DNA from: Nostoc linckia FACHB-104 | GTDB lineage: Bacteria; Cyanobacteriota; Cyanobacteriia; Cyanobacteriales; Nostocaceae | Direction of reading: 5' to 3' | Assembly: GCF_014696615.1 (NCBI RefSeq) | Contig: NZ_JACJQJ010000044.1 | Span: 1-64,000, forward strand | Length of the DNA: 64,000 nt | Shown here: one piece after another, positions 1 through 64,000 of the stretch | Position numbering within the stretch: position 1 is the stretch's first letter | How the letters are laid out: each line of letters opens with the position of its first letter | Position numbers and translations under genes: made by a program | Notes under the pieces: generated by a model | Database searches by the model: none | What the model saw: the letters and a program-made list of their open reading frames with translations, nothing else | Told to the model about the DNA's origin: nothing

Positions 1-13
1 TTTTTACTTGGGG

Positions 14-466
14 TCATGCTTTAAGCTGCTGGAATTCTTTTGCAACATACATTTTGGCAGTTTTTGACCCCTCTTCTTTCAATCTTGGTGAGAAATCCGG
101 GATTACTGCTTCAATGAATCTTTCTCCTACTTCTTCTCTGGCATTATTTTTACAGTAGTAGCAGTCTGCGCCATTACTAATTGCTGTGTTAATGGTATCT
201 CGACTGCTATTTGCAGTCATAACCACTATTTTAATTGATGTGTGTTTGCATTTAATTAAACTTATGACATCAGTGCCATTGATATCAGGTAAATCAATAT
301 TTATCACCACGATATCTGGCTTTTGTTGGTCAACAATTTCTATTCCTTCTTTTCCGGTTTTTGCAAGGCCACATACCTGGATTTTACCAGTTTCAGATAA
401 TATCGTCGCCGCACCAACCCTAGATATGTTCTCATTTTCAATGATGACAACATTAATAGGTTTCAT
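14..466 (-). CDS. Response-regulator receiver-like protein lacking the phospho-acceptor Asp
   Basis: A 150-aa protein with the layout of a CheY-like receiver: a hydrophobic first strand ending in acidic residues (E10, E12), the 'LP-x-x-NG' turn after strand 3, the conserved Thr in VVMTA (about residue 83) and a Lys near 105. The position that normally carries the phosphorylated Asp is Asn56 (VVINIDLP); I checked the codon, which is AAT. NarL/FixJ-type regulators carry a C-terminal HTH, but this one ends soon after the receiver, so it is a stand-alone domain or a truncated regulator. It is probably not phosphorylated in the usual way. Family assignment is firm; function is unknown. Confidence 0.75.
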   Translation of the reverse strand: MKPINVVIIENENISRVGAATILSETGKIQVCGLAKTGKEGIEIVDQQKPDIVVINIDLPDINGTDVISLIKCKHTSIKIVVMTANSSRDTINTAISNGADCYYCKNNAREEVGERFIEAVIPDFSPRLKEEGSKTAKMYVAKEFQQLKA

Positions 467-722
467 ATTACATACTGTTTGGTTTAGTATTGTCCCTGAT
501 AATAATACTTATAGCACTTACTTTTTACTGTTTCTTAATCTTTACAGTGACTATAAATTAATCAGCTTATTTAAAAACTTTATTTTTAATTTAAAAAAAT
601 TTATAAAGTAATGAGGTGGTTTGTGTAGTTTTCATTAAGCAATCTATTTACTAGATTCTCATATTGATAAAATTTGATTTTAATGTGTTTAATTGAATTT
701 TTATAGTAATAAAAGATTTTTT

Positions 723-968
723 ATGAATTTCAATAACCTTTTAGGATGGATAGAAAATATTGTTGTTTGGTCTTTAATAGGAATGCTATGTTTAGTCGGG
801 TTAGGTAGATTACCTATTAACCCTACAAGTTTATTTGACTTTACTGCGTCTTTTTACTATTTTTCTATTGCGGTTATTATTTGCCCCAAAACTCCCTTGA
901 GTTTTAATAACAAGCTAGTTTTGGGGTTTATAGCTTTCTCGTATGGTGTGTGCTTTGGTTTGATTTAA
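723..968 (+). CDS. Small membrane protein, unknown function
   Basis: About 81 residues from the ATG at 723; an in-frame TTG at 693 would add ten. Three hydrophobic stretches suggest two or three membrane helices. The gene overlaps the convergent 965-1735 gene by a few bases. No family is recognised. The short length and lack of a clear ribosome binding site leave some doubt that it is expressed. Confidence 0.4.
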   Translation: MNFNNLLGWIENIVVWSLIGMLCLVGLGRLPINPTSLFDFTASFYYFSIAVIICPKTPLSFNNKLVLGFIAFSYGVCFGLI

Positions 969-1735
969 TCTATGTCTTTAACAGCATCCTGGTTTTTGAA
1001 TTGTTGTTGGTTCTGTTCGTGGCGTGCTTGTTCTTCATCAAACAGAGCCCTAAATCGTTCAAATTCATTATGGGTAAGGTTATTGATGATGATAGAGTAA
1101 TTCTCTGAGCTATTATTACGAGATGCTAGGAGTGCTTCTTGACTTGCTTCTGAATCAGGCGAATTTCTATCAAGGCTAAGAGTTTGTAAATCTTCTTCTA
1201 ATTTTAGACTTGCAGTATATGTCTCACTTTTATAAAGGATACTTTGTGTCTCTTTATCTGGTTTTCCAAATATATTTAAGCGGTCTAAAATTACAGGGAT
1301 AACAAATTGTTGAATTTGGAAATTAGCGATAATAGATTGTACTTGATCGTGTTGATCTTCTTTTACTAGGTCGCCATTATTGCCGTCATGTTTATCTGTA
1401 AAGTTTTTTAGAACGTCTGTTTCAATTCTATTTTCTTTAGACTGGCTTACTTCGGGTTGTAAAGATGACTCTGGACTAACTGGATTAACAAAATTGACAG
1501 GTTCAATTTCTGTGGAGCTTAACTTGACTTCCTCTTGTGCTATTTTACTGATTCTATTCATTTCTGAATTTAACTTTAACACAGCCTCTTGTCGTTCCTC
1601 AGCAGTTGGAGGATTTTTTGCATATTCTGCAAATTTTCCATCAGGTATATTAAGCTGTGCGATCAATTCTCTCAGGAGACAAGCTTGCATTGCTGGAGTT
1701 AAACCTTCTACTGGAAACTCGATTAGTTCTTTCAT
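965..1735 (-). CDS. Hypothetical protein, second gene of the giant-protein operon
   Basis: A 256-aa soluble, acidic, Gln/Glu-rich protein with no recognised domain. The N-terminus (residues 1-75) is helical and leucine-rich; the rest looks of low complexity and may be disordered. It starts only 7 bases after the stop of the 2581-aa gene, in the same direction, so the two are almost certainly co-transcribed and may work together. No signal peptide or membrane segment. No function can be assigned from sequence. Confidence 0.65.
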   Translation of the reverse strand: MKELIEFPVEGLTPAMQACLLRELIAQLNIPDGKFAEYAKNPPTAEERQEAVLKLNSEMNRISKIAQEEVKLSSTEIEPVNFVNPVSPESSLQPEVSQSKENRIETDVLKNFTDKHDGNNGDLVKEDQHDQVQSIIANFQIQQFVIPVILDRLNIFGKPDKETQSILYKSETYTASLKLEEDLQTLSLDRNSPDSEASQEALLASRNNSSENYSIIINNLTHNEFERFRALFDEEQARHEQNQQQFKNQDAVKDID

Positions 1736-1742
1736 AATAAAA

Positions 1743-4700
1743 TTACCTTTCTACTAAATCCTTTTTGACATCTTTGAGTGCATTATTGATGCGATCGCTC
1801 ATAACTTGAAAATCTTGTAATGTTTCATCACTAATGTTACTTACTTGAGTTTTTCCTTGTTTGACATATAACAAGATATTATCTTTTTTATCCTTAACTA
1901 AATAAGTTTGGTTTTGAGTTTGAGTAGCAATCTGATATTTTTCCGTTTGAACTGACATAATGCCATTAATATCTTCTTGTCCAATCGTCTTAACTACACG
2001 TTGAGCAAGACTGGTCATCTCATTAACTTTTTCTAATTCTTTAATGTCTTGTTCCATTGCCTTAAAAGCATTCTCAAGACTAATATTTTCTTGAATGTAT
2101 AAATTAGTTACCTCCTGAATTCTATTGAGATATGTGTCTGATTTACCGAGTTTTTCAGCTGCTATATACCAGTCTTGGAGATTTTGCACTGTATTAGCTT
2201 TCATCCGCTCGATAATACTATCCATCGCTCCAACCTGCTGCATTTCGGGTTGAGCAGGTGATGCGAGTGCTTGGTCAATATTTGGTTCTTGGCTTTGTTG
2301 TGATAAAAAAATACTCTTGTTTTTAGCAATTAATAAGTTATCTGATACTTGTGTATTGGTAGAAATAATATCGCTACTAACTTTGGTGTTTTCTACAGGA
2401 TTAAATACTGCGTATCCTTGGGAATTTTGTTCTACTTTGTACCCTTTTTCTTGAAGATAATTTTGAACTAATTGGTCATTTCCTTGTGCATTTCCGGCTA
2501 GAAAAGAGCTTTTCACTGCTATTGCTTTATCAAGTAAGGGTTTATAGTGATTTTCAAATGTTTGGGCAATTTGTTCGCTTGTTACTCCGCGCCACGGCCC
2601 AGATCCGGACACCATAATGATGTCTTCTTTTGAGTAATTTCCTGTGTTGGCGCGTTCCCCCCATGCTTGCTCGTAATTTCGCGTGCTTGAAGGTGTACCG
2701 GAGGGTGCAGCTGATTTACCGATAAACTGGGTAGCTATTTGGGCCATCGCAATGTCTTTTTTCATGTGTTCAGCGACGGCGGCGTTTATAGGTTCGAGTT
2801 GGGACAGTGGATTTGTGGGACGCAGAGCAGTCTGTTGAGACTTGTCCTGCTGGGTTTGTACTGTAGTTTGTTGTGTTTTTGCAACTACATATATATATGC
2901 TTCGCTAAGGGCTTGAATAAATGCGGATTCTTTACCCTTACCCTGCCACTGTTGATCCTGGGCATTAGTAATGCTTGTACAGTTCTCTAACCAATTGACT
3001 CCCCCGCGTTTGGCGATCGCCTCAGTTAGCCGGGGGTGTTGTTCGAGTTTAGCTTGAAGCACTTCTACCATTAGCTGGTATTCATCAACTGATGGATGCA
3101 ACTGCTTTTGGTGATTAAATGCGTGTTCGGCGGATGCGTATGCTACCCCTTGAGGTTTTTGGACATGGGTTTCTACTCCATACTGCCCGGCGGGGGCTTC
3201 TGGATTATTTTTGACTGAAACTTGGTAATCGTTTTGCAGCCTGCCTTGTTCTTTGGCTAGTGCAGTGGCAAGACTGAGTGCTACTCCCAGCCCATCTTTA
3301 GAGTCTGGGCTGATATTTACTGGTGTTGCAGGTTGTTTTTGGTTAGTTGGGAACGGAACAATTTTGCCATTGACATAATCTCCTAGTGGCTCCATGAATA
3401 AGCCATATACCTGACTCTTACTCGCTTGAGTTTGGGTAAGTTCTTTTGGTGAATGCTTCTCCCATCTTGCCCAGGCTTGCTGGTAACTTGGGTCTTGAAT
3501 CATTTGGGTGGTAATTTTGTATTGTTTACCTACCCGAAAAGCAACTTGCTCGCCGTTTTTACCTTGGGCGATCGCAATATTTCCCTCTTTGATACCATAA
3601 GTTTTTTGGTAGTCTACACCTCTGGTAGTGTGTATCCTACCGTGTCCGCGCATAGCATCAATGGTTGTGTTAACTGGTACTGTGGCAGCTTCGCCGTGCA
3701 GATGCAGCGAATAAACCATTGGTACTGGTTTGCCAGATATAGCCGGGTTGTCTGGAATTTGAGGATTAGCAGCGCGTGCCGCAGTAGAATTCCCGATGGC
3801 GATAATTTCTTCGACAGTTGGTTGGTTTGAAGAGTTTGAGGGTATGTTTTGGGTGACTTCTCTGAGGCTGGTATAACTGCGCTCTACTTTAATTTCTCCC
3901 CCTGGTGTCCACTCGTTAGCTTTAATGGTGAGGTCGTTGTTGCTTTGGACTACCGCACACGGAGGTTGGTTTGAGGTGAGGAAGTTCTCAAATTTTTGGC
4001 GAACGCTGTTTTCTCTGCCCAGGTCATTTTTAATTGACCAGATGTTGATAGACCATCTGCCAGCCTCAGTATTCAGTGCAGCGTGTTCGTTTTTGCAGTT
4101 AAAACGGGTTACTGTACCCGACTCAAGTTTAAACTCTTGGTATGGTGCGTCCTGATTCTCTTCCCTAGTCCATGCCATTCGTTCCTTAGCAGCGCGATAG
4201 CCCCAGTCAGAATTTCCGATATTAATGCTACGGGCTTCCGTCGCGGCGTAGGAGTCATCGCGGTGGTAGTTAATCCCCGCACCGGGGTTCTCGGAATAAG
4301 TTACCAGCACAATATCAGCGTCGGGATATACTTGTTTGACAAGTTCCATTAGCTTGTCGTCCTGTACCCCTGGCTTGAAATCTTTATCCTTCAAATCCCA
4401 TTTTGCACCGATCCAGGCGACTTGTCTCAGTGGTGCATAGTTAGATTTGTCATTTTCAAGTATGGGTTTGAGATGGGTTTCAAGATGCGATCGCATCTGG
4501 TCTACTTTTTCCTCGCTAACCTTACCCAATATTTCGATAGCTTTAGTTGGATCGGCTTGACGCGAGTTGGGTAGTAATATTGGTTGATTCTTAGCTTCTG
4601 ATTGTGTATCTGTTATTACTTGTATCTCACCCGTGTTTTGATAGACTTGTGAAATGCCTGTAACTGTGGCGTTAGTATTTAATTGAATATTAGTTGTATT

Positions 4701-7700
4701 CTTTTCAGATAAAGCTTTAGCAGGAACAATTGGTACTGGAGAATCTTCTTGATTAAGTTCTCTTGGACGATTAGGAAGTGCTTTTAGAGCTTTTTGGTAA
4801 TCACTATTTTCTGGAATTTGGTTTAATTTTAAAAGACTACCTTCAGTTGCAACTTTTTGATTTAACTCTGCACTAAGCTTTTGGTAACGGTCAAAACCAT
4901 CAACTTCACCAATATTAATAGCTTCTCCAAGTAAACTATTAAATTCTTTCTTTATTTCCTCACTAATTTCATTTTTATTAAAAATAAATGTAGCAGTGTT
5001 ACTCTCAATAAAATAATCGTTTTCAGTAGACTTTGATTCTAACCAAGTGGCTACAGCGATCGCGTCTTGTGCGGGAACTACTAATCCAAAAGCTTCTTTA
5101 GTTTCTAAGATCGCTCCATCGGGGGAAGTATATTGTTGATTTGGATTATAAAAATATACAGTTTGTTGGGGAATGATTGGAGTGGGTTGTGACGGTGTAT
5201 CTGCACTTTTGATATGACCACCAGCACGGTTAATAAAGGTTTGTCTTAATTCGCTGCTGATAGTAGTTTCATCAAGTATGAAGACAGTCATTCCTTTTTT
5301 GGCTTCTAACCGAGCTTGTGATATAGGAAGCTGTTCATATGATACTCCTATTTTTTCGAGATACTTTTTGGTTTTTTCAACTATATTTTCATCAACTGCT
5401 AATCCTAAAAGCCCTACTAATTTTTGCTCTTTATCTTGGAACATGATTGTAGGGCGTTCGTTAATTTTACCGAGTATTTGATTGCGTTTTTCCTGCTGCT
5501 CGTCTCTGACAGGCTTTTCATTACTTATAAGCTGGCTGCGTTTAACCCATTTGTCAGGATACTGTACTGTTTCTGGATCAATAATTATTTTACAGGTACT
5601 TTCATTACTGGTAATCTGTACAGGGATAGTGGTTCGTTGTTGGTTTGAGCGAATAATACCCGTATCAATTAATTTTTGTACAGTGCTACTTTCTTTCCTT
5701 TGCCACTGTTTTTGTATATTTCCTTTATTTAAATCAGCTTCGAGACGTTCATTATGCTGACCAACAATACCGAGTGATTGGTCGCCAATTTTAGCAATAT
5801 AAACGTGCTTTTTATCAAATGCCCTAACTAAAGTTTCTTGAAATGCTTGGTTGTTAATCTCCTGTTTCTTGTATTTTGGATTCGTAATATTAATTCGTAA
5901 CAGATTGTTCTGAGATGTTTCTGCTATAGCATAGGCATTTTGTCCAGTGATGATGGTTTGAATTTTAAGCTGTAAATGTTGCCCATTACCAGGCTTTTCT
6001 GCTAGCCAGCCTTCGGCAATACCTTCTTTGATTGATTCTTTATCAATATTGCCTAGTTTTTCAGGTTTATTACCATTTTGAAGATAGATAGTATAGTCTT
6101 CTCGAATCAGATCAACCTTTTCGATTGTTAACATTACAGGTTCTTTATTAAACCTTTGGGAATTTCCAAACTTATTAACCTCGCCTACTTTGAAAGTGAG
6201 TTCTGGTAATCCGGGTACTTTGGTTGTAACAGAGGTGGTGTATACTTCACCTTTTTCAACACTGCCAATAGCAATAGTACCAATTGGTAGCCGGGCGTTA
6301 CTTTGTTCAATATTTCCGAATGATTCGTAATTACCCTCTTGATTCTGGATTTCAATTACACTTTTTCCATCTTCAGCTAGATTAAATCGAATACTCTGAG
6401 GTTGATTTTTATTAAAAAACTCACTATTCCGGTCAAATCCAGTGATACTAAACTCTGTAAACTTGAGTGTATCTAACTGACTGATAATCTCTTGAGGAAA
6501 GGTAGCAAAAGCGAAATTAGAAACTTTATTTTGGCGATCGCCACTTTTATCATTACCAGTCTCACGAGTCGTTGATACCGTCCAGGTGGCAGCTGCCATT
6601 GGTAGCTTTTGGTCTTCTGGAATCGAATTATAAAAGTCCTCTGCTATCTGGTAAGCTTTTTGGTAAAGAAGTTTAATTTGACCTTCGCTTAGTTCAGGCT
6701 GGAATGATATTTTGTTAGATTTTACTTCTTGTCCAAGTGTAATTCCTATTTCTTCGAGTTTATTTTCTTGCTCCCTCGCCAGTGTACCTAATTTTCTAAA
6801 CTTGGGTTTACCATTCTCAGTTTCATCGTTAATTTGAGCATAAACTAAATATTTATGCGGACGGTTATTGTTGCGTTTATCTTCGGATATTTCTGAGAAT
6901 TTTATCGTAATTGTATTAGCTTTCCAGATAAATTCATTATCATACTGTAGAAGATTAGTTATACTTACTTGATTACCATTAGCAAGGGTAATATTTGCAG
7001 ACGGCCCTTTTTCAGTTTCTTTTTGTTTAGATAACTCACTTGCTCGGTTGAATGATTTATCGAATTCTTTTTTGATGAGGATAGCTCTTAATCGCTGTTC
7101 GTGAGAAAATTCAACCCCTTTAAATAAAGCTTGAAATTGAACGATTTCACGCGATTCGAGGCGAGCTTTGTCAAAATACTGATTGGTTTGAGCAATTAGT
7201 AACTCAACAGGTGAATATCCCGTCGGTTGAATTATATTGTCAATATAGACATCTTTCTTCTTATCCTTAATATAGTTGACTTCACGGTGAAGAATGCGAC
7301 TGTTGTTGCGAATAATTTCAATTTCAGGTTTTTTGGCACTCTTGAAAAGGTCAACTGCAATTTGATTTTGAAATGCTGCCTCAGCAATCATTTCACGGTA
7401 CATTTGGGTATTAATGTTCATCGCCACTAGTGTATTGGTGGGTTCTTGTCGAACAGTTTTGATGAACTCTTCCATGTAACTGCGATACTTGCTTGGAATC
7501 TCCTTCCCTTCAATACCCTTGGATTTTGCCCAGGCTTCTGTTTTGAATAAATCTTCGTAGTGTTTGGCTACCTGCTGTACGTACTCAATTGAGTCTTTTT
7601 CACTACCAAAGTTTTTCAGAATCGTAATTTCTGACTCTAACGCCTCAATTGAGGTAAGGTGATTGTTGATAACACCCACACTAATGCCATCGCTCATGTG

Positions 7701-9488
7701 GATGGCGATTTCCTCAAATTCTGGCTGACTGCCATCTTCTTGGTAAAAAGATTGTTTTTTAAGTTTGACAGTTGGAGCATAGGCGTTTTCAGGCAGGTTG
7801 CGCTCCTTTGCTTCAACGGTGAGGTTGGGATACTTGCTAGCCCGCTCGAAGCCGATACAATCACCATCGTAATCGCGTGCCTGACGCTCTTGTTCGGACT
7901 CTTGAGGAAGAATCTCTAATTCATAACCAACTGATTTTAGTTCTAAAATATACTGGTTAAATTTGATAGTAAACTCGATTTTATCTTTAGTTTCGAGCTT
8001 ACTGATACTTCGATCTAAGTAATTTTCAATACCTTCTAACTGGATATTTTTTCCTTGAGCTTCTGGCAGGATAGATTTAATTTGCTCATTGAGGCGGTTG
8101 TAAATGCGATCGCTTGTTTCGTCCGAGACAGCGATCACACCAGCGAGAGGTTGACCATCAGGCCCAAGGATATCTTCTACAATTTTGTTAGTTGAGACGC
8201 ACAGACCATTTGAATTGAGGAAAGGGGAGCGGAAGTTGAGAACTTCTTCGCCGTCTTGATAATGCGGTATGGAAATTTCCTCATTTCGCAGGTCTTTGGA
8301 GGGAATGACCATTGCTCGCTCAAACGTTAACGTCTTGCCGATGGCGATTTCTTTCCACTCGTTTTGGACGAACCGGGCGAGTCCGCGCTGTACTTTCTCA
8401 GTTTCGAGAAGTTGCCTCTCTCCTTGCAGGTCAGCTTTGATGAGTTTGTAAATAAACGAGTCAGTAGCAATGCGATCGCGCAAAGTTTCTAACTCTTCTG
8501 CTAATGTTGGATCTTCTGCTGCTTGTTCTTCTAGTGTGGTTGCTTGTTCTTCAAGAAAAGCTTTCCGCTTCTCGTACTTTTCGCAGTAAAGTTGTGCAAG
8601 TTGCCGAGGATCATCCTGTGCTTCTTTAAGCTTTTTGGCTTCAAGTTCTAGCTGTTCAGTAAAGTCTTTCAGTCCGTTAGGGAATGAAGCGAGTAACTGC
8701 GATATAGCTGTCTTGCCGAGTTCAGATTGTGATTTTTCACCTAGCCAGATATTTTGTCGGTATAATCCAGGTTGAATTTGAGGCTTAGTTGGGCCATTAG
8801 GATTATCTTTATCAGTTCCTTTGAACGCAGATAAGGGAAGAATTAGATCAATTTTAGTTGAGTTATTCGAGTTTTGATAATTGAGGATTTGCTCAAGGTT
8901 AGCAGGGCGTAGTGTACCTTTACCAAAGCGGTATTTATTGTCATCTCCGTCTCGATCAGTCCAACCGAACCGGTGTTGAATTACTCGATATTTATCACCT
9001 TTTTGATGCTTAGTTAATTCATGATACAAGTCTTTTGATATTTGTCCGTAACAGTCTCCTGTTAACCGATATGCTTGGTCATTACTGATAATGTCGCCAT
9101 TTTCACCATTATTATCATCAACTATTAGGATGTTTAACTCTTTATTGACAGCATTTTTGCATGAGCCAAGAAAGATAGACCCGTAAGCACCTCTATCTTT
9201 GTTATCAGGGCATAATTGCCTAATTATATCTAGGCATTCTTCGGGTCCATATAATAACCGAGTTTTTGATGATAATAATAATTTATGACCTTCAGGATGA
9301 TTAGTTAATTGTTCCAGAGTAGACTTTTCGTCCATATGCCCGAACGAAAAGTTTACCCCAGGAAAGAAATGTTCTAGGAAAGTATTATCAAGTTCTTCCT
9401 TTAACAGCGAATCTGGATTATTTGTATTACCATCTGTATGAATCCATCGATTTAATCTAGTGTCAAAATGTTTAGCTTGAATTGTCAT
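1743..9488 (-). CDS. 2581-aa multidomain protein: DxDGD RNA-polymerase-like core, AlkB-like dioxygenase, NADAR-like and SLOG-like segments
   Basis: Residues ~150-720 resemble the double-psi-barrel core shared by QDE-1-type RNA-dependent RNA polymerases, phage YonO and the large cellular RNAP subunits. In order: a basic strand with Q-R and FGKGTLRP (K190), RSPFLNSNGL (~418), the acidic DYDGD (539-543, the Mg-binding triad in this superfamily), GVINNHL (~610) and AVDLFKSAKKP (~710). The order and spacing fit the family. Residues ~1700-1815 hold HxD (H1742, D1744), H1802 and R1811, as in AlkB-type Fe(II)/2-oxoglutarate dioxygenases. Residues ~2090-2210 (SAEHAF...WQGKGKES) look NADAR-like. Residues ~2285-2360 (VSGSGPW...GNAQGNDQLV) look like a SLOG Rossmann domain. 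No signal peptide. It begins after a 150-bp gap from an IS630 copy. Domain calls are from motif reading: polymerase core fairly likely, AlkB likely, NADAR tentative. A role early after plasmid transfer is inference. Confidence 0.65.
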   Translation of the reverse strand: MTIQAKHFDTRLNRWIHTDGNTNNPDSLLKEELDNTFLEHFFPGVNFSFGHMDEKSTLEQLTNHPEGHKLLLSSKTRLLYGPEECLDIIRQLCPDNKDRGAYGSIFLGSCKNAVNKELNILIVDDNNGENGDIISNDQAYRLTGDCYGQISKDLYHELTKHQKGDKYRVIQHRFGWTDRDGDDNKYRFGKGTLRPANLEQILNYQNSNNSTKIDLILPLSAFKGTDKDNPNGPTKPQIQPGLYRQNIWLGEKSQSELGKTAISQLLASFPNGLKDFTEQLELEAKKLKEAQDDPRQLAQLYCEKYEKRKAFLEEQATTLEEQAAEDPTLAEELETLRDRIATDSFIYKLIKADLQGERQLLETEKVQRGLARFVQNEWKEIAIGKTLTFERAMVIPSKDLRNEEISIPHYQDGEEVLNFRSPFLNSNGLCVSTNKIVEDILGPDGQPLAGVIAVSDETSDRIYNRLNEQIKSILPEAQGKNIQLEGIENYLDRSISKLETKDKIEFTIKFNQYILELKSVGYELEILPQESEQERQARDYDGDCIGFERASKYPNLTVEAKERNLPENAYAPTVKLKKQSFYQEDGSQPEFEEIAIHMSDGISVGVINNHLTSIEALESEITILKNFGSEKDSIEYVQQVAKHYEDLFKTEAWAKSKGIEGKEIPSKYRSYMEEFIKTVRQEPTNTLVAMNINTQMYREMIAEAAFQNQIAVDLFKSAKKPEIEIIRNNSRILHREVNYIKDKKKDVYIDNIIQPTGYSPVELLIAQTNQYFDKARLESREIVQFQALFKGVEFSHEQRLRAILIKKEFDKSFNRASELSKQKETEKGPSANITLANGNQVSITNLLQYDNEFIWKANTITIKFSEISEDKRNNNRPHKYLVYAQINDETENGKPKFRKLGTLAREQENKLEEIGITLGQEVKSNKISFQPELSEGQIKLLYQKAYQIAEDFYNSIPEDQKLPMAAATWTVSTTRETGNDKSGDRQNKVSNFAFATFPQEIISQLDTLKFTEFSITGFDRNSEFFNKNQPQSIRFNLAEDGKSVIEIQNQEGNYESFGNIEQSNARLPIGTIAIGSVEKGEVYTTSVTTKVPGLPELTFKVGEVNKFGNSQRFNKEPVMLTIEKVDLIREDYTIYLQNGNKPEKLGNIDKESIKEGIAEGWLAEKPGNGQHLQLKIQTIITGQNAYAIAETSQNNLLRINITNPKYKKQEINNQAFQETLVRAFDKKHVYIAKIGDQSLGIVGQHNERLEADLNKGNIQKQWQRKESSTVQKLIDTGIIRSNQQRTTIPVQITSNESTCKIIIDPETVQYPDKWVKRSQLISNEKPVRDEQQEKRNQILGKINERPTIMFQDKEQKLVGLLGLAVDENIVEKTKKYLEKIGVSYEQLPISQARLEAKKGMTVFILDETTISSELRQTFINRAGGHIKSADTPSQPTPIIPQQTVYFYNPNQQYTSPDGAILETKEAFGLVVPAQDAIAVATWLESKSTENDYFIESNTATFIFNKNEISEEIKKEFNSLLGEAINIGEVDGFDRYQKLSAELNQKVATEGSLLKLNQIPENSDYQKALKALPNRPRELNQEDSPVPIVPAKALSEKNTTNIQLNTNATVTGISQVYQNTGEIQVITDTQSEAKNQPILLPNSRQADPTKAIEILGKVSEEKVDQMRSHLETHLKPILENDKSNYAPLRQVAWIGAKWDLKDKDFKPGVQDDKLMELVKQVYPDADIVLVTYSENPGAGINYHRDDSYAATEARSINIGNSDWGYRAAKERMAWTREENQDAPYQEFKLESGTVTRFNCKNEHAALNTEAGRWSINIWSIKNDLGRENSVRQKFENFLTSNQPPCAVVQSNNDLTIKANEWTPGGEIKVERSYTSLREVTQNIPSNSSNQPTVEEIIAIGNSTAARAANPQIPDNPAISGKPVPMVYSLHLHGEAATVPVNTTIDAMRGHGRIHTTRGVDYQKTYGIKEGNIAIAQGKNGEQVAFRVGKQYKITTQMIQDPSYQQAWARWEKHSPKELTQTQASKSQVYGLFMEPLGDYVNGKIVPFPTNQKQPATPVNISPDSKDGLGVALSLATALAKEQGRLQNDYQVSVKNNPEAPAGQYGVETHVQKPQGVAYASAEHAFNHQKQLHPSVDEYQLMVEVLQAKLEQHPRLTEAIAKRGGVNWLENCTSITNAQDQQWQGKGKESAFIQALSEAYIYVVAKTQQTTVQTQQDKSQQTALRPTNPLSQLEPINAAVAEHMKKDIAMAQIATQFIGKSAAPSGTPSSTRNYEQAWGERANTGNYSKEDIIMVSGSGPWRGVTSEQIAQTFENHYKPLLDKAIAVKSSFLAGNAQGNDQLVQNYLQEKGYKVEQNSQGYAVFNPVENTKVSSDIISTNTQVSDNLLIAKNKSIFLSQQSQEPNIDQALASPAQPEMQQVGAMDSIIERMKANTVQNLQDWYIAAEKLGKSDTYLNRIQEVTNLYIQENISLENAFKAMEQDIKELEKVNEMTSLAQRVVKTIGQEDINGIMSVQTEKYQIATQTQNQTYLVKDKKDNILLYVKQGKTQVSNISDETLQDFQVMSDRINNALKDVKKDLVER

Positions 9489-9670
9489 ATATGAACAATT
9501 AAACTTATAAAATTAAAGATAAATTTTCACTTTTTGGCACTAAAATACCCGTAAAATTACATTTTACTTTCTTTTTATCGCTAATCTATTCAACAAATTT
9601 CTAATTTATACTAACAATTTAGACGTAATTTAAAATACTCTAGTACAGCACGGCGTAAATAAACCAAGTA

Positions 9671-10931
9671 TTAGATAGCCAATACTTTACCCTTATATGT
9701 CCATTTAAAAGGTTTAGCCATTGTTTGATTAAAGTAATCGATAAATTCAAGAATCCGGGTTTTAAGGTCATCCTGACTTTTGAAGCTAGCTCTTCTGAGT
9801 AACTTGCGAACTAAAATACTGAACCAAATTTCAATTTGGTTGAGCCCTTCGGGTTCGCCAGTCGCTACAACGGGGGGAACCCCCGCAACGCGCTGGCTCA
9901 CCAAGAAGAATGTTTGGGGGTGTAATGGAAAACGATTCGATGTGCAGGGTTCTTCAAAAAAGCAGTACGGGATTTCATGGATTTGAGTATGCCGCTTTTG
10001 CCCTGAATGCCGAGGTCAATATCTAAACCTTCTTTTTCTGCAACCAAGCGAACCAGCGACTCAGAGGAGTGAGTATTCAGACAATCCATGATTAGATGCC
10101 ATTTTTTCGCTTTGGGGTCAGTTTCAATGATTCGATGAATATTGAGGAGAAAATCAACTTCTGTTCTGGAATCTCCACAAGTTGGCTCAACAATCTTACC
10201 AGTAGCAACATCTTGCATTAGCTATTAAGGTCTGCGTACCATGTCGTATATATTCAAACTCCTTTCTTTCAACTTTACCTGGTTGCATTGGTAAGTCTTT
10301 TTCTAGACGTTCAGTAGCTTGAATACCCGTCATTTCATCAATCGATATTGTACGTTCCCCCTGAAGGTGACGTTCAAGCGCACTGATATATAACCCAGTA
10401 ATATCTTCCACTTTTGAGTCAAATTCTTCGTCAACAGGGGGGGGTTAACCAGTAGCGACTCTGGTGGGGCTTAAGTTCTGCCTCTTGTAGTAATCTTCCA
10501 ACATGGCGCACAGATATGCTTTCAATAATCCCTTGTTTGATGATTTCGTCCGCTAGTTCTCTTGGTGTCCAATGACTTATCGGTCGTCCATCATCTTCGG
10601 GTTTTGAACATGCAAGGGCGAATAGCTCGATTACTTGTTCCATAGTAAATTTTACTGGTGCGCCAGTACGCTCCAAGTCTTCTAATCTCTGAAAAATCGA
10701 CAATTCTCGCTCACTGGTTTCCAACCATCTGTTTCGCCATAAACGAGCCATATCCAAACTAATATTTAATGTTCGAGCGATTTCGCCATGATTTTTACCC
10801 TCTGACGCTAGGAGAATTATTTTTGCACGCAGTACTATTTGTTGCCCTGTATTGTGCCTGTTTACCAACTCTTGCAGTTCTGAGCGATCGCTATCGCTCA
10901 AATTTAATTCTTTGGGAGCTAATCTTGCCAC
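9671..10931 (-). pseudogene. IS630-family transposase, frameshifted and interrupted
   Basis: Four segments together make one IS630 transposase: an N-terminal HTH part (10931-10431), a middle part with the first catalytic Asp in SIDEMTG (10411 down), a part with the second Asp in MDCLNTH, and the C-terminal part with the catalytic Glu in NQIEIWF. The first break is at an eight-base C/G run (10437-10444), where one base fewer restores TPPVDEEF. The second is near 10210, before DVATG. The third is a 56-bp insert at 9845-9900 that separates KHSSW from LNQIE and adds a stop. The DDE residues survive, so decay is recent. Confidence 0.8.
9845..9900. repeat. Small dispersed palindromic repeat inserted in the IS630 transposase
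   Basis: A 56-bp G/C-rich block built around a CGGGGGTTCCCCCCG-like hairpin with flanking AGCCAGCGCG and GCGACTGGC sequences. Removing exactly these bases rejoins KHSSW with LNQIEIWF, the normal IS630 reading. Small dispersed repeats of this look are common in Nostoc-type genomes and insert inside genes and mobile elements. Confidence 0.75.
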
Positions 10932-11027
10932 GCCCTGATTCCCTGCTAGAAGCGCGAAAACTACTTTTAATCTAATTACTTATTCTCTCACAATAATACT
11001 CGGTTAACTTACGCCATGCTGTACTAG

Positions 11028-11797
11028 TATAGAATTTTTACTTGATTTCCTACTAATGAATGCTTATTTGGCGTAATATTCAGAATTTAAGCCTGAAAAA
11101 AAGATACTAAATCTATCGATTACTTTTTGCATATTGCTAAATCAGTAGTAATTTTTGTAATGTTTGCGATTATGGTTTTGTTTAGAGTTTTAGGCAGAGT
11201 AACAATCTGTTGAAAACTCAATAACAGATAGCATAGAGGCATCACAGTAAGGAAACAATCAACAACTGATGAGCATTGTAGAAGTATTGGCCGAGATATG
11301 ACCAAAAACTTTCGAGATGGCCTGAAAAGGCTTAATTTTACGTTGTAAATAACGGCTTTTTTGACTCATAAGTAACAAATTATTAAAAGCAGACAGGACA
11401 CAGGTTTCTAGACCATCTTGCAGAAAATTACTCAAATCTCGGCTCAAGACCAAACCGAGTTAAGAAAAATTTGATTACTCTACTCTTAAGCTTTATTTAT
11501 AAAGATTACAGTCGCCAATTTTGGTCAACTTCCTTTCCCAGTATTGGCAGCGATCACTTACTGGTAGGTTCGATTTTAGAGATATTACGACATCAGAGTT
11601 AGGGTGGAAGCAGCACCGGATTAGCGATCGCTGGTTTGGCCGGTAAAAGCAGTTATGCCGACATTTCTACACTAGCATCTACACAACAGGATTTGAGCCA
11701 GTAAAGTACGATGGCGTAACTGCCCGCAGTAGGTGAGCGCACCTGTCAAGATAACGGACGAGCGCGATCATATCCATAACCTTTTGATAACAAGGTT
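11028..11797. other. 770-bp stretch without an intact gene; degraded coding remnant at about 11120-11453 (minus)
   Basis: The minus strand carries two overlapping open stretches (11453-11259 and 11305-11120) that read like one gene broken by a frameshift (SRDLSNFLQDG, then CFLTVMPLCYL). The combined sequence is not recognised; a mobile-element origin is possible. From 11460 to 11797 I see one HIP1 site (near 11625) and no gene. Confidence 0.3.
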
Positions 11798-12586
11798 TTA
11801 TTGACAGACACCTGTGTAGGCCAAAAATTTACTTGGTGCTACATCAAGACGGCCCCAGACTGTTTCTTGAGGTCGAGCGCGTCTATGTGAATTAAATGTT
11901 TCTCCATTTGGAAAACCACAAAAACTTCCATTTCCTGCGGAATAAAAAACAGTGCCTTCGTTCTCAAAATATCCTTTTGGCATTACGCAAGCACCTGTGT
12001 AGTTACCAAAATTATTCGGATTTTGTCGTCCTAAATTTGGCGCTACAATTACTTTTTGATAGAAACTTAAATGTGTACCACTTACAAAACCACAATGTGT
12101 ATTTCCGTCTGAGTAGAAAGCTGTTGCTCCATTATCAAAGTACCCTATACTTGGATATGTTATGGATGGTCTTGCTGCTCTCTGTGCATTGTCGTAAAAG
12201 CTTTGTCCCAATTCTATAACTCCGGTGTAAAAAATATCTGCTCTTGCATTACAAGCTTTTCGCAATGGTGTACCAATAATGGTGTTATGGTCTCTAGCGC
12301 ATATACCTAACATTCTTTGATGAAAAGCTTTGTCACACTCTGACTTGGGCTTACCATACGTGTCATAACATTGATCATGCTCAATACAAGCAACACGGAA
12401 CTGTCTACTGGCTATTGGAAAAATCGCATAATTAAGTAGATAATATGTCGAGCCACTACCACACCCTGCGGGTTCTGCTTTCGTAGGCATAGCCATACAC
12501 AAGAGAAGAGAGACAATTGTATTTATTCCAATAAAACTAAAAGAAGCACTTTGAAAAAGATTCTTTTTCATAATGGTTTTGAACAT
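11798..12586 (-). CDS. Secreted phospholipase A2-like protein
   Basis: 262 aa with an N-terminal signal peptide (basic MKKN followed by a hydrophobic stretch, ending near PTKAEP). After it come GCGSG, like the calcium-binding XCGXG loop of secreted phospholipases A2, and CIEHDQCYDTYG, the C-x-x-H-D-x-C active-site helix containing the catalytic His-Asp pair. The cysteines suggest several disulfides, fitting export. The second half (from ~residue 140) has two similar Gly/Phe/Tyr-rich blocks of the type FYSxGNxxxCGF, each ending in YTGxC, which may be a small duplicated binding module. Expected activity is release of fatty acid from phospholipids outside the cytoplasm. Met1 or Met6 could be the start. 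No operon partner is apparent. Confidence 0.7.
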   Translation of the reverse strand: MFKTIMKKNLFQSASFSFIGINTIVSLLLCMAMPTKAEPAGCGSGSTYYLLNYAIFPIASRQFRVACIEHDQCYDTYGKPKSECDKAFHQRMLGICARDHNTIIGTPLRKACNARADIFYTGVIELGQSFYDNAQRAARPSITYPSIGYFDNGATAFYSDGNTHCGFVSGTHLSFYQKVIVAPNLGRQNPNNFGNYTGACVMPKGYFENEGTVFYSAGNGSFCGFPNGETFNSHRRARPQETVWGRLDVAPSKFLAYTGVCQ

Positions 12587-13066
12587 ATGATGTTAGTAAA
12601 TGCTTGGGTATTCTGAAACTAAAATTAAGTTAAACTAAAACTTTAATAAAAAAATATTTTTTATAGTAAAAAATATAGGAGCTAAAATAAATTTTTAATA
12701 AAAGCCAAGACCGCGCAAGAAGATTAGGCGGTCGCGGCAGGAAAAAATGCAACCATTTTTTTGGGTCTTACACCTTTTTTATAGAAGGTTTCACTAGCAA
12801 GCCCATCACCCATTCTCCAGTGAAAACAGCGATGATTGGAGGTTGGGGGATTTATAATTGCAGGTCACTAGTGTGATTCGTTCTGTCGAAACGAATAGGA
12901 ATATTCGGGCATGACAGACAAGGAAGATAGAAGAGAGAAATCTCCACTGAACCTTGATAACTCAATTTTTCGTGATGGTGTAATTCCATACCTCCAAGTG
13001 CAGGAATGGCAGAAAGTCCCCCACTTCAACAAAGAACCACTTTGTTGAAGTGGGGAATCATGGTAG
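12587..13066. other. 480-bp gap with AT-rich promoter-like sequence and a strong hairpin
   Basis: The AT-rich part next to 12586 probably holds the promoter of the phospholipase-like gene. The rest shows no convincing gene. A long perfect palindrome at 13019-13055 is listed separately. Confidence 0.4.
13019..13055. repeat. Perfect 16-bp stem-loop
   Basis: CCCCACTTCAACAAAG, a 5-base loop AACCA, then the exact complement. There is no T-run after it, so it is not a standard terminator. It could be the end hairpin of an IS200/IS605-type element whose body is lost; it abuts the IS110 fragment. Confidence 0.55.
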
Positions 13067-13387
13067 TAACTGCAAGATCTAACTCGTCACCGGACAAACT
13101 TTGTTCGTGAGCGGGTAAACCTAGTTAACCGAATTCAAAAGGTACTAGAAAGAGCTAACATAAAACTAGCATCTGTAGTCTCAAATGTTATGGGAGTATC
13201 TGGACGTGCCATTCTGGATGCAATTGTTGCGGGACAAACTGACTCAACAGTCATGGCAGAATTGGCCAAAAGGCGACTTCGTAGCAAACGGGAAAAACTT
13301 AAAAGACTGGTCAAGCGACTAGAGCAACTGGGTCATAGAGTTACCCTTGAATCTCAAAACTCTACCCAAGTTGTTAGCTGCGGTTAG
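13067..13387 (+). pseudogene. IS110-family transposase, C-terminal fragment
   Basis: Translation without an upstream start reads LQDLTRHRTNFVRERVNLVN, then RIQKVLERANIKLASV and MGVSGRAILDAIVAG. These are the C-terminal features of IS110-family transposases, including the conserved GVSGR Ser motif. The N-terminal DEDD half is absent and the reading ends at 13387, so this is a remnant. Confidence 0.75.
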
Positions 13388-13408
13388 ATTTTCGAGTCAG
13401 TGTATTCG

Positions 13409-14326
13409 CTACTTTTGCAGATAAGGACCTGAAAACTGCCGAAAAATATCTTTCAAGTAATTGCTTAACCCAATTTGAGGAAGAGGACTGAAACCAAGCC
13501 TAGCTTCAATCTGTGCGCTTACAGATGGATGCCATAGCAGTAAGCCTGGAACGTTAGGCATGACATGGTGTTCAAAATGATAAAAGCCTCCACCATAAAG
13601 AAAGAAACTAATAAATGAATTGACTCGATATGTTCTAGCTGAAAATTCTGGGAATTCTCCCTGTCCAACTGGTAATCCATAATGTGCAACGTTTTGCCCT
13701 AGACCCCATAATGGCAAGAACAATAGTCTACATATTAAGAAATAGAAACCACCCAGATAAATTAACAATAGCGTAATAAAAAAAACTAACAACTGACATT
13801 TAACAAACAATTTGCTCTTGAAATTTTTATTTTGAAACCAAGGAGCTAATGATTTAGCTCTAGCTGGCAAAAATGGATATACATACCCAGCTAATTCGTG
13901 AACTACTGCACTTGCCCCAAATAATGAAAAATAGTAGCTCACTCTGCCAATTATTCCTCGATTACCATCTGTCATGTCAATAGTGCAGTTTCTATGCAAG
14001 CGACCACATATATGGTGATAATTATGAGACCACCTCATCAACAAATAGTTATGTCCAAAGACAGCAAATCCTATACATCCAAGAATAAAATTAGCTCGAG
14101 TGCTTCCTTTCCACGTTCTAGGTATTAATGTACTATGCACTGATTCATGGCAACCATAATGCAGAGAGAGCATAAATAGAAGTGCCAGAAAACTATATGC
14201 ATTCTTTAGAGAAAACAAATAAAATAGTACGATTATACTTGTCAAAAAAAGTAATGGACTGTAGCTATATAAAAGAATTCTAGTACTATGTTTCACTTTA
14301 GACCTCACAAAACACTTTCTTTTCAT
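13409..14326 (-). CDS. Membrane fatty-acid-desaturase-family protein
   Basis: 305 aa with about four to six hydrophobic segments and all three histidine clusters of the membrane desaturase/hydroxylase family: H60xxxH64, H101xxH104H105 and H250xxH253H254, plus the extra His in QNVAHYG (H215). These bind a di-iron centre that desaturates, hydroxylates or ketolates a lipid or carotenoid chain. Its start overlaps the end of the isoprenoid-synthase-like gene by 29 bp, so translation is probably coupled and the two likely act on related substrates. As the last gene of the RiPP-like operon it may tailor a lipid or terpenoid made there. The exact reaction cannot be read from sequence. Confidence 0.75.
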   Translation of the reverse strand: MKRKCFVRSKVKHSTRILLYSYSPLLFLTSIIVLFYLFSLKNAYSFLALLFMLSLHYGCHESVHSTLIPRTWKGSTRANFILGCIGFAVFGHNYLLMRWSHNYHHICGRLHRNCTIDMTDGNRGIIGRVSYYFSLFGASAVVHELAGYVYPFLPARAKSLAPWFQNKNFKSKLFVKCQLLVFFITLLLIYLGGFYFLICRLLFLPLWGLGQNVAHYGLPVGQGEFPEFSARTYRVNSFISFFLYGGGFYHFEHHVMPNVPGLLLWHPSVSAQIEARLGFSPLPQIGLSNYLKDIFRQFSGPYLQK

Positions 14327-15212
14327 TTATAAAACTAGCCAATGTTTGTTTAGCAGAGTCCCGTTTCGATACAATATATTTCATGAGCAATGTATCTGTT
14401 CTACTAATACTATTAAAATCACCAATTACTGCATCAAGTCCTATAACAATTTGTGCTAGCCAAGACTCATAAATCCCACTTAAATAAATATATTGTTCAA
14501 GCTCATATAAAGCTGGAATATTTTCAAATTTTGAAATACTTTGCTTTAAAAATGAGGTGTATTGACCATGCTCAAAGTCCGATCTCCAATCACTAATATC
14601 ATCCCCTAGTTGCGTAAAATATAGAAATTCATTAAAAGTGTTAACAAACTTTTGTGATACTTGTGTTCTACAAGCCAAGGCGACTATTTCAAACATAAAT
14701 AAGCACAGATTAGCTCTGCCAATTATGTTTTTGTAATCTGAACGTGGCTCTATATTTTCTAGGTTATTAAAACTTTTTTCCTCCAAATTTAAAGCTAATA
14801 TATGCTCATTAAAAAGAGAGAAAATTCTATGTTGCATATCATAATTATTAATATTACCCAAAGATAAAAATTTATTAAGTCTGGTTAATCCTCCGGCTAT
14901 AAATAATGTCATTGACTTTGCTAAATCAGAAGTTTTTATGTCATTATTTAATCCTCTTGGATGTCCATCAACAATAGCATCTAGGCAAAACAGAGCTGCT
15001 ACGAAATATAAATATGTAGAGAGTAATGCCTCAGTTAGTTCAGTAGAAAATCTATTTCTATCTCTGTCGAAATAATCAATGGCTAATTCTACTTGTTCAA
15101 AAAGTAGTGGCTTTTCTCCGGAATCATCAACACATAGTTGAAGAAGATAATCAGCTTGCTCAGGATAATCTTTCTTAAGCCAGCCATGCATGAGGTTTAG
15201 TTCTTTGCTCAT
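14298..15212 (-). CDS. Class I isoprenoid-synthase-fold protein (terpene/prenyl synthase-like)
   Basis: 304 aa from the ATG at 15212; a longer reading to 15272 is possible but less natural. All-helical, with two Asp-rich sites: LDAIVDGH (D78, D82) and QLGDDISDW-R-SD-FEHGQYT (D204, D205, D208). The second closely matches the metal-binding region of polyprenyl-diphosphate and terpene synthases; the first is a weak version of DDxxD. Such enzymes bind a diphosphate through Mg2+ and make or cyclise isoprenoids. It lies between a small-peptide gene and the overlapping desaturase gene. It may be a terpene cyclase, a prenyltransferase acting on the peptide, or an inactive homolog, given the weak first motif. 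Confidence 0.55.
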   Translation of the reverse strand: MSKELNLMHGWLKKDYPEQADYLLQLCVDDSGEKPLLFEQVELAIDYFDRDRNRFSTELTEALLSTYLYFVAALFCLDAIVDGHPRGLNNDIKTSDLAKSMTLFIAGGLTRLNKFLSLGNINNYDMQHRIFSLFNEHILALNLEEKSFNNLENIEPRSDYKNIIGRANLCLFMFEIVALACRTQVSQKFVNTFNEFLYFTQLGDDISDWRSDFEHGQYTSFLKQSISKFENIPALYELEQYIYLSGIYESWLAQIVIGLDAVIGDFNSISRTDTLLMKYIVSKRDSAKQTLASFINEKKVFCEV

Positions 15213-15290
15213 TTCTTCATCTTTTGGTATCGTATGTTTAACATGAGTGAGGCGTGCAGTGCTAGGCCACACGCTTCAAAAATAATTTGC

Positions 15291-15539
15291 CTAACCAGGA
15301 CCATGCGCGGTGCCTGATGAACACGATAGGGGCTGTTTGTCTATCCCTCGAAGGTTGGCAATAAGTTTGTTTCTTCTTTCACCAGAAAGATGACCTAAAT
15401 CTATTCCTCCGTTTTTGGCTAAAAATGGTATTAGGTCTTCAATTTCTTCTCTTTGATCTTTTGGTATTTGTTGCTGTTTCATAACTGATACCTCTTCAGT
15501 GGTAGGGTCAAAATTAGCTAATTTATCAAGCCAATTCAT
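15291..15539 (-). CDS. Candidate RiPP precursor peptide B
   Basis: 82 aa with a GAGGA-type ribosome site about eight bases before the ATG. The N-terminal part is charged and helical, like a leader (EEIEDLIPFLAKNGG-IDLGHLSG). The C-terminal end is small and Cys/Ser/Gly-rich (PLSCSSGTAHGPG) and could be the modified core. It lies 129 bases after the radical SAM/SPASM gene, in the same direction. The other small gene of the cluster (17097-17294) shares the IDL..HLSG segment. Precursor status is inferred from size, place and composition; an unrelated small protein is possible. Confidence 0.55.
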   Translation of the reverse strand: MNWLDKLANFDPTTEEVSVMKQQQIPKDQREEIEDLIPFLAKNGGIDLGHLSGERRNKLIANLRGIDKQPLSCSSGTAHGPG

Positions 15540-15668
15540 AGATTATGTTCCTCGCTATTTAAAATTTAATAGTGCCATGCTAGTAATTTTACGAAACTAC
15601 GTAAAATAAAGCTTTTTAGACATTTTGCCGAATAAAGAAAACCGAGCTTTAAATATTGGATGCCGAGC

Positions 15669-16841
15669 TCAAATTGCAGCTTTTTTTATCTGATTTAACT
15701 GAAGCATTTTATCAAGAATTACTTGAGTGAGTATTTGCTTAAAGAAACGGCATTCTCTAGTTTCAGTACAGTTGAATGTACCGTGTTCGTAGAATTTACT
15801 TGCTGGAGCACCTCCTCCACAAAGTTGAAAATAGCCACATTTACTTCGGCATTGTTGAATACCCTTTTCTATCTCACATTCCAGTGATTGATGAGTAAGT
15901 AGCGTCTTGAGATCATCCAAAGTCTCAATATCTCTAATGTTTGCAACTATAAATTTGTTTGGAGCTTCTATTGTTCCAGCAATCATCTGGGGAGAAAAAG
16001 TAGTAATACCACCTTCTTGATTGAATGAGAGTACTCTACAAGGGCTAGCATCCTCTTGTTTTGTAAATGACGAATTCCCAAGCTTTATGTTTTTGAGTGC
16101 CGTAAAGATATCATTAAATTCTCTAACATCGATTTTATCTTGATGCGGTAGCCAAGCGTCAAAAAAGCTAGAGATAAACGATTGAAAACGCTCTTCGAGT
16201 GGCTTTTCAGAAATATTATATGCTAGCTCTGTGAAAGATGTGCTGGGATTTCCTCCCCATGCTTCTTCAATAATCAACCCCAAGGATGAAAAACCTTCAT
16301 TTAAAAAGAATTGAAATAACTCGGTTCCGTGGTCAAGGCTTCTTGCCGTAATAACGCAAAGCCCAGCAAGTTTAATTCCGTTATCTTTTAATATACGTAT
16401 ACCTCGAATAACAGCATCAAAACTACCTTTTCCATCTTTAGTTACACGATTTGTATCATGGATGTACTTTGGCCCGTCAATACTAACACTGGGTAATATA
16501 TTGTTGCGGCTGAAGAACTCAGCCCATCTTTGATTAATAAGAGTTCCATTCGTTTGGATGCAGTGTCTAAAGCGTTTGTTGCTCTTATTAATATTATTGA
16601 TGATGTCTATCACCTGTTGGTAAAATTCTAAGCCAAGCGACAGTGGTTCTCCATTATGCCATACAAGCCTGAAATCATCTGCCACACAATCACTTTGAAA
16701 TACTTTGGTCAAAATATCCTTGAGAATTTCTAAATTTATGGTTGAGCGATTCGTACGGTTGGGAACGTAACAATATTTGCAATCTATATTGCAGAATGAC
16801 GATGGCTGAATAACCACAAGATCAGTTTTTTTATTCGACAT
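15669..16841 (-). CDS. Radical SAM/SPASM peptide maturase (GrrM-like)
   Basis: 390 aa. The radical SAM cluster motif is C17xxxC21xxC24 (SSFCNIDCKYCYVP), followed by the glycine-rich SAM-binding NGEP and SIDGP segments of the barrel. The C-terminal SPASM domain has Cys residues for auxiliary clusters: CRVLSF, CRSKCGYFQLCGGG, then NCTETRECRFFK. The GGGAPASKFYEHGTF segment is typical of the GRRM/cyclophane-forming maturases, which make C-C crosslinks in ribosomal peptides. It is flanked by two small peptide genes on the same strand, the expected setting. Substrate and product are inferred; the enzyme class is clear. Confidence 0.85.
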   Translation of the reverse strand: MSNKKTDLVVIQPSSFCNIDCKYCYVPNRTNRSTINLEILKDILTKVFQSDCVADDFRLVWHNGEPLSLGLEFYQQVIDIINNINKSNKRFRHCIQTNGTLINQRWAEFFSRNNILPSVSIDGPKYIHDTNRVTKDGKGSFDAVIRGIRILKDNGIKLAGLCVITARSLDHGTELFQFFLNEGFSSLGLIIEEAWGGNPSTSFTELAYNISEKPLEERFQSFISSFFDAWLPHQDKIDVREFNDIFTALKNIKLGNSSFTKQEDASPCRVLSFNQEGGITTFSPQMIAGTIEAPNKFIVANIRDIETLDDLKTLLTHQSLECEIEKGIQQCRSKCGYFQLCGGGAPASKFYEHGTFNCTETRECRFFKQILTQVILDKMLQLNQIKKAAI

Positions 16842-17096
16842 GCTGCTAAGTCTTGTCCTTTCTAAGATTCAAATGGGTGTGGCTCTTTTAGAACAACGCA
16901 ATACTACAGCCTAAAAATAAAGATCGTTTTTTCATATTTGAGCGAAGCTATTCCTGAGAGATTTAGAACCTCAAACTCTTGTTAAGTATTAAATCTAGGC
17001 TTTTTTCAAAAGTGAAAATTGTCTTCTCAAAAGAGCCGCACCTAACCTAAAGGTTTTTTACATTTTCGGTTAAGGCTAATGCGAAAATTTTTATAT

Positions 17097-17294
17097 TTAG
17101 CGTCGCCAAATAGTAACAGTCCATATAAACCAGCTGTTCATGTGTTCAGTATCTTCATGGAAATTAGGGTTACCAGATAAGTGAGTAATCGATTTGAGAT
17201 CAATCTTGTCAAGTTTTCTTAAAATATCCTGCTTGATCTCTTCTGCACTTAGTTGTCTATAATCCGATGGGTCTAACTCATGTATGGTTGTCAT
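17097..17294 (-). CDS. Candidate RiPP precursor peptide A
   Basis: 65 aa, with a strong AGGAG six bases before its ATG. The leader-like part (SAEEIKQDILRKLDKIDLKS) ends in THLSG, matching the HLSG of peptide B, and is followed by an aromatic-rich C-terminus (NSWFIWTVTIWRR). The WRR end would suit the aromatic-x-x-polar pattern used by three-residue cyclophane maturases. It is the first gene of the operon, ~255 bases upstream of the maturase. Role as precursor is inference. Confidence 0.6.
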   Translation of the reverse strand: MTTIHELDPSDYRQLSAEEIKQDILRKLDKIDLKSITHLSGNPNFHEDTEHMNSWFIWTVTIWRR

Positions 17295-17653
17295 AATGTA
17301 CTCCTAAAAACCGGCACTAAAACAGGCATCACCTTGCCAAACCGTGTAAATTATACGCTCAAGCTGAAATTAAGATGGGGTAAGCTTCCCAAGAAGTGAT
17401 TTCTACCGCTAAAGTGCTGAAATAACTATGGTTATGCCGATCTCATCCGTTTTTTAGAGCTTTGTGAATAATTTCTGAATTATTGCTGTCTTTTACCTAC
17501 TAAAAAATTGGTCAACAACTTATCTTGATGCTCTCCTACAAAGCATAAGGCTTGTTAAAAAAAAAATTAGATCAAAGTAAAGAGCTAAAAAATGAGATAA
17601 AATGATCTAAAGAATGATCTAAAAATGGTTGACAATATTTTATTATTGTGTAT
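17295..17653. promoter_or_regulatory. Divergent promoter region with tandem operator-like repeats
   Basis: This 359-bp AT-rich region separates the RiPP-like operon from the NB-ARC/TPR gene. At 17591-17623 there are three 10-11-bp repeats in tandem (AATGAGATAAA, then AATGATCTAA twice, ~10-12 bp apart), followed by TTGACA at 17629-17634. The repeats look like an operator for a regulator. No gene is seen inside. Confidence 0.45.
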
Positions 17654-20002
17654 ATGCAAGAGTCAAATCGACTCCAAACTACCAAATCGGGGAAAGAGGT
17701 AATAAACTTAGCTAGAAAAGCGAAAGGTATCCGCGGGAAAGATTACTGTACTGATTGGCAAGAAGCCTTTACGAAAAACAACTTAGGCACGATTACTAAC
17801 CGAGAAATTGATTACTTTCTAACTGGGAAAAAACTACTTCCAGCTAATGTCTACAGAGCTTTATGTGATTTTCTTAATGTTGATTGGCAAAAAGTTTCTA
17901 TAGATGAAATAAATAGCAGTCCTTCTTTAAACTTAAACTTTGTGGGTAGAGAAGTTGATATCACTGAGCTTGATCAATTCATAATCGAAGGAAATAAAGT
18001 TATTGTCATATGGGGAGAAGGAGGTATAGGAAAAACGGAGCTTTCTTTTCGCTATCTGAAATCATATGAATATACAAAAATTATAAAAAATTTTATTGCC
18101 AAAGAGACAATTAACATTAGTCCAGTTGAAAGTGTTGTTTCGCAATGGCTTCAATATGATTTTAATGAGAAAAGTGATACTGATTTCGATACTAATCTAG
18201 CAAAATTGCGTAAACTATTGATGGAGAGTGAGAGAAGAATTGGAATAATTATTGATAATTTAGAACCTGCTCTTGATGAAAATGGTAGATTTATAGAAAA
18301 TCATCGCTCTTATATAAAATTAATAAGAACCCTATCTGACCCAGATATCAATTCTACTACAATTATTACAAGTAGAGAGTTCATATGTGAGCCTTCAATA
18401 AGAATTTTAAACTATAAATTAAAAGGGTTATCGACAGAAGATTGGGCAAATTTTTTTGATATTTCTAATAATAGTGATAAATATAATTTCTTGTCTGAAA
18501 TCCGTAATGCCTATAATGGTAATGCTTTGGCAATGAAAACTTTTAAAAGTATCGTTAATCAAGAGTATGAAAGAGATATCAAATTATGTTGGTATTTTTA
18601 TCATAATAAATGGCTTTTAAACCAAACATTAGAAAATCTTATAAAAGAACAGTTTCAAAGATTAGAAAATATTAACCCAATTGCATATAGATTATTGTGT
18701 AGAATGGGATGTTATCGTTATCAAGAAATTCCCTCGATATCCTTAAGCGGATTAAAGTGCTTATTGTGGGAAGAGGCTGAACAAACTGAAAAAGTAATTG
18801 AATCTCTCAAAAACAGTTCTTTGTTAGAATGTTTTAAAGGAAAATATTGGCTGCATCCTGTTATTAGACAAGAGGCAATAAAAAGACTTAAAAATACCTC
18901 TGATTGGGAAATTGCAAATCAAAAAGCAGCAAAATTCTTCTCAGAAGAATTTGATGTAATTAGTAATGTTGATGAAGCTTTATTTGTACTTGAGTCTTGT
19001 CATCACTATATACAAATTCAAGATTTTATAAGTGCAGCTATAGTAATTATCCAAGATAGAAATTCGCCGTATGAGGAAATTGAATCACTTGGGGTTTCTC
19101 TATATCGGCTTGGTTTATTTGCAGTAGCTATTCCTCTAGTTTTAGAGCTTGCTAAAAATAATCTTACTGATTATTTAAATTGTAGGCTCTATAATATACT
19201 AGGCGAGTTTTACCTAATGAGCGGTGATACTTATCAGGCTGTTGATTGCTATAAAAAATCAAAAGATATCGCTTCTAGACATATTCAAGAAGTGCATTCT
19301 GAGGAATTATCACGAGATCAAAGGAGAACATTCAAAAATCTATATATAGTATCTTTTTATAATATTGGTCTTAGCTATTTAGATATTTGGGAACTTGAGA
19401 AAGCGCGTGAGCAATTCAAGCAAGTCAAGTCTTTCGCTATGGATAAAGATTCATTCAAGCCTTACATTTATGGTTGTGAATTTATAGGAGATGTATATTG
19501 TTCAATCTTGCTAGGCGATTCATTAAATAATGAGACAAGGCAGAAATTTTACGATATAGCTAGTTCATTTCCTGAAGACAGCTTAATTGACTTTTCCAAT
19601 CCTTGGGCTTTAGGATTTTTGGGTATCATTTGTGGTTTAGTGTATATGTATTTTGGTGAATATGAAAACGCTGAAAATACCTTTACTGAGGTTTTAACAC
19701 GGACCCAGAAAATGAATTATACTCAATTTAAAGCAAATGCTCTTAATAGCTTGGCTATTTTATATAGAAAAAAGAATGAATTTAAAGAAGCTATTATAAA
19801 ACATGAAGAAGCTATAACTCTTTTAAAAAATCCAGGCTGTAAGCGCGATATTGCAGAAGTTTATTTTCAACTTGGGTTGACATACAAAGTAAGCGGTAAA
19901 ACACGAGAATCTACTAATAGTTTTTCAGAGGCTATAAGTATTTTCAAGGAGATGAATGCTCCAAAACAAGTTGAAAGAGTACGTCAGGCTATGCTTAGTT
20001 AG
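17654..20002 (+). CDS. NB-ARC-type STAND ATPase with TPR C-terminus
   Basis: 782 aa from ATG 17654; a GTG two codons earlier is possible. Residues 1-90 form a small helical domain seen at the start of many cyanobacterial STAND proteins, with an HTH-like pattern ending in NVYRALCDFLNVDW. Then FVGRE (99-102), Walker A GEGGIGKT (123-130), a Walker B-like IGIIIDNLE and TSRE sensor motif, and from ~450 on TPR-like helical repeats (LYNILGEFYLMSGDTYQAV; AEVYFQLGLTYK). STAND proteins are switch ATPases that oligomerise on ligand recognition by the repeats. It is divergent from the RiPP-like operon and could control it, or be a sensor in its own right. Its 3' end overlaps the convergent GDPD gene by 8 bp. 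The gene is notably AT-rich compared with its neighbours. Confidence 0.8.
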   Translation: MQESNRLQTTKSGKEVINLARKAKGIRGKDYCTDWQEAFTKNNLGTITNREIDYFLTGKKLLPANVYRALCDFLNVDWQKVSIDEINSSPSLNLNFVGREVDITELDQFIIEGNKVIVIWGEGGIGKTELSFRYLKSYEYTKIIKNFIAKETINISPVESVVSQWLQYDFNEKSDTDFDTNLAKLRKLLMESERRIGIIIDNLEPALDENGRFIENHRSYIKLIRTLSDPDINSTTIITSREFICEPSIRILNYKLKGLSTEDWANFFDISNNSDKYNFLSEIRNAYNGNALAMKTFKSIVNQEYERDIKLCWYFYHNKWLLNQTLENLIKEQFQRLENINPIAYRLLCRMGCYRYQEIPSISLSGLKCLLWEEAEQTEKVIESLKNSSLLECFKGKYWLHPVIRQEAIKRLKNTSDWEIANQKAAKFFSEEFDVISNVDEALFVLESCHHYIQIQDFISAAIVIIQDRNSPYEEIESLGVSLYRLGLFAVAIPLVLELAKNNLTDYLNCRLYNILGEFYLMSGDTYQAVDCYKKSKDIASRHIQEVHSEELSRDQRRTFKNLYIVSFYNIGLSYLDIWELEKAREQFKQVKSFAMDKDSFKPYIYGCEFIGDVYCSILLGDSLNNETRQKFYDIASSFPEDSLIDFSNPWALGFLGIICGLVYMYFGEYENAENTFTEVLTRTQKMNYTQFKANALNSLAILYRKKNEFKEAIIKHEEAITLLKNPGCKRDIAEVYFQLGLTYKVSGKTRESTNSFSEAISIFKEMNAPKQVERVRQAMLS

Positions 20003-20735
20003 ATTGGCCAGATACTCTTGCTAAAACTTTCATGGCTACATCAGGCTTATCAGTGATTACAGCATCAACTTTTATCTTGAAAAGGTCTTTCAATAATTTT
20101 TCTTCGTTAACAGTCCAAACATATACTTCCTTCTTCAGCAACCTCATTCGTATCAGAAAGCCAAATTTTAGTAATCGATAGTGAGGAGATACAAAATCTA
20201 ATCTACTTCTTAAAATTTTGTACTCTGGAAATATTTCAAGTACCTTCTGGATGATTGAAAATCTTTTAAACTCTTCTTCCTCTCCTTCTAGCAGCAATCC
20301 AACTTTTACATTTGGATCGATTCGTTTTATTTTAGTAACAGATATATAGTTAAAAGACTTTATGACAAATTCAGAGTATCTAAAATACTTTTTAGTCAGT
20401 GATAAAACATCTTCTTCGTATCCTTCTTCTTTAAGTTCTATATCCAAATTCATTTTCCCACAGCACAGTTGTAGGACTTCTTCAAGCAGAGGCACAGTAA
20501 AACCATTACTGTTCGATATCTTAAGTACCTCAGCATATTCCAAACATTCCAAATATTTTCCACCTATAGATTGATCATGATGACAAACTAGATACTTATC
20601 CTTTGTTCTTCGTACATCAAGCTCTGCCATAGGCACACCCAAATTGATAGCTTTTTGGAACGCATCAATTGTGTTTTCTACTACACCTATTGATGCTCCT
20701 CCTCGATGAGCAATTATTAGTGTTTTATCTGTCAT
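19995..20735 (-). CDS. Glycerophosphodiester phosphodiesterase
   Basis: 246 aa with the full GDPD signature: AHRGG (H10, R11), E20-N-T, the metal-binding ELDVRRTKD (E38, D40) and CHHD (catalytic H53, D54), ending in VWTVNEE and VDAVITDKPD, typical of the last barrel strands. It hydrolyses glycerophosphodiesters to glycerol-3-phosphate and an alcohol. No signal peptide is seen, so it is cytoplasmic. It follows an AT-rich promoter region and converges on the STAND gene. With the desaturase and phospholipase-like genes nearby, it adds to a lipid-related theme. Confidence 0.85.
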   Translation of the reverse strand: MTDKTLIIAHRGGASIGVVENTIDAFQKAINLGVPMAELDVRRTKDKYLVCHHDQSIGGKYLECLEYAEVLKISNSNGFTVPLLEEVLQLCCGKMNLDIELKEEGYEEDVLSLTKKYFRYSEFVIKSFNYISVTKIKRIDPNVKVGLLLEGEEEEFKRFSIIQKVLEIFPEYKILRSRLDFVSPHYRLLKFGFLIRMRLLKKEVYVWTVNEEKLLKDLFKIKVDAVITDKPDVAMKVLARVSGQSN

Positions 20736-20983
20736 ACTGTTTTGCCTTTATTTTTATGATAAAAACGATTTTTTAGAGAGTAGCAATAATTTAGCAAGAA
20801 TTTTAAATATTAATTATTGTCAAGACTTGAAACTCAGTGAATGCAACTTTATACGCCTTCGATATAAGTGCAAGTGAATTAGCTTAAACTTATAGTGAGA
20901 GTGTTATCCCAATTAATGACGCTTATCCTGCCTAGTATAAGGCACATTCAGCAAATCAATCGCCCGTTTCTTTGCCGCTTTTA

Positions 20984-21661
20984 TTAGTCGATAGGTAAAA
21001 TTTCATCAATGTTGAAAATTTCAACTGTAGCATTTGGACTATTCATATCTGTAGTTTGTTCGAGTAGACGTGTTGCTTCCTCAAGCAATGCGCTTGCGTT
21101 CTGAAGCAGTGTTTGCACCTGGGTTAACTTGTTTCGCCGTTCGATACCAAGTTGTGCTTCTATATACCGCGCATCATTATGATGGCTGAGGTGAATTACC
21201 CGTACTTGTTGTTCTTTCTCCGAAGGTGCAAATATTGCGTTTTCGGCAGTTAATTTATAGTATGAGTACGTACCACTGGGGCGTTTAACATTGTAGATGT
21301 AGAGTTCGCAACTAGGTGGTGCGATGTACTGTCCGTCGAAGTTAGTAAGTCCAGTACGAATATTATCTAATGTGGTAGCGATCGCCTCGACGGCGGAGAC
21401 AATACCTAACGATTCTGGTGACTGTGGGCAACCGCGCCTCATCAGCATCATAATGGCGGCAGAACGACGAGTCAGGCGAATTTGTTCTTGATACTGGCGC
21501 ATTTGTTCTTCTCGGATACGAACAAGTTCCAGCTCTTCATCAGGGGTTAGTTCAACCGCACTCCCACAAGTTTTGTAATTTAAGCAGTCGCCAGGGTCTA
21601 TGCCTGGGTGCAGCATCATACTGGCACAGTCAAATCCAAGTCCACATTTTTTCTTTGGCAT
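20984..21661 (-). CDS. Cys-cluster protein with the IS-passenger-type domain
   Basis: 225 aa. The N-terminus has four Cys spaced as C-x5-C-x13-C-x5-C (KKCGLGFDCAS, GDCLNYKTCG), a likely metal or Fe-S site. A helical segment (~35-75) follows. The C-terminal ~95 residues match the two IS passenger proteins of this window: C-x-L-x-x-Y-x-VK, TYSYYKL, a short IF segment, HLS, YIEAQ, ERRNKL and a final amphipathic helix. The promoter has an 11-bp inverted repeat (21673-21716) shared with the divergent small gene. Function unknown; the layout suggests a DNA- or RNA-binding regulator. Confidence 0.6.
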   Translation of the reverse strand: MPKKKCGLGFDCASMMLHPGIDPGDCLNYKTCGSAVELTPDEELELVRIREEQMRQYQEQIRLTRRSAAIMMLMRRGCPQSPESLGIVSAVEAIATTLDNIRTGLTNFDGQYIAPPSCELYIYNVKRPSGTYSYYKLTAENAIFAPSEKEQQVRVIHLSHHNDARYIEAQLGIERRNKLTQVQTLLQNASALLEEATRLLEQTTDMNSPNATVEIFNIDEILPID

Positions 21662-21672
21662 GGGTCATTGTT

Positions 21673-21716
21673 CTTTGTTCTAGTTACTTTTTTACTGTAA
21701 TATAGCTAGAACAAAG
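21673..21716. promoter_or_regulatory. Inverted repeat in divergent promoter
   Basis: CTTTGTTCTAG at 21673-21683 and its exact complement CTAGAACAAAG at 21706-21716, 22 bases apart, between two divergent genes. The right arm lies just before the AGAGG ribosome site of the 21723 gene. It could be an operator for the Cys-cluster protein. Confidence 0.55.
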
Positions 21717-21722
21717 AGGCTT

Positions 21723-21917
21723 ATGGGCGAGATAAACGATGTTAGAATTTTTGCGCCTGAGCAAGATATTGCGTCGTGGCAGTCGTTGTTTGAGAAGATG
21801 GAAGCGCAGGGACTGGTTGAAATTGTCCAAAAACCAGATAAATTTTATGAAGTTAGGGGAAGTGAGAAACTTAAACGAGGGTATTTCAAGATTCAGTTGT
21901 TGCGCTCTGGTTTATAA
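21723..21917 (+). CDS. Small hypothetical protein
   Basis: 64 aa with a good ribosome site (AAAGAGG, ~7 bases before ATG). It is charged, without signal or membrane segment, and reads like a short winged-helix-type fold (SWQSLFEKMEAQGLVEIVQ, then EKLKRGYFKIQLL), but this is not a firm match. It is divergent from the Cys-cluster gene and shares its inverted-repeat control region. Confidence 0.5.
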   Translation: MGEINDVRIFAPEQDIASWQSLFEKMEAQGLVEIVQKPDKFYEVRGSEKLKRGYFKIQLLRSGL

Positions 21918-22137
21918 AAACATAACATAACTCATGACTTAGAACCAGAAAACAACCTCGAAATCTATTATGACTCGGATGTACAAATTTTGGCACTAAT
22001 ACGTAGTGGAATTGCTTAAAACATCGACCTAGATGTATTAATGCTTTCTACGAAGTATTCAAATTTGAACACTTCGTATTTCATATATCAACAATAGGAA
22101 TTCTCAGTAGATTAAATTCTCTCTAGTAGCAGGTTTA

Positions 22138-23643
22138 CTACTGCTCAATACCTGTTTGCGATCGCTGTTTATTCATTAATACTTGTTGTGTAAAGAAACG
22201 CAAACTTTCAAGCTGCTCAATTTCGTTTGTTGTTAGTCGAGTTGGTATCTCTTCGTACCAAGTTCTCTGACTGTAGCAGGTTTGCATCACAGGAGTATTA
22301 TCCCCATGACGGTAAACACTCAGAGTATTGCTATCTAAGCTGGCACTCAACTCCCGTCCTTTGATACGGAAGTTATTGGTAACAAGCATATAGTCAGTGA
22401 TTATAGAAGGCAAATGTTTGAGAGTAAAAGGCAGAAGGTTAAGAGAAGGAGGAATAGGGGAAGATTGCTCTTCCAGGAATTGTTTAGCAGTGAGACCGTT
22501 TTCTTCTGAAATATCCTGTTGTGGGTAATGTTTTTGGGGATGTGGCTGAACTTTTTTCTTAGTGTTATTTGCGTTCAATATGGGGTTGTCTTCCAATTTG
22601 GATTGTATTACTGGAATCTCACTTGGATAATTACTGTTTAGTGTACATGTACTAACAAGTGTTTTGGAGTTACTATCGGTATCACCATTGCTATCACTTG
22701 CACTGCTGCTAGTAGGTTTATCACTATGTAGGTAATTATTATTACTTAATATTTTGCTATTTATGCGGTTAATTGCTCTGGCTTTAGCTTTTTGAATTAC
22801 TTCTTTATCTTTATCTGGATCGTACATGATTCCATATTCAGACCGCAGTTTGTTCCAGCTATAAGGTTTGTATACTTGATAACCAGCAATTTTTACATCA
22901 TTATGAGTGTAGGTAAAGCCTAGTAGTTCTTCCCCCTGCATCTTAGGCAATACTCCAATGTTATTTTCCTCCAGGCGTTGAATAAACGTAGAGACGGTGG
23001 GACTGTCCTTAATGGCTTCTCCTATTGCTTGGCGAATAATTTCCTTACTGGTTGGGGTTTTGTGCTTACTGTTGACTGCTCTAATGCTTTTTGATCGGTT
23101 GGGGCTGGTAAGTGTAATGATGCCGTACTCTTTCTCTAACCTAGAGGCGACAGCTTCATTTGTTGTTGGAGTTACTTCTAATTCTAGTTCCGCCGCGATG
23201 CGTCTAGTTGAGACTTGGGAGTTGAAATAATCATAAGAATCATTAACTAAACTACCATCTAACCGAATCCGGGAGGTAATTATGTGCAGGTGTTCGTGGT
23301 TGCGATCGTGGTGGCGTACCGCAACAAACTGACTGGTAGCTGCTACAGATGATTCTTCCTTGGGCAAGTATCCCATATCCTTGAGATATTCTCTTGCTAC
23401 ATAACTGTACTGACTGTTGGATAAATGCTCGTGGTAGTTCGGGCGGTGTGCGATTGAGATGATGAGGTGAGCGCACTGCCGTTTAACTGCTTTGTTGGTG
23501 TACTTGATGGTGAGAAACTGCTGGTTAAATTCATCTGGCTTTGTTCCCATCATATTAGTATCGACAATCGCAGCATCATCTTTCCCCAAGACATACTTGA
23601 GCGTGTCGAGAAAATTGGGTTTTTTGTAGATGACGGGAATCAA
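22138..23643 (-). CDS. Plasmid mobilization relaxase (MOBP-like)
   Basis: 501 aa. The N-terminal ~170 residues carry relaxase motifs: LKYVLG near residue 15, a central NHEHLHII histidine triad (H112, H116, H118, H120) that binds the metal, and helical spacers typical of VirD2/MobA-type relaxases. The catalytic Tyr is probably Y6 or Y17. The rest (~180-501) is low-complexity and then a C-terminal segment that may bind DNA or act as a transfer signal. It nicks oriT and leads the transferred strand. A MobC-like gene lies just upstream on the same strand. No type IV secretion genes are visible here, so the plasmid is at least mobilizable. Confidence 0.8.
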   Translation of the reverse strand: MIPVIYKKPNFLDTLKYVLGKDDAAIVDTNMMGTKPDEFNQQFLTIKYTNKAVKRQCAHLIISIAHRPNYHEHLSNSQYSYVAREYLKDMGYLPKEESSVAATSQFVAVRHHDRNHEHLHIITSRIRLDGSLVNDSYDYFNSQVSTRRIAAELELEVTPTTNEAVASRLEKEYGIITLTSPNRSKSIRAVNSKHKTPTSKEIIRQAIGEAIKDSPTVSTFIQRLEENNIGVLPKMQGEELLGFTYTHNDVKIAGYQVYKPYSWNKLRSEYGIMYDPDKDKEVIQKAKARAINRINSKILSNNNYLHSDKPTSSSASDSNGDTDSNSKTLVSTCTLNSNYPSEIPVIQSKLEDNPILNANNTKKKVQPHPQKHYPQQDISEENGLTAKQFLEEQSSPIPPSLNLLPFTLKHLPSIITDYMLVTNNFRIKGRELSASLDSNTLSVYRHGDNTPVMQTCYSQRTWYEEIPTRLTTNEIEQLESLRFFTQQVLMNKQRSQTGIEQ

Positions 23644-23685
23644 ATTGAGACAGTTGAAAGTGGTGGCTATAGAAATTGTAATGCC

Positions 23686-24042
23686 TTATTTATCTTGGCT
23701 TGAGGGTGATTTATCGGGAACGTCTAGGTTAAATGCAGCTGCGATGGTCTGATCTACAAGTGCGATCGCCTTATTAACAGTATCCAAAATTTGCTGGTTG
23801 TTTGTTTCTTTCGCTAAGTGAGATAACATCATCAGTTCGCTTTTAAGGTTTCCAGCAGTAGCGCGGATAGTTATCAAGTCGGCAGACGGTTTTGCCGTTA
23901 GTACCCGCCTTAATCCACAGGAACGTAAATACTCAGATGCAGTTACCCCTGTGGCGATCGCTTTTTCCTCAATGGTAGTTTTCTCTTCCTTAAAGAGGTA
24001 TACCTTGATAGATTTAGTTCGCTTTACGGGGTCATTTACCAT
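23686..24042 (-). CDS. MobC-like relaxosome accessory protein
   Basis: 118 aa. A short basic strand (KRTKSIKVYLFKEEK) followed by two helices (TTIEEKAIATGVTASEYLRS) gives the ribbon-helix-helix pattern of MobC-type proteins, which bind next to oriT and help the relaxase. The gene ends 42 bases before the relaxase start. The region upstream of it (24043-24558) is the natural place for oriT. Confidence 0.65.
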   Translation of the reverse strand: MVNDPVKRTKSIKVYLFKEEKTTIEEKAIATGVTASEYLRSCGLRRVLTAKPSADLITIRATAGNLKSELMMLSHLAKETNNQQILDTVNKAIALVDQTIAAAFNLDVPDKSPSSQDK

Positions 24043-24558
24043 ACATTAGTCATCAAAAAGTAAATATAAAACAGAAGTAGTATTTATTAGAACTACATGA
24101 TAAACGATTGTATTGAATATATTGTCAATTAATCTAATTTATTGCGAATAATATAAGGATAAAATGACCCCATTGAGCATACCTTGTTTTAGTTCTGGAT
24201 TGTGCGACAACAGTAATGGTTTATTGTGGAACGGGACTGATGTAAATTCATATGCAGTGAGGGTTGTAGAGTTTTGTTCCAAGACGATTGATGTTTGAAG
24301 TAATGCTGAAATAGTTGGGTCAATTTGCCCTCAGAATACCTCAATCATGGGAATTGTAAGAGTTTATTTATCAGTTAACAACATATTTTTATTTAAAAAA
24401 TTAGACCTAATTTTCAATTGATTGGGGTAATTGGTGTGTGAATTGGGGTAGTTAGGAGTAAATACGGGGGTAAGTTCTTCTACAGTGTGGTTAAAGTAAG
24501 AGTATTGACAAATAGCTTACTGAAAAGCTTGGTTTGCAGATTATATAGAAGTAAAGGT
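24043..24558. promoter_or_regulatory. Candidate oriT and partition-site region
   Basis: An AT-rich 516-bp gap between divergent mob and parR-like genes. It contains CCCCATTGAGCATACC (24168 on) and a GATTGGGGTAATT block (24419 on); both recur in the next gap at 25556 and 25737. Repeats of this kind around a ParR gene suggest a centromere; oriT may also lie here. No hairpin next to a known nick sequence was recognised. Confidence 0.4.
24167..24188 (+). repeat. Shared 22-bp motif, copy 1
   Basis: ACCCCATTGAGCATACC followed by TTGTT; 20 of 22 bases match copy 2 at 25555-25576, and weaker similarity continues (CTG...ATTGTG) for about 30 bases. Confidence 0.6.
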
Positions 24559-25137
24559 ATGGCAAGAGCGAGTAAGCCTGCTGATTCTGTTGAGTTGGCG
24601 CGAATCATGCGGAATAAGGATACTGAGGATGGGATAGTAATTAGCTATCTCCAGTCGAAGAAGCGAGGGCAAACTGAGTTAGTATGTGAGGCGCTGCGGG
24701 CTTATTACCTACCGTTTGCGCTATCAGCTGCGGGAGTATCTGGTATGGAATTGCAGTCGGCCCTCCATGATGCGATCGCGCAACTTGAAGCCCAGATAAT
24801 TAAGATGAAACGGACATTTGGGATGGAGGGGTTGCCCCAGGTCGTTCTTGTTAATCCTCATAGTGGAATTTTCTCGCAGGGTGTGATTGGCTTACAACCA
24901 ACAATTGGAACTAATGGTGTGGGAGTAGCTCCTGTTTCAGCTAATTTGGTTCCCCCTTCGGTTTCTTTTTTTGATTCCACTAAGCCAAGTCCTGACTCGC
25001 TACCTGTTCTCTCAGAACCAGCCGGATCAAATATTTTGGAACAAAATTCTGAAGATGATGGGTTCTTTAATGATGATGAGGATGACCCAATTGCTAAGGC
25101 AGAAATAGAAGTTGATGCAGGATTTCGTCTGGAGTAA
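24559..25137 (+). CDS. ParR-like partition adaptor (tentative)
   Basis: 192 aa from the ATG at 24559, preceded by AAAGG; the frame is open further upstream. The N-terminal ~65 residues have a ribbon-helix-helix look with a repetitive charged helix (GIVISYLQSKKRGQTELVCE, ALRAYYLPFAL), as in plasmid ParR/StbB-type adaptors. The C-terminal half is Pro/Ser-rich and ends very acidic (EDDGFFNDDEDDP), like the tails that contact ParM filaments. It lies upstream of the ParM-like gene on the same strand, and both upstream regions share repeats. The ParR call rests mainly on this context. Confidence 0.5.
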   Translation: MARASKPADSVELARIMRNKDTEDGIVISYLQSKKRGQTELVCEALRAYYLPFALSAAGVSGMELQSALHDAIAQLEAQIIKMKRTFGMEGLPQVVLVNPHSGIFSQGVIGLQPTIGTNGVGVAPVSANLVPPSVSFFDSTKPSPDSLPVLSEPAGSNILEQNSEDDGFFNDDEDDPIAKAEIEVDAGFRLE

Positions 25138-25257
25138 AGGGATTATCAGGAATGGCTGTTAGGTGTTAGAGAAAAGCGTATTCTTTGCCTTCGCTTGTGA
25201 TACTTACGTAATTTCCTCCTTTGTCCTGTTTGTCATTGTGGGCAGTATTTTTCAGAG

Positions 25258-25294
25258 TACGATGGCTACGCCTGCCGCAGGCATCGCGTTAGGC
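25258..25294. repeat. Small palindromic dispersed repeat
   Basis: GGCTACGCCTGCCGCAGGC and following GCATCGCG form a compact G/C-rich hairpin of the sort scattered through Nostoc-type genomes, in otherwise AT-rich sequence. Confidence 0.55.
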
Positions 25295-25554
25295 ACTGTT
25301 GCTAAGAAGTGCTTTGTAAAGAGGTACAAAGCACATTGAGAAGAAGTTTTTGCCCAAGCACCTGCATTATTCAAAGTTTCGATTAAACCATTTCGCCATA
25401 CACTTGGTCAAAGCTTGTGATCGAGTGCATTAACAGTATTTGACCGAACTGGAGAGGCGATCGCATTCTAACTCCGGAGGTGCAATTGCCTTCATGATAT
25501 TTCATTTGTAAAAGTTGCAATCAACAATTTTGCAGCAAAGCAAATTTGTAATAA

Positions 25555-25576
25555 ACCCCATTGGACATACCTTGTT
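25555..25576 (+). repeat. Shared 22-bp motif, copy 2
   Basis: ACCCCATTGGACATACC followed by TTGTT; partner of 24167-24188, same orientation, upstream of the ParM-like gene. Confidence 0.6.
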
Positions 25577-26001
25577 ATTGTACAAGACTGCCCAATTGTG
25601 GTGCTTTTAGTGAGGTAAATGTGGGGATGATTGAGGTAATACTGGATGCAATAATCACAATTACATTGTTTATTTGACAAGCCAAAGACAAATATTATGT
25701 TGTCATTCAACTTTTAGTTGATACAGAATTAGGGTGTGATTGGGGTAATTTGTTTATGATACAGGACGTAATTTAACCAGCGTGTGTTGAAGAAATTTTT
25801 AATACATTAATTTACTTAGAATCTACAGTTTCGGGTTGGTATTAGTGTTATAGAAGAAAATGATCGTAATGGTTTTTCTCTACTTACTTTGTATGTAAAA
25901 AACCTGTTAACTCCTGTAAAGAAAATGTTTTGCACTACAGCATCATTCCTATTTCAGGTAAATTAGTAACAATAGAAAAAGTTAATAAAACATCAATATA
26001 T

Positions 26002-27246
26002 ATGCCTAAAATTAAGGAGAAAACAGACGTAAAAAAGATAGTAATTACGATTGACATGGGTGCAAGTAAAACTAAAGCTATCGTTCAGGAGTATCCAGAA
26101 GGAAAGCCTGTTGTTTTACTTTTAGACTCAGAAATAGCGGATGTTGCTAAAGCCTCAGTTGAAAGCGTCCAACCTGAAGGTAGTCCTGAATCTCGTGCTT
26201 GGGTAGGGATAGGCGATGAGTATTTCGCCTTGGGAGAACTTGCTCGTCGTCGGTTTGGGGGTATATCGCAACTGAGGGAGTTAAAGTATGAACTAGCAAT
26301 CCCCAAAATTTGCGGAGCATTTTGGCTGGCTAAAGAGAAGTTGAACCTGGGTAATGATGTTGCAGCTTACTTGAGTGTCCTGCTGCCGCCGGGTGAAGTG
26401 CAAGATAAGGAACAGTTACAAATTCGGTTGAAGGATACGTTTCTGGGGTTTGATACACCAGCAGGTAAGATGCGGGTGAAAATGCTTCGTTATGATGCAG
26501 CTTCTGAAGGTAGTGGAATATTTTTCCACCGTAGGCGAACGCTTGGTGATCATGTACCTGTTTCGATGTATGTAATGCTTGGTTATCGCAACGCGAGTAT
26601 TTTCACCTTTCGGAGTGGTTCGATTGGTGCAGGAATAACCAGCAATTTTGGTATGTCTTGGTTAGTAAATAATTTGATTTCCAAAACATCGGGACTAAGC
26701 CCTGATAATTCCAATATTATTGAAGTAGTGATAGAAGCTGGAGCCAGTTGTGACCCCCAAGTGATGCAAAAACTCTCACGCAAGCGCAAAGGTGATGAGA
26801 TTCAACTTGATGGAGAGTCGATGTCCAAAGCTTTATTACTTGCTAGAGATGAATATTGGCGTGCGATCGCCAGGTGGTTGCGCTCAAAGATGGATGAGGA
26901 TATTGAAGAACTAGTATTTTGCGGAGGAACTGCGGATTACATTCGTCCTGAAATAGATGCTTACTTCCAGAAAGAGGGGATGAAAGTATCCTGGCACGCT
27001 AATATTTTTATACCTGATGAAATATCTTCTGGTATGGGCAATCGGATGGCGGATGTTTGGGCTTTTCACCAGCACATGATTATTCAGTTTGATAAGTTAA
27101 CTGGTTATATACGCTCTGAGGTTGTACCGTTAAATAAATCTGTTGAAGGTAATACAAATAATACAGGTGAAGAAGTCAAACGTAGGTATAACTTTACGCC
27201 TTGTGAGCGGCCTAGTACCTTTATTGCTGTAAACGAGAATGTTTGA
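26002..27246 (+). CDS. ParM/StbA-like actin-family partition ATPase
   Basis: 414 aa from the ATG at 26002. Actin-fold motifs are clear: phosphate-1 TIDMGASKTKA, a middle GSIGAGITS phosphate-2-like loop, and the adenosine motif VFCGGTADYI, followed by MGNRMADVWAF, as in plasmid StbA/ParM proteins. Such proteins form filaments that push sister plasmids apart. The ParR-like gene and repeats upstream fit a type II partition locus. The C-terminal ~50 residues are likely disordered. A long hairpin after the gene may end its transcript. Confidence 0.75.
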   Translation: MPKIKEKTDVKKIVITIDMGASKTKAIVQEYPEGKPVVLLLDSEIADVAKASVESVQPEGSPESRAWVGIGDEYFALGELARRRFGGISQLRELKYELAIPKICGAFWLAKEKLNLGNDVAAYLSVLLPPGEVQDKEQLQIRLKDTFLGFDTPAGKMRVKMLRYDAASEGSGIFFHRRRTLGDHVPVSMYVMLGYRNASIFTFRSGSIGAGITSNFGMSWLVNNLISKTSGLSPDNSNIIEVVIEAGASCDPQVMQKLSRKRKGDEIQLDGESMSKALLLARDEYWRAIARWLRSKMDEDIEELVFCGGTADYIRPEIDAYFQKEGMKVSWHANIFIPDEISSGMGNRMADVWAFHQHMIIQFDKLTGYIRSEVVPLNKSVEGNTNNTGEEVKRRYNFTPCERPSTFIAVNENV

Positions 27247-27276
27247 TAGGTTCAGGCAAAAATAAATGTAGTAAAA

Positions 27277-27332
27277 AAAGAATCAGCTAGAGTGAAGTGC
27301 TGCATAAAACAGTACTTTCTAACTGATTCTTT
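27277..27332. terminator. Stem-loop after the ParM-like gene
   Basis: AAAGAATCAG at 27277-27286 pairs with CTGATTCTTT at 27323-27332, with further pairing inside (TAGAG-type arms). No clear T-run follows, so this may instead be a mobile-element end just before the IS1182 remnant. Confidence 0.4.
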
Positions 27333-27567
27333 GAGATTTTAGTATGGCTGTTGCTCTAGAACACCGATTCAGTAATCGCAGAATAAAAGAAAAATCAGCC
27401 CAGAGTGAAGTAAATAATGGAGGAGAAAGCAGAGTAAATGCTTGCCAGACAATACTTAGAGCAACAAAAAAGCTTTGAGGGATATTTAATAAAGTCTCAA
27501 GGAGAGGCATAGCCCCAATTGATGTAATTTAGGTAATAAATCTGCATTACCAACAGCGAATTTACGT

Positions 27568-28480
27568 ATGCGACCCCAGATATGGCAGCCACCCATAGAA
27601 CTATCAGCATTGGAGCAAAGTATCGTTAAGCGAATTAAACGAGCAAAGCTGTTTAGGTTCTTGCGGCAATATCGCCATCAAATATTTGATGATCAATTTC
27701 AAGAAGAACTGAGCAAGCTTTATGCGGATTCTGCCAAAGGACATCCCCCAGTACCACCAGCACAACTGGCGTTGGCAACAATCTTACAAGCTTATACCGG
27801 AGCCTCCGATGCGGAAGCAATTGAAGCATTGATCATGGATAGACGTTGGCAGTGAGCGTTGGATTGCATTGATTGTGAAAATGCTCCTTTTTCTCAAGCG
27901 ACACTGGTAAGATTCCGTAGTGCGCTAATTATCCAAGGTCTTGACCGTAGGCTGATTGAAAGAACTGTCGAATTAGCACAGCAAACTAAGGGTTTTGGTT
28001 CAAAGCAGCTACGGGCGGCACTAGATTCCAGCCCCTTGTGGGGAGCATCCAAGGTCGAAGACACATATAATTTGTTGGGTCACGCGCTCAAAAAAGCGAT
28101 TGGCGTGATAGCTGGGCAGCAGGGGCGGGGGCTGGCGGAATTTGCCCATGAGATTGGGATAGATATGGTTGCTTGTTCGAGTTTAAAAGCGGCTTTAGAC
28201 TTAAACTGGGATGACCCAGACCAGAAAAATTTGGCTTTAGGGATTGTATTAGACGCTTTAGAACGATTTGAGACTTTTGTACAAGCACAGCCTGAAAGTA
28301 TCGAACACCCTCAAGTACAAAGGGCGTTGTCAACCGCAAGGCAGATTGAAGCTCAAGATGTGGAAGTGGATGCTCATGGTGAGATAAAACTACGAACAGG
28401 TGTTGCCAAAGAACGACGCGTCTCAATCGAAGACGAAGAAATGAGGCACGGACGTAAAAGTAAAAGCCAGCGATTTGATG
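27568..28480 (+). pseudogene. IS1182-family transposase, truncated
   Basis: An open part to 27855 (RPQIWQPPIELSALEQSIVK; KGHPPVPPAQLALATILQAY) and, after an in-frame TGA, a second part to ~28480 (APFSQATLVRFRSALI; LRAALDSSPLWGASKVEDTY; MRHGRKSKSQRFD). These are the N-terminal and central regions of IS1182-type transposases. It is broken by the TGA at 27853 and cut off at HGRKSKSQRFD by an IS1634 element; the 3' half is not found on the other side. Confidence 0.8.
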
Positions 28481-30698
28481 CTGTACGTTCGCTTACTTTG
28501 TCAGGGTGAGAGGAATTAAAGCCTTGAGCAGAAAGGAATAGAGAGATAGCTGATGGTGCAGCAAATTCCTTTAGTCTGAAAGACATGTTGTGGAGAGGGG
28601 TGTGCGTATGGTGGTAAGCGAATAGGTAAAAATTAATTCTCTTACTCATCGATGTCCAAGGAAACAACGTGATTGTGGATCTCAATTGTGCTTACACCGT
28701 GTAATACTTGGGCAGACCTTTGAGATTAACGGTATAGTACAAGGTTAAATTTACGGTGTATTACACGGAATAGAGTAATATTGAAACTTGACATTCAATC
28801 CGATGATTATCGTTTTAGATATCTGATTTTACAGGTTAAGAGGAATTATGTCTTGCAGAACAGCGAATCTATTTGATAAAGAGATTCAGGCATTTTCATT
28901 AAGGAAAGAATTTGTTTTTGAAGCACGTTAATCGGTGTAATGAAAATGGTAGAATCAGGGAGGAAATAGAGAGTTAAATTACAAAAAGCTTGAAGCATTT
29001 TCTCGGCAGACGGGCGATTGGTTTTTCGCTTTGGATTACCATCATAAAGACCAGCCAAAGATTGTTGAGTTTCCATAAGTGCCTGGCGGACTACAAACTC
29101 CATCAGGGTAAATACCCGTAAAGCTATGTTCAAAATAAACATCAAGCCAGTGATTCGGTCTTGGTTTTGAAAGTAAATAGGCAAGGCTGGCAAAGAACCT
29201 CGTTTAAAACGGTGAAACCCACGCTCCAAGAGCCATTCATCCCGGTAATACATTACGGCTTGTGGTAGGGTAAGTTGATTAGTCGGCGCATTGGTGACAT
29301 ACAATCGCCACCCGGACAAGGTTTCTGAAAGCTGAATCGCATCATCAATCTGCTGGATATGAAGTTGAAGAGATATCCTAGTTACTTCCTCAGTCGCTGA
29401 GTTTTTGGATGGTCGTCCCCGGACAAGATGGCGAGTTTGAGTCAGGATTTCTTCTGTAATCATCGTCGAGAAGAAATCGTTAACACGATAGCGCTTGAGA
29501 ATATTTTCTACTTTATGAGTGAGTTGCTCTCGGTCGAGGAGTGGTTTCTTAGCTAATTTATTGAGAGCAGTTTGAGCTTTATTGATCCGTTGCTGCTGAC
29601 CACGTACAGCAGATAGTGCAAGGCTATGAGAATAAACAACCAAGTAGCGTTCGTGCCAACGTACCCATTTGTTAGTTTCTTCCTTTAACCAAAACTTACA
29701 TAACTCCACTTCAAAGCCCTTTCCCACAGCGGGTTCAAGTTCATCCTGTCGCGGTAAACGAATCTCCACAGTTTGTGTTGGTGGGTCGAGTACCCATTGC
29801 TTGAGATATAGGGGATGTTGTCCACTCATCGATACAGGAAAGCAATAAACACCTCCATTAGCTGCAATTTGGGCGCGAGTTGCAATTGCAGAGGCTTTAC
29901 AATCAGCAACGAAGACAAACTTTTTGTGCCCAATGACTTTCGCCATTTTTTGCCAAGTGGGAAAATATAACGGGTCATCGGCTCCATTTCCTTCAAGGGT
30001 GGCGCTGACCAATGGCATTCCCATTGGGTCAAGGGTAGCCAACAACTGCCGGTACTGCAACAAGTCTGGGCGAAAGTCTTTGGAATAGCCATAGCGCAGT
30101 AGACTTTCTTCTGGTGATTCAGAGTCTTGATGATTAACTGAAAAACTGCTTGTATCCGCTCGTGCAACCAGAGTAGGTAATTCATAGGCACGAATCAGGT
30201 GCCGTCCCAACTTTATTTCTATTTCCTGCCTTGCCTCTGACTGCTTACCTAATTCTTCGACTACCCTCGCTAATCGGTCATCACTGGCATCTTTTTCCCC
30301 GATCAACCACCCTGTACTTAACTCTAAAATCTTTCGGTGTGCTTGTACCCAGAGTTCCACCGCACACAACCGATGGTCTGACTGGGTAATTATATATGTT
30401 AATAACAATACACTCAATTTCCCGTAGCTCAGTCCTTTGTGGTTTCCATGAGGTGGACTCAGCTTTTGGTCAATACACTTGGCTATTTCCATCTTTTTTA
30501 GCCATTCCACTATTACGGGAATATCATCAATTCTCTCGGAATTAATTTTTACCTGCTCTCTGACCACTATACGTATGCCCCTCTCCAACAGTATGTCTTT
30601 CAGACTAAAGGAATTTGCTGCACTATCAGCGATCGCCCTATTCCTTTCCCCTTAAGGCATTAATTCCTCTTACACAGACAAAATGAGCGAACTTACAG
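28481..30698. mobile_element. IS1634-family insertion sequence
   Basis: Long imperfect inverted repeats of ~100 bp: the left end begins CTGTACGTTCGCTTA at 28481 and the right end is the complement of CTGTAAGTTCGCTCA, ending at 30698. Both continue through AGAGGAATTAA and TTCCTTTAGTCTGAAAGACA. No target duplication is visible, in line with loss of the 3' part of the IS1182 gene it landed in. The transposase gene is intact. Confidence 0.75.
28846..30588 (-). CDS. IS1634-family transposase
   Basis: 580 aa. The N-terminus (IDDIPVIVEWLKKMEIAKCI) is the small domain that starts IS1634 transposases in cyanobacteria. Next come SDHRLCAVELW, ADTSSFSV (first Asp region), FVADCKASAI (second Asp region) and, after a large insertion, YRDEWLLERGFHRFKRGSLP with the catalytic Glu. 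It is full length with no frameshift, so the element could be active. Confidence 0.85.
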   Translation of the reverse strand: MERGIRIVVREQVKINSERIDDIPVIVEWLKKMEIAKCIDQKLSPPHGNHKGLSYGKLSVLLLTYIITQSDHRLCAVELWVQAHRKILELSTGWLIGEKDASDDRLARVVEELGKQSEARQEIEIKLGRHLIRAYELPTLVARADTSSFSVNHQDSESPEESLLRYGYSKDFRPDLLQYRQLLATLDPMGMPLVSATLEGNGADDPLYFPTWQKMAKVIGHKKFVFVADCKASAIATRAQIAANGGVYCFPVSMSGQHPLYLKQWVLDPPTQTVEIRLPRQDELEPAVGKGFEVELCKFWLKEETNKWVRWHERYLVVYSHSLALSAVRGQQQRINKAQTALNKLAKKPLLDREQLTHKVENILKRYRVNDFFSTMITEEILTQTRHLVRGRPSKNSATEEVTRISLQLHIQQIDDAIQLSETLSGWRLYVTNAPTNQLTLPQAVMYYRDEWLLERGFHRFKRGSLPALPIYFQNQDRITGLMFILNIALRVFTLMEFVVRQALMETQQSLAGLYDGNPKRKTNRPSAEKMLQAFCNLTLYFLPDSTIFITPINVLQKQILSLMKMPESLYQIDSLFCKT

Positions 30699-30796
30699 TA
30701 CTAAGCCCAGTTCTGCGCCTAGTGTCTGTTCATCAGATGGGTGCTGGCATGGCTGAGTTGCGCTATGAAGTACACAAAGGCGGTGTGAGTGGAGCC

Positions 30797-30802
<6 letters not shown>
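30699..30802 (+). pseudogene. Short 3' gene remnant
   Basis: The open reading ...VLRLVSVHQMGAGMAELRYE then VHKGGVSGAA ends at a TAA (30800-30802). Its 5' part is replaced by the IS1634 end. Origin unrecognised. Confidence 0.3.
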
Positions 30803-33518
<2,716 letters not shown>

Positions 33519-33574
33519 TATACTTTCTAATAATGACTTAATGTATAAGTTGACTTCTAGCCATCCAGTACCTT

Positions 33575-34561
33575 TTACAAAGAGTTCTCCGAGACTAGAC
33601 TACCTTGCTGTAAAGAAGGATCATCTTTGTTTTCTTCTTCTAGAAGTGCTTCAATTTGAGTAAAAAGCTTATTAATTTTTTTTAGCTTTTTCTCATCATT
33701 CCAAATTTTACTTTTTCTAAGTGCTTTGTATATTTTGTCAACTTTTTCTTTTTGCTCTTGGTTATGAGATGATGGCTTACTTTCTGACTGTTGCTGAAGA
33801 ATATTTCCTACTAGAATCCTAATTTCAGATAGTGATAAACCTTCTGCGATCGCTTTAGTTAAGACTTTCTGTCTTTCATCATCATTTTTTATCCGGTTGA
33901 TTTCCTTAGCTTTTGTATATTCAATTTCGCCTTTTTGCAGTGCAGTTTGGATATCTAAATGGAGTTTGAGTAAAGGAAGACGATTGGCTACAAATGACTG
34001 CCAAGTAATTTTTCCTAACCTCAAGAATACATCTTGTATGATTCGTCCTTCATCACTAACCATAACGTTATGGTTAGAATTACCTTTGCTTTCGTTATTC
34101 ATGTCATAGAGCAGTTTGACCACTGTCTCTTGGTCAACATCGACTTCTTCGGCTAGTAATTCGAGAATTCCGATAGTTTCTTCATAAGCATTGAGGTCTT
34201 CCCTTTGGAGGTTTTCAACTAAGCGGAGTTTACGAGCTTTTTTTTCGTCGCATTCAATAATGACTACAAGGATTTCCTCAAGTCCTGCAATTTCACAAGC
34301 TTTGAGACGGCGTTCACCAGCGATCAACTCATACTTATCTTCCTGAATCTTTCTAACAACAATGGGTTCTAGTAACCCTACTTCCTTAATGCTGTCAGCG
34401 AGCGATTTGAGTTTTACAGGGTCAAAATAGCGACGAGGCTGACTCGGCGGAAGGATGATTTGAGATAAAGGTAAAGTGGAATCAGATAAAGATTGTTCTT
34501 CTTCATCTCCAAATAAATTATCCAGTCCAGTAAGTTTTTCTAGTTCGCGTTTTTGGCTCAT
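33575..34561 (-). CDS. parB: ParB-family partition protein
   Basis: 328 aa. ILPPSQPRRYFDP, the CTP/phosphate-binding AGERRLKA motif, LVENLQREDLN and a following HTH region are the ParB N-terminal and central domains. It binds parS and loads ParA. The ATG overlaps the parA stop in ATGA (34558-34561), so translation is coupled. The C-terminal ~80 residues are Lys/Glu-rich and may dimerise. No canonical parS was spotted by eye. Confidence 0.9.
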   Translation of the reverse strand: MSQKRELEKLTGLDNLFGDEEEQSLSDSTLPLSQIILPPSQPRRYFDPVKLKSLADSIKEVGLLEPIVVRKIQEDKYELIAGERRLKACEIAGLEEILVVIIECDEKKARKLRLVENLQREDLNAYEETIGILELLAEEVDVDQETVVKLLYDMNNESKGNSNHNVMVSDEGRIIQDVFLRLGKITWQSFVANRLPLLKLHLDIQTALQKGEIEYTKAKEINRIKNDDERQKVLTKAIAEGLSLSEIRILVGNILQQQSESKPSSHNQEQKEKVDKIYKALRKSKIWNDEKKLKKINKLFTQIEALLEEENKDDPSLQQGSLVSENSL

Positions 34562-35328
34562 AGTTGAGTAATATATTTTGTAATTTCTTCGAGTATGCTA
34601 ACTGCGGGGTGGTTTTTCTTGTGGAGTGCAAGTGGTAGATGTGCTTGGGTTGCGTCAGGAAAAGCTGTTGATTTAGGAATGGGGGCAGTAACGTGTATCC
34701 GTCCTTCAACCTGTTGTTTAATTTCTTCCAGTATTCCTGTGTCTTGAAGATTACGATTATCGTATTTTGTTGGAATTATACAGGCAATTTGTAATTTCTG
34801 GTGTCCTCCTTTTTTGAGCCGGGCAATTGTTTCTAGCAGTTGGTTGGTGCCAAGATAGCACTTATATTGCGTTTCAACAGGAATAATAACGTGTGAAGCA
34901 GCGACTAAGCTCATAATGCTTAGGATTCCTAGAGAAGGCGGGCAATCAATCAAAATATAATCATACTGGTCAAGTACATTTGATAGCACAAACTTGAGCC
35001 GTTGGCGGTTGTCGATGGTCAAGTCATGAAAAATTTTTTGCTCCGTACCTGCCAATTGGATATTTGTTGGTACAATGTGCATCCCGTGAATAGGTTTTTC
35101 CCATATATACAGGGGAGTTTCTTCAGCGATCGCACCATAGATAGTTTGTTCAGTTTGCAGCTTGACTTCCCCTAATCCCATAAAAGCTGTTAGTGATGCT
35201 TGTGGGTCCATATCCACAAGCAGTACACGGTGTTTTTTAGCAAGGTGGTATCCAAGATTGTGTGTAATAGTCGTCTTAGCTGCACCACCTGACTGATTGA
35301 AAGTGGCAATTATTTTGGTTGATGACAT
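34558..35328 (-). CDS. parA: ParA-family partition ATPase
   Basis: 256 aa, starting directly with the deviant Walker A region FNQSGGAAKTTITHNLG (the signature Lys and K-T-T are present), then LLVDMDPQAS and DYILIDCPPSLG. No N-terminal HTH, so it is a short (type Ib-like) ParA that leaves repression to another protein. It drives plasmid movement over the nucleoid with ParB, encoded next in an overlapping gene. Confidence 0.92.
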   Translation of the reverse strand: MSSTKIIATFNQSGGAAKTTITHNLGYHLAKKHRVLLVDMDPQASLTAFMGLGEVKLQTEQTIYGAIAEETPLYIWEKPIHGMHIVPTNIQLAGTEQKIFHDLTIDNRQRLKFVLSNVLDQYDYILIDCPPSLGILSIMSLVAASHVIIPVETQYKCYLGTNQLLETIARLKKGGHQKLQIACIIPTKYDNRNLQDTGILEEIKQQVEGRIHVTAPIPKSTAFPDATQAHLPLALHKKNHPAVSILEEITKYITQL

Positions 35329-35401
35329 ATATTAATGAAGCGATTTTGTGAACCCATGTCAGCGATTCTACCAAACAGTGGATTTTTATTTTGGATTTTT
35401 G

Positions 35402-35450
35402 AAAAAAAATAACGCTAGTTCAAACCAGTAAACCTGTCTGGACTAGCATT
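35402..35450 (-). terminator. Rho-independent terminator after the SSB-like operon
   Basis: On the minus strand, AATGCTAGTCC pairs with the ACTAGCGTT arm, followed at once by TTATTTTTTTT. It lies between the 35467 stop and the parA promoter region and separates the two units. Confidence 0.75.
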
Positions 35451-35466
35451 ATTCAGTTAGTTGGTT

Positions 35467-35886
35467 CTAAAATGGAGGTTCTTCGTCTAGGTCTTCATTT
35501 GTCGAAGTAACGTTATCTTCGAGTAGTTCCTTAGCAAAATCGGGAGTTTCAGGCGAGTGAGAATTTTTGCTAACTTGGGTGAGTTCGTTAATCGGTTGTG
35601 CTGAGATAAAGTTTCTAATTACGAATGTGGCAATCTTTTCTTTGTACTCACCCCTGTTATCTACCACTAAATCAAGATATCCTTCTGCTGTACCATGTAC
35701 GCCTTCCCCTTGTTCGTTGATGACGACAGCAGGTGCGCCTTTGGAACGGAATGGTATCTCGTCAGTAACGACTCCTTCCTTGGAACGGTAGTAGAATTCA
35801 GCAATTCCAAAAGCAATCAAGGAACCTTCTTTGTCGTGGGTTGTGTTCACTGATTTAAGATTAATAGTTGCAGTATTATGAATCAT
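35467..35886 (-). CDS. SSB-like small protein with acidic tip
   Basis: 139 aa with a beta-rich N-terminal ~100 residues (SLIAFGIAEFYYRSK; GYLDLVVDNRGEYKEKIATF), as in an OB-fold, and a disordered tail ending in EDLDEEPPF. That ending resembles the acidic C-terminal tip by which bacterial SSBs recruit repair proteins. It follows the ssb gene on the same strand. No direct family match is claimed; an accessory SSB or SSB-partner role is inferred. Confidence 0.5.
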   Translation of the reverse strand: MIHNTATINLKSVNTTHDKEGSLIAFGIAEFYYRSKEGVVTDEIPFRSKGAPAVVINEQGEGVHGTAEGYLDLVVDNRGEYKEKIATFVIRNFISAQPINELTQVSKNSHSPETPDFAKELLEDNVTSTNEDLDEEPPF

Positions 35887-35959
35887 GGTCGTTCGATTTG
35901 TAGATTGATTAGATGGTTAATCGCCTATGATTTATACTGCATAGGCGATTTGTAATTTT

Positions 35960-36343
35960 CTAGAAATTTGCGTTAGCTACAGCCTGTGTTTCGTTCGGTA
36001 CAGAAGTAGATGTAGATTCTTCCTTACGGGGTGAACCTAGTAATTCGATGGTGTTGATTGTGATTACAGGCTTTTGCCGCATAGTGCCAGAATTTTTATC
36101 TGCCCAACGATCAAATCCAAACTCACCAGTAATTGCAATCTGAGTCCCTTTACGAACGTAATTTCCAATCACTTCTGCTTGATTTCCCCAAGCGACTAAA
36201 TCAAACCAAAGGGCTTGTTCACTTCTGTAGGGTGGTCTGACTGCAATAGAGATTGAAGCTTTAACTGCTCCCGACTCGAAAAATTTCAGATCGGGTTCTT
36301 GTCCACATCTGCCAACGAGCATGACTTTGTTGATATAGTTCAT
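35960..36343 (-). CDS. ssb: Single-stranded DNA-binding protein
   Basis: 127 aa. INKVMLVGRCGQEPDLKF, LWFDLVAWGNQAEVIGNYV and KGTQIAITGEFGFDRW form the SSB OB-fold. The tail is short and ends AVANANF, without the usual acidic tip; the next gene's product has one. It protects single-stranded plasmid DNA during replication or transfer. Confidence 0.88.
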   Translation of the reverse strand: MNYINKVMLVGRCGQEPDLKFFESGAVKASISIAVRPPYRSEQALWFDLVAWGNQAEVIGNYVRKGTQIAITGEFGFDRWADKNSGTMRQKPVITINTIELLGSPRKEESTSTSVPNETQAVANANF

Positions 36344-36637
36344 AACGCGAGAATTGATATATTTCTTTTATTGCTGCGTCAGCATTAGTTCTTTTAGGAT
36401 TTATCATTTTGACGAATTGTTTTATTTAAAGCACACTTTTTGATTCATACTTGTGAGTTATTTTTTATCCATGTTTCTCATTGCATTGAGGTTTTACTAA
36501 GGAACGGCCAATTATCCTGTGCTATGGTGGGATCGCAAATGTCGTGGTATGTATCTAAAAATTATAAGTAATGACTTATGCTTGAATATCTTCTCCTAAA
36601 GCGAGTAAGTATTTGTAAGCTGATACTCTTGGCTTTG

Positions 36638-37753
36638 ATGTGGATACAGTTCGATGAAGACAGCCAAAATCAGCTAACTCCTGACTACTCTTCACCTTTG
36701 CAAGTAGAAAATCTTACTTGGTTAGGAGAAACATCTGTTGGAGAAGAGGTCGAGCATTTTTGTGATGTTTCTAATACAGCTAGGATAGGCGTTTGGGGAG
36801 AAATTCTAGAACTGAAGTTAGTAGATTTAATTGCTGATTTACCGACTTGTTTGCATGATGCCTCGTGGTTTGCTCTACTGGCAATTACTATGATGTTGGT
36901 GGATAAGGAATTAGACGGGATATGCGTACACATACAGGATGAGTATTTTGCCCGGACTCTTACGCTTGACAGTTTGGCAGATTTGGGTGATTCTTACTTA
37001 GCTAAAGGTCATCCTTATTTAGATTTTCCTTTATCGTTAGAAGATGCTAAATCATTACTACCAGTTAATAGAAAGCAAGAGCTAGAAATCGAGTTAGAGA
37101 AATTTATTATTAATACTTATGAATATGATTTTGATGATGAAGCGCCAAATATTAGTGAGTTTTCATCCATCTACTTGCAAGATATTTTAAAAGAGTTTTT
37201 TGTTGAATCTGACTGGCAAGGTGATATCAATCAAGAAGCGGTTGTACAGCTTCAAGAAAAGTATGGTTCACAGTATTCAGAAGGTGCGTTCTCTCCTGAA
37301 ACTAAGGAACACGAACGTTGGGGCAAAACGCTTGTTTTTCTCAAACAGTTTATAGGTCTGGATTCTAGTTTTATCGAAAGCCAAAGCGATTTGTTCCTTG
37401 ATGAATCTCAAGCAGCTGATTTACCTGATTACTTCCGTATCAAGACCCGTTTAGAACGTTGGCAAGACCGAACAGTTGTTTTATCCCGGTTGGTTCATAC
37501 TTTAGTTCATTTTTTACTGGTAGGACAAAATTATCATCCCAGTCATATACAAGATTTGATGGCTATTCCAGCTTCTTCACGGCCTATATCCAGCCTACAA
37601 GCTTGTTTAGGTGTAGCTGCTTACAGAAGTGGTTATTACATGGCTGCTTCAAATATTCCCGAATCAGAAATTGGGCGGAACTGGTTGCTACAAAAAGCTT
37701 TTCCTAACCTGCTTGATTTTTATCAAACAGGTCGGTTGAGTGGAAAGCAATAA
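36638..37753 (+). CDS. Hypothetical protein, unknown function
   Basis: 371 aa from the ATG at 36638; an upstream ATG at 36578 would add a hydrophobic 20-residue stretch and cannot be excluded. The protein is acidic, soluble and mostly helical, with conserved-looking segments (DASWFALLAITMMLVDKEL; QDRTVVLSRLVHTLVHFLL; CLGVAAYRSGYYMAASN). No motif identifies it. It is divergent from the ssb operon and stands alone. Confidence 0.6.
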   Translation: MWIQFDEDSQNQLTPDYSSPLQVENLTWLGETSVGEEVEHFCDVSNTARIGVWGEILELKLVDLIADLPTCLHDASWFALLAITMMLVDKELDGICVHIQDEYFARTLTLDSLADLGDSYLAKGHPYLDFPLSLEDAKSLLPVNRKQELEIELEKFIINTYEYDFDDEAPNISEFSSIYLQDILKEFFVESDWQGDINQEAVVQLQEKYGSQYSEGAFSPETKEHERWGKTLVFLKQFIGLDSSFIESQSDLFLDESQAADLPDYFRIKTRLERWQDRTVVLSRLVHTLVHFLLVGQNYHPSHIQDLMAIPASSRPISSLQACLGVAAYRSGYYMAASNIPESEIGRNWLLQKAFPNLLDFYQTGRLSGKQ

Positions 37754-38185
37754 TTATTGTTTTATTGCACGTTCATTGTTAAAACTTATGAAATTACAGG
37801 TAATTAGATTTATCCGAAAACTCTAAAGCCAGATTGTTCAAAACTTTGATACCAAACTTTGATATCTTCGGAAAAACGTACTTATATTGAGATAATTAGT
37901 GATAATTTAGAGCCATAAAAAACACTCCAGAATTATTGATTGAACACTAAATTTTTAATTCAATGTGATTTTGAACCAGGGCAAACGCACCTAAATATTG
38001 ACGAGCCTGGATAAGGTGGGAAAGCAAGCCTGTCCTCAATCACATAGGACTTTCGGAGAAGTCTAATATTCACCCACAGAGTAATGATAATCATTATGAG
38101 GGGGATTTAGAGGCAACTATCGGCTGCCCTTCATTGAACGTGGTATTCTCTGGAAGCAGAAAGAAGAATTAGATTTCTATTCTCG

Positions 38186-39319
38186 ATGAAGCTCAAGCCA
38201 AAAATCACAATTGCTGACCACTTTAGTGTGATAGAAGATCCACGCATAGATCGGAGCAAAAGACACAAGTTAATTGATATCATGACCATTGCTGTATGTG
38301 CGGTGATTTGTGGAGCAGATGGTTGGGTAGCAATAGAAACTTATGGTTGTGCGAAGTATGAGTGGTTACAAACATTTTTAGAGTTGCCAAATGGCATTCC
38401 GTCTCATGATACTTTTGCACGAGTATTTGCACAAATAAATCCTCAACAGTTTCAAGAATGTTTTCTTTGTTGGATGAAATCAATACAGAAGATAACTGAA
38501 GGTGAAGTGGTAGCAATAGACGGAAAAACCTTACGTGGTTCTTATGATAAAAGTAGTGACCAAGGTGCAATTCAAATAGTAAGCGCCTGGGCAACTACAA
38601 ATAGATTGGTGTTAGGACAAGTGAAGGTGGATGAAAAATCGAATGAAATTACAGCAATTCCCGAGTTATTAAAGGTATTAGAACTATCTGGGTGTATCGT
38701 GACAATTGACGCAATCGGTTGTCAAAAAGAGATTGTAAAGTTAATTACAAAGCAAAATGCAGATTATGTAATAACGTTAAAAAAGAATCAAGGAAATCTT
38801 TATGATGAAGTTGAAAAACTATTCCGGTCAGGGATAAGCACAGGTTTTCAAGGACTTGAACATAGCACATATAAAACAGAAGAAGTAGGACATGGTCGTC
38901 ATGAAATTCGACAATATGTGATGTTATCTGATATTCAGTCGCAGCTTGACCCAGATTCAATTTGGTCAAAATTTAATAGTGTTGGGATGGTAGAGTCCGT
39001 GCGAAAAGCGGATGGTAAAACAACGGTTGAAACTCGTTATTTTATTAGTAGTCTTGAGGGGAATGCAGAAAAATTGGGCAATTCTGTTCGCAATCATTGG
39101 GGAATTGAGAATTCATTACATTGGATATTGGATGTCGCCCTCAGAGAAGATCATTGTCGGATTAGAAAAGACAATGCCCCACAAAATTTTGCAGTTATTA
39201 GACAGATTGCAGTCAATGTTCTAGGTAAAGAAAAGCGCGTTAAACTTGGGATAAAAAATAAACAGTTTCTCGCTGCAATGGATAATAACTATTTAGCCAG
39301 AGTTTTAGAGTTAGCCTAA
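38186..39319 (+). CDS. ISAs1-family transposase
   Basis: 377 aa. Markers of the family: DHFSVIEDPRIDRSKRHKL, VICGADGWVAIE, PSHDTFARVF, VAIDGKTLRGSYD (first Asp), VTIDAIGCQKEI (second Asp) and NHWGIENSLHWILDVALRED with the catalytic Glu. Full length, so probably functional. A hairpin overlaps its stop codon. Confidence 0.92.
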   Translation: MKLKPKITIADHFSVIEDPRIDRSKRHKLIDIMTIAVCAVICGADGWVAIETYGCAKYEWLQTFLELPNGIPSHDTFARVFAQINPQQFQECFLCWMKSIQKITEGEVVAIDGKTLRGSYDKSSDQGAIQIVSAWATTNRLVLGQVKVDEKSNEITAIPELLKVLELSGCIVTIDAIGCQKEIVKLITKQNADYVITLKKNQGNLYDEVEKLFRSGISTGFQGLEHSTYKTEEVGHGRHEIRQYVMLSDIQSQLDPDSIWSKFNSVGMVESVRKADGKTTVETRYFISSLEGNAEKLGNSVRNHWGIENSLHWILDVALREDHCRIRKDNAPQNFAVIRQIAVNVLGKEKRVKLGIKNKQFLAAMDNNYLARVLELA

Positions 39320-39329
39320 AACTCTGGCT
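39295..39329. terminator. Hairpin across the ISAs1 transposase stop codon
   Basis: AGCCAGAGTTTTA, nine bases, then its exact complement TAAAACTCTGGCT. The stop codon TAA at 39317 lies at the start of the right arm. It probably ends the transposase transcript or limits read-through. Confidence 0.6.
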
Positions 39330-39668
39330 ATCAAAACTATAATTTAACATTTTGCGTAAAAGTTTTCTTTCTCTGAAGAGAAACATACTTTTTAGTAGCC
39401 AATCAATGAGTTTTTTTAGTATTAATAGATAGTGAATTAATGTCAGATTATTTAATCTTGGCTTGGGAAGTTTTTTGATTAAATTTTCTGATGATTATCT
39501 CAGCTTTTACAATTATCTATGTCATTTTGAAATCTTCTTTAGTTTTTATTAGGAAATAAGGTGCGTTTCCCCTAGATTTTGAACCATATCTAAGATAGAA
39601 AGTTCTGTGGCTTCAAGAAAGTTTAACAAGCTAAGACATCAGCTACGTAAAAAACATGATTGTTATTT

Positions 39669-41120
39669 CAATACCTTAGCCAAAATCAGAGGGTGAAGAG
39701 AGAGGGCTGATGTAGTAGAGTTATTGTCTTCCCAAACGACAACTTAAAAGCCACAATCAACCGATGCCCGATATCTTATCACTCCTGCAATGCCTCCTGC
39801 CGCAGATAAACGCTACGACGATGCGTCAGTTGAACCAGATAATCATTGCAATGTTAGCAATGAGCGGGCGAGTCACCATGTTGGGAATTGCCCGTTGGAC
39901 AGGGGAAAGCGGTAGCTATCGGACAATGGGGAGATTTTTCTCGACAGTGATACCGTGGGCAACATTGTTTTGGCTGTTTTTCCGGAAACATTTGTGGCGA
40001 GAAAATGATGTGTACTTGCTTGCAGGAGATGAAGTTGTAGTCAGTAAATCGGGGAAGCAAACATACGGGGTAGATAGATTTTTTTCTAGCCTGGCCAGTA
40101 AACCAATTAATGGTTTATCTTTCTTCGTATTGTCATTAGTAAGCGTAGAAAGAAGAGAATCATTTCCGATTGGAATAGAACAGGTAATCAAAAGTGATAG
40201 CCAAATAAATCGCATCTCGCCAATCAAAAAAGTACAAGCTAAAGAAAAACGTGGAAGGGGACGACCAAAAGGCAGTAAAAATAAAAACAAAACCGAAGTG
40301 ATATTAACATCTGAACTATTACTAATTAAAAAGATGATTAACTCACTATTCGAGCTAGTAGCTAACTTTATCCCTTTGACGTACTTGGTAGTAGATGGTC
40401 ATTTTGGTAACAACAATGCTTTGCAGATGGCACGACAAATTAACTTGCATATAATTTCCAAGTTGCGCCATGATTCAGCATTATACGTCCCTTATGAAAA
40501 TCCTGACTCCAGTAAACGTTCTCGTCGTAAATACGGCGACAAGCTAGACTACCGTAATCTACCTGACAGATATTTATGTAAAAGTGTTATTGAGGATGAG
40601 ATTCAAACTGATATTTATCAAGCCACTCTCCTTCACAAAGAATTTGCCCAGGCTATCAATGTAGTGATTTTGGTAAAAATCAATCTTAAAACTCATGCTC
40701 GTAGTCATGTAATTTTATTTTCTAGCGACCTAGACTTGACATTTGAGAAAATCATCGATTATTACAAGCTACGTTTCCAAATCGAGTTTAATTTTCGGGA
40801 TGCTAAACAATTTTGGGGGTTGGAAGATTTTATGAATCTCAGTCAAACTGCTGTGACTAATGCTGCTAATCGCGCATTCTTTATGGTTAATTTATCCCAT
40901 CACCTTCTCGCTAATTTTCGTAAACATAATCCTGGTTCTGGCATTATTGATCTGAAAGCTTATTACCGTGGTTTTCGATATGTCCGTGAAATGTTAAAAA
41001 TACTTCCTCAAAAGCCTGAGCCTATTTTATTAGCGCAAATTGTTGCCAAGCTTACTTCCCTGGGACGTATTCATACCGTTTCCACAGGTATTGAACCCTC
41101 GTAAATTGGCTAAGGTATTG
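39669..41120. mobile_element. IS4-type insertion sequence, intact
   Basis: Inverted ends CAATACCTTAGCCAA at 39669 and TTGGCTAAGGTATTG ending at 41120. TTATTT is repeated directly at 39663-39668 and 41121-41126. One full transposase gene inside. The right target copy overlaps the stop codon of the 41121-41516 gene without changing it. Confidence 0.8.
39764..41104 (+). CDS. IS4/IS701-like DDE transposase
   Basis: 446 aa. Recognisable are RVTMLGIARWTGESGSYRT, LLAGDEVVVSKSGK (first Asp), VVDGHFGNNNAL (second Asp) and YYKLRFQIEFNFRDAKQFWG with the Y-R-E signature Glu of IS4-like enzymes. A Lys/Arg-rich linker (KRGRGRPKGSKNKNK) sits in the middle. No frameshift. Confidence 0.88.
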   Translation: MPDILSLLQCLLPQINATTMRQLNQIIIAMLAMSGRVTMLGIARWTGESGSYRTMGRFFSTVIPWATLFWLFFRKHLWRENDVYLLAGDEVVVSKSGKQTYGVDRFFSSLASKPINGLSFFVLSLVSVERRESFPIGIEQVIKSDSQINRISPIKKVQAKEKRGRGRPKGSKNKNKTEVILTSELLLIKKMINSLFELVANFIPLTYLVVDGHFGNNNALQMARQINLHIISKLRHDSALYVPYENPDSSKRSRRKYGDKLDYRNLPDRYLCKSVIEDEIQTDIYQATLLHKEFAQAINVVILVKINLKTHARSHVILFSSDLDLTFEKIIDYYKLRFQIEFNFRDAKQFWGLEDFMNLSQTAVTNAANRAFFMVNLSHHLLANFRKHNPGSGIIDLKAYYRGFRYVREMLKILPQKPEPILLAQIVAKLTSLGRIHTVSTGIEPS

Positions 41121-41516
41121 TTATTTACCATCTTCGCTGACACCTTCAAGAAAGGCGATCGCGCCTTTTGCCCAGACATTGTTTTCCGCAAAGTGTTCGC
41201 CAACTTTGATTGCTGCTTTTTTGCCGCCATTCCACAGGCGTTTGAGGTTGAGGAAGTTTTGCCACCGCTGGTGATCCTGAGCTTCGAGGAGTTTTGCCTC
41301 GACTTCAATAATTTGCGGAACGGTGGTTGGATCTGTCAAGGCGGGGTATTTTTGCTGAAGTTGCTCAATAAATTGCTCGTATTCGGTAAGCAAAATCTCA
41401 AAGGTTTGCTCAGAGGAACTGGTGTGCTGAGTAAATTCTATGGTGCTGCCTTCAGCCGCATAGTTCACGCCAATGGTTGCGTGTTGTTGATTGAAGATAG
41501 GTGATTTGTCGGTCAT
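41121..41516 (-). CDS. Small companion protein of STAND/NACHT genes
   Basis: 131 aa from the ATG at 41516, preceded by GGAGAG; the frame is open further upstream into the HEAT remnant. It has the pattern of small cyanobacterial proteins found next to or fused to NACHT/STAND genes: FNQQ-type Gly/Ser N-terminus, a coiled coil (EQFIEQLQQKYPALTDP), RWQNFLNLKRLWNGGKKAA and a final helix ending in AIAFLEGV. Its IS4-type neighbour stops exactly at its stop codon. Probably the last gene of a broken NACHT-HEAT locus. Confidence 0.5.
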   Translation of the reverse strand: MTDKSPIFNQQHATIGVNYAAEGSTIEFTQHTSSSEQTFEILLTEYEQFIEQLQQKYPALTDPTTVPQIIEVEAKLLEAQDHQRWQNFLNLKRLWNGGKKAAIKVGEHFAENNVWAKGAIAFLEGVSEDGK

Positions 41517-41882
41517 GATGGTTAATCTCTCCAGGGTTTGTATGGTTATAGCGTTTGGAGCGCGGTTCTGGCTGTTTGAGCGATCGGCGTTCTGTGCTAC
41601 TAAATGAGTCTGAAAAACTTCGTAGTTATAGAATTTGCAGTTTGACTGAATGACAAGAATAGTGCGATTGATTGCTGTACTAGAACGGGATGGTAGTAAA
41701 GTAACAAGGCAAGGAGCTACGATGTAAGCCTGTTTCTTTGCAATGCTGCTCAAAGCATCTGCTGAACGCTCACGCACGTAGTAGCTAGAATCCTCTATAA
41801 GTTTGAGTAGAGATGGAATAGCTGTTTTGGAACCAATTCTGCCTAACGCATCTGCTGTACGCCCACGCACATTTAAGCTAGC
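41517..41882 (-). pseudogene. HEAT-repeat gene, 3' fragment
   Basis: HEAT repeats NVRGRTADALGRIGSKTAIP and YYVRERSADALSSIAKKQA, then IQSNCKFYNYEVFQ, the usual end of cyanobacterial NACHT-HEAT proteins. The 5' continuation lies beyond the IS at 41883-43547 (fragment 43548-43919). Confidence 0.65.
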
Positions 41883-43547
41883 GTGGTAAAACTTACTAGA
41901 GAGAGCGGAAATCATGTAATCTTGACCTTGTAGCGAAATAATGGCGCAAAAACTTGGCAAGAAAAAGTTTAAAACCAGAGGCAACATCTTTTGAAGTACT
42001 TGATTGTATTCAAAAAAAATGCCCTTCGTGCGGTCAAGCAATGTGGAATGAATACAATAATCCTCGACATATAAGAACGTTAAATGGGGTAGTAGAACTA
42101 CAGCTAAAAATTCGGCAATGTCGGAATAAGTCATGTATGCGGTATAAAAAAGCATATCGACCAGAGCTTGAAGGGTCACTCGCTCTACCACAAAACGAAT
42201 TTGGTTTGGATGTGATTGCTTATATAGGAGCATTACGCTACCAGGAACATAGAAGTGTTACTCAAATACACGCTCACCTGGAATTAAAGGGTATATGTAT
42301 AAGTCAAAGAACGGTCACGCACTTAATTGACAGATATGACGAGTTACTTTCTTTATGGCTAAAAGACCATAAAAGGTTAAAAGCAATAGTGGCTAATCAA
42401 GGACGGGTGATATTAGCGATTGATGGGATGCAGCCAGAAATTGGACATGAAGTATTATGGGTAATTCGCGATTGCTTATCAGGAGAAATTTTACTTGCTA
42501 AAACCTTATTATCATCAAGGAATGAAGATTTAGTGGCGTTATTATTAGAAGTAACTAATACCTTAAATGTACCAATTGATGGAGTTGTTAGTGATGGGCA
42601 ACAATCAATTCGCAAAGCTGTTGGGTTAGCATTACCTAGTATTGCTCATGGTTTATGTCATTACCATTACCTGAAAGAAGCAATTAAACCCATATATGAG
42701 GCGGATCGACATGCAAAAAAGGAATTGAAAAAAAAAAGTTAGAGGATTACGAAACATTGAACGTAGTGTTACCAATGAAGATAAGAATTTGGTGACTATT
42801 ATTGAAGATTATTGCTCGGCAGTCCGTAGTTCTATAACCAATGATGGTCATCCACCGTTAGAGCCATCTGGATTAAAGTTACAAGAAAATTTGATTTTGA
42901 TAGAACAAAGCTTAGAAAGAATGGAAAAAAAAGTGCTTTACCACCACCTTTAGTCAACCTAAAACATCTTCTAGCTAAGGGATTATCTGCGACTGCATCT
43001 TTATTTTCACCTGTGAAAGTTGCATATGGGTGGGTTGATAAAGCTAGTGATATTCTCAATAATAAAATAGGTCTTGATGCTGCTGGAGTTAAACAAAGTT
43101 ATCAGCAACTGTTAACTCAAATGTCCCAACAAAAGCAGAAAGCTGGTAGCCTGAACACTGCAATCGATAACTTTATAAAAACCACCCATAGCTACTGGTC
43201 TGGACTTTTTCATTGTTACGAAATTGAAGATTTTCCCAGAACTAATAACGACCTAGAACACGCTTTTGGTATGCTACGTCATCATCAACGTCGTTGTACT
43301 GGTCGTAAAGTTGCTCCCTCATCTCTTGTTATTCGTGGCTCTGTTAAACTTGCCTGTGCCATTGCTACTAAACTTCATTCTTTTACCGCATCTGATTTAG
43401 CACAAGTTGATATTGTTACTTGGCTCGAATTACGCTCTCAATTGCAAAAACACCACAAAGCCAGAATTGAACAGTATCGATTTCGCCGTGACCCAAAGGC
43501 TTACTTAGCTAATCTAGAGAGTCGTCTTCTCTAGTGAGTTTTACCAC
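41883..43547. mobile_element. Insertion sequence splitting the HEAT gene
   Basis: 19-bp ends GTGGTAAAACTTACTAGAG at 41883 and its complement ending at 43547 (one mismatch). GCTAGC/ACTAGC flank the ends as an imperfect target duplication. Removing the element rejoins EDEALNAS with LNVRGRTADALG in one HEAT frame. Confidence 0.75.
41954..43534 (+). pseudogene. Zn-ribbon DDE-type transposase with two homopolymer frameshifts
   Basis: N-terminal Cys pairs (CPSCGQAM, CRNKSCMRY) suggest a zinc ribbon. ILAIDGMQPEIGHEVLW and GVVSDGQQSIRKAV carry two Asp positions; the C-terminal part has NDLEHAFGMLRHHQRR with a likely catalytic Glu. The family is not assigned. The gene is read in three pieces: one base too many in an A10 run (~42726-42735) and one too few in an A8 run (~42924-42931). 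The first and last pieces are in the same frame. Either programmed slippage, decay or sequencing error at A-runs. Confidence 0.7.
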
Positions 43548-43919
43548 ACTAGCATTTAAGGCTTCATCTTCCACAAGCTTGATTAAGCTAGGAAGAGCCA
43601 CATCAGAACCAATTCTGCCTAGTGCATCTACTGCATATCCACGCATCCAGTGGTCAGTATCTTCCACGAGCTTGAGTAAGCTAGGAAGAGCCACATCAGA
43701 ACCAATTCTGCCTAGCGCATTTACTGCCAAAAAACGCATTTTGGAGTTGGCATCTTCAGCAATCTTTAGTAAGTAAGGAATATCATTTTCAGAATTCAGC
43801 TCACTCAGTGGATTTTTTGAATACCCATATACACTGGTCAAGCTGCTATGTTCCATGAGTTTGAAAAAGTTGGGAACAGTAACCTTGAGATTATTCATAT
43901 CTAGATAATCTGCTGCCAC
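43548..43919 (-). pseudogene. HEAT-repeat gene, 5' fragment
   Basis: Repeated HEAT units (MRFLAVNALGRIGSDVALP; MRGYAVDALGRIGSDVALP) separated by ~31 residues. The 3' end is cut by the 41883-43547 element and the 5' end by the element starting at 43921, so the N-terminal (probably NACHT) part is lost. Confidence 0.65.
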
Positions 43920-43954
43920 CGGGTGAACGAAAAAAACTGTGGGAAGAGAAATTT

Positions 43955-43977
43955 GTTAGCGTATTTTGCACGCTAAC
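43955..43977. repeat. Palindrome GTTAGCG-N9-CGCTAAC, copy 1 (after passenger gene)
   Basis: Exact 7-bp arms with a 9-base spacer, 45 bases beyond the passenger stop and inside the left end of the ISKra4-like element. Confidence 0.8.
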
Positions 43978-44021
43978 TAAGCTCTGACTAATATAGATGT
44001 TAACTCTGATGAAGATATGAA

Positions 44022-44423
44022 TTATTTTTGAAATCTTGCTGCTTCTTCAACTAGGTCATTGAGTCCTAGCTCTAGTGTATGAAGCACCTGGTTTAACGCT
44101 TCAATTTTTGTGCGATTTTTCATCATCTCAACTGCCTTTAAGAAAGCTGGACTACCTGCTTTACCAATATATTGATGACAACTTTTACTACCATTTTTGG
44201 TAACAAAAATAGGTTCAGACGATTGCCACTTGTAATACCAATAAGCTCCGCCCTTACCTTTAGCGCGGTAACGAACAATCCAACAACTCTCTTCAGCTAC
44301 ATCACTCTTGCTAAGAGTAGAGATTTCTTGGTTGATTTCTTCTCTTTTGGCAATTAAAAGTTCTATTCTGTGTGCTAAATCTGAAAGACTCTGTTCTCTT
44401 GTTTTGACCACTATTAAATACAA
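44022..44423 (-). CDS. IS passenger protein (homolog of 60943-61344)
   Basis: 133 aa. A coiled-coil N-terminus (LAHRIELLIAKREEINQEIS), a beta-rich middle (CWIVRYRAKGKGGAYWYYKW; SSEPIFVTKNG), YIGKAGSPAFLKAVEMM, NRTKIEAL and a final amphipathic helix. The Tn5-like element's passenger aligns over nearly its full length, and the C-terminal domain of the 20984-21661 protein is also related. It lies downstream of the transposase, separated by a palindrome. Function unknown; DNA or RNA binding to the palindromes is a reasonable hypothesis. Confidence 0.7.
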   Translation of the reverse strand: MYLIVVKTREQSLSDLAHRIELLIAKREEINQEISTLSKSDVAEESCWIVRYRAKGKGGAYWYYKWQSSEPIFVTKNGSKSCHQYIGKAGSPAFLKAVEMMKNRTKIEALNQVLHTLELGLNDLVEEAARFQK

Positions 44424-44438
44424 GCTTAAAAGTCCAAG

Positions 44439-44461
44439 GTTAGCGTAAATCTTACGCTAAC
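44439..44461. repeat. Palindrome GTTAGCG-N9-CGCTAAC, copy 2 (between genes)
   Basis: Arms extend to 10 bp (GTTAGCGTAA/TTACGCTAAC) around ATC. It overlaps the transposase stop codon and lies just upstream of the passenger start. Confidence 0.8.
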
Positions 44462-45744
44462 TTACTTTGATTGTAAGATAAGGATGACCAAAAATTTGAC
44501 CATCGCGTTGAATTACTTAAATATGCTGCCCTGAGAGCCATAACTCCTTCTGCACCAAAAAAAGACCAGTGCATACCAGCCTGTTTTAATCTTTGAGTAA
44601 CCACACGCCGATTGGAACTTTCAACAACTCCTGAACCAATCATTAAACCTGCTTTTAAATAAGACCGATAATCAATTCGACTTTGATTATTAGTTAAATA
44701 ACGCTCTAAATCGGTAATTGCCTTAGTTAAATCTTTCTTCTTTTTGGGGAATTGATGACAATTTTCAATTACTGTAGTCCATTGTGATTTTTTCAAGATT
44801 TGTTGTTGAGTTTTCACCCAATCTTTTTGAGAATCTTCTTTATTTGGATACGCTGCTTTCGCTACTGCCCACACATATTCTGATAGATGAAAAAAGTCGA
44901 GAATTTCCACTGCGCCTGGAAATTGTTCTGATGCCATCGACCAAATCCAATGTGCGCCATCACCAATGAATACAGTTTTTGTAGGTTTTTGACCTGCTAC
45001 TTGATTATATAAATGGGATACTCTATCCCTAAATTCCCTGCGTGATTTTAAAGTAGCTACATATTCCCTTTGCCGTATCATACCTCTTTTTTTACCAACT
45101 TTCTGATGGTCTTTATTCCAAAAAATTACACCAACTTTTGCTTCTTTATATCCTTGTTTTTGATTCAAGGGAGTCATGACTCCATCAACTCCCACATATA
45201 ATAAATCTACTGGCTCTGACTCGGAATTATCTCCTGACAACTGTGAACTTAAATCAATATCACATTCAACTTGAAATTCTTGGCTTTGTAGTTGATTTCC
45301 TACCTTTTCTACTTGATTAGCTAAGGTTTTTTGTGTCAAATTTAGCGTTGTCCATTTTTGAAACAACGAGTGAGAATTCGGAAATTCACTACTGACTCCC
45401 AAGGCGCAGGCTAATTCTAATACCATTGGTAGCCATTTATCTTTTGGTAGCCCTAATTCTTCATCAACTTTGACCTTAATACCATCTTCTGTGACATAAG
45501 CTCTACGTACAAGAACCATTTCACCTAATGGGGTGTAATATCTTTTCTCTCGTTTAGTTCTCGGATGGTCATATTCGGCTTCTTTTTCTTCAATTAAGCC
45601 TTGAAATAAGCTTTGTTGCACCTCGTTCCCTAATTTTAGCCACATACCATAGAATTCGCTCACAAATCCTTCTAAATGGTGACACTCCGGTAAGTTGAAG
45701 AGTGTGTCACTGATGTGAGACAGAATTGATTGGAGGTTGTTCAT
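44452..45744 (-). CDS. ISKra4-like transposase
   Basis: 430 aa. The DDE pattern reads LLYVGVDGVMTPLNQK (first Asp), KTVFIGDGAHWIWSMA (second Asp) and IGSGVVESSNRRVVTQRLKQ with the Glu; ILDFFHLSEYVWAVAKA and GMHW complete the ISKra4-type signature. It is intact. Palindromes stand 33 bases before its start and across its stop. Confidence 0.85.
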   Translation of the reverse strand: MNNLQSILSHISDTLFNLPECHHLEGFVSEFYGMWLKLGNEVQQSLFQGLIEEKEAEYDHPRTKREKRYYTPLGEMVLVRRAYVTEDGIKVKVDEELGLPKDKWLPMVLELACALGVSSEFPNSHSLFQKWTTLNLTQKTLANQVEKVGNQLQSQEFQVECDIDLSSQLSGDNSESEPVDLLYVGVDGVMTPLNQKQGYKEAKVGVIFWNKDHQKVGKKRGMIRQREYVATLKSRREFRDRVSHLYNQVAGQKPTKTVFIGDGAHWIWSMASEQFPGAVEILDFFHLSEYVWAVAKAAYPNKEDSQKDWVKTQQQILKKSQWTTVIENCHQFPKKKKDLTKAITDLERYLTNNQSRIDYRSYLKAGLMIGSGVVESSNRRVVTQRLKQAGMHWSFFGAEGVMALRAAYLSNSTRWSNFWSSLSYNQSKLA

Positions 45745-45776
45745 GGGTCGTTTGGTGGCATGGCATCAAGAGTTAT

Positions 45777-45799
45777 GTTAGCGTATTTTCTCCGCTAAC
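45777..45799. repeat. Palindrome GTTAGCG-N9-CGCTAAC, copy 3 (before transposase)
   Basis: Exact 7-bp arms, 9-base spacer, between the element end and the transposase start. Confidence 0.8.
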
Positions 45800-45828
45800 T
45801 ACTCTCCCACACCTTTTTTCGTTCACCC

Positions 45829-46313
45829 TTGCTTCGGTAGTGGACGAAACCATTGCTGTCAAATATCTCTTGTTGCCATAGAAGCTGCTGTAGGGAGCAG
45901 CAATTGCTAGGTGAAACAAAAGGCTTTCCTTGGCGAATAACACTACCATTGCGGATGACATCGCGGCGGCGCTGCTGTCTTACTATGCTATATCGAATAT
46001 TGGGATGTTGTTTAAAGTACTGCCGCATTGAGGCAACAAATTCAGGAGCTATGCTGTTGTCATCGTCCAGGTATGAAACAATGTCACCACCAGCTGCATC
46101 TAGTCCCAAGTTACGGGCGTAGCACAAGCCAAAGCCACTGTAAGGGTCAGGGTGTTCCATTTCAATGTAGATGATAGGGAAATCAGCTTTTGCCCTAATG
46201 CTGGTGATAATATCTCTAGTATCAGGATTAGCGCCATCATTGATGACGAGCCATTCAAAATTGTGGTCAGTTTGACTTTGAATGCTTGGCAGTGCAGTAG
46301 ATGCAAGCTGCAT
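45829..46313 (-). pseudogene. Family 2 glycosyltransferase, truncated at both ends
   Basis: SIQSQTDHNFEWLVINDGA, CYARNLGLDAAGGDIVSYLDD with the D-x-D-like DDD, and FDSNGFVHYR are GT-A family 2 features. The usual N-terminal strand before SIQSQT is missing, and the sequence there runs into a heptamer repeat. The C-terminus is replaced by the ISKra4-like end after HYRSK. Confidence 0.75.
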
Positions 46314-46317
46314 AGGT

Positions 46318-46345
46318 CTATTGTCTATTGTCTATTGTCTATTGT
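46318..46345. repeat. Heptamer tandem repeat (STRR type)
   Basis: CTATTGT repeated about 3.5 times directly upstream of the glycosyltransferase remnant. Short tandem heptamers of this type are a hallmark of heterocystous cyanobacteria. Confidence 0.75.
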
Positions 46346-46451
46346 ATGTTGCAGTGATGATTGATAATTTCAAAGCTCCATACCTCTATCATTTTTTTCT
46401 TTAGCGAAGGTATAGCTCAAGTAATACTTTTAATAATATCTAAAAACCACT

Positions 46452-46865
46452 ATGGCAACTTTAAATCAACAACAGCAGGCTGAATTAATTATCCAACAAG
46501 CTTGCACGGAAAATTTTACTGAGAGCGAGAAAGCTATTTACGATGACTTTATTCTGGAAGCGGGGGTAAAAAACCCAGCTAAGATGACTGAGGCTACTGC
46601 TGATGCTTTGATTAGATACCTTAATGGCTGCGAAGCATCTAACGAGTTTGTTGCTAATGTAGTAAATCGCCTCGCGCAAGTTGCCCCTGCTCACATCATG
46701 ACCAGGATTCTTCTCAGCGATAATGACGGTGATGGTGTGCCTTTATATGAGGAATTAAAACTTGGAACAAAGGTTACGGAATTTGATACCTCTTTTGAAA
46801 TAGCGGCTGCAAGACAAAGGCAATATCAATTTTCTCCAACTCAGAATTGCGATATGGAGTTGTAA
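46452..46865 (+). CDS. Small EF-hand-like protein
   Basis: 137 aa, starting with a Gln-rich helix and containing LSDNDGDGVPLYEEL, which fits the D-x-D-x-D-G-x6-E calcium loop of EF-hand or dockerin-like motifs. Otherwise helical, without signal peptide or known family. Stand-alone gene after AT-rich sequence. Confidence 0.55.
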   Translation: MATLNQQQQAELIIQQACTENFTESEKAIYDDFILEAGVKNPAKMTEATADALIRYLNGCEASNEFVANVVNRLAQVAPAHIMTRILLSDNDGDGVPLYEELKLGTKVTEFDTSFEIAAARQRQYQFSPTQNCDMEL

Positions 46866-47465
46866 GTATAACTTGAACATTATTAGGAATTTTTATTGAA
46901 AATATAGATAATACATTTTGAAGTGCGGAATGTGGGTTCAACTCTACATTCTGACCCCGACTGCGATCGCATGATTGCACTGCGCTCCTCGCAAAAACAC
47001 CGTTTTGGCGATCGCCCCACCAGAGCTTTGAGTGATAATATCCCAACAACTCGTGTTGAAGAAAAAGAAACCTCTATGGTTACGCTTAGTTTTTAAACTA
47101 AACTGTTTAGTTTGGATTTGGTGACAGCTTCGCCATCTCTATCCCCAACCTGATAAAAGCGGAGCAGTACCGTACTGCGATCGCATTGACTGCTTAGAGG
47201 AATTGCCACTAATTTCGGTAAATTCTCTAGTAATTTGGCAATGGCTGAGAAAAAAGTTTAGAGCTTGCGTAAAAAATTCCTCCTCACACCGTAATCCTAC
47301 TAGAAGGCAATTTTCAGGGGTTCAACATGAACGTATCTAAGCAGTGGGGACTAAAGGCGATCGCACTATCGAGATTAGCATGTTTAAGTATTTTTACAGA
47401 GAAAAATCATCATGATATTGTGATTTCAGTCGCAATTATCTGAAAATCTCACTTTTTGACTTCCA
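46866..47465. other. 600-bp gap without a recognised gene
   Basis: Contains at least three HIP1 sites (near 46963, 47009 and 47178) and an AT-rich dyad TTTAAACTAAACTGTTTAGT near 47092. The last 100 bases probably hold the promoter of the protease gene. Confidence 0.4.
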
Positions 47466-47495
47466 ATGGGGAATTTACGAACTAAATCTAAAGCG

Positions 47496-48680
47496 ATGAT
47501 GAACAAGCGATTCTCGAAATTAGGAATTTTAACACTATATACCGTTTTTGCTCTAACGGGTATAAATACCGTCGAGCAAGTACTATCGCTGAACGGAGGG
47601 GAAGCAGGTTACTCTAACCGTGTTTTCGCTCAAACTGCTGAAGAACAACTTAACCGGAGAGTATACCAAAAAGCTAGCCCAGCAGTGGTGACAGTAAAAA
47701 CAGAAATGGGTCATGGAAGCGGTTTTGTTATTAGTCAGGATGGGTTGATTCTTACTAATGCTCATGTAATCAAACCACCACCACGACTACAACCAAAAAA
47801 TGAAGAAGAGGCAGAATATGCCAGAACCTATAACCCTACTGAATTTCCTCAAGTAGTGACAGTGGTTTTCGCTGATGGGAGAAAATTTAGTGCAGATGTG
47901 ATGGGTTTTGGTAAGGGTGGTTTAGATTTAGCAATCCTGAAAATTCATGGACAAAAAAACTTGCGTACCCTTGCTTTAGCTGCTCCTGGTAGCACAAAAG
48001 TGGGCGATCGCGTTTTTGCTCTTGGTACTCCTCTGGATGCAAAATTTGAGGGTACATTTACCCAAGGTAATATTACCCGCATTAACCCTAGTGATGGAGA
48101 AATTCAACACAATGCTGTGATTATGGGGGGTAATTCCGGTGGTCCCCTGCTCAACTCCCAAGGTCAAGTCATTGGTGTGAATACATCGGGGATTGGGGAG
48201 TTAAATACTGGGATGAATTTTTCTATTCCTGTCTCCCAGGTACAGTCTTTTATCGTTGCAGCGAGAAAAAAAGATGTTTCTCCAGTTTCTACCCTATTTA
48301 CACGAACTCAAGAACCATCGATTCGGACAATTACACTCAATGGTCAAGTAATTAATGGCAGTTTGAGTAAGGGCGATCGCACTCTCGAAGATCGCAGTTT
48401 TGCTGATTTTTACCAATTTCAAGGTAAGAAAGGTCAGCAGGTCGTGATTGAAATGACGAGTCAGAAGATTAACCCAGTTCTAAGTTTATTTCAAGTTATT
48501 GAGTCTACTGAAGGTCAGCAACTTGTGAAAATAGCAGAAAACGATGACAGAGGACCAGGTGATTTTAATGCTCAAATTACAACGGCTTTACCAGCAGATG
48601 GAGTTTTTATCATCATAGCTAATTCCCTCGACAGGGGTGAAACTGGAGATTATAGCTTACGGGCAAATGCTCAACCTTAA
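47496..48680 (+). CDS. Secreted trypsin-like (HtrA-type) serine protease with PPC-like C-terminus
   Basis: 394 aa from the ATG at 47496; an ATG at 47466 adds ten residues. The signal peptide (KRFSKLGILTLYTVFALTG) ends around VFAQT. The catalytic triad, numbered from 47466, is H100 (LTNAHV), D154 (GLDLAIL) and S224 (GGNSGGP), the order of S1C/HtrA proteases. There is no PDZ domain; instead the C-terminal ~110 residues (RSFADFYQFQGKKGQQVVIE; DGVFIIIANSLDRGETGDYS) resemble bacterial pre-peptidase (PPC) beta-sandwiches. It is the first of a same-strand trio with the COP23 and protease/TPR genes. Confidence 0.85.
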   Translation: MMNKRFSKLGILTLYTVFALTGINTVEQVLSLNGGEAGYSNRVFAQTAEEQLNRRVYQKASPAVVTVKTEMGHGSGFVISQDGLILTNAHVIKPPPRLQPKNEEEAEYARTYNPTEFPQVVTVVFADGRKFSADVMGFGKGGLDLAILKIHGQKNLRTLALAAPGSTKVGDRVFALGTPLDAKFEGTFTQGNITRINPSDGEIQHNAVIMGGNSGGPLLNSQGQVIGVNTSGIGELNTGMNFSIPVSQVQSFIVAARKKDVSPVSTLFTRTQEPSIRTITLNGQVINGSLSKGDRTLEDRSFADFYQFQGKKGQQVVIEMTSQKINPVLSLFQVIESTEGQQLVKIAENDDRGPGDFNAQITTALPADGVFIIIANSLDRGETGDYSLRANAQP

Positions 48681-48754
48681 ATGACTAATTTAGGTCATTA
48701 TTATCGGTTTTTTTTATTACATCATCAATCTTAATTTCTTGAAGGATTAAAACT

Positions 48755-49336
48755 ATGCAACGTCAACTATCTTCCATTGCTTTAGCACTCACCACCTTCA
48801 CTTCATTTGCAACATTGACTGTTAGTATCTCTCCAGCTTTGAGTCAGTCTGTTTCTACTAATTCACAACCAGATAAAGTCACTTTTTACTGCCGGGAAAT
48901 ATTTGATAAAGCAAGCGGAGAAAAAATTCCTGCAACAGTTGCTTGGGTTCCCGAACGGAAAGGTCATATCAGTCTAATTGGTTGGAAATCACAAGTTTTT
49001 CCTCGCAATTTCAGTCCTCAAAAAAGGTGTGAATTAGTCACTCAAAAGTTTCAACAGTTTTATGATAATGGTGGCTTAAATTATCTGACTCACGGAATCA
49101 ATAATGGCTATCCAGTAATTTGCAGTATTCCCAATCAAGGCGAAACTTGTAATGGGACAAATCAACTATTTACTATTAGACCTGGTAGTAATCCTACGAT
49201 AGTTTTGCAGAGGCTTATCGATACATTAGTAGGAGGAGGAGGAGATGGAATACTCTATCAAAACTCCGGTCAGCAGGTATATATTGACATGAAAGAGTAT
49301 TTCAAACAAGCTCCTGTGGAAAATATCCCTAGCTAG
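48755..49336 (+). CDS. COP23-domain exported protein
   Basis: 193 aa with a signal peptide (LSSIALALTTFTSFATLTV, cut near ALSQS). The body matches the COP23 pattern: VTFYCREIFDKASGEKIPAT, RGH-type KGHISLIGW, RCELVTQKFQQFYDNGG, YPVICSIPNQGETCNGTN and a final VLQRLIDTL. COP23 proteins are membrane-associated or exported cyanobacterial proteins, often encoded next to trypsin-like proteases, as here on both sides. Biochemical role unknown. Confidence 0.8.
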   Translation: MQRQLSSIALALTTFTSFATLTVSISPALSQSVSTNSQPDKVTFYCREIFDKASGEKIPATVAWVPERKGHISLIGWKSQVFPRNFSPQKRCELVTQKFQQFYDNGGLNYLTHGINNGYPVICSIPNQGETCNGTNQLFTIRPGSNPTIVLQRLIDTLVGGGGDGILYQNSGQQVYIDMKEYFKQAPVENIPS

Positions 49337-49417
49337 TTACCTGATATGTAGAGACGCGATATATCGCGTCTGATTCTCTTTTCAAGTATCCTCAGATTTT
49401 CTTCATAATTCCTCAAC

Positions 49418-52400
49418 ATGAACATGAATAAAAACATCGCTATAATTACCTCAATTTTACTATTCCAGTCTCCTAATTTTGCTATTACACTTACTTCCAA
49501 AGCCCAAATAGTACCTCAAAATTCAAACTGCGAGATTATCCCAGAAAAGGATGCTCTCGCTGGAGAGTTTTCAGAAAAACAATTAGAAACTATCGCTAGT
49601 CGCATTACAGTCAAAGTGATTGGCGATGATAATGGGGGTTCTGGTACGCTACTCGCTAAGAAAGGAAATACATATTTAGTTCTCACTAATTCCCATGTTG
49701 TCAGAGGGGTTAATTCTGTCAAGCTCAAAACGGTTGATGGGAAAACTCATACTGCACAAATTGTCCCTAATACTAAGTTTGAAAAATTTGATTTGGCATT
49801 ATTGCAATTTCAAAGCAATGAAATTTACTGCCCTAGAAATGTTGAAGATGTTGCCAATTTTCTTCCCAAGACTACAATGTCAGTGACTGCTGCGGGATTT
49901 TCTGGGGAGAAGGGAGAAATAGTATTTAGTCATGGCAAAATTCAACAAATTTCTCAACCCCTTAAGGAAGGATATCAAATTGGCTACACCAGTAATATCG
50001 AACAGGGGATGAGTGGTGGTGCAATTATTGACAGTAGCGGGATACTTGTTGGAATTAATGGACGAGGTGCTTATCCAATTTTAAATAGTGGCTATGTTTA
50101 TCAAAATGGTTTGCGTCCCAGTGAGTCAGAAATTCAGGAGATGCGAAAGTTGAGTTGGGGGATTCCGATTTCAACTGTTTTAGCTGAGGTAAATGCAGAT
50201 ATACTTACTGCCTGGTCTCTACCTTTACCTTTACCAGAAACTACAGCTAGCGTTCCAGAACCACAGTTAACTGGATGGTTAGGAGATTTAGAGCAAAAAG
50301 CTAAACAATTTACGGTTAGGATTGATAGTACAAGTAAAGATAATGGTTCTGGAGTAATTATTGCTAAAAATAAAAATGGCAATACCTACACCTACACAGT
50401 ATTAACAGCAGCCCATGTTATTTGTGAAAGGAACAAAGGAGATAATGCAACAAAACCATGCCGTGACGAAAATTATGAAATTGTTACTAATGATGGCAAA
50501 AAATATTCTGTAGATAAAAGCACGATTAAAAGAGAGGAAGGTGTTGATTTAGCGGTTGTGAAGTTTACAGCTACCAATGAAAATTATCAAGTTGCTAGTT
50601 TAGCAGACTACATTCCTGAACCAGATTCTAGTCTTAAATATGAAAATTATATGTTTACTGCTGGTTATCCCAGCATAGGAGATAAGTCACCTTGGCGATT
50701 CACTGTGGGGACAATTGCTGATAAAGATTTAGGATTATTAGTTGTTAGTGCATCAGATTTCTCAACAGTAAATCTTGGTAATTTACAAAAAGCTAATTTA
50801 TTAACTGGTGGATACGAGTTAGTTTATACAAGTATTACTGGTGGAGGAATGAGCGGAGGACCTGTTTTAGACTCGATGGGGCGAGTTATTGGCATTCATG
50901 GACGAGCAGAAGCAGAAAAAGCCTACGATGCTCAAACAGGAGAGTGTGGTAGAAACTTTGGATGTTTAACTCAAATCGGTCCTAGTTTAGGTATTCCTAT
51001 AAGAACTTTTTTGGCTATTAAGACAAGGCTGGGTGTGCAACCGCAAAAATTAGAATATACTCCAGCATTAAGATTGAATGAACAACAAGCCAACTCTATT
51101 AAAAAAATATTACAATTAACCGATGTTGCCAACTCAAATACAACATCTGTGCAATGGTTAGAAAGAGGGAATAAACTTTTACTATTAAAGCGTCATGGAG
51201 AAGCAATTCAAGCCTTTGAACAAGTAATAAAAATCAAACCATCTTTTGTTCATTTAGCTTATCTTGGAAAAGGTTGGACATTAGCAGATCAAGAAAAATA
51301 TCAAGAAGCACAGGTGGTATTTGAGCAAGCTATTCGTTATAAACCTGATTTCGCTACTGCTTGGAAATTTCAAAGTTATGTGTATATCGGTTTAAAACAA
51401 TGGGATAAAGCATTAGTAGCAATAGAAAAAACAATTCAACTTCAACCCAATAATCCAAGTATTCATCTTTTTAAAGGGATAGTACTACTAAATTTACAAA
51501 AGTATGCAGAAGCAAGCACAGTGATCGGCGAGGTTATAAAATCTCATCCTAGTGCATTAGCTTACCGTACTCTTGCAGAATTATACAAAGCACAGAATAA
51601 ACCAGATTTAGCTCTGGCTAATTATAACAAAGCTATTGAAATTAATCCTAAATCAGTAGATGCTTACACTTTACGTGGGTCATTTTACGCTTCACAACAA
51701 AAATTAGATTTAGCTCTGGCTGATTTTAAAACAGCCATTGAACTCAATCCTAAATCAGTAGATGCTTATGCTTATCGTGGACTTTCTTACTTCTTCCAAC
51801 AGAAATGGGATTTAGCTCTACCTGAAATTAACAAGTATATTGAATTCAATCCTACATTTGTTGAGGTATATATTGTTAGAGCGCAATTGTACACCAATCA
51901 GCAAAAATTAGATTTGGCTTTAGCTGATTATAATAAAATTATTGAACTTAATCCCAAATATGCTGCTATATATGGAAAACGAGGATTTTTATATGGACAG
52001 CAGCAAAAAGTGGATTTAGCTCTGGCTGATTTTAAAACAGCCATTGAACTCAATCCTAAATCAGTAAATGCTTATGTTTATCGTGGACTTTCTTACTTAT
52101 TACAACAGAAATGGGATTTAGCTCTACCTGAAATTAACAAATATATTGAATTCAATCCTACATTTGTTGATGCTTATTTTATTAGAGCGGGATTATACAC
52201 CAATCAGCAAAGATTAGATTTGGCTCTGGCTGATTATAATACAATTATTAAACTTAATCCCAAGGAGGCTACTTATTACAACAATCGAGGTCTTTTTTAC
52301 AAAGACCAGAAAAAATGGGATTTAGCACTAACTGATTACAACAAAGCTATTGATATTAATCCTCAGTATGCTAATGCTTACAACAATCGGGGTGTTGTTT

Positions 52401-53242
52401 ACGAAAACCAGAAAAAATGGGATTTAGCATTAGCTGATTACAATAAAGCTATTAATATTAATCCTCAGTATGCTAATGCTTTGTTCAATCGGGGTGTTTT
52501 TTACTATGAGCAGAAGCAATGGGAATTAGCACTGGCTGATTTCACCAAAGCTATTATGATTAATCCCCAGGATGCTCAAGCCTACTACTATCGGGGTAAT
52601 CTTTACTACGAGCAGAAAAAATGGGATTTAGCTGAAGCTGATTTCACCAAAGCTATTACAATTAATCCCCAGAATGCTGAAGCATACTATGATCGGGGTG
52701 TTTTTTACCAACGGCAAAAGAAATGGGATTTAGCACTAGCTGATTATAACAAAGCTATTATAATTAATCCCAAGGATGCTACTTATTACAACCGAAGAGG
52801 TCTTCTTTACGAACAGCAGGATAAATTAGATTTAGCTGAAGCTGATTTAACCAAAGCCATTGCAATTAATCCTCATGATGCTACTTATTACAATAAAAGG
52901 GGTCTTATTTACAAAGCGCAGAAGAAATGGGATTTAGCAATAACTGATTACAACAAAGCTATTAATATTAATCCTCAGTATTCTAATGCTTACAATAATC
53001 GAGGTAATATTTACTACAATCAAAAGAAATGGGATTTAGCACTAACTGATTACAATAAAGCTATCAATATCAATCCTCAGTATGCTAATGCTTTGTTCAA
53101 TCGAGGTTCTTTTTACTCTGAAAAGGGCGAAAAACAAAAAGCTATTCAAGATTTGCGGCAAGCAGCCCAACTTTTCAAAGCTCAAGAAGATACTGCTGGT
53201 TATGAGCAAGCAATGAATCTCTTAAAAGAATTGCAAAAATAA
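49418..53242 (+). CDS. Double trypsin-like protease with long TPR array
   Basis: 1274 aa, signal peptide at the start. Protease 1: H93 (LTNSHVV), D125 (FDLALL), S199 (GMSGGA). Protease 2: H333 (LTAAHV), D377 (VDLAVV), S479 (GMSGGP). Both triads look complete. From ~565 to the end there are about 18 TPR-like units of 34 residues (for example WDLALADYNKAININPQYAN). The same architecture recurs in the 61859 gene. A 3-TPR block is nearly duplicated at DNA level. A likely role is protein cleavage in the periplasm guided by the TPR scaffold; targets unknown. Confidence 0.85.
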   Translation: MNMNKNIAIITSILLFQSPNFAITLTSKAQIVPQNSNCEIIPEKDALAGEFSEKQLETIASRITVKVIGDDNGGSGTLLAKKGNTYLVLTNSHVVRGVNSVKLKTVDGKTHTAQIVPNTKFEKFDLALLQFQSNEIYCPRNVEDVANFLPKTTMSVTAAGFSGEKGEIVFSHGKIQQISQPLKEGYQIGYTSNIEQGMSGGAIIDSSGILVGINGRGAYPILNSGYVYQNGLRPSESEIQEMRKLSWGIPISTVLAEVNADILTAWSLPLPLPETTASVPEPQLTGWLGDLEQKAKQFTVRIDSTSKDNGSGVIIAKNKNGNTYTYTVLTAAHVICERNKGDNATKPCRDENYEIVTNDGKKYSVDKSTIKREEGVDLAVVKFTATNENYQVASLADYIPEPDSSLKYENYMFTAGYPSIGDKSPWRFTVGTIADKDLGLLVVSASDFSTVNLGNLQKANLLTGGYELVYTSITGGGMSGGPVLDSMGRVIGIHGRAEAEKAYDAQTGECGRNFGCLTQIGPSLGIPIRTFLAIKTRLGVQPQKLEYTPALRLNEQQANSIKKILQLTDVANSNTTSVQWLERGNKLLLLKRHGEAIQAFEQVIKIKPSFVHLAYLGKGWTLADQEKYQEAQVVFEQAIRYKPDFATAWKFQSYVYIGLKQWDKALVAIEKTIQLQPNNPSIHLFKGIVLLNLQKYAEASTVIGEVIKSHPSALAYRTLAELYKAQNKPDLALANYNKAIEINPKSVDAYTLRGSFYASQQKLDLALADFKTAIELNPKSVDAYAYRGLSYFFQQKWDLALPEINKYIEFNPTFVEVYIVRAQLYTNQQKLDLALADYNKIIELNPKYAAIYGKRGFLYGQQQKVDLALADFKTAIELNPKSVNAYVYRGLSYLLQQKWDLALPEINKYIEFNPTFVDAYFIRAGLYTNQQRLDLALADYNTIIKLNPKEATYYNNRGLFYKDQKKWDLALTDYNKAIDINPQYANAYNNRGVVYENQKKWDLALADYNKAININPQYANALFNRGVFYYEQKQWELALADFTKAIMINPQDAQAYYYRGNLYYEQKKWDLAEADFTKAITINPQNAEAYYDRGVFYQRQKKWDLALADYNKAIIINPKDATYYNRRGLLYEQQDKLDLAEADLTKAIAINPHDATYYNKRGLIYKAQKKWDLAITDYNKAININPQYSNAYNNRGNIYYNQKKWDLALTDYNKAININPQYANALFNRGSFYSEKGEKQKAIQDLRQAAQLFKAQEDTAGYEQAMNLLKELQK
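51600..53140 (+). repeat. 102-bp coding repeats (TPR array)
   Basis: Units of 102 bp (34 codons) recur through this stretch. A block at 51712-51865 is almost repeated at 52018-52171, exactly 306 bp (three units) later, pointing to recent internal duplication. Confidence 0.75.
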
Positions 53243-53288
53243 AAATTTGGGATTGGTGTAAACATTTCCTACATCCAATCCCATTTAC

Positions 53289-54209
53289 CTATTTACCTTC
53301 TCCCTTTATCACCGCAATCGTCCTCTGCACTTCTTGATATCTACCCTCATTTTTCCTCTCCTGATAAATCCTCCCAGCTTCCTCCAACTTCTGGAGAGCA
53401 GTTTGCACATCACCCTTATTCAAAACTTGAAAAGCTTCATCAATTAAATCTTCAGGTGATTTTTTGTTAGGAGAATCTGTTGAGGAACCTATGGGATTTC
53501 TGTCTGACGAAGTCTTTACCTCAAAAATCTGCGGATTCACAGATTTTTTAGCAATATTTATTTCCTCAACAGCCTGCAAAATCTTAGCTGCTGTCTCATA
53601 TTTATTTTCCTTCAAATAAACCGGAATTTTTGAATAATAAAGATTTACCGCTATTTCCAAATCTTGTAATTTATTCTCCCCATTTTCTTGAAGCAACCCC
53701 CTTTGATGATAAGCTGCTGTATATTGGGGATTAAGTTGAATTGCTTTGGTAAAATCAGTAATTGCTTTACCCTTACTTTCTTGAACCTTATTTTGAACCG
53801 AAACCGCACAGATAATTCGATAAGTGTCAATTCTTTCACAACCCTTTACTGTTCCATCAGCATTTAATGGCTGATTTTCAGGATATTTAGCATAAATTAA
53901 ACCGCGACGATAATAAGCTTCAGCATACCGAGGTTCAATATTAATAGCTTTTGTAAAAGCTGCCAACGCTTCTTGATAATTTCCTTCATTAACTTTAATT
54001 ATTCCTTTATCAAACCAATCCTTTGCCTTGGTTTGTACTTCCTGAACCGCTACGGGAGAAGCTTTAACACTTGGAACATTTACAATAAAATTGCTAAGAG
54101 CAGCCAAACTTAAGCAAGTAAAAACTAACTTCAATCGTGACATATTTTTTAAGTAGTAAAAGTATATTTTTAGCTCAAATATATTAGTAATTATACTAGA
54201 GTCATTCAT
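53289..54209 (-). CDS. Exported TPR protein
   Basis: 306 aa. A hydrophobic signal segment (LKLVFTCLSLAALSNFIV) precedes TPRs: DKGIIKVNEGNYQEALAAF-TKAINIEPRYAEAY and ITDFTKAIQLNPQYTAAYHQ. The C-terminal part has another helical pair (LIDEAFQVLNKGDVQTALQK). Met22 (MSRLK) is the better start for the signal peptide. It is convergent with the double-protease gene and shares its TPR style, so it may be part of the same scaffold system. Confidence 0.75.
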   Translation of the reverse strand: MNDSSIITNIFELKIYFYYLKNMSRLKLVFTCLSLAALSNFIVNVPSVKASPVAVQEVQTKAKDWFDKGIIKVNEGNYQEALAAFTKAINIEPRYAEAYYRRGLIYAKYPENQPLNADGTVKGCERIDTYRIICAVSVQNKVQESKGKAITDFTKAIQLNPQYTAAYHQRGLLQENGENKLQDLEIAVNLYYSKIPVYLKENKYETAAKILQAVEEINIAKKSVNPQIFEVKTSSDRNPIGSSTDSPNKKSPEDLIDEAFQVLNKGDVQTALQKLEEAGRIYQERKNEGRYQEVQRTIAVIKGEGK

Positions 54210-54310
54210 TAGTTACGCAACTTGTATATTATCTTAAGTTCGTAGTAAGGACTAAAGTCCTTATTTTGAGTAGTGAGGACTGAAGTTATCACTACAAATA
54301 AAAAATAAAT

Positions 54311-57300
54311 TTAACGATACATACTATCACAAATCCTTCTTTCATCCTCATTAAGATTAGAATTATTAGCTAAGTAATCATACAACCAATTACAACTAAG
54401 CTGTTGTAAATTATCAATATCCAAACTCCATAAAATTATATTATTTTTCATATTCACCGAAGTAAACATCTTTCCATCAGGGCTAAAACTAACATCTTTT
54501 ATTGGAGTTTCCCCCGCTTGCAAACTATTAATCAATTTCCCATCTAAACCCCAGAAATTGATATTACCACCACTGGATGAAATCAGAATTTGACTATCTG
54601 GACTAAAACCAACGCTGTAAACATTATCTCTATGGGGTATATTTCTTAATAACTTCCCAGACATATCCCAAAGCTTCACTGTTCTATCATTACCAGCAGT
54701 CGCTATCATTTTCCCATCTGGACTAAAATTAACAGATGCAATATTTTCAGTATGTCCTGATAATGTTGATAATAATTTACCATCCAGATTCCAGATTTTA
54801 ACTGCTTTATCAACAGCAGCTACTACAGTTTTCCCATCTGGACTAAAGTTAATACTGGTCATAATTTGATTATCAACTTGCCAATTGTGCAACACATTAC
54901 CTGACAAATCCCACAATTTAACTTGTTTATCAATCCCCCCAAGACTAACTAGAGATTTACCATCTGGACTAAAACTAATATCCTTGATATGAGCAAAGAC
55001 AGGGCTACTATTATTACTCTCATGTCCCTGCCAACTTTTGATTAATTTACCTTCTAAATTCCAAAGTTTAATTTGATTGTCATTTCCGACAGAAACAATT
55101 ACTTTTCCATCTGGACTAAAATGCACCTTAATAATTTCTTTTTCATGTGCTTTAAAACTTCTGATTAAACCTCCATCTTTTTGTCGCAAAGTAATGATAC
55201 CTTGTTGATTTCCCATCACGATAATTTTGCTGTCGGGACTGACACTAACACTGTTTCCCTCAAAACTCGGTAAAATTCCATCCAAACGCCACAGTTTGAC
55301 AGCCTTATCAGCACTTGCAGTGGCTAAAGTTTGTCCATCTGGACTAAAACTCACTTCCGATGCTTTACCCCCATGTCCTTTAAAAGTATAAATTTCTTGT
55401 CTTCCTTGAGTACTCCAAACTCTGACTGTATCATCAGCACCAGCAGAAGCTAATAATTTACCATCCCGACTAAAGCGCACATCTAAAACTTCATTTGTAT
55501 GACCTTTAAGCTCATATACTTGACCTAAATTATTTAAACTTAAACTATAATTACTTAAACTAATAGTGTTATCTTTACTTGCAGAAGCTAATAATTTCCC
55601 ATCTGAGCTAAATGCAACACTCAAAACCTCATCTCTATGACTTTTTAGAGTTTTTAACACTTCTCCTTCTAGATTCCAAAGTTTAACTGTCTTGTCAGCA
55701 GAAGCAGTGGCTAAAGTTTTACCATCTGGACTAAAATTCAAGCTCCATATTTTGGCATTATGTGCCTGAATTTCTTTAAGTTCTTCACCCTTTAATGTTT
55801 GTAGTTTAACTTGACCACTTTGATATCCAGTAGCAAGAATCTGGTTATTAGGGCTTAACGCAAATGACCTTATTATTTTAGTATCAGTTTCAGTATCTGT
55901 AACGGTTAAAAAAGGATGTTCCTCAAATAAATTGCTTTGAGAATTATATCTCCAGAAAGTAATAGTATTATCAAAGCTGGCAGCAATGAGATACTTTCCA
56001 TCACTACTAAAAGTAACACTGAAAACTCCTTGCTTATGTCCTGTTAATGTTTGTACTAACTTTCCATCTCGTTGCCAAATTTTAATTTTACCATCTTGGC
56101 TTGCTGAGGCTAAAAGCTGACCATTTGGGCTATAATTAACGCTAGTAACTGTACCTTTATGTCCTTTTAGTCCTTCTAGCTTATTATATTCTCTAATTTG
56201 ATTCAAACTTTCCAGTAGAGAAGTTAGTACCCCTATTTTAGTTTTAGTGTCTAAAGTATCTAATTTATCCAGAGATTGACTATTTTTTAGTATCGAAGTT
56301 AATCCTTCAAGATCATTCCCTGATTTGATGAGAACTTTAGCCGAAATACTCAAAGTCTTTAGTTCATTAATTTGTGCTTGCTTACGTTGATATTCAGCCT
56401 GTCGCCATTGAAATAAGGCTAACCCCGCTAATAGTAAAGCTGTGACTAAACCACCAGTTAACCAGATAAAAATACGCTTTCGTGCAGCATTTTTTACTTC
56501 TTCTTCTTTCTCCCGTAACTCCAAACTTAAATTAATAAAATTTTGTTCATCATCGCTAATTTGATGATTGCGTTTTAGTAACCAATCTTCCGCATCAATT
56601 AAAGGCTTTCCTCTTAACAATCCTCCAACATCATTATCGCTATTTTCCCACTGTTTAATTATTACCCGTAATTGCTCTTGCCAGATGCGAAAATCTCCAT
56701 CAATTCTCATCCATTGTCCGAACCTGCGCCAATTTTTAATTAACGCTTCGTGGATAATTTCCACAGTTTCAATTCCCGTAATTTGATTATAATTTGTCAC
56801 TACCAACCGCGCATTTGCTAACCGAGTAACTAAATCCCAATTTTCGTCTTTTACTTCCCCACGAGTTGCCAAACGACGAATATCTGTACTTGCTTCTCTC
56901 GGTTGTACTAACTGAATAAATATTTCTTGTACCCTGTCTTTATCTGTTGTATTTAATTGAGCATAAATTTCTTCCGCATGGTTTGCTAATGCAGTTTCCA
57001 CACCACCAATTTCTGTATATGCTTGATGAGTTAAATATCCCTGATATTGTTTTTGCCACAACTGAGTTAAAGTAAATTCCAGCAGAGGTAAATGATTGGG
57101 AGATTGTAAAACAGCATTAACTAAACGTTGAGTTAACCCTTCTTCTAGCTGCATATGATAAATTGCCGCAGGTTGTGTTATTACTGCTTCTAATTCTTGG
57201 GCATTCATCGCACCTAAATTGATATGAGCATCTTGCAATGCATCCGCTAATCGACGGTAGGATAAAGCCTCTCCATAAAAGTCTGCTCGTAGAGTTAAAA

Positions 57301-59011
57301 TTAAAGTAAAACTGGGAGCTTTATCAACTGCATTTAGAAGATTATCTAAAAATATTTGCCTTTCTTCAGTATGATGATAAAGAGTATAAAGTTCTTCAAA
57401 TTGGTCAGCAATGAGAACTAAATGGGTTCTAGGCGCATCTTGAATAAATGTTTCAATAGCATTAAATAACCCTAAATCACTCGCTTTTATATCTACTTCT
57501 AATTCTAATTCCGCTAATTTTTGTTGATGAGAATCTTCAAACTCAATTTCCCCATCTCCTGTTTCCATAGGAGAATTAGGTAAATTTATCACCTCTGTTT
57601 CTGTGGTTAAATCGTTTCCAGAAGGATTAACCTTGGTTAATATGGAACCAAACGCGATCGCTAAAGACTCAAATGGATTATTTCCCGGACGGAAAGATAT
57701 AATCTGCCAATCCCTATTTCTATCTTGTTTTAATTGCGGAATCAGCCCTGCAAACACAACCGAAGACTTACCACTACCAGAAGCACCAACAACCGCAATC
57801 AAAGGTTTTTGCTTCACCGCATTAACTAACTGGTATGTGATAGCTTCCCGTCCAAAAAAGTAAGGTGCATCCTCCTCTCGGAACGCAGCTAAACCACGAT
57901 AGGGACAATTCGCAATTGCCCCCAAACTCTGCCAAGTAGGAGGTGTTTCTAATAGATTTTGGACAATCACAGGTAGCCAACTAGCACAGGGATAATCTTT
58001 CTCGAACCCCTGTAATTTTTTACGAGCAATATTTACCGATTGATAGAGGGATTTTCCTCCAGTAAACTCTTGAAAAAGGTATTTCAAAAACTGATTTGCT
58101 ACCTTATCCGGTACAGGTTCCCGCATCACAATTATTTGCGGAATATACAAACTTTCTAACTCGCTGGCAATTCCTAAACCATCGCAAGAATTAAAAAAAG
58201 CTAACTGTAAACCCTGCCTAACTGCCGTTTTTAACCCCTCCCGCAAATCCTGCATTGTTAAACTATCATTGCGGTTGAGAAATATCCTTCCTTGGCTTTC
58301 CTCCGTTCGACTATGCCCAGAAAAAAAGAGAATATCCCAGCCTCTTTCATCCCAAAGATACTCATTCAATTCTGACGGTGAAGGTTCAACTAAAACAACT
58401 AACTCTGCATTTTTACAGTATTGCTTTAACAATTTCTCATCATCAGCAACATTAATCCCATCACTATTCCCCAAAATAATCAAAATTCTCATATTGGGGC
58501 GATATTTTCGGGTAAAACGTTGAGATGTATTAGAACTTAAGGCTATCTCTGCATAAGGATAATGCTCAAATAAATCCCATAAATGCCAAGGAAGCTTCCG
58601 TAATTGATTATCGGTAGTGCGAATAATAAACCGCACCTCATCATCAGGAGACAAATGGATTAAACATTGCTCCTTAATCAAACGAAATGAGTCAGCTTGC
58701 AACCAACTAAGAAAATTCTGCTTGATAGTATCAGCTAATTGCTCACATTCATCCTTAAGAGATTTAAACCTAACATTAGAAATCTGCTCTTTTTTCGGTT
58801 TAATCCGGTGTCCATCCAAGCTGCGATAACTTCTGCACCAGCGTTGATATATCTCAGGTAGGGTAGGGATAGGAGGTAATCTTAATTGGTTGTCACTCAG
58901 TTCAACAAAAGGAGGCAAACCATCCTCACCGATTTCCAAACTAACACGAACCCCCTCACCCAACTGACCATCCAGCTTGAGGACAACCAACTTTTTCATC
59001 GTCGTCACCAC
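54311..59011 (-). CDS. CHAT protease-nSTAND ATPase-WD40 protein
   Basis: 1566 aa. Residues ~130-350 are a CHAT (caspase-like) domain with H233 (FFSGHS) and C276 (FFNSCDG). NCPYRGLAAFREEDAPYFFG (368-387) opens an nSTAND1 ATPase with Walker A GASGSGKSS (409-417) and LIADQFEEL as Walker B. A predicted membrane helix (LTGGLVTALLLAGLALF) lies near 850. From ~930 to ~1540 there are about 14 WD40 repeats (VNFSPDGKMIATAG-type). Known relatives are signalling switches in which the WD40 sensor triggers oligomerisation and protease activation. Here trypsin-like protease genes lie on both sides. The trigger is unknown. Confidence 0.88.
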   Translation of the reverse strand: MVTTMKKLVVLKLDGQLGEGVRVSLEIGEDGLPPFVELSDNQLRLPPIPTLPEIYQRWCRSYRSLDGHRIKPKKEQISNVRFKSLKDECEQLADTIKQNFLSWLQADSFRLIKEQCLIHLSPDDEVRFIIRTTDNQLRKLPWHLWDLFEHYPYAEIALSSNTSQRFTRKYRPNMRILIILGNSDGINVADDEKLLKQYCKNAELVVLVEPSPSELNEYLWDERGWDILFFSGHSRTEESQGRIFLNRNDSLTMQDLREGLKTAVRQGLQLAFFNSCDGLGIASELESLYIPQIIVMREPVPDKVANQFLKYLFQEFTGGKSLYQSVNIARKKLQGFEKDYPCASWLPVIVQNLLETPPTWQSLGAIANCPYRGLAAFREEDAPYFFGREAITYQLVNAVKQKPLIAVVGASGSGKSSVVFAGLIPQLKQDRNRDWQIISFRPGNNPFESLAIAFGSILTKVNPSGNDLTTETEVINLPNSPMETGDGEIEFEDSHQQKLAELELEVDIKASDLGLFNAIETFIQDAPRTHLVLIADQFEELYTLYHHTEERQIFLDNLLNAVDKAPSFTLILTLRADFYGEALSYRRLADALQDAHINLGAMNAQELEAVITQPAAIYHMQLEEGLTQRLVNAVLQSPNHLPLLEFTLTQLWQKQYQGYLTHQAYTEIGGVETALANHAEEIYAQLNTTDKDRVQEIFIQLVQPREASTDIRRLATRGEVKDENWDLVTRLANARLVVTNYNQITGIETVEIIHEALIKNWRRFGQWMRIDGDFRIWQEQLRVIIKQWENSDNDVGGLLRGKPLIDAEDWLLKRNHQISDDEQNFINLSLELREKEEEVKNAARKRIFIWLTGGLVTALLLAGLALFQWRQAEYQRKQAQINELKTLSISAKVLIKSGNDLEGLTSILKNSQSLDKLDTLDTKTKIGVLTSLLESLNQIREYNKLEGLKGHKGTVTSVNYSPNGQLLASASQDGKIKIWQRDGKLVQTLTGHKQGVFSVTFSSDGKYLIAASFDNTITFWRYNSQSNLFEEHPFLTVTDTETDTKIIRSFALSPNNQILATGYQSGQVKLQTLKGEELKEIQAHNAKIWSLNFSPDGKTLATASADKTVKLWNLEGEVLKTLKSHRDEVLSVAFSSDGKLLASASKDNTISLSNYSLSLNNLGQVYELKGHTNEVLDVRFSRDGKLLASAGADDTVRVWSTQGRQEIYTFKGHGGKASEVSFSPDGQTLATASADKAVKLWRLDGILPSFEGNSVSVSPDSKIIVMGNQQGIITLRQKDGGLIRSFKAHEKEIIKVHFSPDGKVIVSVGNDNQIKLWNLEGKLIKSWQGHESNNSSPVFAHIKDISFSPDGKSLVSLGGIDKQVKLWDLSGNVLHNWQVDNQIMTSINFSPDGKTVVAAVDKAVKIWNLDGKLLSTLSGHTENIASVNFSPDGKMIATAGNDRTVKLWDMSGKLLRNIPHRDNVYSVGFSPDSQILISSSGGNINFWGLDGKLINSLQAGETPIKDVSFSPDGKMFTSVNMKNNIILWSLDIDNLQQLSCNWLYDYLANNSNLNEDERRICDSMYR

Positions 59012-59105
59012 TCCTACCCGGAAAAATACTTACACTTAGACTGCGGCTCACTTGCTAGTATTTTACGCAAATTCATGAATTTGTTACATAAATTTACTAA
59101 AAATC

Positions 59106-59310
59106 CTATTCCATATAAACAGCAATTTCTCCCCCATTATCCGATTCCCCAACACATCCCATACCAGTAGCAGTGAAATCGCAACGCATAGATGTATTCC
59201 AACGTGCAATAACCGAATTACCTTCCTGTAAAGCTATTTGTCTGACTCGAAATTCCTCCCCATTGGCAATATTAGTCAGTTGGTAAGGAGAAAGCATGAG
59301 GATCATACAA
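59106..59310 (-). pseudogene. Small secreted protein, 3' half (split by IS4 element)
   Basis: Encodes ILMLSPYQLTNIANGEEFRV and SMRCDFTATGMGCVGESDNG to the stop at 59106. It joins in frame with the 61408-61641 fragment after removing the element and one 10-bp target copy. Confidence 0.8.
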
Positions 59311-59338
59311 CTGACTTTTCACGGGATGTGGAAAAGGG

Positions 59339-59371
59339 AATTGGTTCGCGATAGCTTGTCGCGAACCAATT
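59339..59371. repeat. Palindrome GGTTCGCGA-N7-TCGCGAACC, copy 1 (before transposase)
   Basis: Arms extend to 13 bp (AATTGGTTCGCGA and complement) around TAGCTTG, 62-68 bases upstream of the transposase start. Confidence 0.85.
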
Positions 59372-59438
59372 CTTTGAACTTAAGACGATTTGCGTCCTCT
59401 AATATAAGGTGCTTGTAGTGTAGTATTTTGGGGTGCAA

Positions 59439-60860
59439 ATGAAACTATTAGAAGCGAACCCGTACCGCAATTGTGATTTTGGTGACAAACGTCTAACCAA
59501 CAGAGCAGTGTTAATTGCGGAGGCTTTAAAAGTAAAATATGGTGAACCTCTATCACAAATATTTCAAAGCGCTAGTGACCTAAAACGTGGTTACGAATTC
59601 TTTTCTAACCCCAAAACAACCTTTGAGAAATTGACCCAACCATCTTTTAAACAGACTTCTAAGCAGATTTATGGCCTACCAATAGTATTAGCTGTAGGTG
59701 ATACAACTTATCTTGATTACAAAAAAATCAAAGAAAAAAGAGATGATTATGGGCCTACAGGTAATGGTGGGAACGGACTAATTTTACATAGTTCTTTAGC
59801 ACTAGACCCAGACTTTGGTCAGCCACTAGGACTATTATGGGAGAAATTGTGGCATCGACAACACAAAGCATTTCCACCAGCAGGGGAAACATCTACGGCA
59901 AAAAAGAAGCGGTTAAAAAAAGAACGTTTAATCGCCAAGAATAGAGCTTTTAAAGAGAAAGAATCTTATCGATGGGTTGAAGCTTTTCAAAAAGTAAACA
60001 AATTATTTAAGGGTTTAGAAATGCCTGATGGTGGACTAATCACAAGAGTGATTCATGTCTTTGACCGTGAAGGAGATATTGCAGAAGTATTCGCACTTCA
60101 ACGTAAAAATAAAAATACAGGTGTACTTGTCAGAGCCGCTCACAATCGTTGTTTATCGGGAGAAAACTCTTATTTATGGGAGTATGTAACATCCCAATCA
60201 GTGCAGTTTATCAAAGAGGTTGAATTACCTGAAACTAAAAAGCGCTCTAAAAGAACTGCAACATTAGAAATCAGGTATTGTCCAGTCTCAATAAATCCTC
60301 CATCTCGGTTAAAAAAATCAGGCAATTTTAACGTTTACGCGCTCTTTGCAACAGAGATTAATGTGCCAGACGGATGTGAGCCAGTTACGTGGATGCTACT
60401 GACAAGTGAGTTAGTTTCGATACGACAAGAGGCGGAACAAATTCTGCGATGGTATACGTATCGCTGGCGGATAGAAGAGTATCACAAAATACTAAAATCT
60501 GGCTGTAAAGCGGAAAGTTACCGCTTGGCAGGGGAGAGTATGTCAACAATGTTAGGTTTTTTAACAGTGATTGCGGCACAATTACTGCGAATGACTTATT
60601 TACATCGGAATTCTCCGCACAGTTCGGCAGAATTAGTGTTAACAAAAATACAAATGGATGTGTTACTTGCTAATACTCCACCCAAACAAAAAAAGCTCCT
60701 AGAGCTTACAATTGATTGGGCAATTAGAGCAATTGCACGTCTTGGGGGATACTTAGAACATCGGAAGCATAGCCCGATTGGGATACAAGTTTTGTGGCGA
60801 GGCTGGTTGGAATTAGAAACTTTATGCCAAGGTTGGTTGCTGCATAAAAATCTAAAATGA
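59439..60860 (+). CDS. IS4-family (Tn5-like) transposase
   Basis: 473 aa from the ATG at 59439; a GTG two codons earlier is possible. N-terminal CDFGDKRLTNRAVLIAEAL and LKRGYEFFSNPKTTFEKL are the Tn5-type DNA-binding part. The catalytic core has VLAVGDTTYLDY (first Asp), VIHVFDREGDIAEVF (second Asp) and YTYRWRIEEYHKILKSG with the catalytic Glu, and ends with a dimerisation-type C-terminus. Intact. Confidence 0.92.
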   Translation: MKLLEANPYRNCDFGDKRLTNRAVLIAEALKVKYGEPLSQIFQSASDLKRGYEFFSNPKTTFEKLTQPSFKQTSKQIYGLPIVLAVGDTTYLDYKKIKEKRDDYGPTGNGGNGLILHSSLALDPDFGQPLGLLWEKLWHRQHKAFPPAGETSTAKKKRLKKERLIAKNRAFKEKESYRWVEAFQKVNKLFKGLEMPDGGLITRVIHVFDREGDIAEVFALQRKNKNTGVLVRAAHNRCLSGENSYLWEYVTSQSVQFIKEVELPETKKRSKRTATLEIRYCPVSINPPSRLKKSGNFNVYALFATEINVPDGCEPVTWMLLTSELVSIRQEAEQILRWYTYRWRIEEYHKILKSGCKAESYRLAGESMSTMLGFLTVIAAQLLRMTYLHRNSPHSSAELVLTKIQMDVLLANTPPKQKKLLELTIDWAIRAIARLGGYLEHRKHSPIGIQVLWRGWLELETLCQGWLLHKNLK

Positions 60861-60901
60861 ATATTTGATTTTAGTTACTCAACAAAGTTATAGAGGAATA
60901 T

Positions 60902-60926
60902 GGTTCGCGACAACGTATCGCGAATC
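60902..60926. repeat. Palindrome GGTTCGCGA-N7-TCGCGAATC, copy 2 (between genes)
   Basis: Same 9-7-9 layout with one mismatch in the right arm, 42 bases after the transposase stop and 17 bases before the passenger start. Confidence 0.85.
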
Positions 60927-60942
60927 GTGGAATGTTGATTTT

Positions 60943-61344
60943 ATGTCGAAAGACCGAAAAACTATAGTCCAAGAGGATTTACAATCGCGTATAGACAAAG
61001 TTATCGACATGTTGGAGCGTCTTGAATTTGAAGTCGCTGCCATACACAATTCAATGCCTGTTGCGCCACCTAGTTGTAGAATATCTCGTTACCTAGCAAA
61101 GGGGCGTAAAGAATTTTATTGGTACTATAAACTACATGCTACAACACCAATATTTCCAACTCGGAGTGATGGCAAGCTTTCCAAGTACAAGCATTTAGGT
61201 AAGGCTGGTAGTCAAGCCTACATAGATGCCATTGAACAAATTACTGCCAGGACTAAAATTGAAGCTTTAGATCGTTCAATCGAGACTCTCAAACAGGGTT
61301 TAAAAGATTTAGTCGAAGAAACTTCCAAATATAATAAACAATAG
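60943..61344 (+). CDS. IS passenger protein (homolog of 44022-44423)
   Basis: 133 aa from the ATG at 60943; the frame is open upstream but crosses the palindrome. Coiled-coil start (LQSRIDKVIDMLERLEFEVA), CRISRYLAKGRKEFYWYYKL, a short IFPTRSDG segment, HLGKAGSQAYIDAIEQI, ARTKIEAL and a C-terminal helix GLKDLVEETSKY. The match to the ISKra4-like element's passenger covers nearly the whole protein, though the transposases are unrelated. Likely an accessory protein that helps or restrains transposition or binds the palindromes; this is inference. Confidence 0.72.
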   Translation: MSKDRKTIVQEDLQSRIDKVIDMLERLEFEVAAIHNSMPVAPPSCRISRYLAKGRKEFYWYYKLHATTPIFPTRSDGKLSKYKHLGKAGSQAYIDAIEQITARTKIEALDRSIETLKQGLKDLVEETSKYNKQ

Positions 61345-61346
61345 CA

Positions 61347-61377
61347 AGTGGTTCGCGATAATCTATCGCGAACCACT
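61347..61377. repeat. Palindrome GGTTCGCGA-N7-TCGCGAACC, copy 3 (after passenger)
   Basis: 14-bp arms AGTGGTTCGCGATA and complement around ATC, starting three bases after the passenger stop. Confidence 0.85.
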
Positions 61378-61407
61378 CTTTCTTTTCCACATCCCGTGAA
61401 AAGTCAG

Positions 61408-61641
61408 GATCATACAAGCGTCCTCACTGCATAATTTAATATTGGTACTAGCATCATCAAAAGCTCCCATAACTGCATAATCACATTCATGTCTTTCACC
61501 TTCAATCACGACAGCACAAGTTGAAGGATAAAGGGTTTGATGATTAGTAAAATTAACGGTATTTTCTGCTAGTGAAGGATTTGCGTTAAGGGTTAATAAA
61601 CCAACGGAAGTTAACACAGATGCCGTGATTTTTTTCAACAT
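61408..61641 (-). pseudogene. Small secreted protein, 5' half (split by IS4 element)
   Basis: MLKKITASVLTSVGLLTLNA is a signal peptide (cut after LAEN region). Mature part has four Cys (CAVVIEGERHECDY; IKLCSEDACMI). With the 59106 half, the uninterrupted protein would be about 142 aa with six Cys; no family recognised. It probably belonged to the protease/COP23 region. Confidence 0.8.
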
Positions 61642-61858
61642 AATTCTTCCCCTTGTTAAATCTTTATTCGAGGTGATGCAACCTTTTTGATTGCTTCTAT
61701 TCCTATTACTTTCTCGACTAAGTGATTTTACGCAGGAGAGGAAGAGGATTACAAAAGTTGATTATTTATGAATAAAGGAAAATATATGCAAGTGTTTTGA
61801 GAAACGATTCAGGTAGTAGTCAGTGAAATAATGCTTCTACCTGAGTTATTTTTCACAG

Positions 61859-64000
61859 TTATTGTAATGATTTTAATAAATTTATTGCTTGCTCATAACC
61901 AGCAGTATTACCTTGAGATTGAAAAAGTTGCGCTGCTCTTTGCAAATCTGGAATGGCTTTTTGTTTGTCGCCTTTAGCAGAGTAAACTAATCCTCTATTT
62001 CCGTAAGCTTCAGCAAACTGAGGATTAATATCAATGGCTTTGTTGAAATCAGCCAGTGCTAATTCCCATTTCTTCTGCTCAGAGTAAATAACACCACGAC
62101 CTGTGTAAGGTTGAAACAACAGAGGATTAATATCAATGGCTTTATTGTAATCAGCGAGTGCTAATTCCCATTTCTTCTGCTCTCTATAAAGATTCCCACG
62201 ATTGTTGTAAACACCAGCCAACAGAGGATTAATCTCAATGGCTTTGTTGAAATCAGCCAGTACTAATTCCCATTGCTTCTGCTCTTTGTAAATCAGACCA
62301 CGATTGTTGTAAGCAAGAGCCAACTGAGGATTAATCTCAATGGCTTTGTTGAAATCAGCCAGTGCTAATTCCCATTTCTTCTGCTCTCTATAAAGATTCC
62401 CCCGATTGATATAATACGCAGCGCGGGGATTGAGGTCAATTGCTTTATTTATTGCTGCTTCTGCTTCTACATATCGTTTTAAATTCCCTAATAATACCCA
62501 TTTCTGATTGTACAGGTTTGGGTTGTTTGGCTGGAATTGAATTGCTTTTTCTATGGCTACTAACCCCTTTTCTGGCTGCTGTAATCCACGATAAACTGCG
62601 CTTAGGGATAGCCAAGGAGCTACAAAGTCCGGTTTGAGTTTGGTTACTGATTCTAATGCTTCTATTGCTTCTGGATATTTTCCACTCTCCCACAAAGCCA
62701 AACCTTTGCCATAATAAGCTAAGTAAACAAATGCTGGCTTCAGGTTGATGGCTTCATCAAATGCTGTAACTGCTTCTTGATAACGAGCCAAACGCCACAG
62801 CTGATTTCCCCTTTCTATCCATTGGCTAGCTGTAGCATTTCCTTTATCGATATCTGTTGTTAATATTGCTTCTCTAATGGTCTTTATTTGTTCAGCTTTT
62901 AATTGCGGTGCAGGATTAGTTTCTACTTTTTGCGCTTGCACTCCCAATCTGGTTGCTAACCCGAAAAACGTATTCACCGGAATACCTAGACTATAACCTA
63001 GTTGTATTCTTCCTCCACTAGTACCCCTATCTCCAGTTTTCTCATCAAAGGCTTGTTCCCCTTCTGCACGTCCATGAATTCCTATCACTCTCCCCATAGA
63101 ATCTAATACAGGACCGCCACTCATGCCTCCATGAGTGATGCTAGTGTAAACTAATTCATATCCTCCGGTTAAGGAACTTGCTGTTTGTAATTGGCTAGAA
63201 CTATCAGTTTGAAAATCTGATTGTCTAGATACTACTAATCCTTGTTCTTTTTCAAAAATCTGCCCCATTGTCAATCGCCAAGGTGAACTATTCCCTAATT
63301 TGGGATAGCCAGCAGTTAACATATAATCGTAATCATTGGGGTTATAGTTTGCTAGGGTTGCTACTTGGTAATTCTGATTCAGTGCAGTAAATTTAACTAC
63401 CCCTAAATCAACACCTTCTTCTGTTTTAATCGTGCTTTTCTCTACCGGATATTGTTTGCCATCTGGTGCAAGAATTTGATAGTTATAGTTACCACATGGC
63501 TTAGTAGCATCTTCTCTTTCACAAACAACATGTGCTGCTGTTAATACTGTATAGGTATCCCCATTTTTAGCTATAATTATTCCTGAACCATTGCCTGTAC
63601 TACTACTATCAATTCTGACCGTAAATAGTTTAGCTTTTTGTTCTAAGTCTCCTAACCATCCGGTTAATTGTGTTGTAGGTACGATAGGTTGTGATTGTGG
63701 TAAAGGTAAACTATAAGCAGTAAGAATTTCCCCATTTACCTGTGCTAAAAAAGTAGAAGCAGGAATACCCCAACTCAACTTCCGCATTTCCTGAATTTCT
63801 GCCTCACTGGGACGGGAACCATTTTGATAAACATAACCACTATTTAAAATCGGATAAGCACCCCTACCATTAACCCCAACAATTATCCCCTGACTGCTAA
63901 TAATTGGTCCACCACTCATCCCTTGTTCAATATTACTGGTGTAGCCAATTTGATAACCTTCCTTTAAACTTTGCCCAAGAACTTGTTTAACTTGCCCCGT
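61859..64000 (-). CDS. Double trypsin-like protease with TPR array (5' end outside window)
   Basis: The coding frame is open to the window edge (phase 0 at 64000), so the N-terminus and the His/Asp of protease 1 are missing from view. Visible are the protease-1 Ser (QGMSGGP), protease 2 with LTAAHVVCE, VDLGVVKF and GGMSGGPVLD, then about 8 TPRs (YREQKKWELALADFNKAIEI type). It is clearly a paralog of the 49418 gene, with long identical stretches (GRGAYPILNSGYVYQNG), but on the opposite strand and with fewer TPRs. Likely periplasmic. It faces the split secreted gene. Confidence 0.85.
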   Translation of the reverse strand, partial: TGQVKQVLGQSLKEGYQIGYTSNIEQGMSGGPIISSQGIIVGVNGRGAYPILNSGYVYQNGSRPSEAEIQEMRKLSWGIPASTFLAQVNGEILTAYSLPLPQSQPIVPTTQLTGWLGDLEQKAKLFTVRIDSSSTGNGSGIIIAKNGDTYTVLTAAHVVCEREDATKPCGNYNYQILAPDGKQYPVEKSTIKTEEGVDLGVVKFTALNQNYQVATLANYNPNDYDYMLTAGYPKLGNSSPWRLTMGQIFEKEQGLVVSRQSDFQTDSSSQLQTASSLTGGYELVYTSITHGGMSGGPVLDSMGRVIGIHGRAEGEQAFDEKTGDRGTSGGRIQLGYSLGIPVNTFFGLATRLGVQAQKVETNPAPQLKAEQIKTIREAILTTDIDKGNATASQWIERGNQLWRLARYQEAVTAFDEAINLKPAFVYLAYYGKGLALWESGKYPEAIEALESVTKLKPDFVAPWLSLSAVYRGLQQPEKGLVAIEKAIQFQPNNPNLYNQKWVLLGNLKRYVEAEAAINKAIDLNPRAAYYINRGNLYREQKKWELALADFNKAIEINPQLALAYNNRGLIYKEQKQWELVLADFNKAIEINPLLAGVYNNRGNLYREQKKWELALADYNKAIDINPLLFQPYTGRGVIYSEQKKWELALADFNKAIDINPQFAEAYGNRGLVYSAKGDKQKAIPDLQRAAQLFQSQGNTAGYEQAINLLKSLQ

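What the first reader, a model, noticed from the sequence alone, without database searches (positions are those of the whole stretch)
43921..61407. Two unrelated insertion sequences share a passenger gene and an identical three-palindrome layout
Seen: the ISKra4-like element (43921-45828) and the Tn5-like IS4 element (59311-61407) each have transposase then a homologous ~133-aa passenger. Each has three palindromes placed before the transposase, between the genes and after the passenger. The palindromes differ by element (GTTAGCG-N9-CGCTAAC versus GGTTCGCGA-N7-TCGCGAACC) yet keep fixed spacing inside each. Inference: passenger and palindrome form a matched module, exchanged between transposon families, that controls transposition, transcript insulation or self/non-self recognition.
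Basis: partly seen in the sequence, partly recalled or inferred. Interest (0 to 1): 0.87.

Follow-up and report, generated by a model that had tools for sequence, protein, structure and literature searches.

The report
Portable regulator module in cyanobacterial transposons
Several unrelated families of jumping genes in cyanobacteria carry the same small companion gene together with short mirror-image DNA sites that very probably are where its protein binds, so an entire control module, sites included, seems to have been passed between transposons.

Summary
Both elements carry homologous passengers (45% identity) and three 23-bp dyads, GTTAGCG-N9-CGCTAAC in the ISKra4 element and GTTCGCG-N9-CGCGAAC in the Tn5-like one. 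In cyanobacterial genomes the passenger occurs with seven transposase groups (one presumed), usually with cognate dyads: P2 and P3 flank it, P1 lies at the other end in six groups; the IS701-like group has only two. Dyads follow the passenger, not the transposase: none of 33 passengerless transposase loci carries two, against 26 of 29 with a passenger (copies of one element included). Three IS1182 elements with 77-84% identical transposases lack both. Residue 85/84 goes with half-site base 4 (Tyr with A, His with C), in two independent switches. Ten of 17 standalone homologs have a palindrome across the -10 box of a strong promoter. AlphaFold predicts helix, three-stranded sheet, helix (pLDDT 92). 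Best reading: a DNA-binding dimer that represses its own, perhaps also the transposase, promoter and binds sites near the element ends. Matched DNA recognition is well supported by inference; repression is likely; the effect on transposition is open, and P3 may also act as a terminator. No Pfam or NCBIfam family fits. Fold comparison never ran.

The parts
43921..43944 (+). terminal inverted repeat, passenger-side end of the ISKra4 element
   Evidence: I1
43955..43977 (.). dyad P3, GTTAGCG-N9-CGCTAAC, 10 bp inside the terminal repeat; terminator-like on the - strand
44022..44423 (-). passenger gene, 133 aa, predicted DNA-binding regulator with Tyr85
44439..44461 (.). dyad P2, between transposase and passenger
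44452..45744 (-). ISKra4-family transposase; its 3' end overlaps P2
45777..45799 (.). dyad P1, upstream of the transposase
45805..45828 (+). terminal inverted repeat, transposase-side end of the ISKra4 element
   Evidence: I1
59301..59310 (+). left copy of 10-bp target duplication GATCATACAA
59311..59336 (+). left terminal inverted repeat of the Tn5-like element
   Evidence: I2
59344..59366 (.). dyad P1, GTTCGCG-N9-CGCGAAC
59433..60860 (+). IS4 (Tn5-like) transposase
60903..60925 (.). dyad P2, one arm changed (GTTCGCG / ATTCGCG)
60943..61344 (+). passenger gene from its likely ATG, predicted DNA-binding regulator with His84
61351..61373 (.). dyad P3; terminator-like on both strands
61382..61407 (+). 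right terminal inverted repeat of the Tn5-like element
   Evidence: I2
61408..61417 (+). right copy of the 10-bp target duplication
20984..21661 (-). distant standalone homolog, 225 aa, no cognate dyad found; not part of an element

Best explanation
The passenger is a small dimeric DNA-binding regulator. Each 23-bp dyad is two inverted half-sites, one read by each subunit with residues of a three-stranded beta-sheet. At P2, the intergenic region, it represses its own gene and, where the genes diverge, probably the transposase too. P3 and usually P1 lie near the terminal repeats, so bound protein would sit beside the transposase binding site and tune end use or copy number. Half-site and protein specificity change together, so cohabiting elements such as the two in this window would be controlled separately. 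The whole module, gene plus sites, has moved between transposase families. Shown by sequence: module association, passengerless controls, covariation, operator position in standalone relatives, predicted fold. Inferred: dimer binding, repression. Conjecture: the effect at the ends.
For: Shared dyad before and after the passenger at 0-1 mismatches in 53 of 100 loci, against 0 of 300 shuffles. Outer length exactly 23 bp in 173 of 185 sites. Two or more strict sites in 26 of 29 passenger-bearing transposase loci against 0 of 33 passengerless ones (loci of one call can be copies of one element). IS1182 with and without the module. Residue/base covariation: 80 of 82 loci before one manual reassignment, two independent switches on well-supported branches, a pattern seen in 2 of 523 clade pairs. 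Inverted repeat straddling the -10 of a strong promoter in 10 of 17 standalone homologs, against 3 of 170 shuffles. AlphaFold model puts Lys65 and Tyr85 in strands 2 and 3 and Gly56 at the end of strand 1.
Against: No binding, repression or transposition was measured. Only two independent His/Tyr switches exist, too few for the sign test. Held-out locus L279 (Tyr with T) and standalone L260 (Tyr with G) break the rule. IS701-like elements lack P1 in 10 of 10, and their P3 is about 75 bp from the tip in the nine loci inspected. In DUF6399 elements P1 was not found in 4 of 9. 13 of 100 loci show no dyad of the class, 7 of them standalone. In four ISKra4 relatives P2 is 17 bp. In the window itself the consensus scan finds no promoter at P1 or P2; the looser score at P2 exceeds P1 and P3 in ISKra4 elements but not in Tn5-like ones. 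P3 is terminator-like in both window elements. G.T pairs outnumber A.C 41 to 27 over positions 1-9 (my sum). Fold search never ran.
Confidence: 0.72

Rival explanations
1. The passenger is mainly a positive transposition factor that holds the two ends together or recruits the transposase; the P2 site is only feedback.
For: P1 and P3 lie near both terminal repeats in six transposase groups. The better end site is more symmetric than P2 in 34 elements against 8, 24 ties, p 7e-5. P1 lies at the far end even where transposase and passenger diverge.
Against: IS701-like elements lack P1. Passengerless IS1182 and Tn5-like relatives exist, e.g. L228, whose genome holds 11 transposase matches, so those transposases do without the factor. 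Standalone homologs look like autorepressors.
Confidence: 0.3
2. The palindromes act as RNA hairpins: bound by the passenger, or ending and insulating transcripts.
For: They can fold. P3 scores as terminator-like in both window elements, and ISKra4 P2 on the antisense strand; the scans found 6 and 5 such sites against 1.2 and 1.7 in shuffles. P2 of the ISKra4 relatives and of the Tn5-like type keeps a G.U pair in the sense strand. G.T mismatches outnumber A.C 41 to 27.
Against: In 10 of 17 standalone homologs the palindrome spans the -10 box, so its left arm is not transcribed from that promoter. Position 5 has 24 T.C or G.A arm mismatches and no G.T. In 3 of 3 IS4_1 elements with P1 the asymmetric P1 is inverted relative to P2 and P3. 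A terminator needs no matched protein, so it would not explain the covariation.
Confidence: 0.12
3. The dyads belong to the transposase or a host factor, and the passenger is an unrelated hitchhiker.
For: P1 and P3 sit near the terminal repeats.
Against: Same dyad class with seven transposase groups; absent from passengerless relatives with the same transposase; covariation with the passenger.
Confidence: 0.04
4. P2-passenger-P3 is itself a small recombination cassette and the palindromes are its recombination sites.
For: P2 and P3 flank the passenger in all seven groups, and the passenger changes transposase family about 8-9 times on the tree.
Against: P1 lies outside such a cassette; standalone relatives use the palindrome as an operator; no recombinase family match.
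Confidence: 0.05

Closest known systems
VANC anti-silencing proteins of Arabidopsis VANDAL transposons
   Same: Transposon-encoded protein that binds specific motifs in noncoding parts of its own element; related proteins and their target motifs diversify (PMC5735166, abstract and section headings seen)
   Different: Eukaryotic; causes loss of DNA methylation; targets often form tandem repeats; homology to VANC was not tested. Here two or three 23-bp dyads per element, and the module is shared by unrelated transposases
TnpA of plant En/Spm (CACTA) transposons (recalled, no call)
   Same: Small element-encoded protein that binds subterminal sites at both ends and represses the element promoter
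   Different: Different sites and host; not shared between unrelated transposases as far as I recall
Tn3-family TnpR resolvase acting at res (recalled, no call)
   Same: Element-encoded DNA-binding protein acting between divergent genes and repressing both
   Different: Here no recombinase family match, and sites also lie near the element ends
Extra genes of unknown function in ISKra4 elements (PMC3942029, passages seen)
   Different: No palindromes, cross-family sharing or mechanism in the passages seen
Toxin-antitoxin pairs within Tn3 transposons (PMC7157771, title and start of abstract in a search listing)
   Same: Passenger module proposed to be integral to transposition
   Different: Unrelated proteins; no toxin partner seen here

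Membership tests
ISKra4 insertion sequences (43921-45828) | transposase matches the curated family model above cut-off | tested here: met
   NF033572, 289 bits against 205
ISKra4 insertion sequences (43921-45828) | terminal inverted repeats | tested here: met
   24 nt, 92%
ISKra4 insertion sequences (43921-45828) | target-site duplication | tested here: inconclusive
   none visible for the single window copy; relatives L035 and L161 show apparent 9-bp duplications
IS4 family, Tn5-like (59311-61407) | transposase matches the curated model and has the Tn5-type domains | tested here: met
   NF033590, 328 bits against 160; Tnp_DNA_bind and DDE_Tnp_1 above cut-off, Dimer_Tnp_Tn5 below it
IS4 family, Tn5-like (59311-61407) | terminal repeats and short target duplication | tested here: met
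   26-nt perfect repeats; 10-bp duplication
Any named protein family for the passenger | match above a curated cut-off | tested here: not met
   Pfam and NCBIfam for both window passengers, Pfam for 25 members. PHROGs failed on a coordinate error and was not repeated; PADLOC not run
AP2-like / integrase arm-type DNA-binding domains (idea from recall) | three-stranded sheet followed by a helix | tested here: met
   AlphaFold model, strands 47-56, 59-68, 83-87 and helix 92-132
AP2-like / integrase arm-type DNA-binding domains (idea from recall) | sequence profile match | tested here: not met
   no such family among the 25 of 31 matched Pfam families shown, at E up to 1
AP2-like / integrase arm-type DNA-binding domains (idea from recall) | structural match to solved members | not tested
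   Foldseek busy; VIA-align not available
Element-encoded autorepressor | palindromic operator over the promoter of its own gene | tested here: inconclusive
   met by 10 of 17 standalone homologs; for element passengers the promoter evidence is weak, and the window scan finds none at P1 or P2
Element-encoded autorepressor | repression of its own promoter | not testable with these tools
   needs an experiment
VANC-like anti-silencing | removal of silencing | not testable with these tools
   needs an experiment

The most novel reading that the evidence does not exclude
A self-recognition module for transposons: a tiny DNA-binding protein plus dyads placed between the genes and near the ends, which unrelated DDE transposases can adopt. 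Each lineage drifts to a private half-site by one residue/base switch, so many elements can coexist in one genome, each counting and restraining, or helping, only its own copies. This would be a bacterial counterpart of plant VANC systems, shared across at least six or seven unrelated transposase groups.
Probability: 0.4. Interest if true: 0.9.

Novelty: new variant of a known kind. Interest (0 to 1): 0.78.

Why it matters
Bacterial insertion sequences are usually thought to be controlled by their own transposase, by RNA or by the host (general knowledge, recalled). A transposase-independent regulator that travels with its binding sites between unrelated transposons would be a general control system, and it comes with a testable one-residue specificity switch. 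It would give a role to an unnamed protein family with members in 103 of 388 sampled genomes of the order and 85 matches in one genome. It would also allow direct tests of how elements tell themselves apart, and may yield a compact new DNA-reading domain.

Tried and rejected
RNA hairpin reading: disfavoured by standalone operators over the -10 box, arm mismatches that are not wobble pairs, and inverted P1 in 3 of 3 IS4_1 elements.

Terminator or insulator reading: I first judged by eye that no T-run follows the window dyads. The scan made on rechecking shows P3 terminator-like in both elements, so this is kept as a rival or a second role; I raised it from 0.10 to 0.12 and lowered the main reading from 0.75 to 0.72.

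Transposase or host site: rejected by passengerless controls.

Viral contigs: 8 pattern matches, no relative. Solved structures by sequence: the best match, E 2.8e-5, is a coiled-coil region of PspA; the others are E 0.13 or worse and look like coiled coils or designs. Fold comparison: never ran. PHROGs for the passenger: failed. PADLOC: not run.

A first exact-arm palindrome search missed imperfect sites and was replaced by a half-site search with mismatches. Label error: L162 is called IS1182 but is an IS701-like element next to an IS1182 gene. The IS1182 label rests on that neighbour gene; L140, L142 and L170 were put with it by BLAST, and L140 has matching Pfam domains. Rows dropped before counts: of 126 HMM hits, those with a domain under 80 aa, too little flank or duplicate flanks, leaving 100; those under 100 aa for the tree, leaving 97; loci without a reliable half-site, leaving 82; standalone rows, leaving 90.

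Literature: seven searches aimed at the module in held open-access papers listed no description of it; two more were on VANC and on the fold. Subscription papers and ISfinder were not searched.
Full report
CHECK. The two elements are as described. The ISKra4 element lies at 43921-45828 and the Tn5-like IS4 element at 59311-61407, the latter with a 10-bp target duplication. Their passengers are 45% identical over 121 aa, E 1e-33. Each element has three 23-bp dyads: GTTAGCG-N9-CGCTAAC in the first, GTTCGCG-N9-CGCGAAC in the second (middle copy with one changed arm). In the whole genome the pattern GTTMKCG-N9-CGMKAAC occurs 9 times, against 1 for the reversed control. Five are in the window, two in a third copy on C29, and two on C153, both beside the Tn5-like terminal repeat.

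HOW WIDESPREAD. tblastn found the passenger in 44 of 72,556 plasmid records, all listed with cyanobacterial names. Profile searches found the family in 103 of 388 genomes of the order and 24 of 386 of the phylum sample (23 of 386 with the two-sequence profile), in 16 of 50 and 13 of 27 genomes of two families, plus 22 loci in named genomes. These counts include standalone homologs. The viral contigs gave none. One genome holds 85 matches.

DO DYADS GO WITH THE PASSENGER? For 100 non-redundant loci I asked for a 7-nt half-site that forms a palindrome both before and after the passenger. 53 have one with 0-1 mismatches in all and 70 with up to 2; of 300 shuffles none reached 0-1 and 5 reached 2. 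With a stricter class (TT at 2-3, A or C at 4, G or T at 5; 22-24 bp) both sites are found in 66, only P3 in 18, only P2 in 3 and none in 13 of 100, and a site in 12 of 200 shuffled windows; 7 of the 13 are standalone homologs. A scan of the surroundings of the 70 loci gave 185 sites against 0.03 per shuffled region, and 173 of 185 are exactly 23 bp. Layout of the 70: three sites in 40, P2 and P3 only in 26, other in 4. Some of the 26 are cut by contig ends, and the P1 of L065 looks like the end of a neighbouring copy.

SEVEN TRANSPOSASE GROUPS. Neighbouring genes were clustered by BLAST and representatives identified: ISKra4, Tn5-like IS4, IS4_1, IS1182, NF041680, an IS701-like group below the curated cut-offs, and a group of about 530 aa that matches only DUF6399 and is presumed to be a transposase because it lies between terminal repeats. 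In ISKra4 (one exception, L136) and Tn5-like elements the passenger follows the transposase; in the others the genes diverge. There P1 lies beyond the 3' end of the transposase, so P1 is an end feature. Of 41 elements with P1 and P3, 38 have inverted repeats of at least 16 nt outside them; the exceptions are L065, L134 and L177. The outer dyad edge lies 33-35 bp from the end of that repeat in Tn5-like, 29-51 in ISKra4, 34-48 in IS1182, 48-52 in IS4_1, 21-28 in NF041680 and 47-61 in DUF6399 elements. Counterexamples: no P1 in 10 of 10 IS701-like elements and in 4 of 9 DUF6399 elements. In nine IS701-like loci inspected (seven of those ten, plus L158 and L162) the dyad P3 starts about 75 bp from the tip (my count).

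CONTROLS. Transposase loci with a passenger carry at least two strict dyads in 26 of 29: ISKra4 16 of 16, Tn5-like 5 of 6, DUF6399 5 of 6, IS1182 0 of 1 (L301, the element of L140, where the laxer scan finds three). Without a passenger 0 of 33 do: Tn5-like 0 of 15, IS1182 0 of 17, DUF6399 0 of 1; a single site occurs in 2 of 15 Tn5-like loci. Full length was judged by coverage of the query for ISKra4 and Tn5-like and by locus length for the others; each search returned at most 30 loci, and several are copies of one element in one genome, so the loci are not independent. Truncated loci: with passenger 6 of 7, without passenger 2 of 24, these two being L190 and L196 from one place, an ISKra4 remnant that keeps dyads where no passenger was detected. 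The cleanest comparison is IS1182: three elements with transposases 77-84% identical to that of L140 and the same kind of terminal repeats are 1.85-1.90 kb and have neither passenger nor dyads, while L140 and L142 are 2.3-2.5 kb with a dyad beside both terminal repeats. Gene and sites come and go together.

MATCHED SPECIFICITY. Half-sites differ mainly at base 4 (C or A), base 5 (G or T), base 7 (G or T) and base 1 (G or A). Among 82 loci the best-correlated protein columns are column 79 with base 4 (His-C 66, Tyr-A 14, His-A 1, Asp-C 1), column 58 with base 7 (Lys-G 67, Gln-T 11, others 4) and column 49 with base 1 (Gly-G 53, Gln-A 20, others 9). The His-A case is L156, whose automatic P2 was a chance site, so I reassigned it by eye; the Asp case, L046, looks decayed. 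On a tree built without these columns the residue and the base each change twice and together, on well-supported branches; two events are too few for the sign test. Columns 58 and 49 rest on one or two residue changes, and base 1 changes five times. Of 523 pairs of disjoint, partly nested clades only 2 share a residue found nowhere else, one of them the Tyr at column 79 in the two GTTAGCG clades, the larger of which includes two rows without a reliable half-site. In element-type loci not used for this, 11 of 12 with a dyad and a readable key residue fit; L279 (Tyr with T, broken frame) does not, and L281/L282 are copies of an element already used (dyads read by me). Among standalone homologs with an operator, 7 of 10 have GTTAG half-sites with Tyr; L260 has GTTGT, and L266 and L285 another motif. 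In the window proteins the columns are Gly56/Gly54, Lys65/Lys63 and Tyr85/His84.

DNA OR RNA? Distant homologs that stand alone give the best answer. I took 17 upstream regions, those of new loci with the Tyr motif plus L085, leaving out L088, L091, L184 and the relaxase-side group. In 10 of 17 an inverted repeat straddles the -10 box of a strong promoter just upstream of the gene, against 3 of 170 shuffles; several come from related genomes. An example is L267, TTGACT-N18-TATAAT with GTTAGTGC and GCACTAAC on either side. The left arm cannot be in the transcript from that promoter, so the site must work as DNA. The half-site is of the GTTAG kind seen in the ISKra4 element. In one ISKra4 subgroup the P2 centre reads TATAAT in 9 of 13 (my reading). 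Position 5 shows 24 T.C or G.A arm mismatches and no G.T, as expected if each half-site tolerates G or T, and in 3 of 3 IS4_1 elements with P1 the asymmetric P1 is inverted relative to P2 and P3. Against this: G.T is commoner than A.C over positions 1-9 (41 to 27, my sum); the window scan finds no consensus promoter at P1 or P2; and P3 is terminator-like in both window elements, on the gene strand in ISKra4 and on both strands in the Tn5-like one. P3 may therefore also end transcripts.

FOLD. AlphaFold with 25 sequences gives pLDDT 92.2 and pTM 0.77: helix 9-38, strands 47-56, 59-68, 83-87, helix 92-132. The three specificity columns lie in strands 2 and 3 and at the end of strand 1. A sheet with a YWYYK strand and a following helix recalls sheet-type DNA readers such as AP2 or integrase arm domains; this is recall, not a test, because fold search never ran. 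Pfam and NCBIfam have no match above cut-off.

MECHANISM. Shown by sequence: dyads, module, controls, covariation, operator position in relatives. Inferred: a dimer binds the dyad; P2 gives autorepression and, where genes diverge, control of both. Conjecture: P1 and P3 let it restrain or help end synapsis. The better end site is more symmetric than P2 in 34 elements against 8, 24 ties, suggesting the ends are filled first, though P2 may be constrained by promoter needs.

EXCHANGE. On the passenger tree the transposase family changes at least 9 times among 7 groups, or 8 if the wrong label of L162 is corrected (my count), so the module has moved repeatedly. The tree rests on only 131 columns.

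NOVELTY. Held papers show ISKra4 elements with extra genes of unknown function (PMC3942029, passages) and the plant VANC analogue (PMC5735166, abstract and headings). Seven literature searches aimed at this module listed no account of it.

Noticed in passing
window 20984-21661 (-): A distant 225-aa homolog of the passenger; its upstream neighbour clusters with a relaxase-like protein (below curated cut-offs) also next to relatives L180 and L183. It has His at the key column and no cognate dyad.
   Followed up: partly
L055 1589-3543 (G000:C29): A third Tn5-like copy in the same genome has an open transposase frame but a stop codon inside the passenger; all three dyads remain.
   Followed up: partly
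window 59000-59310 and 61408-61641: The Tn5-like element appears to interrupt a gene for a small secreted-looking protein.
   Followed up: no
window 41954-43534 (+): Two ORFs look like pieces of another transposase-like gene next to the ISKra4 element (by eye).
   Followed up: no
L033, L034, L035, L056: In four ISKra4 relatives P2 is 17 bp (GTTAGCATAAAGCTGAC) while P1 and P3 stay intact.
   Followed up: partly
L061, L063: Shortened IS4_1-type elements with left terminal repeats only 583 and 992 bp before the passenger: the transposase is lost or cut short but passenger and dyads are kept.
   Followed up: partly
G587: One genome holds 85 passenger matches, mostly with near-identical scores, perhaps a recent burst.
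   Followed up: no
L265, L269: Standalone homologs occur as tandem pairs.
   Followed up: no
L266 and L285: Two genomes share a different operator (ATGCAGA...TCTGCAT) over the promoter of a standalone homolog.
   Followed up: no
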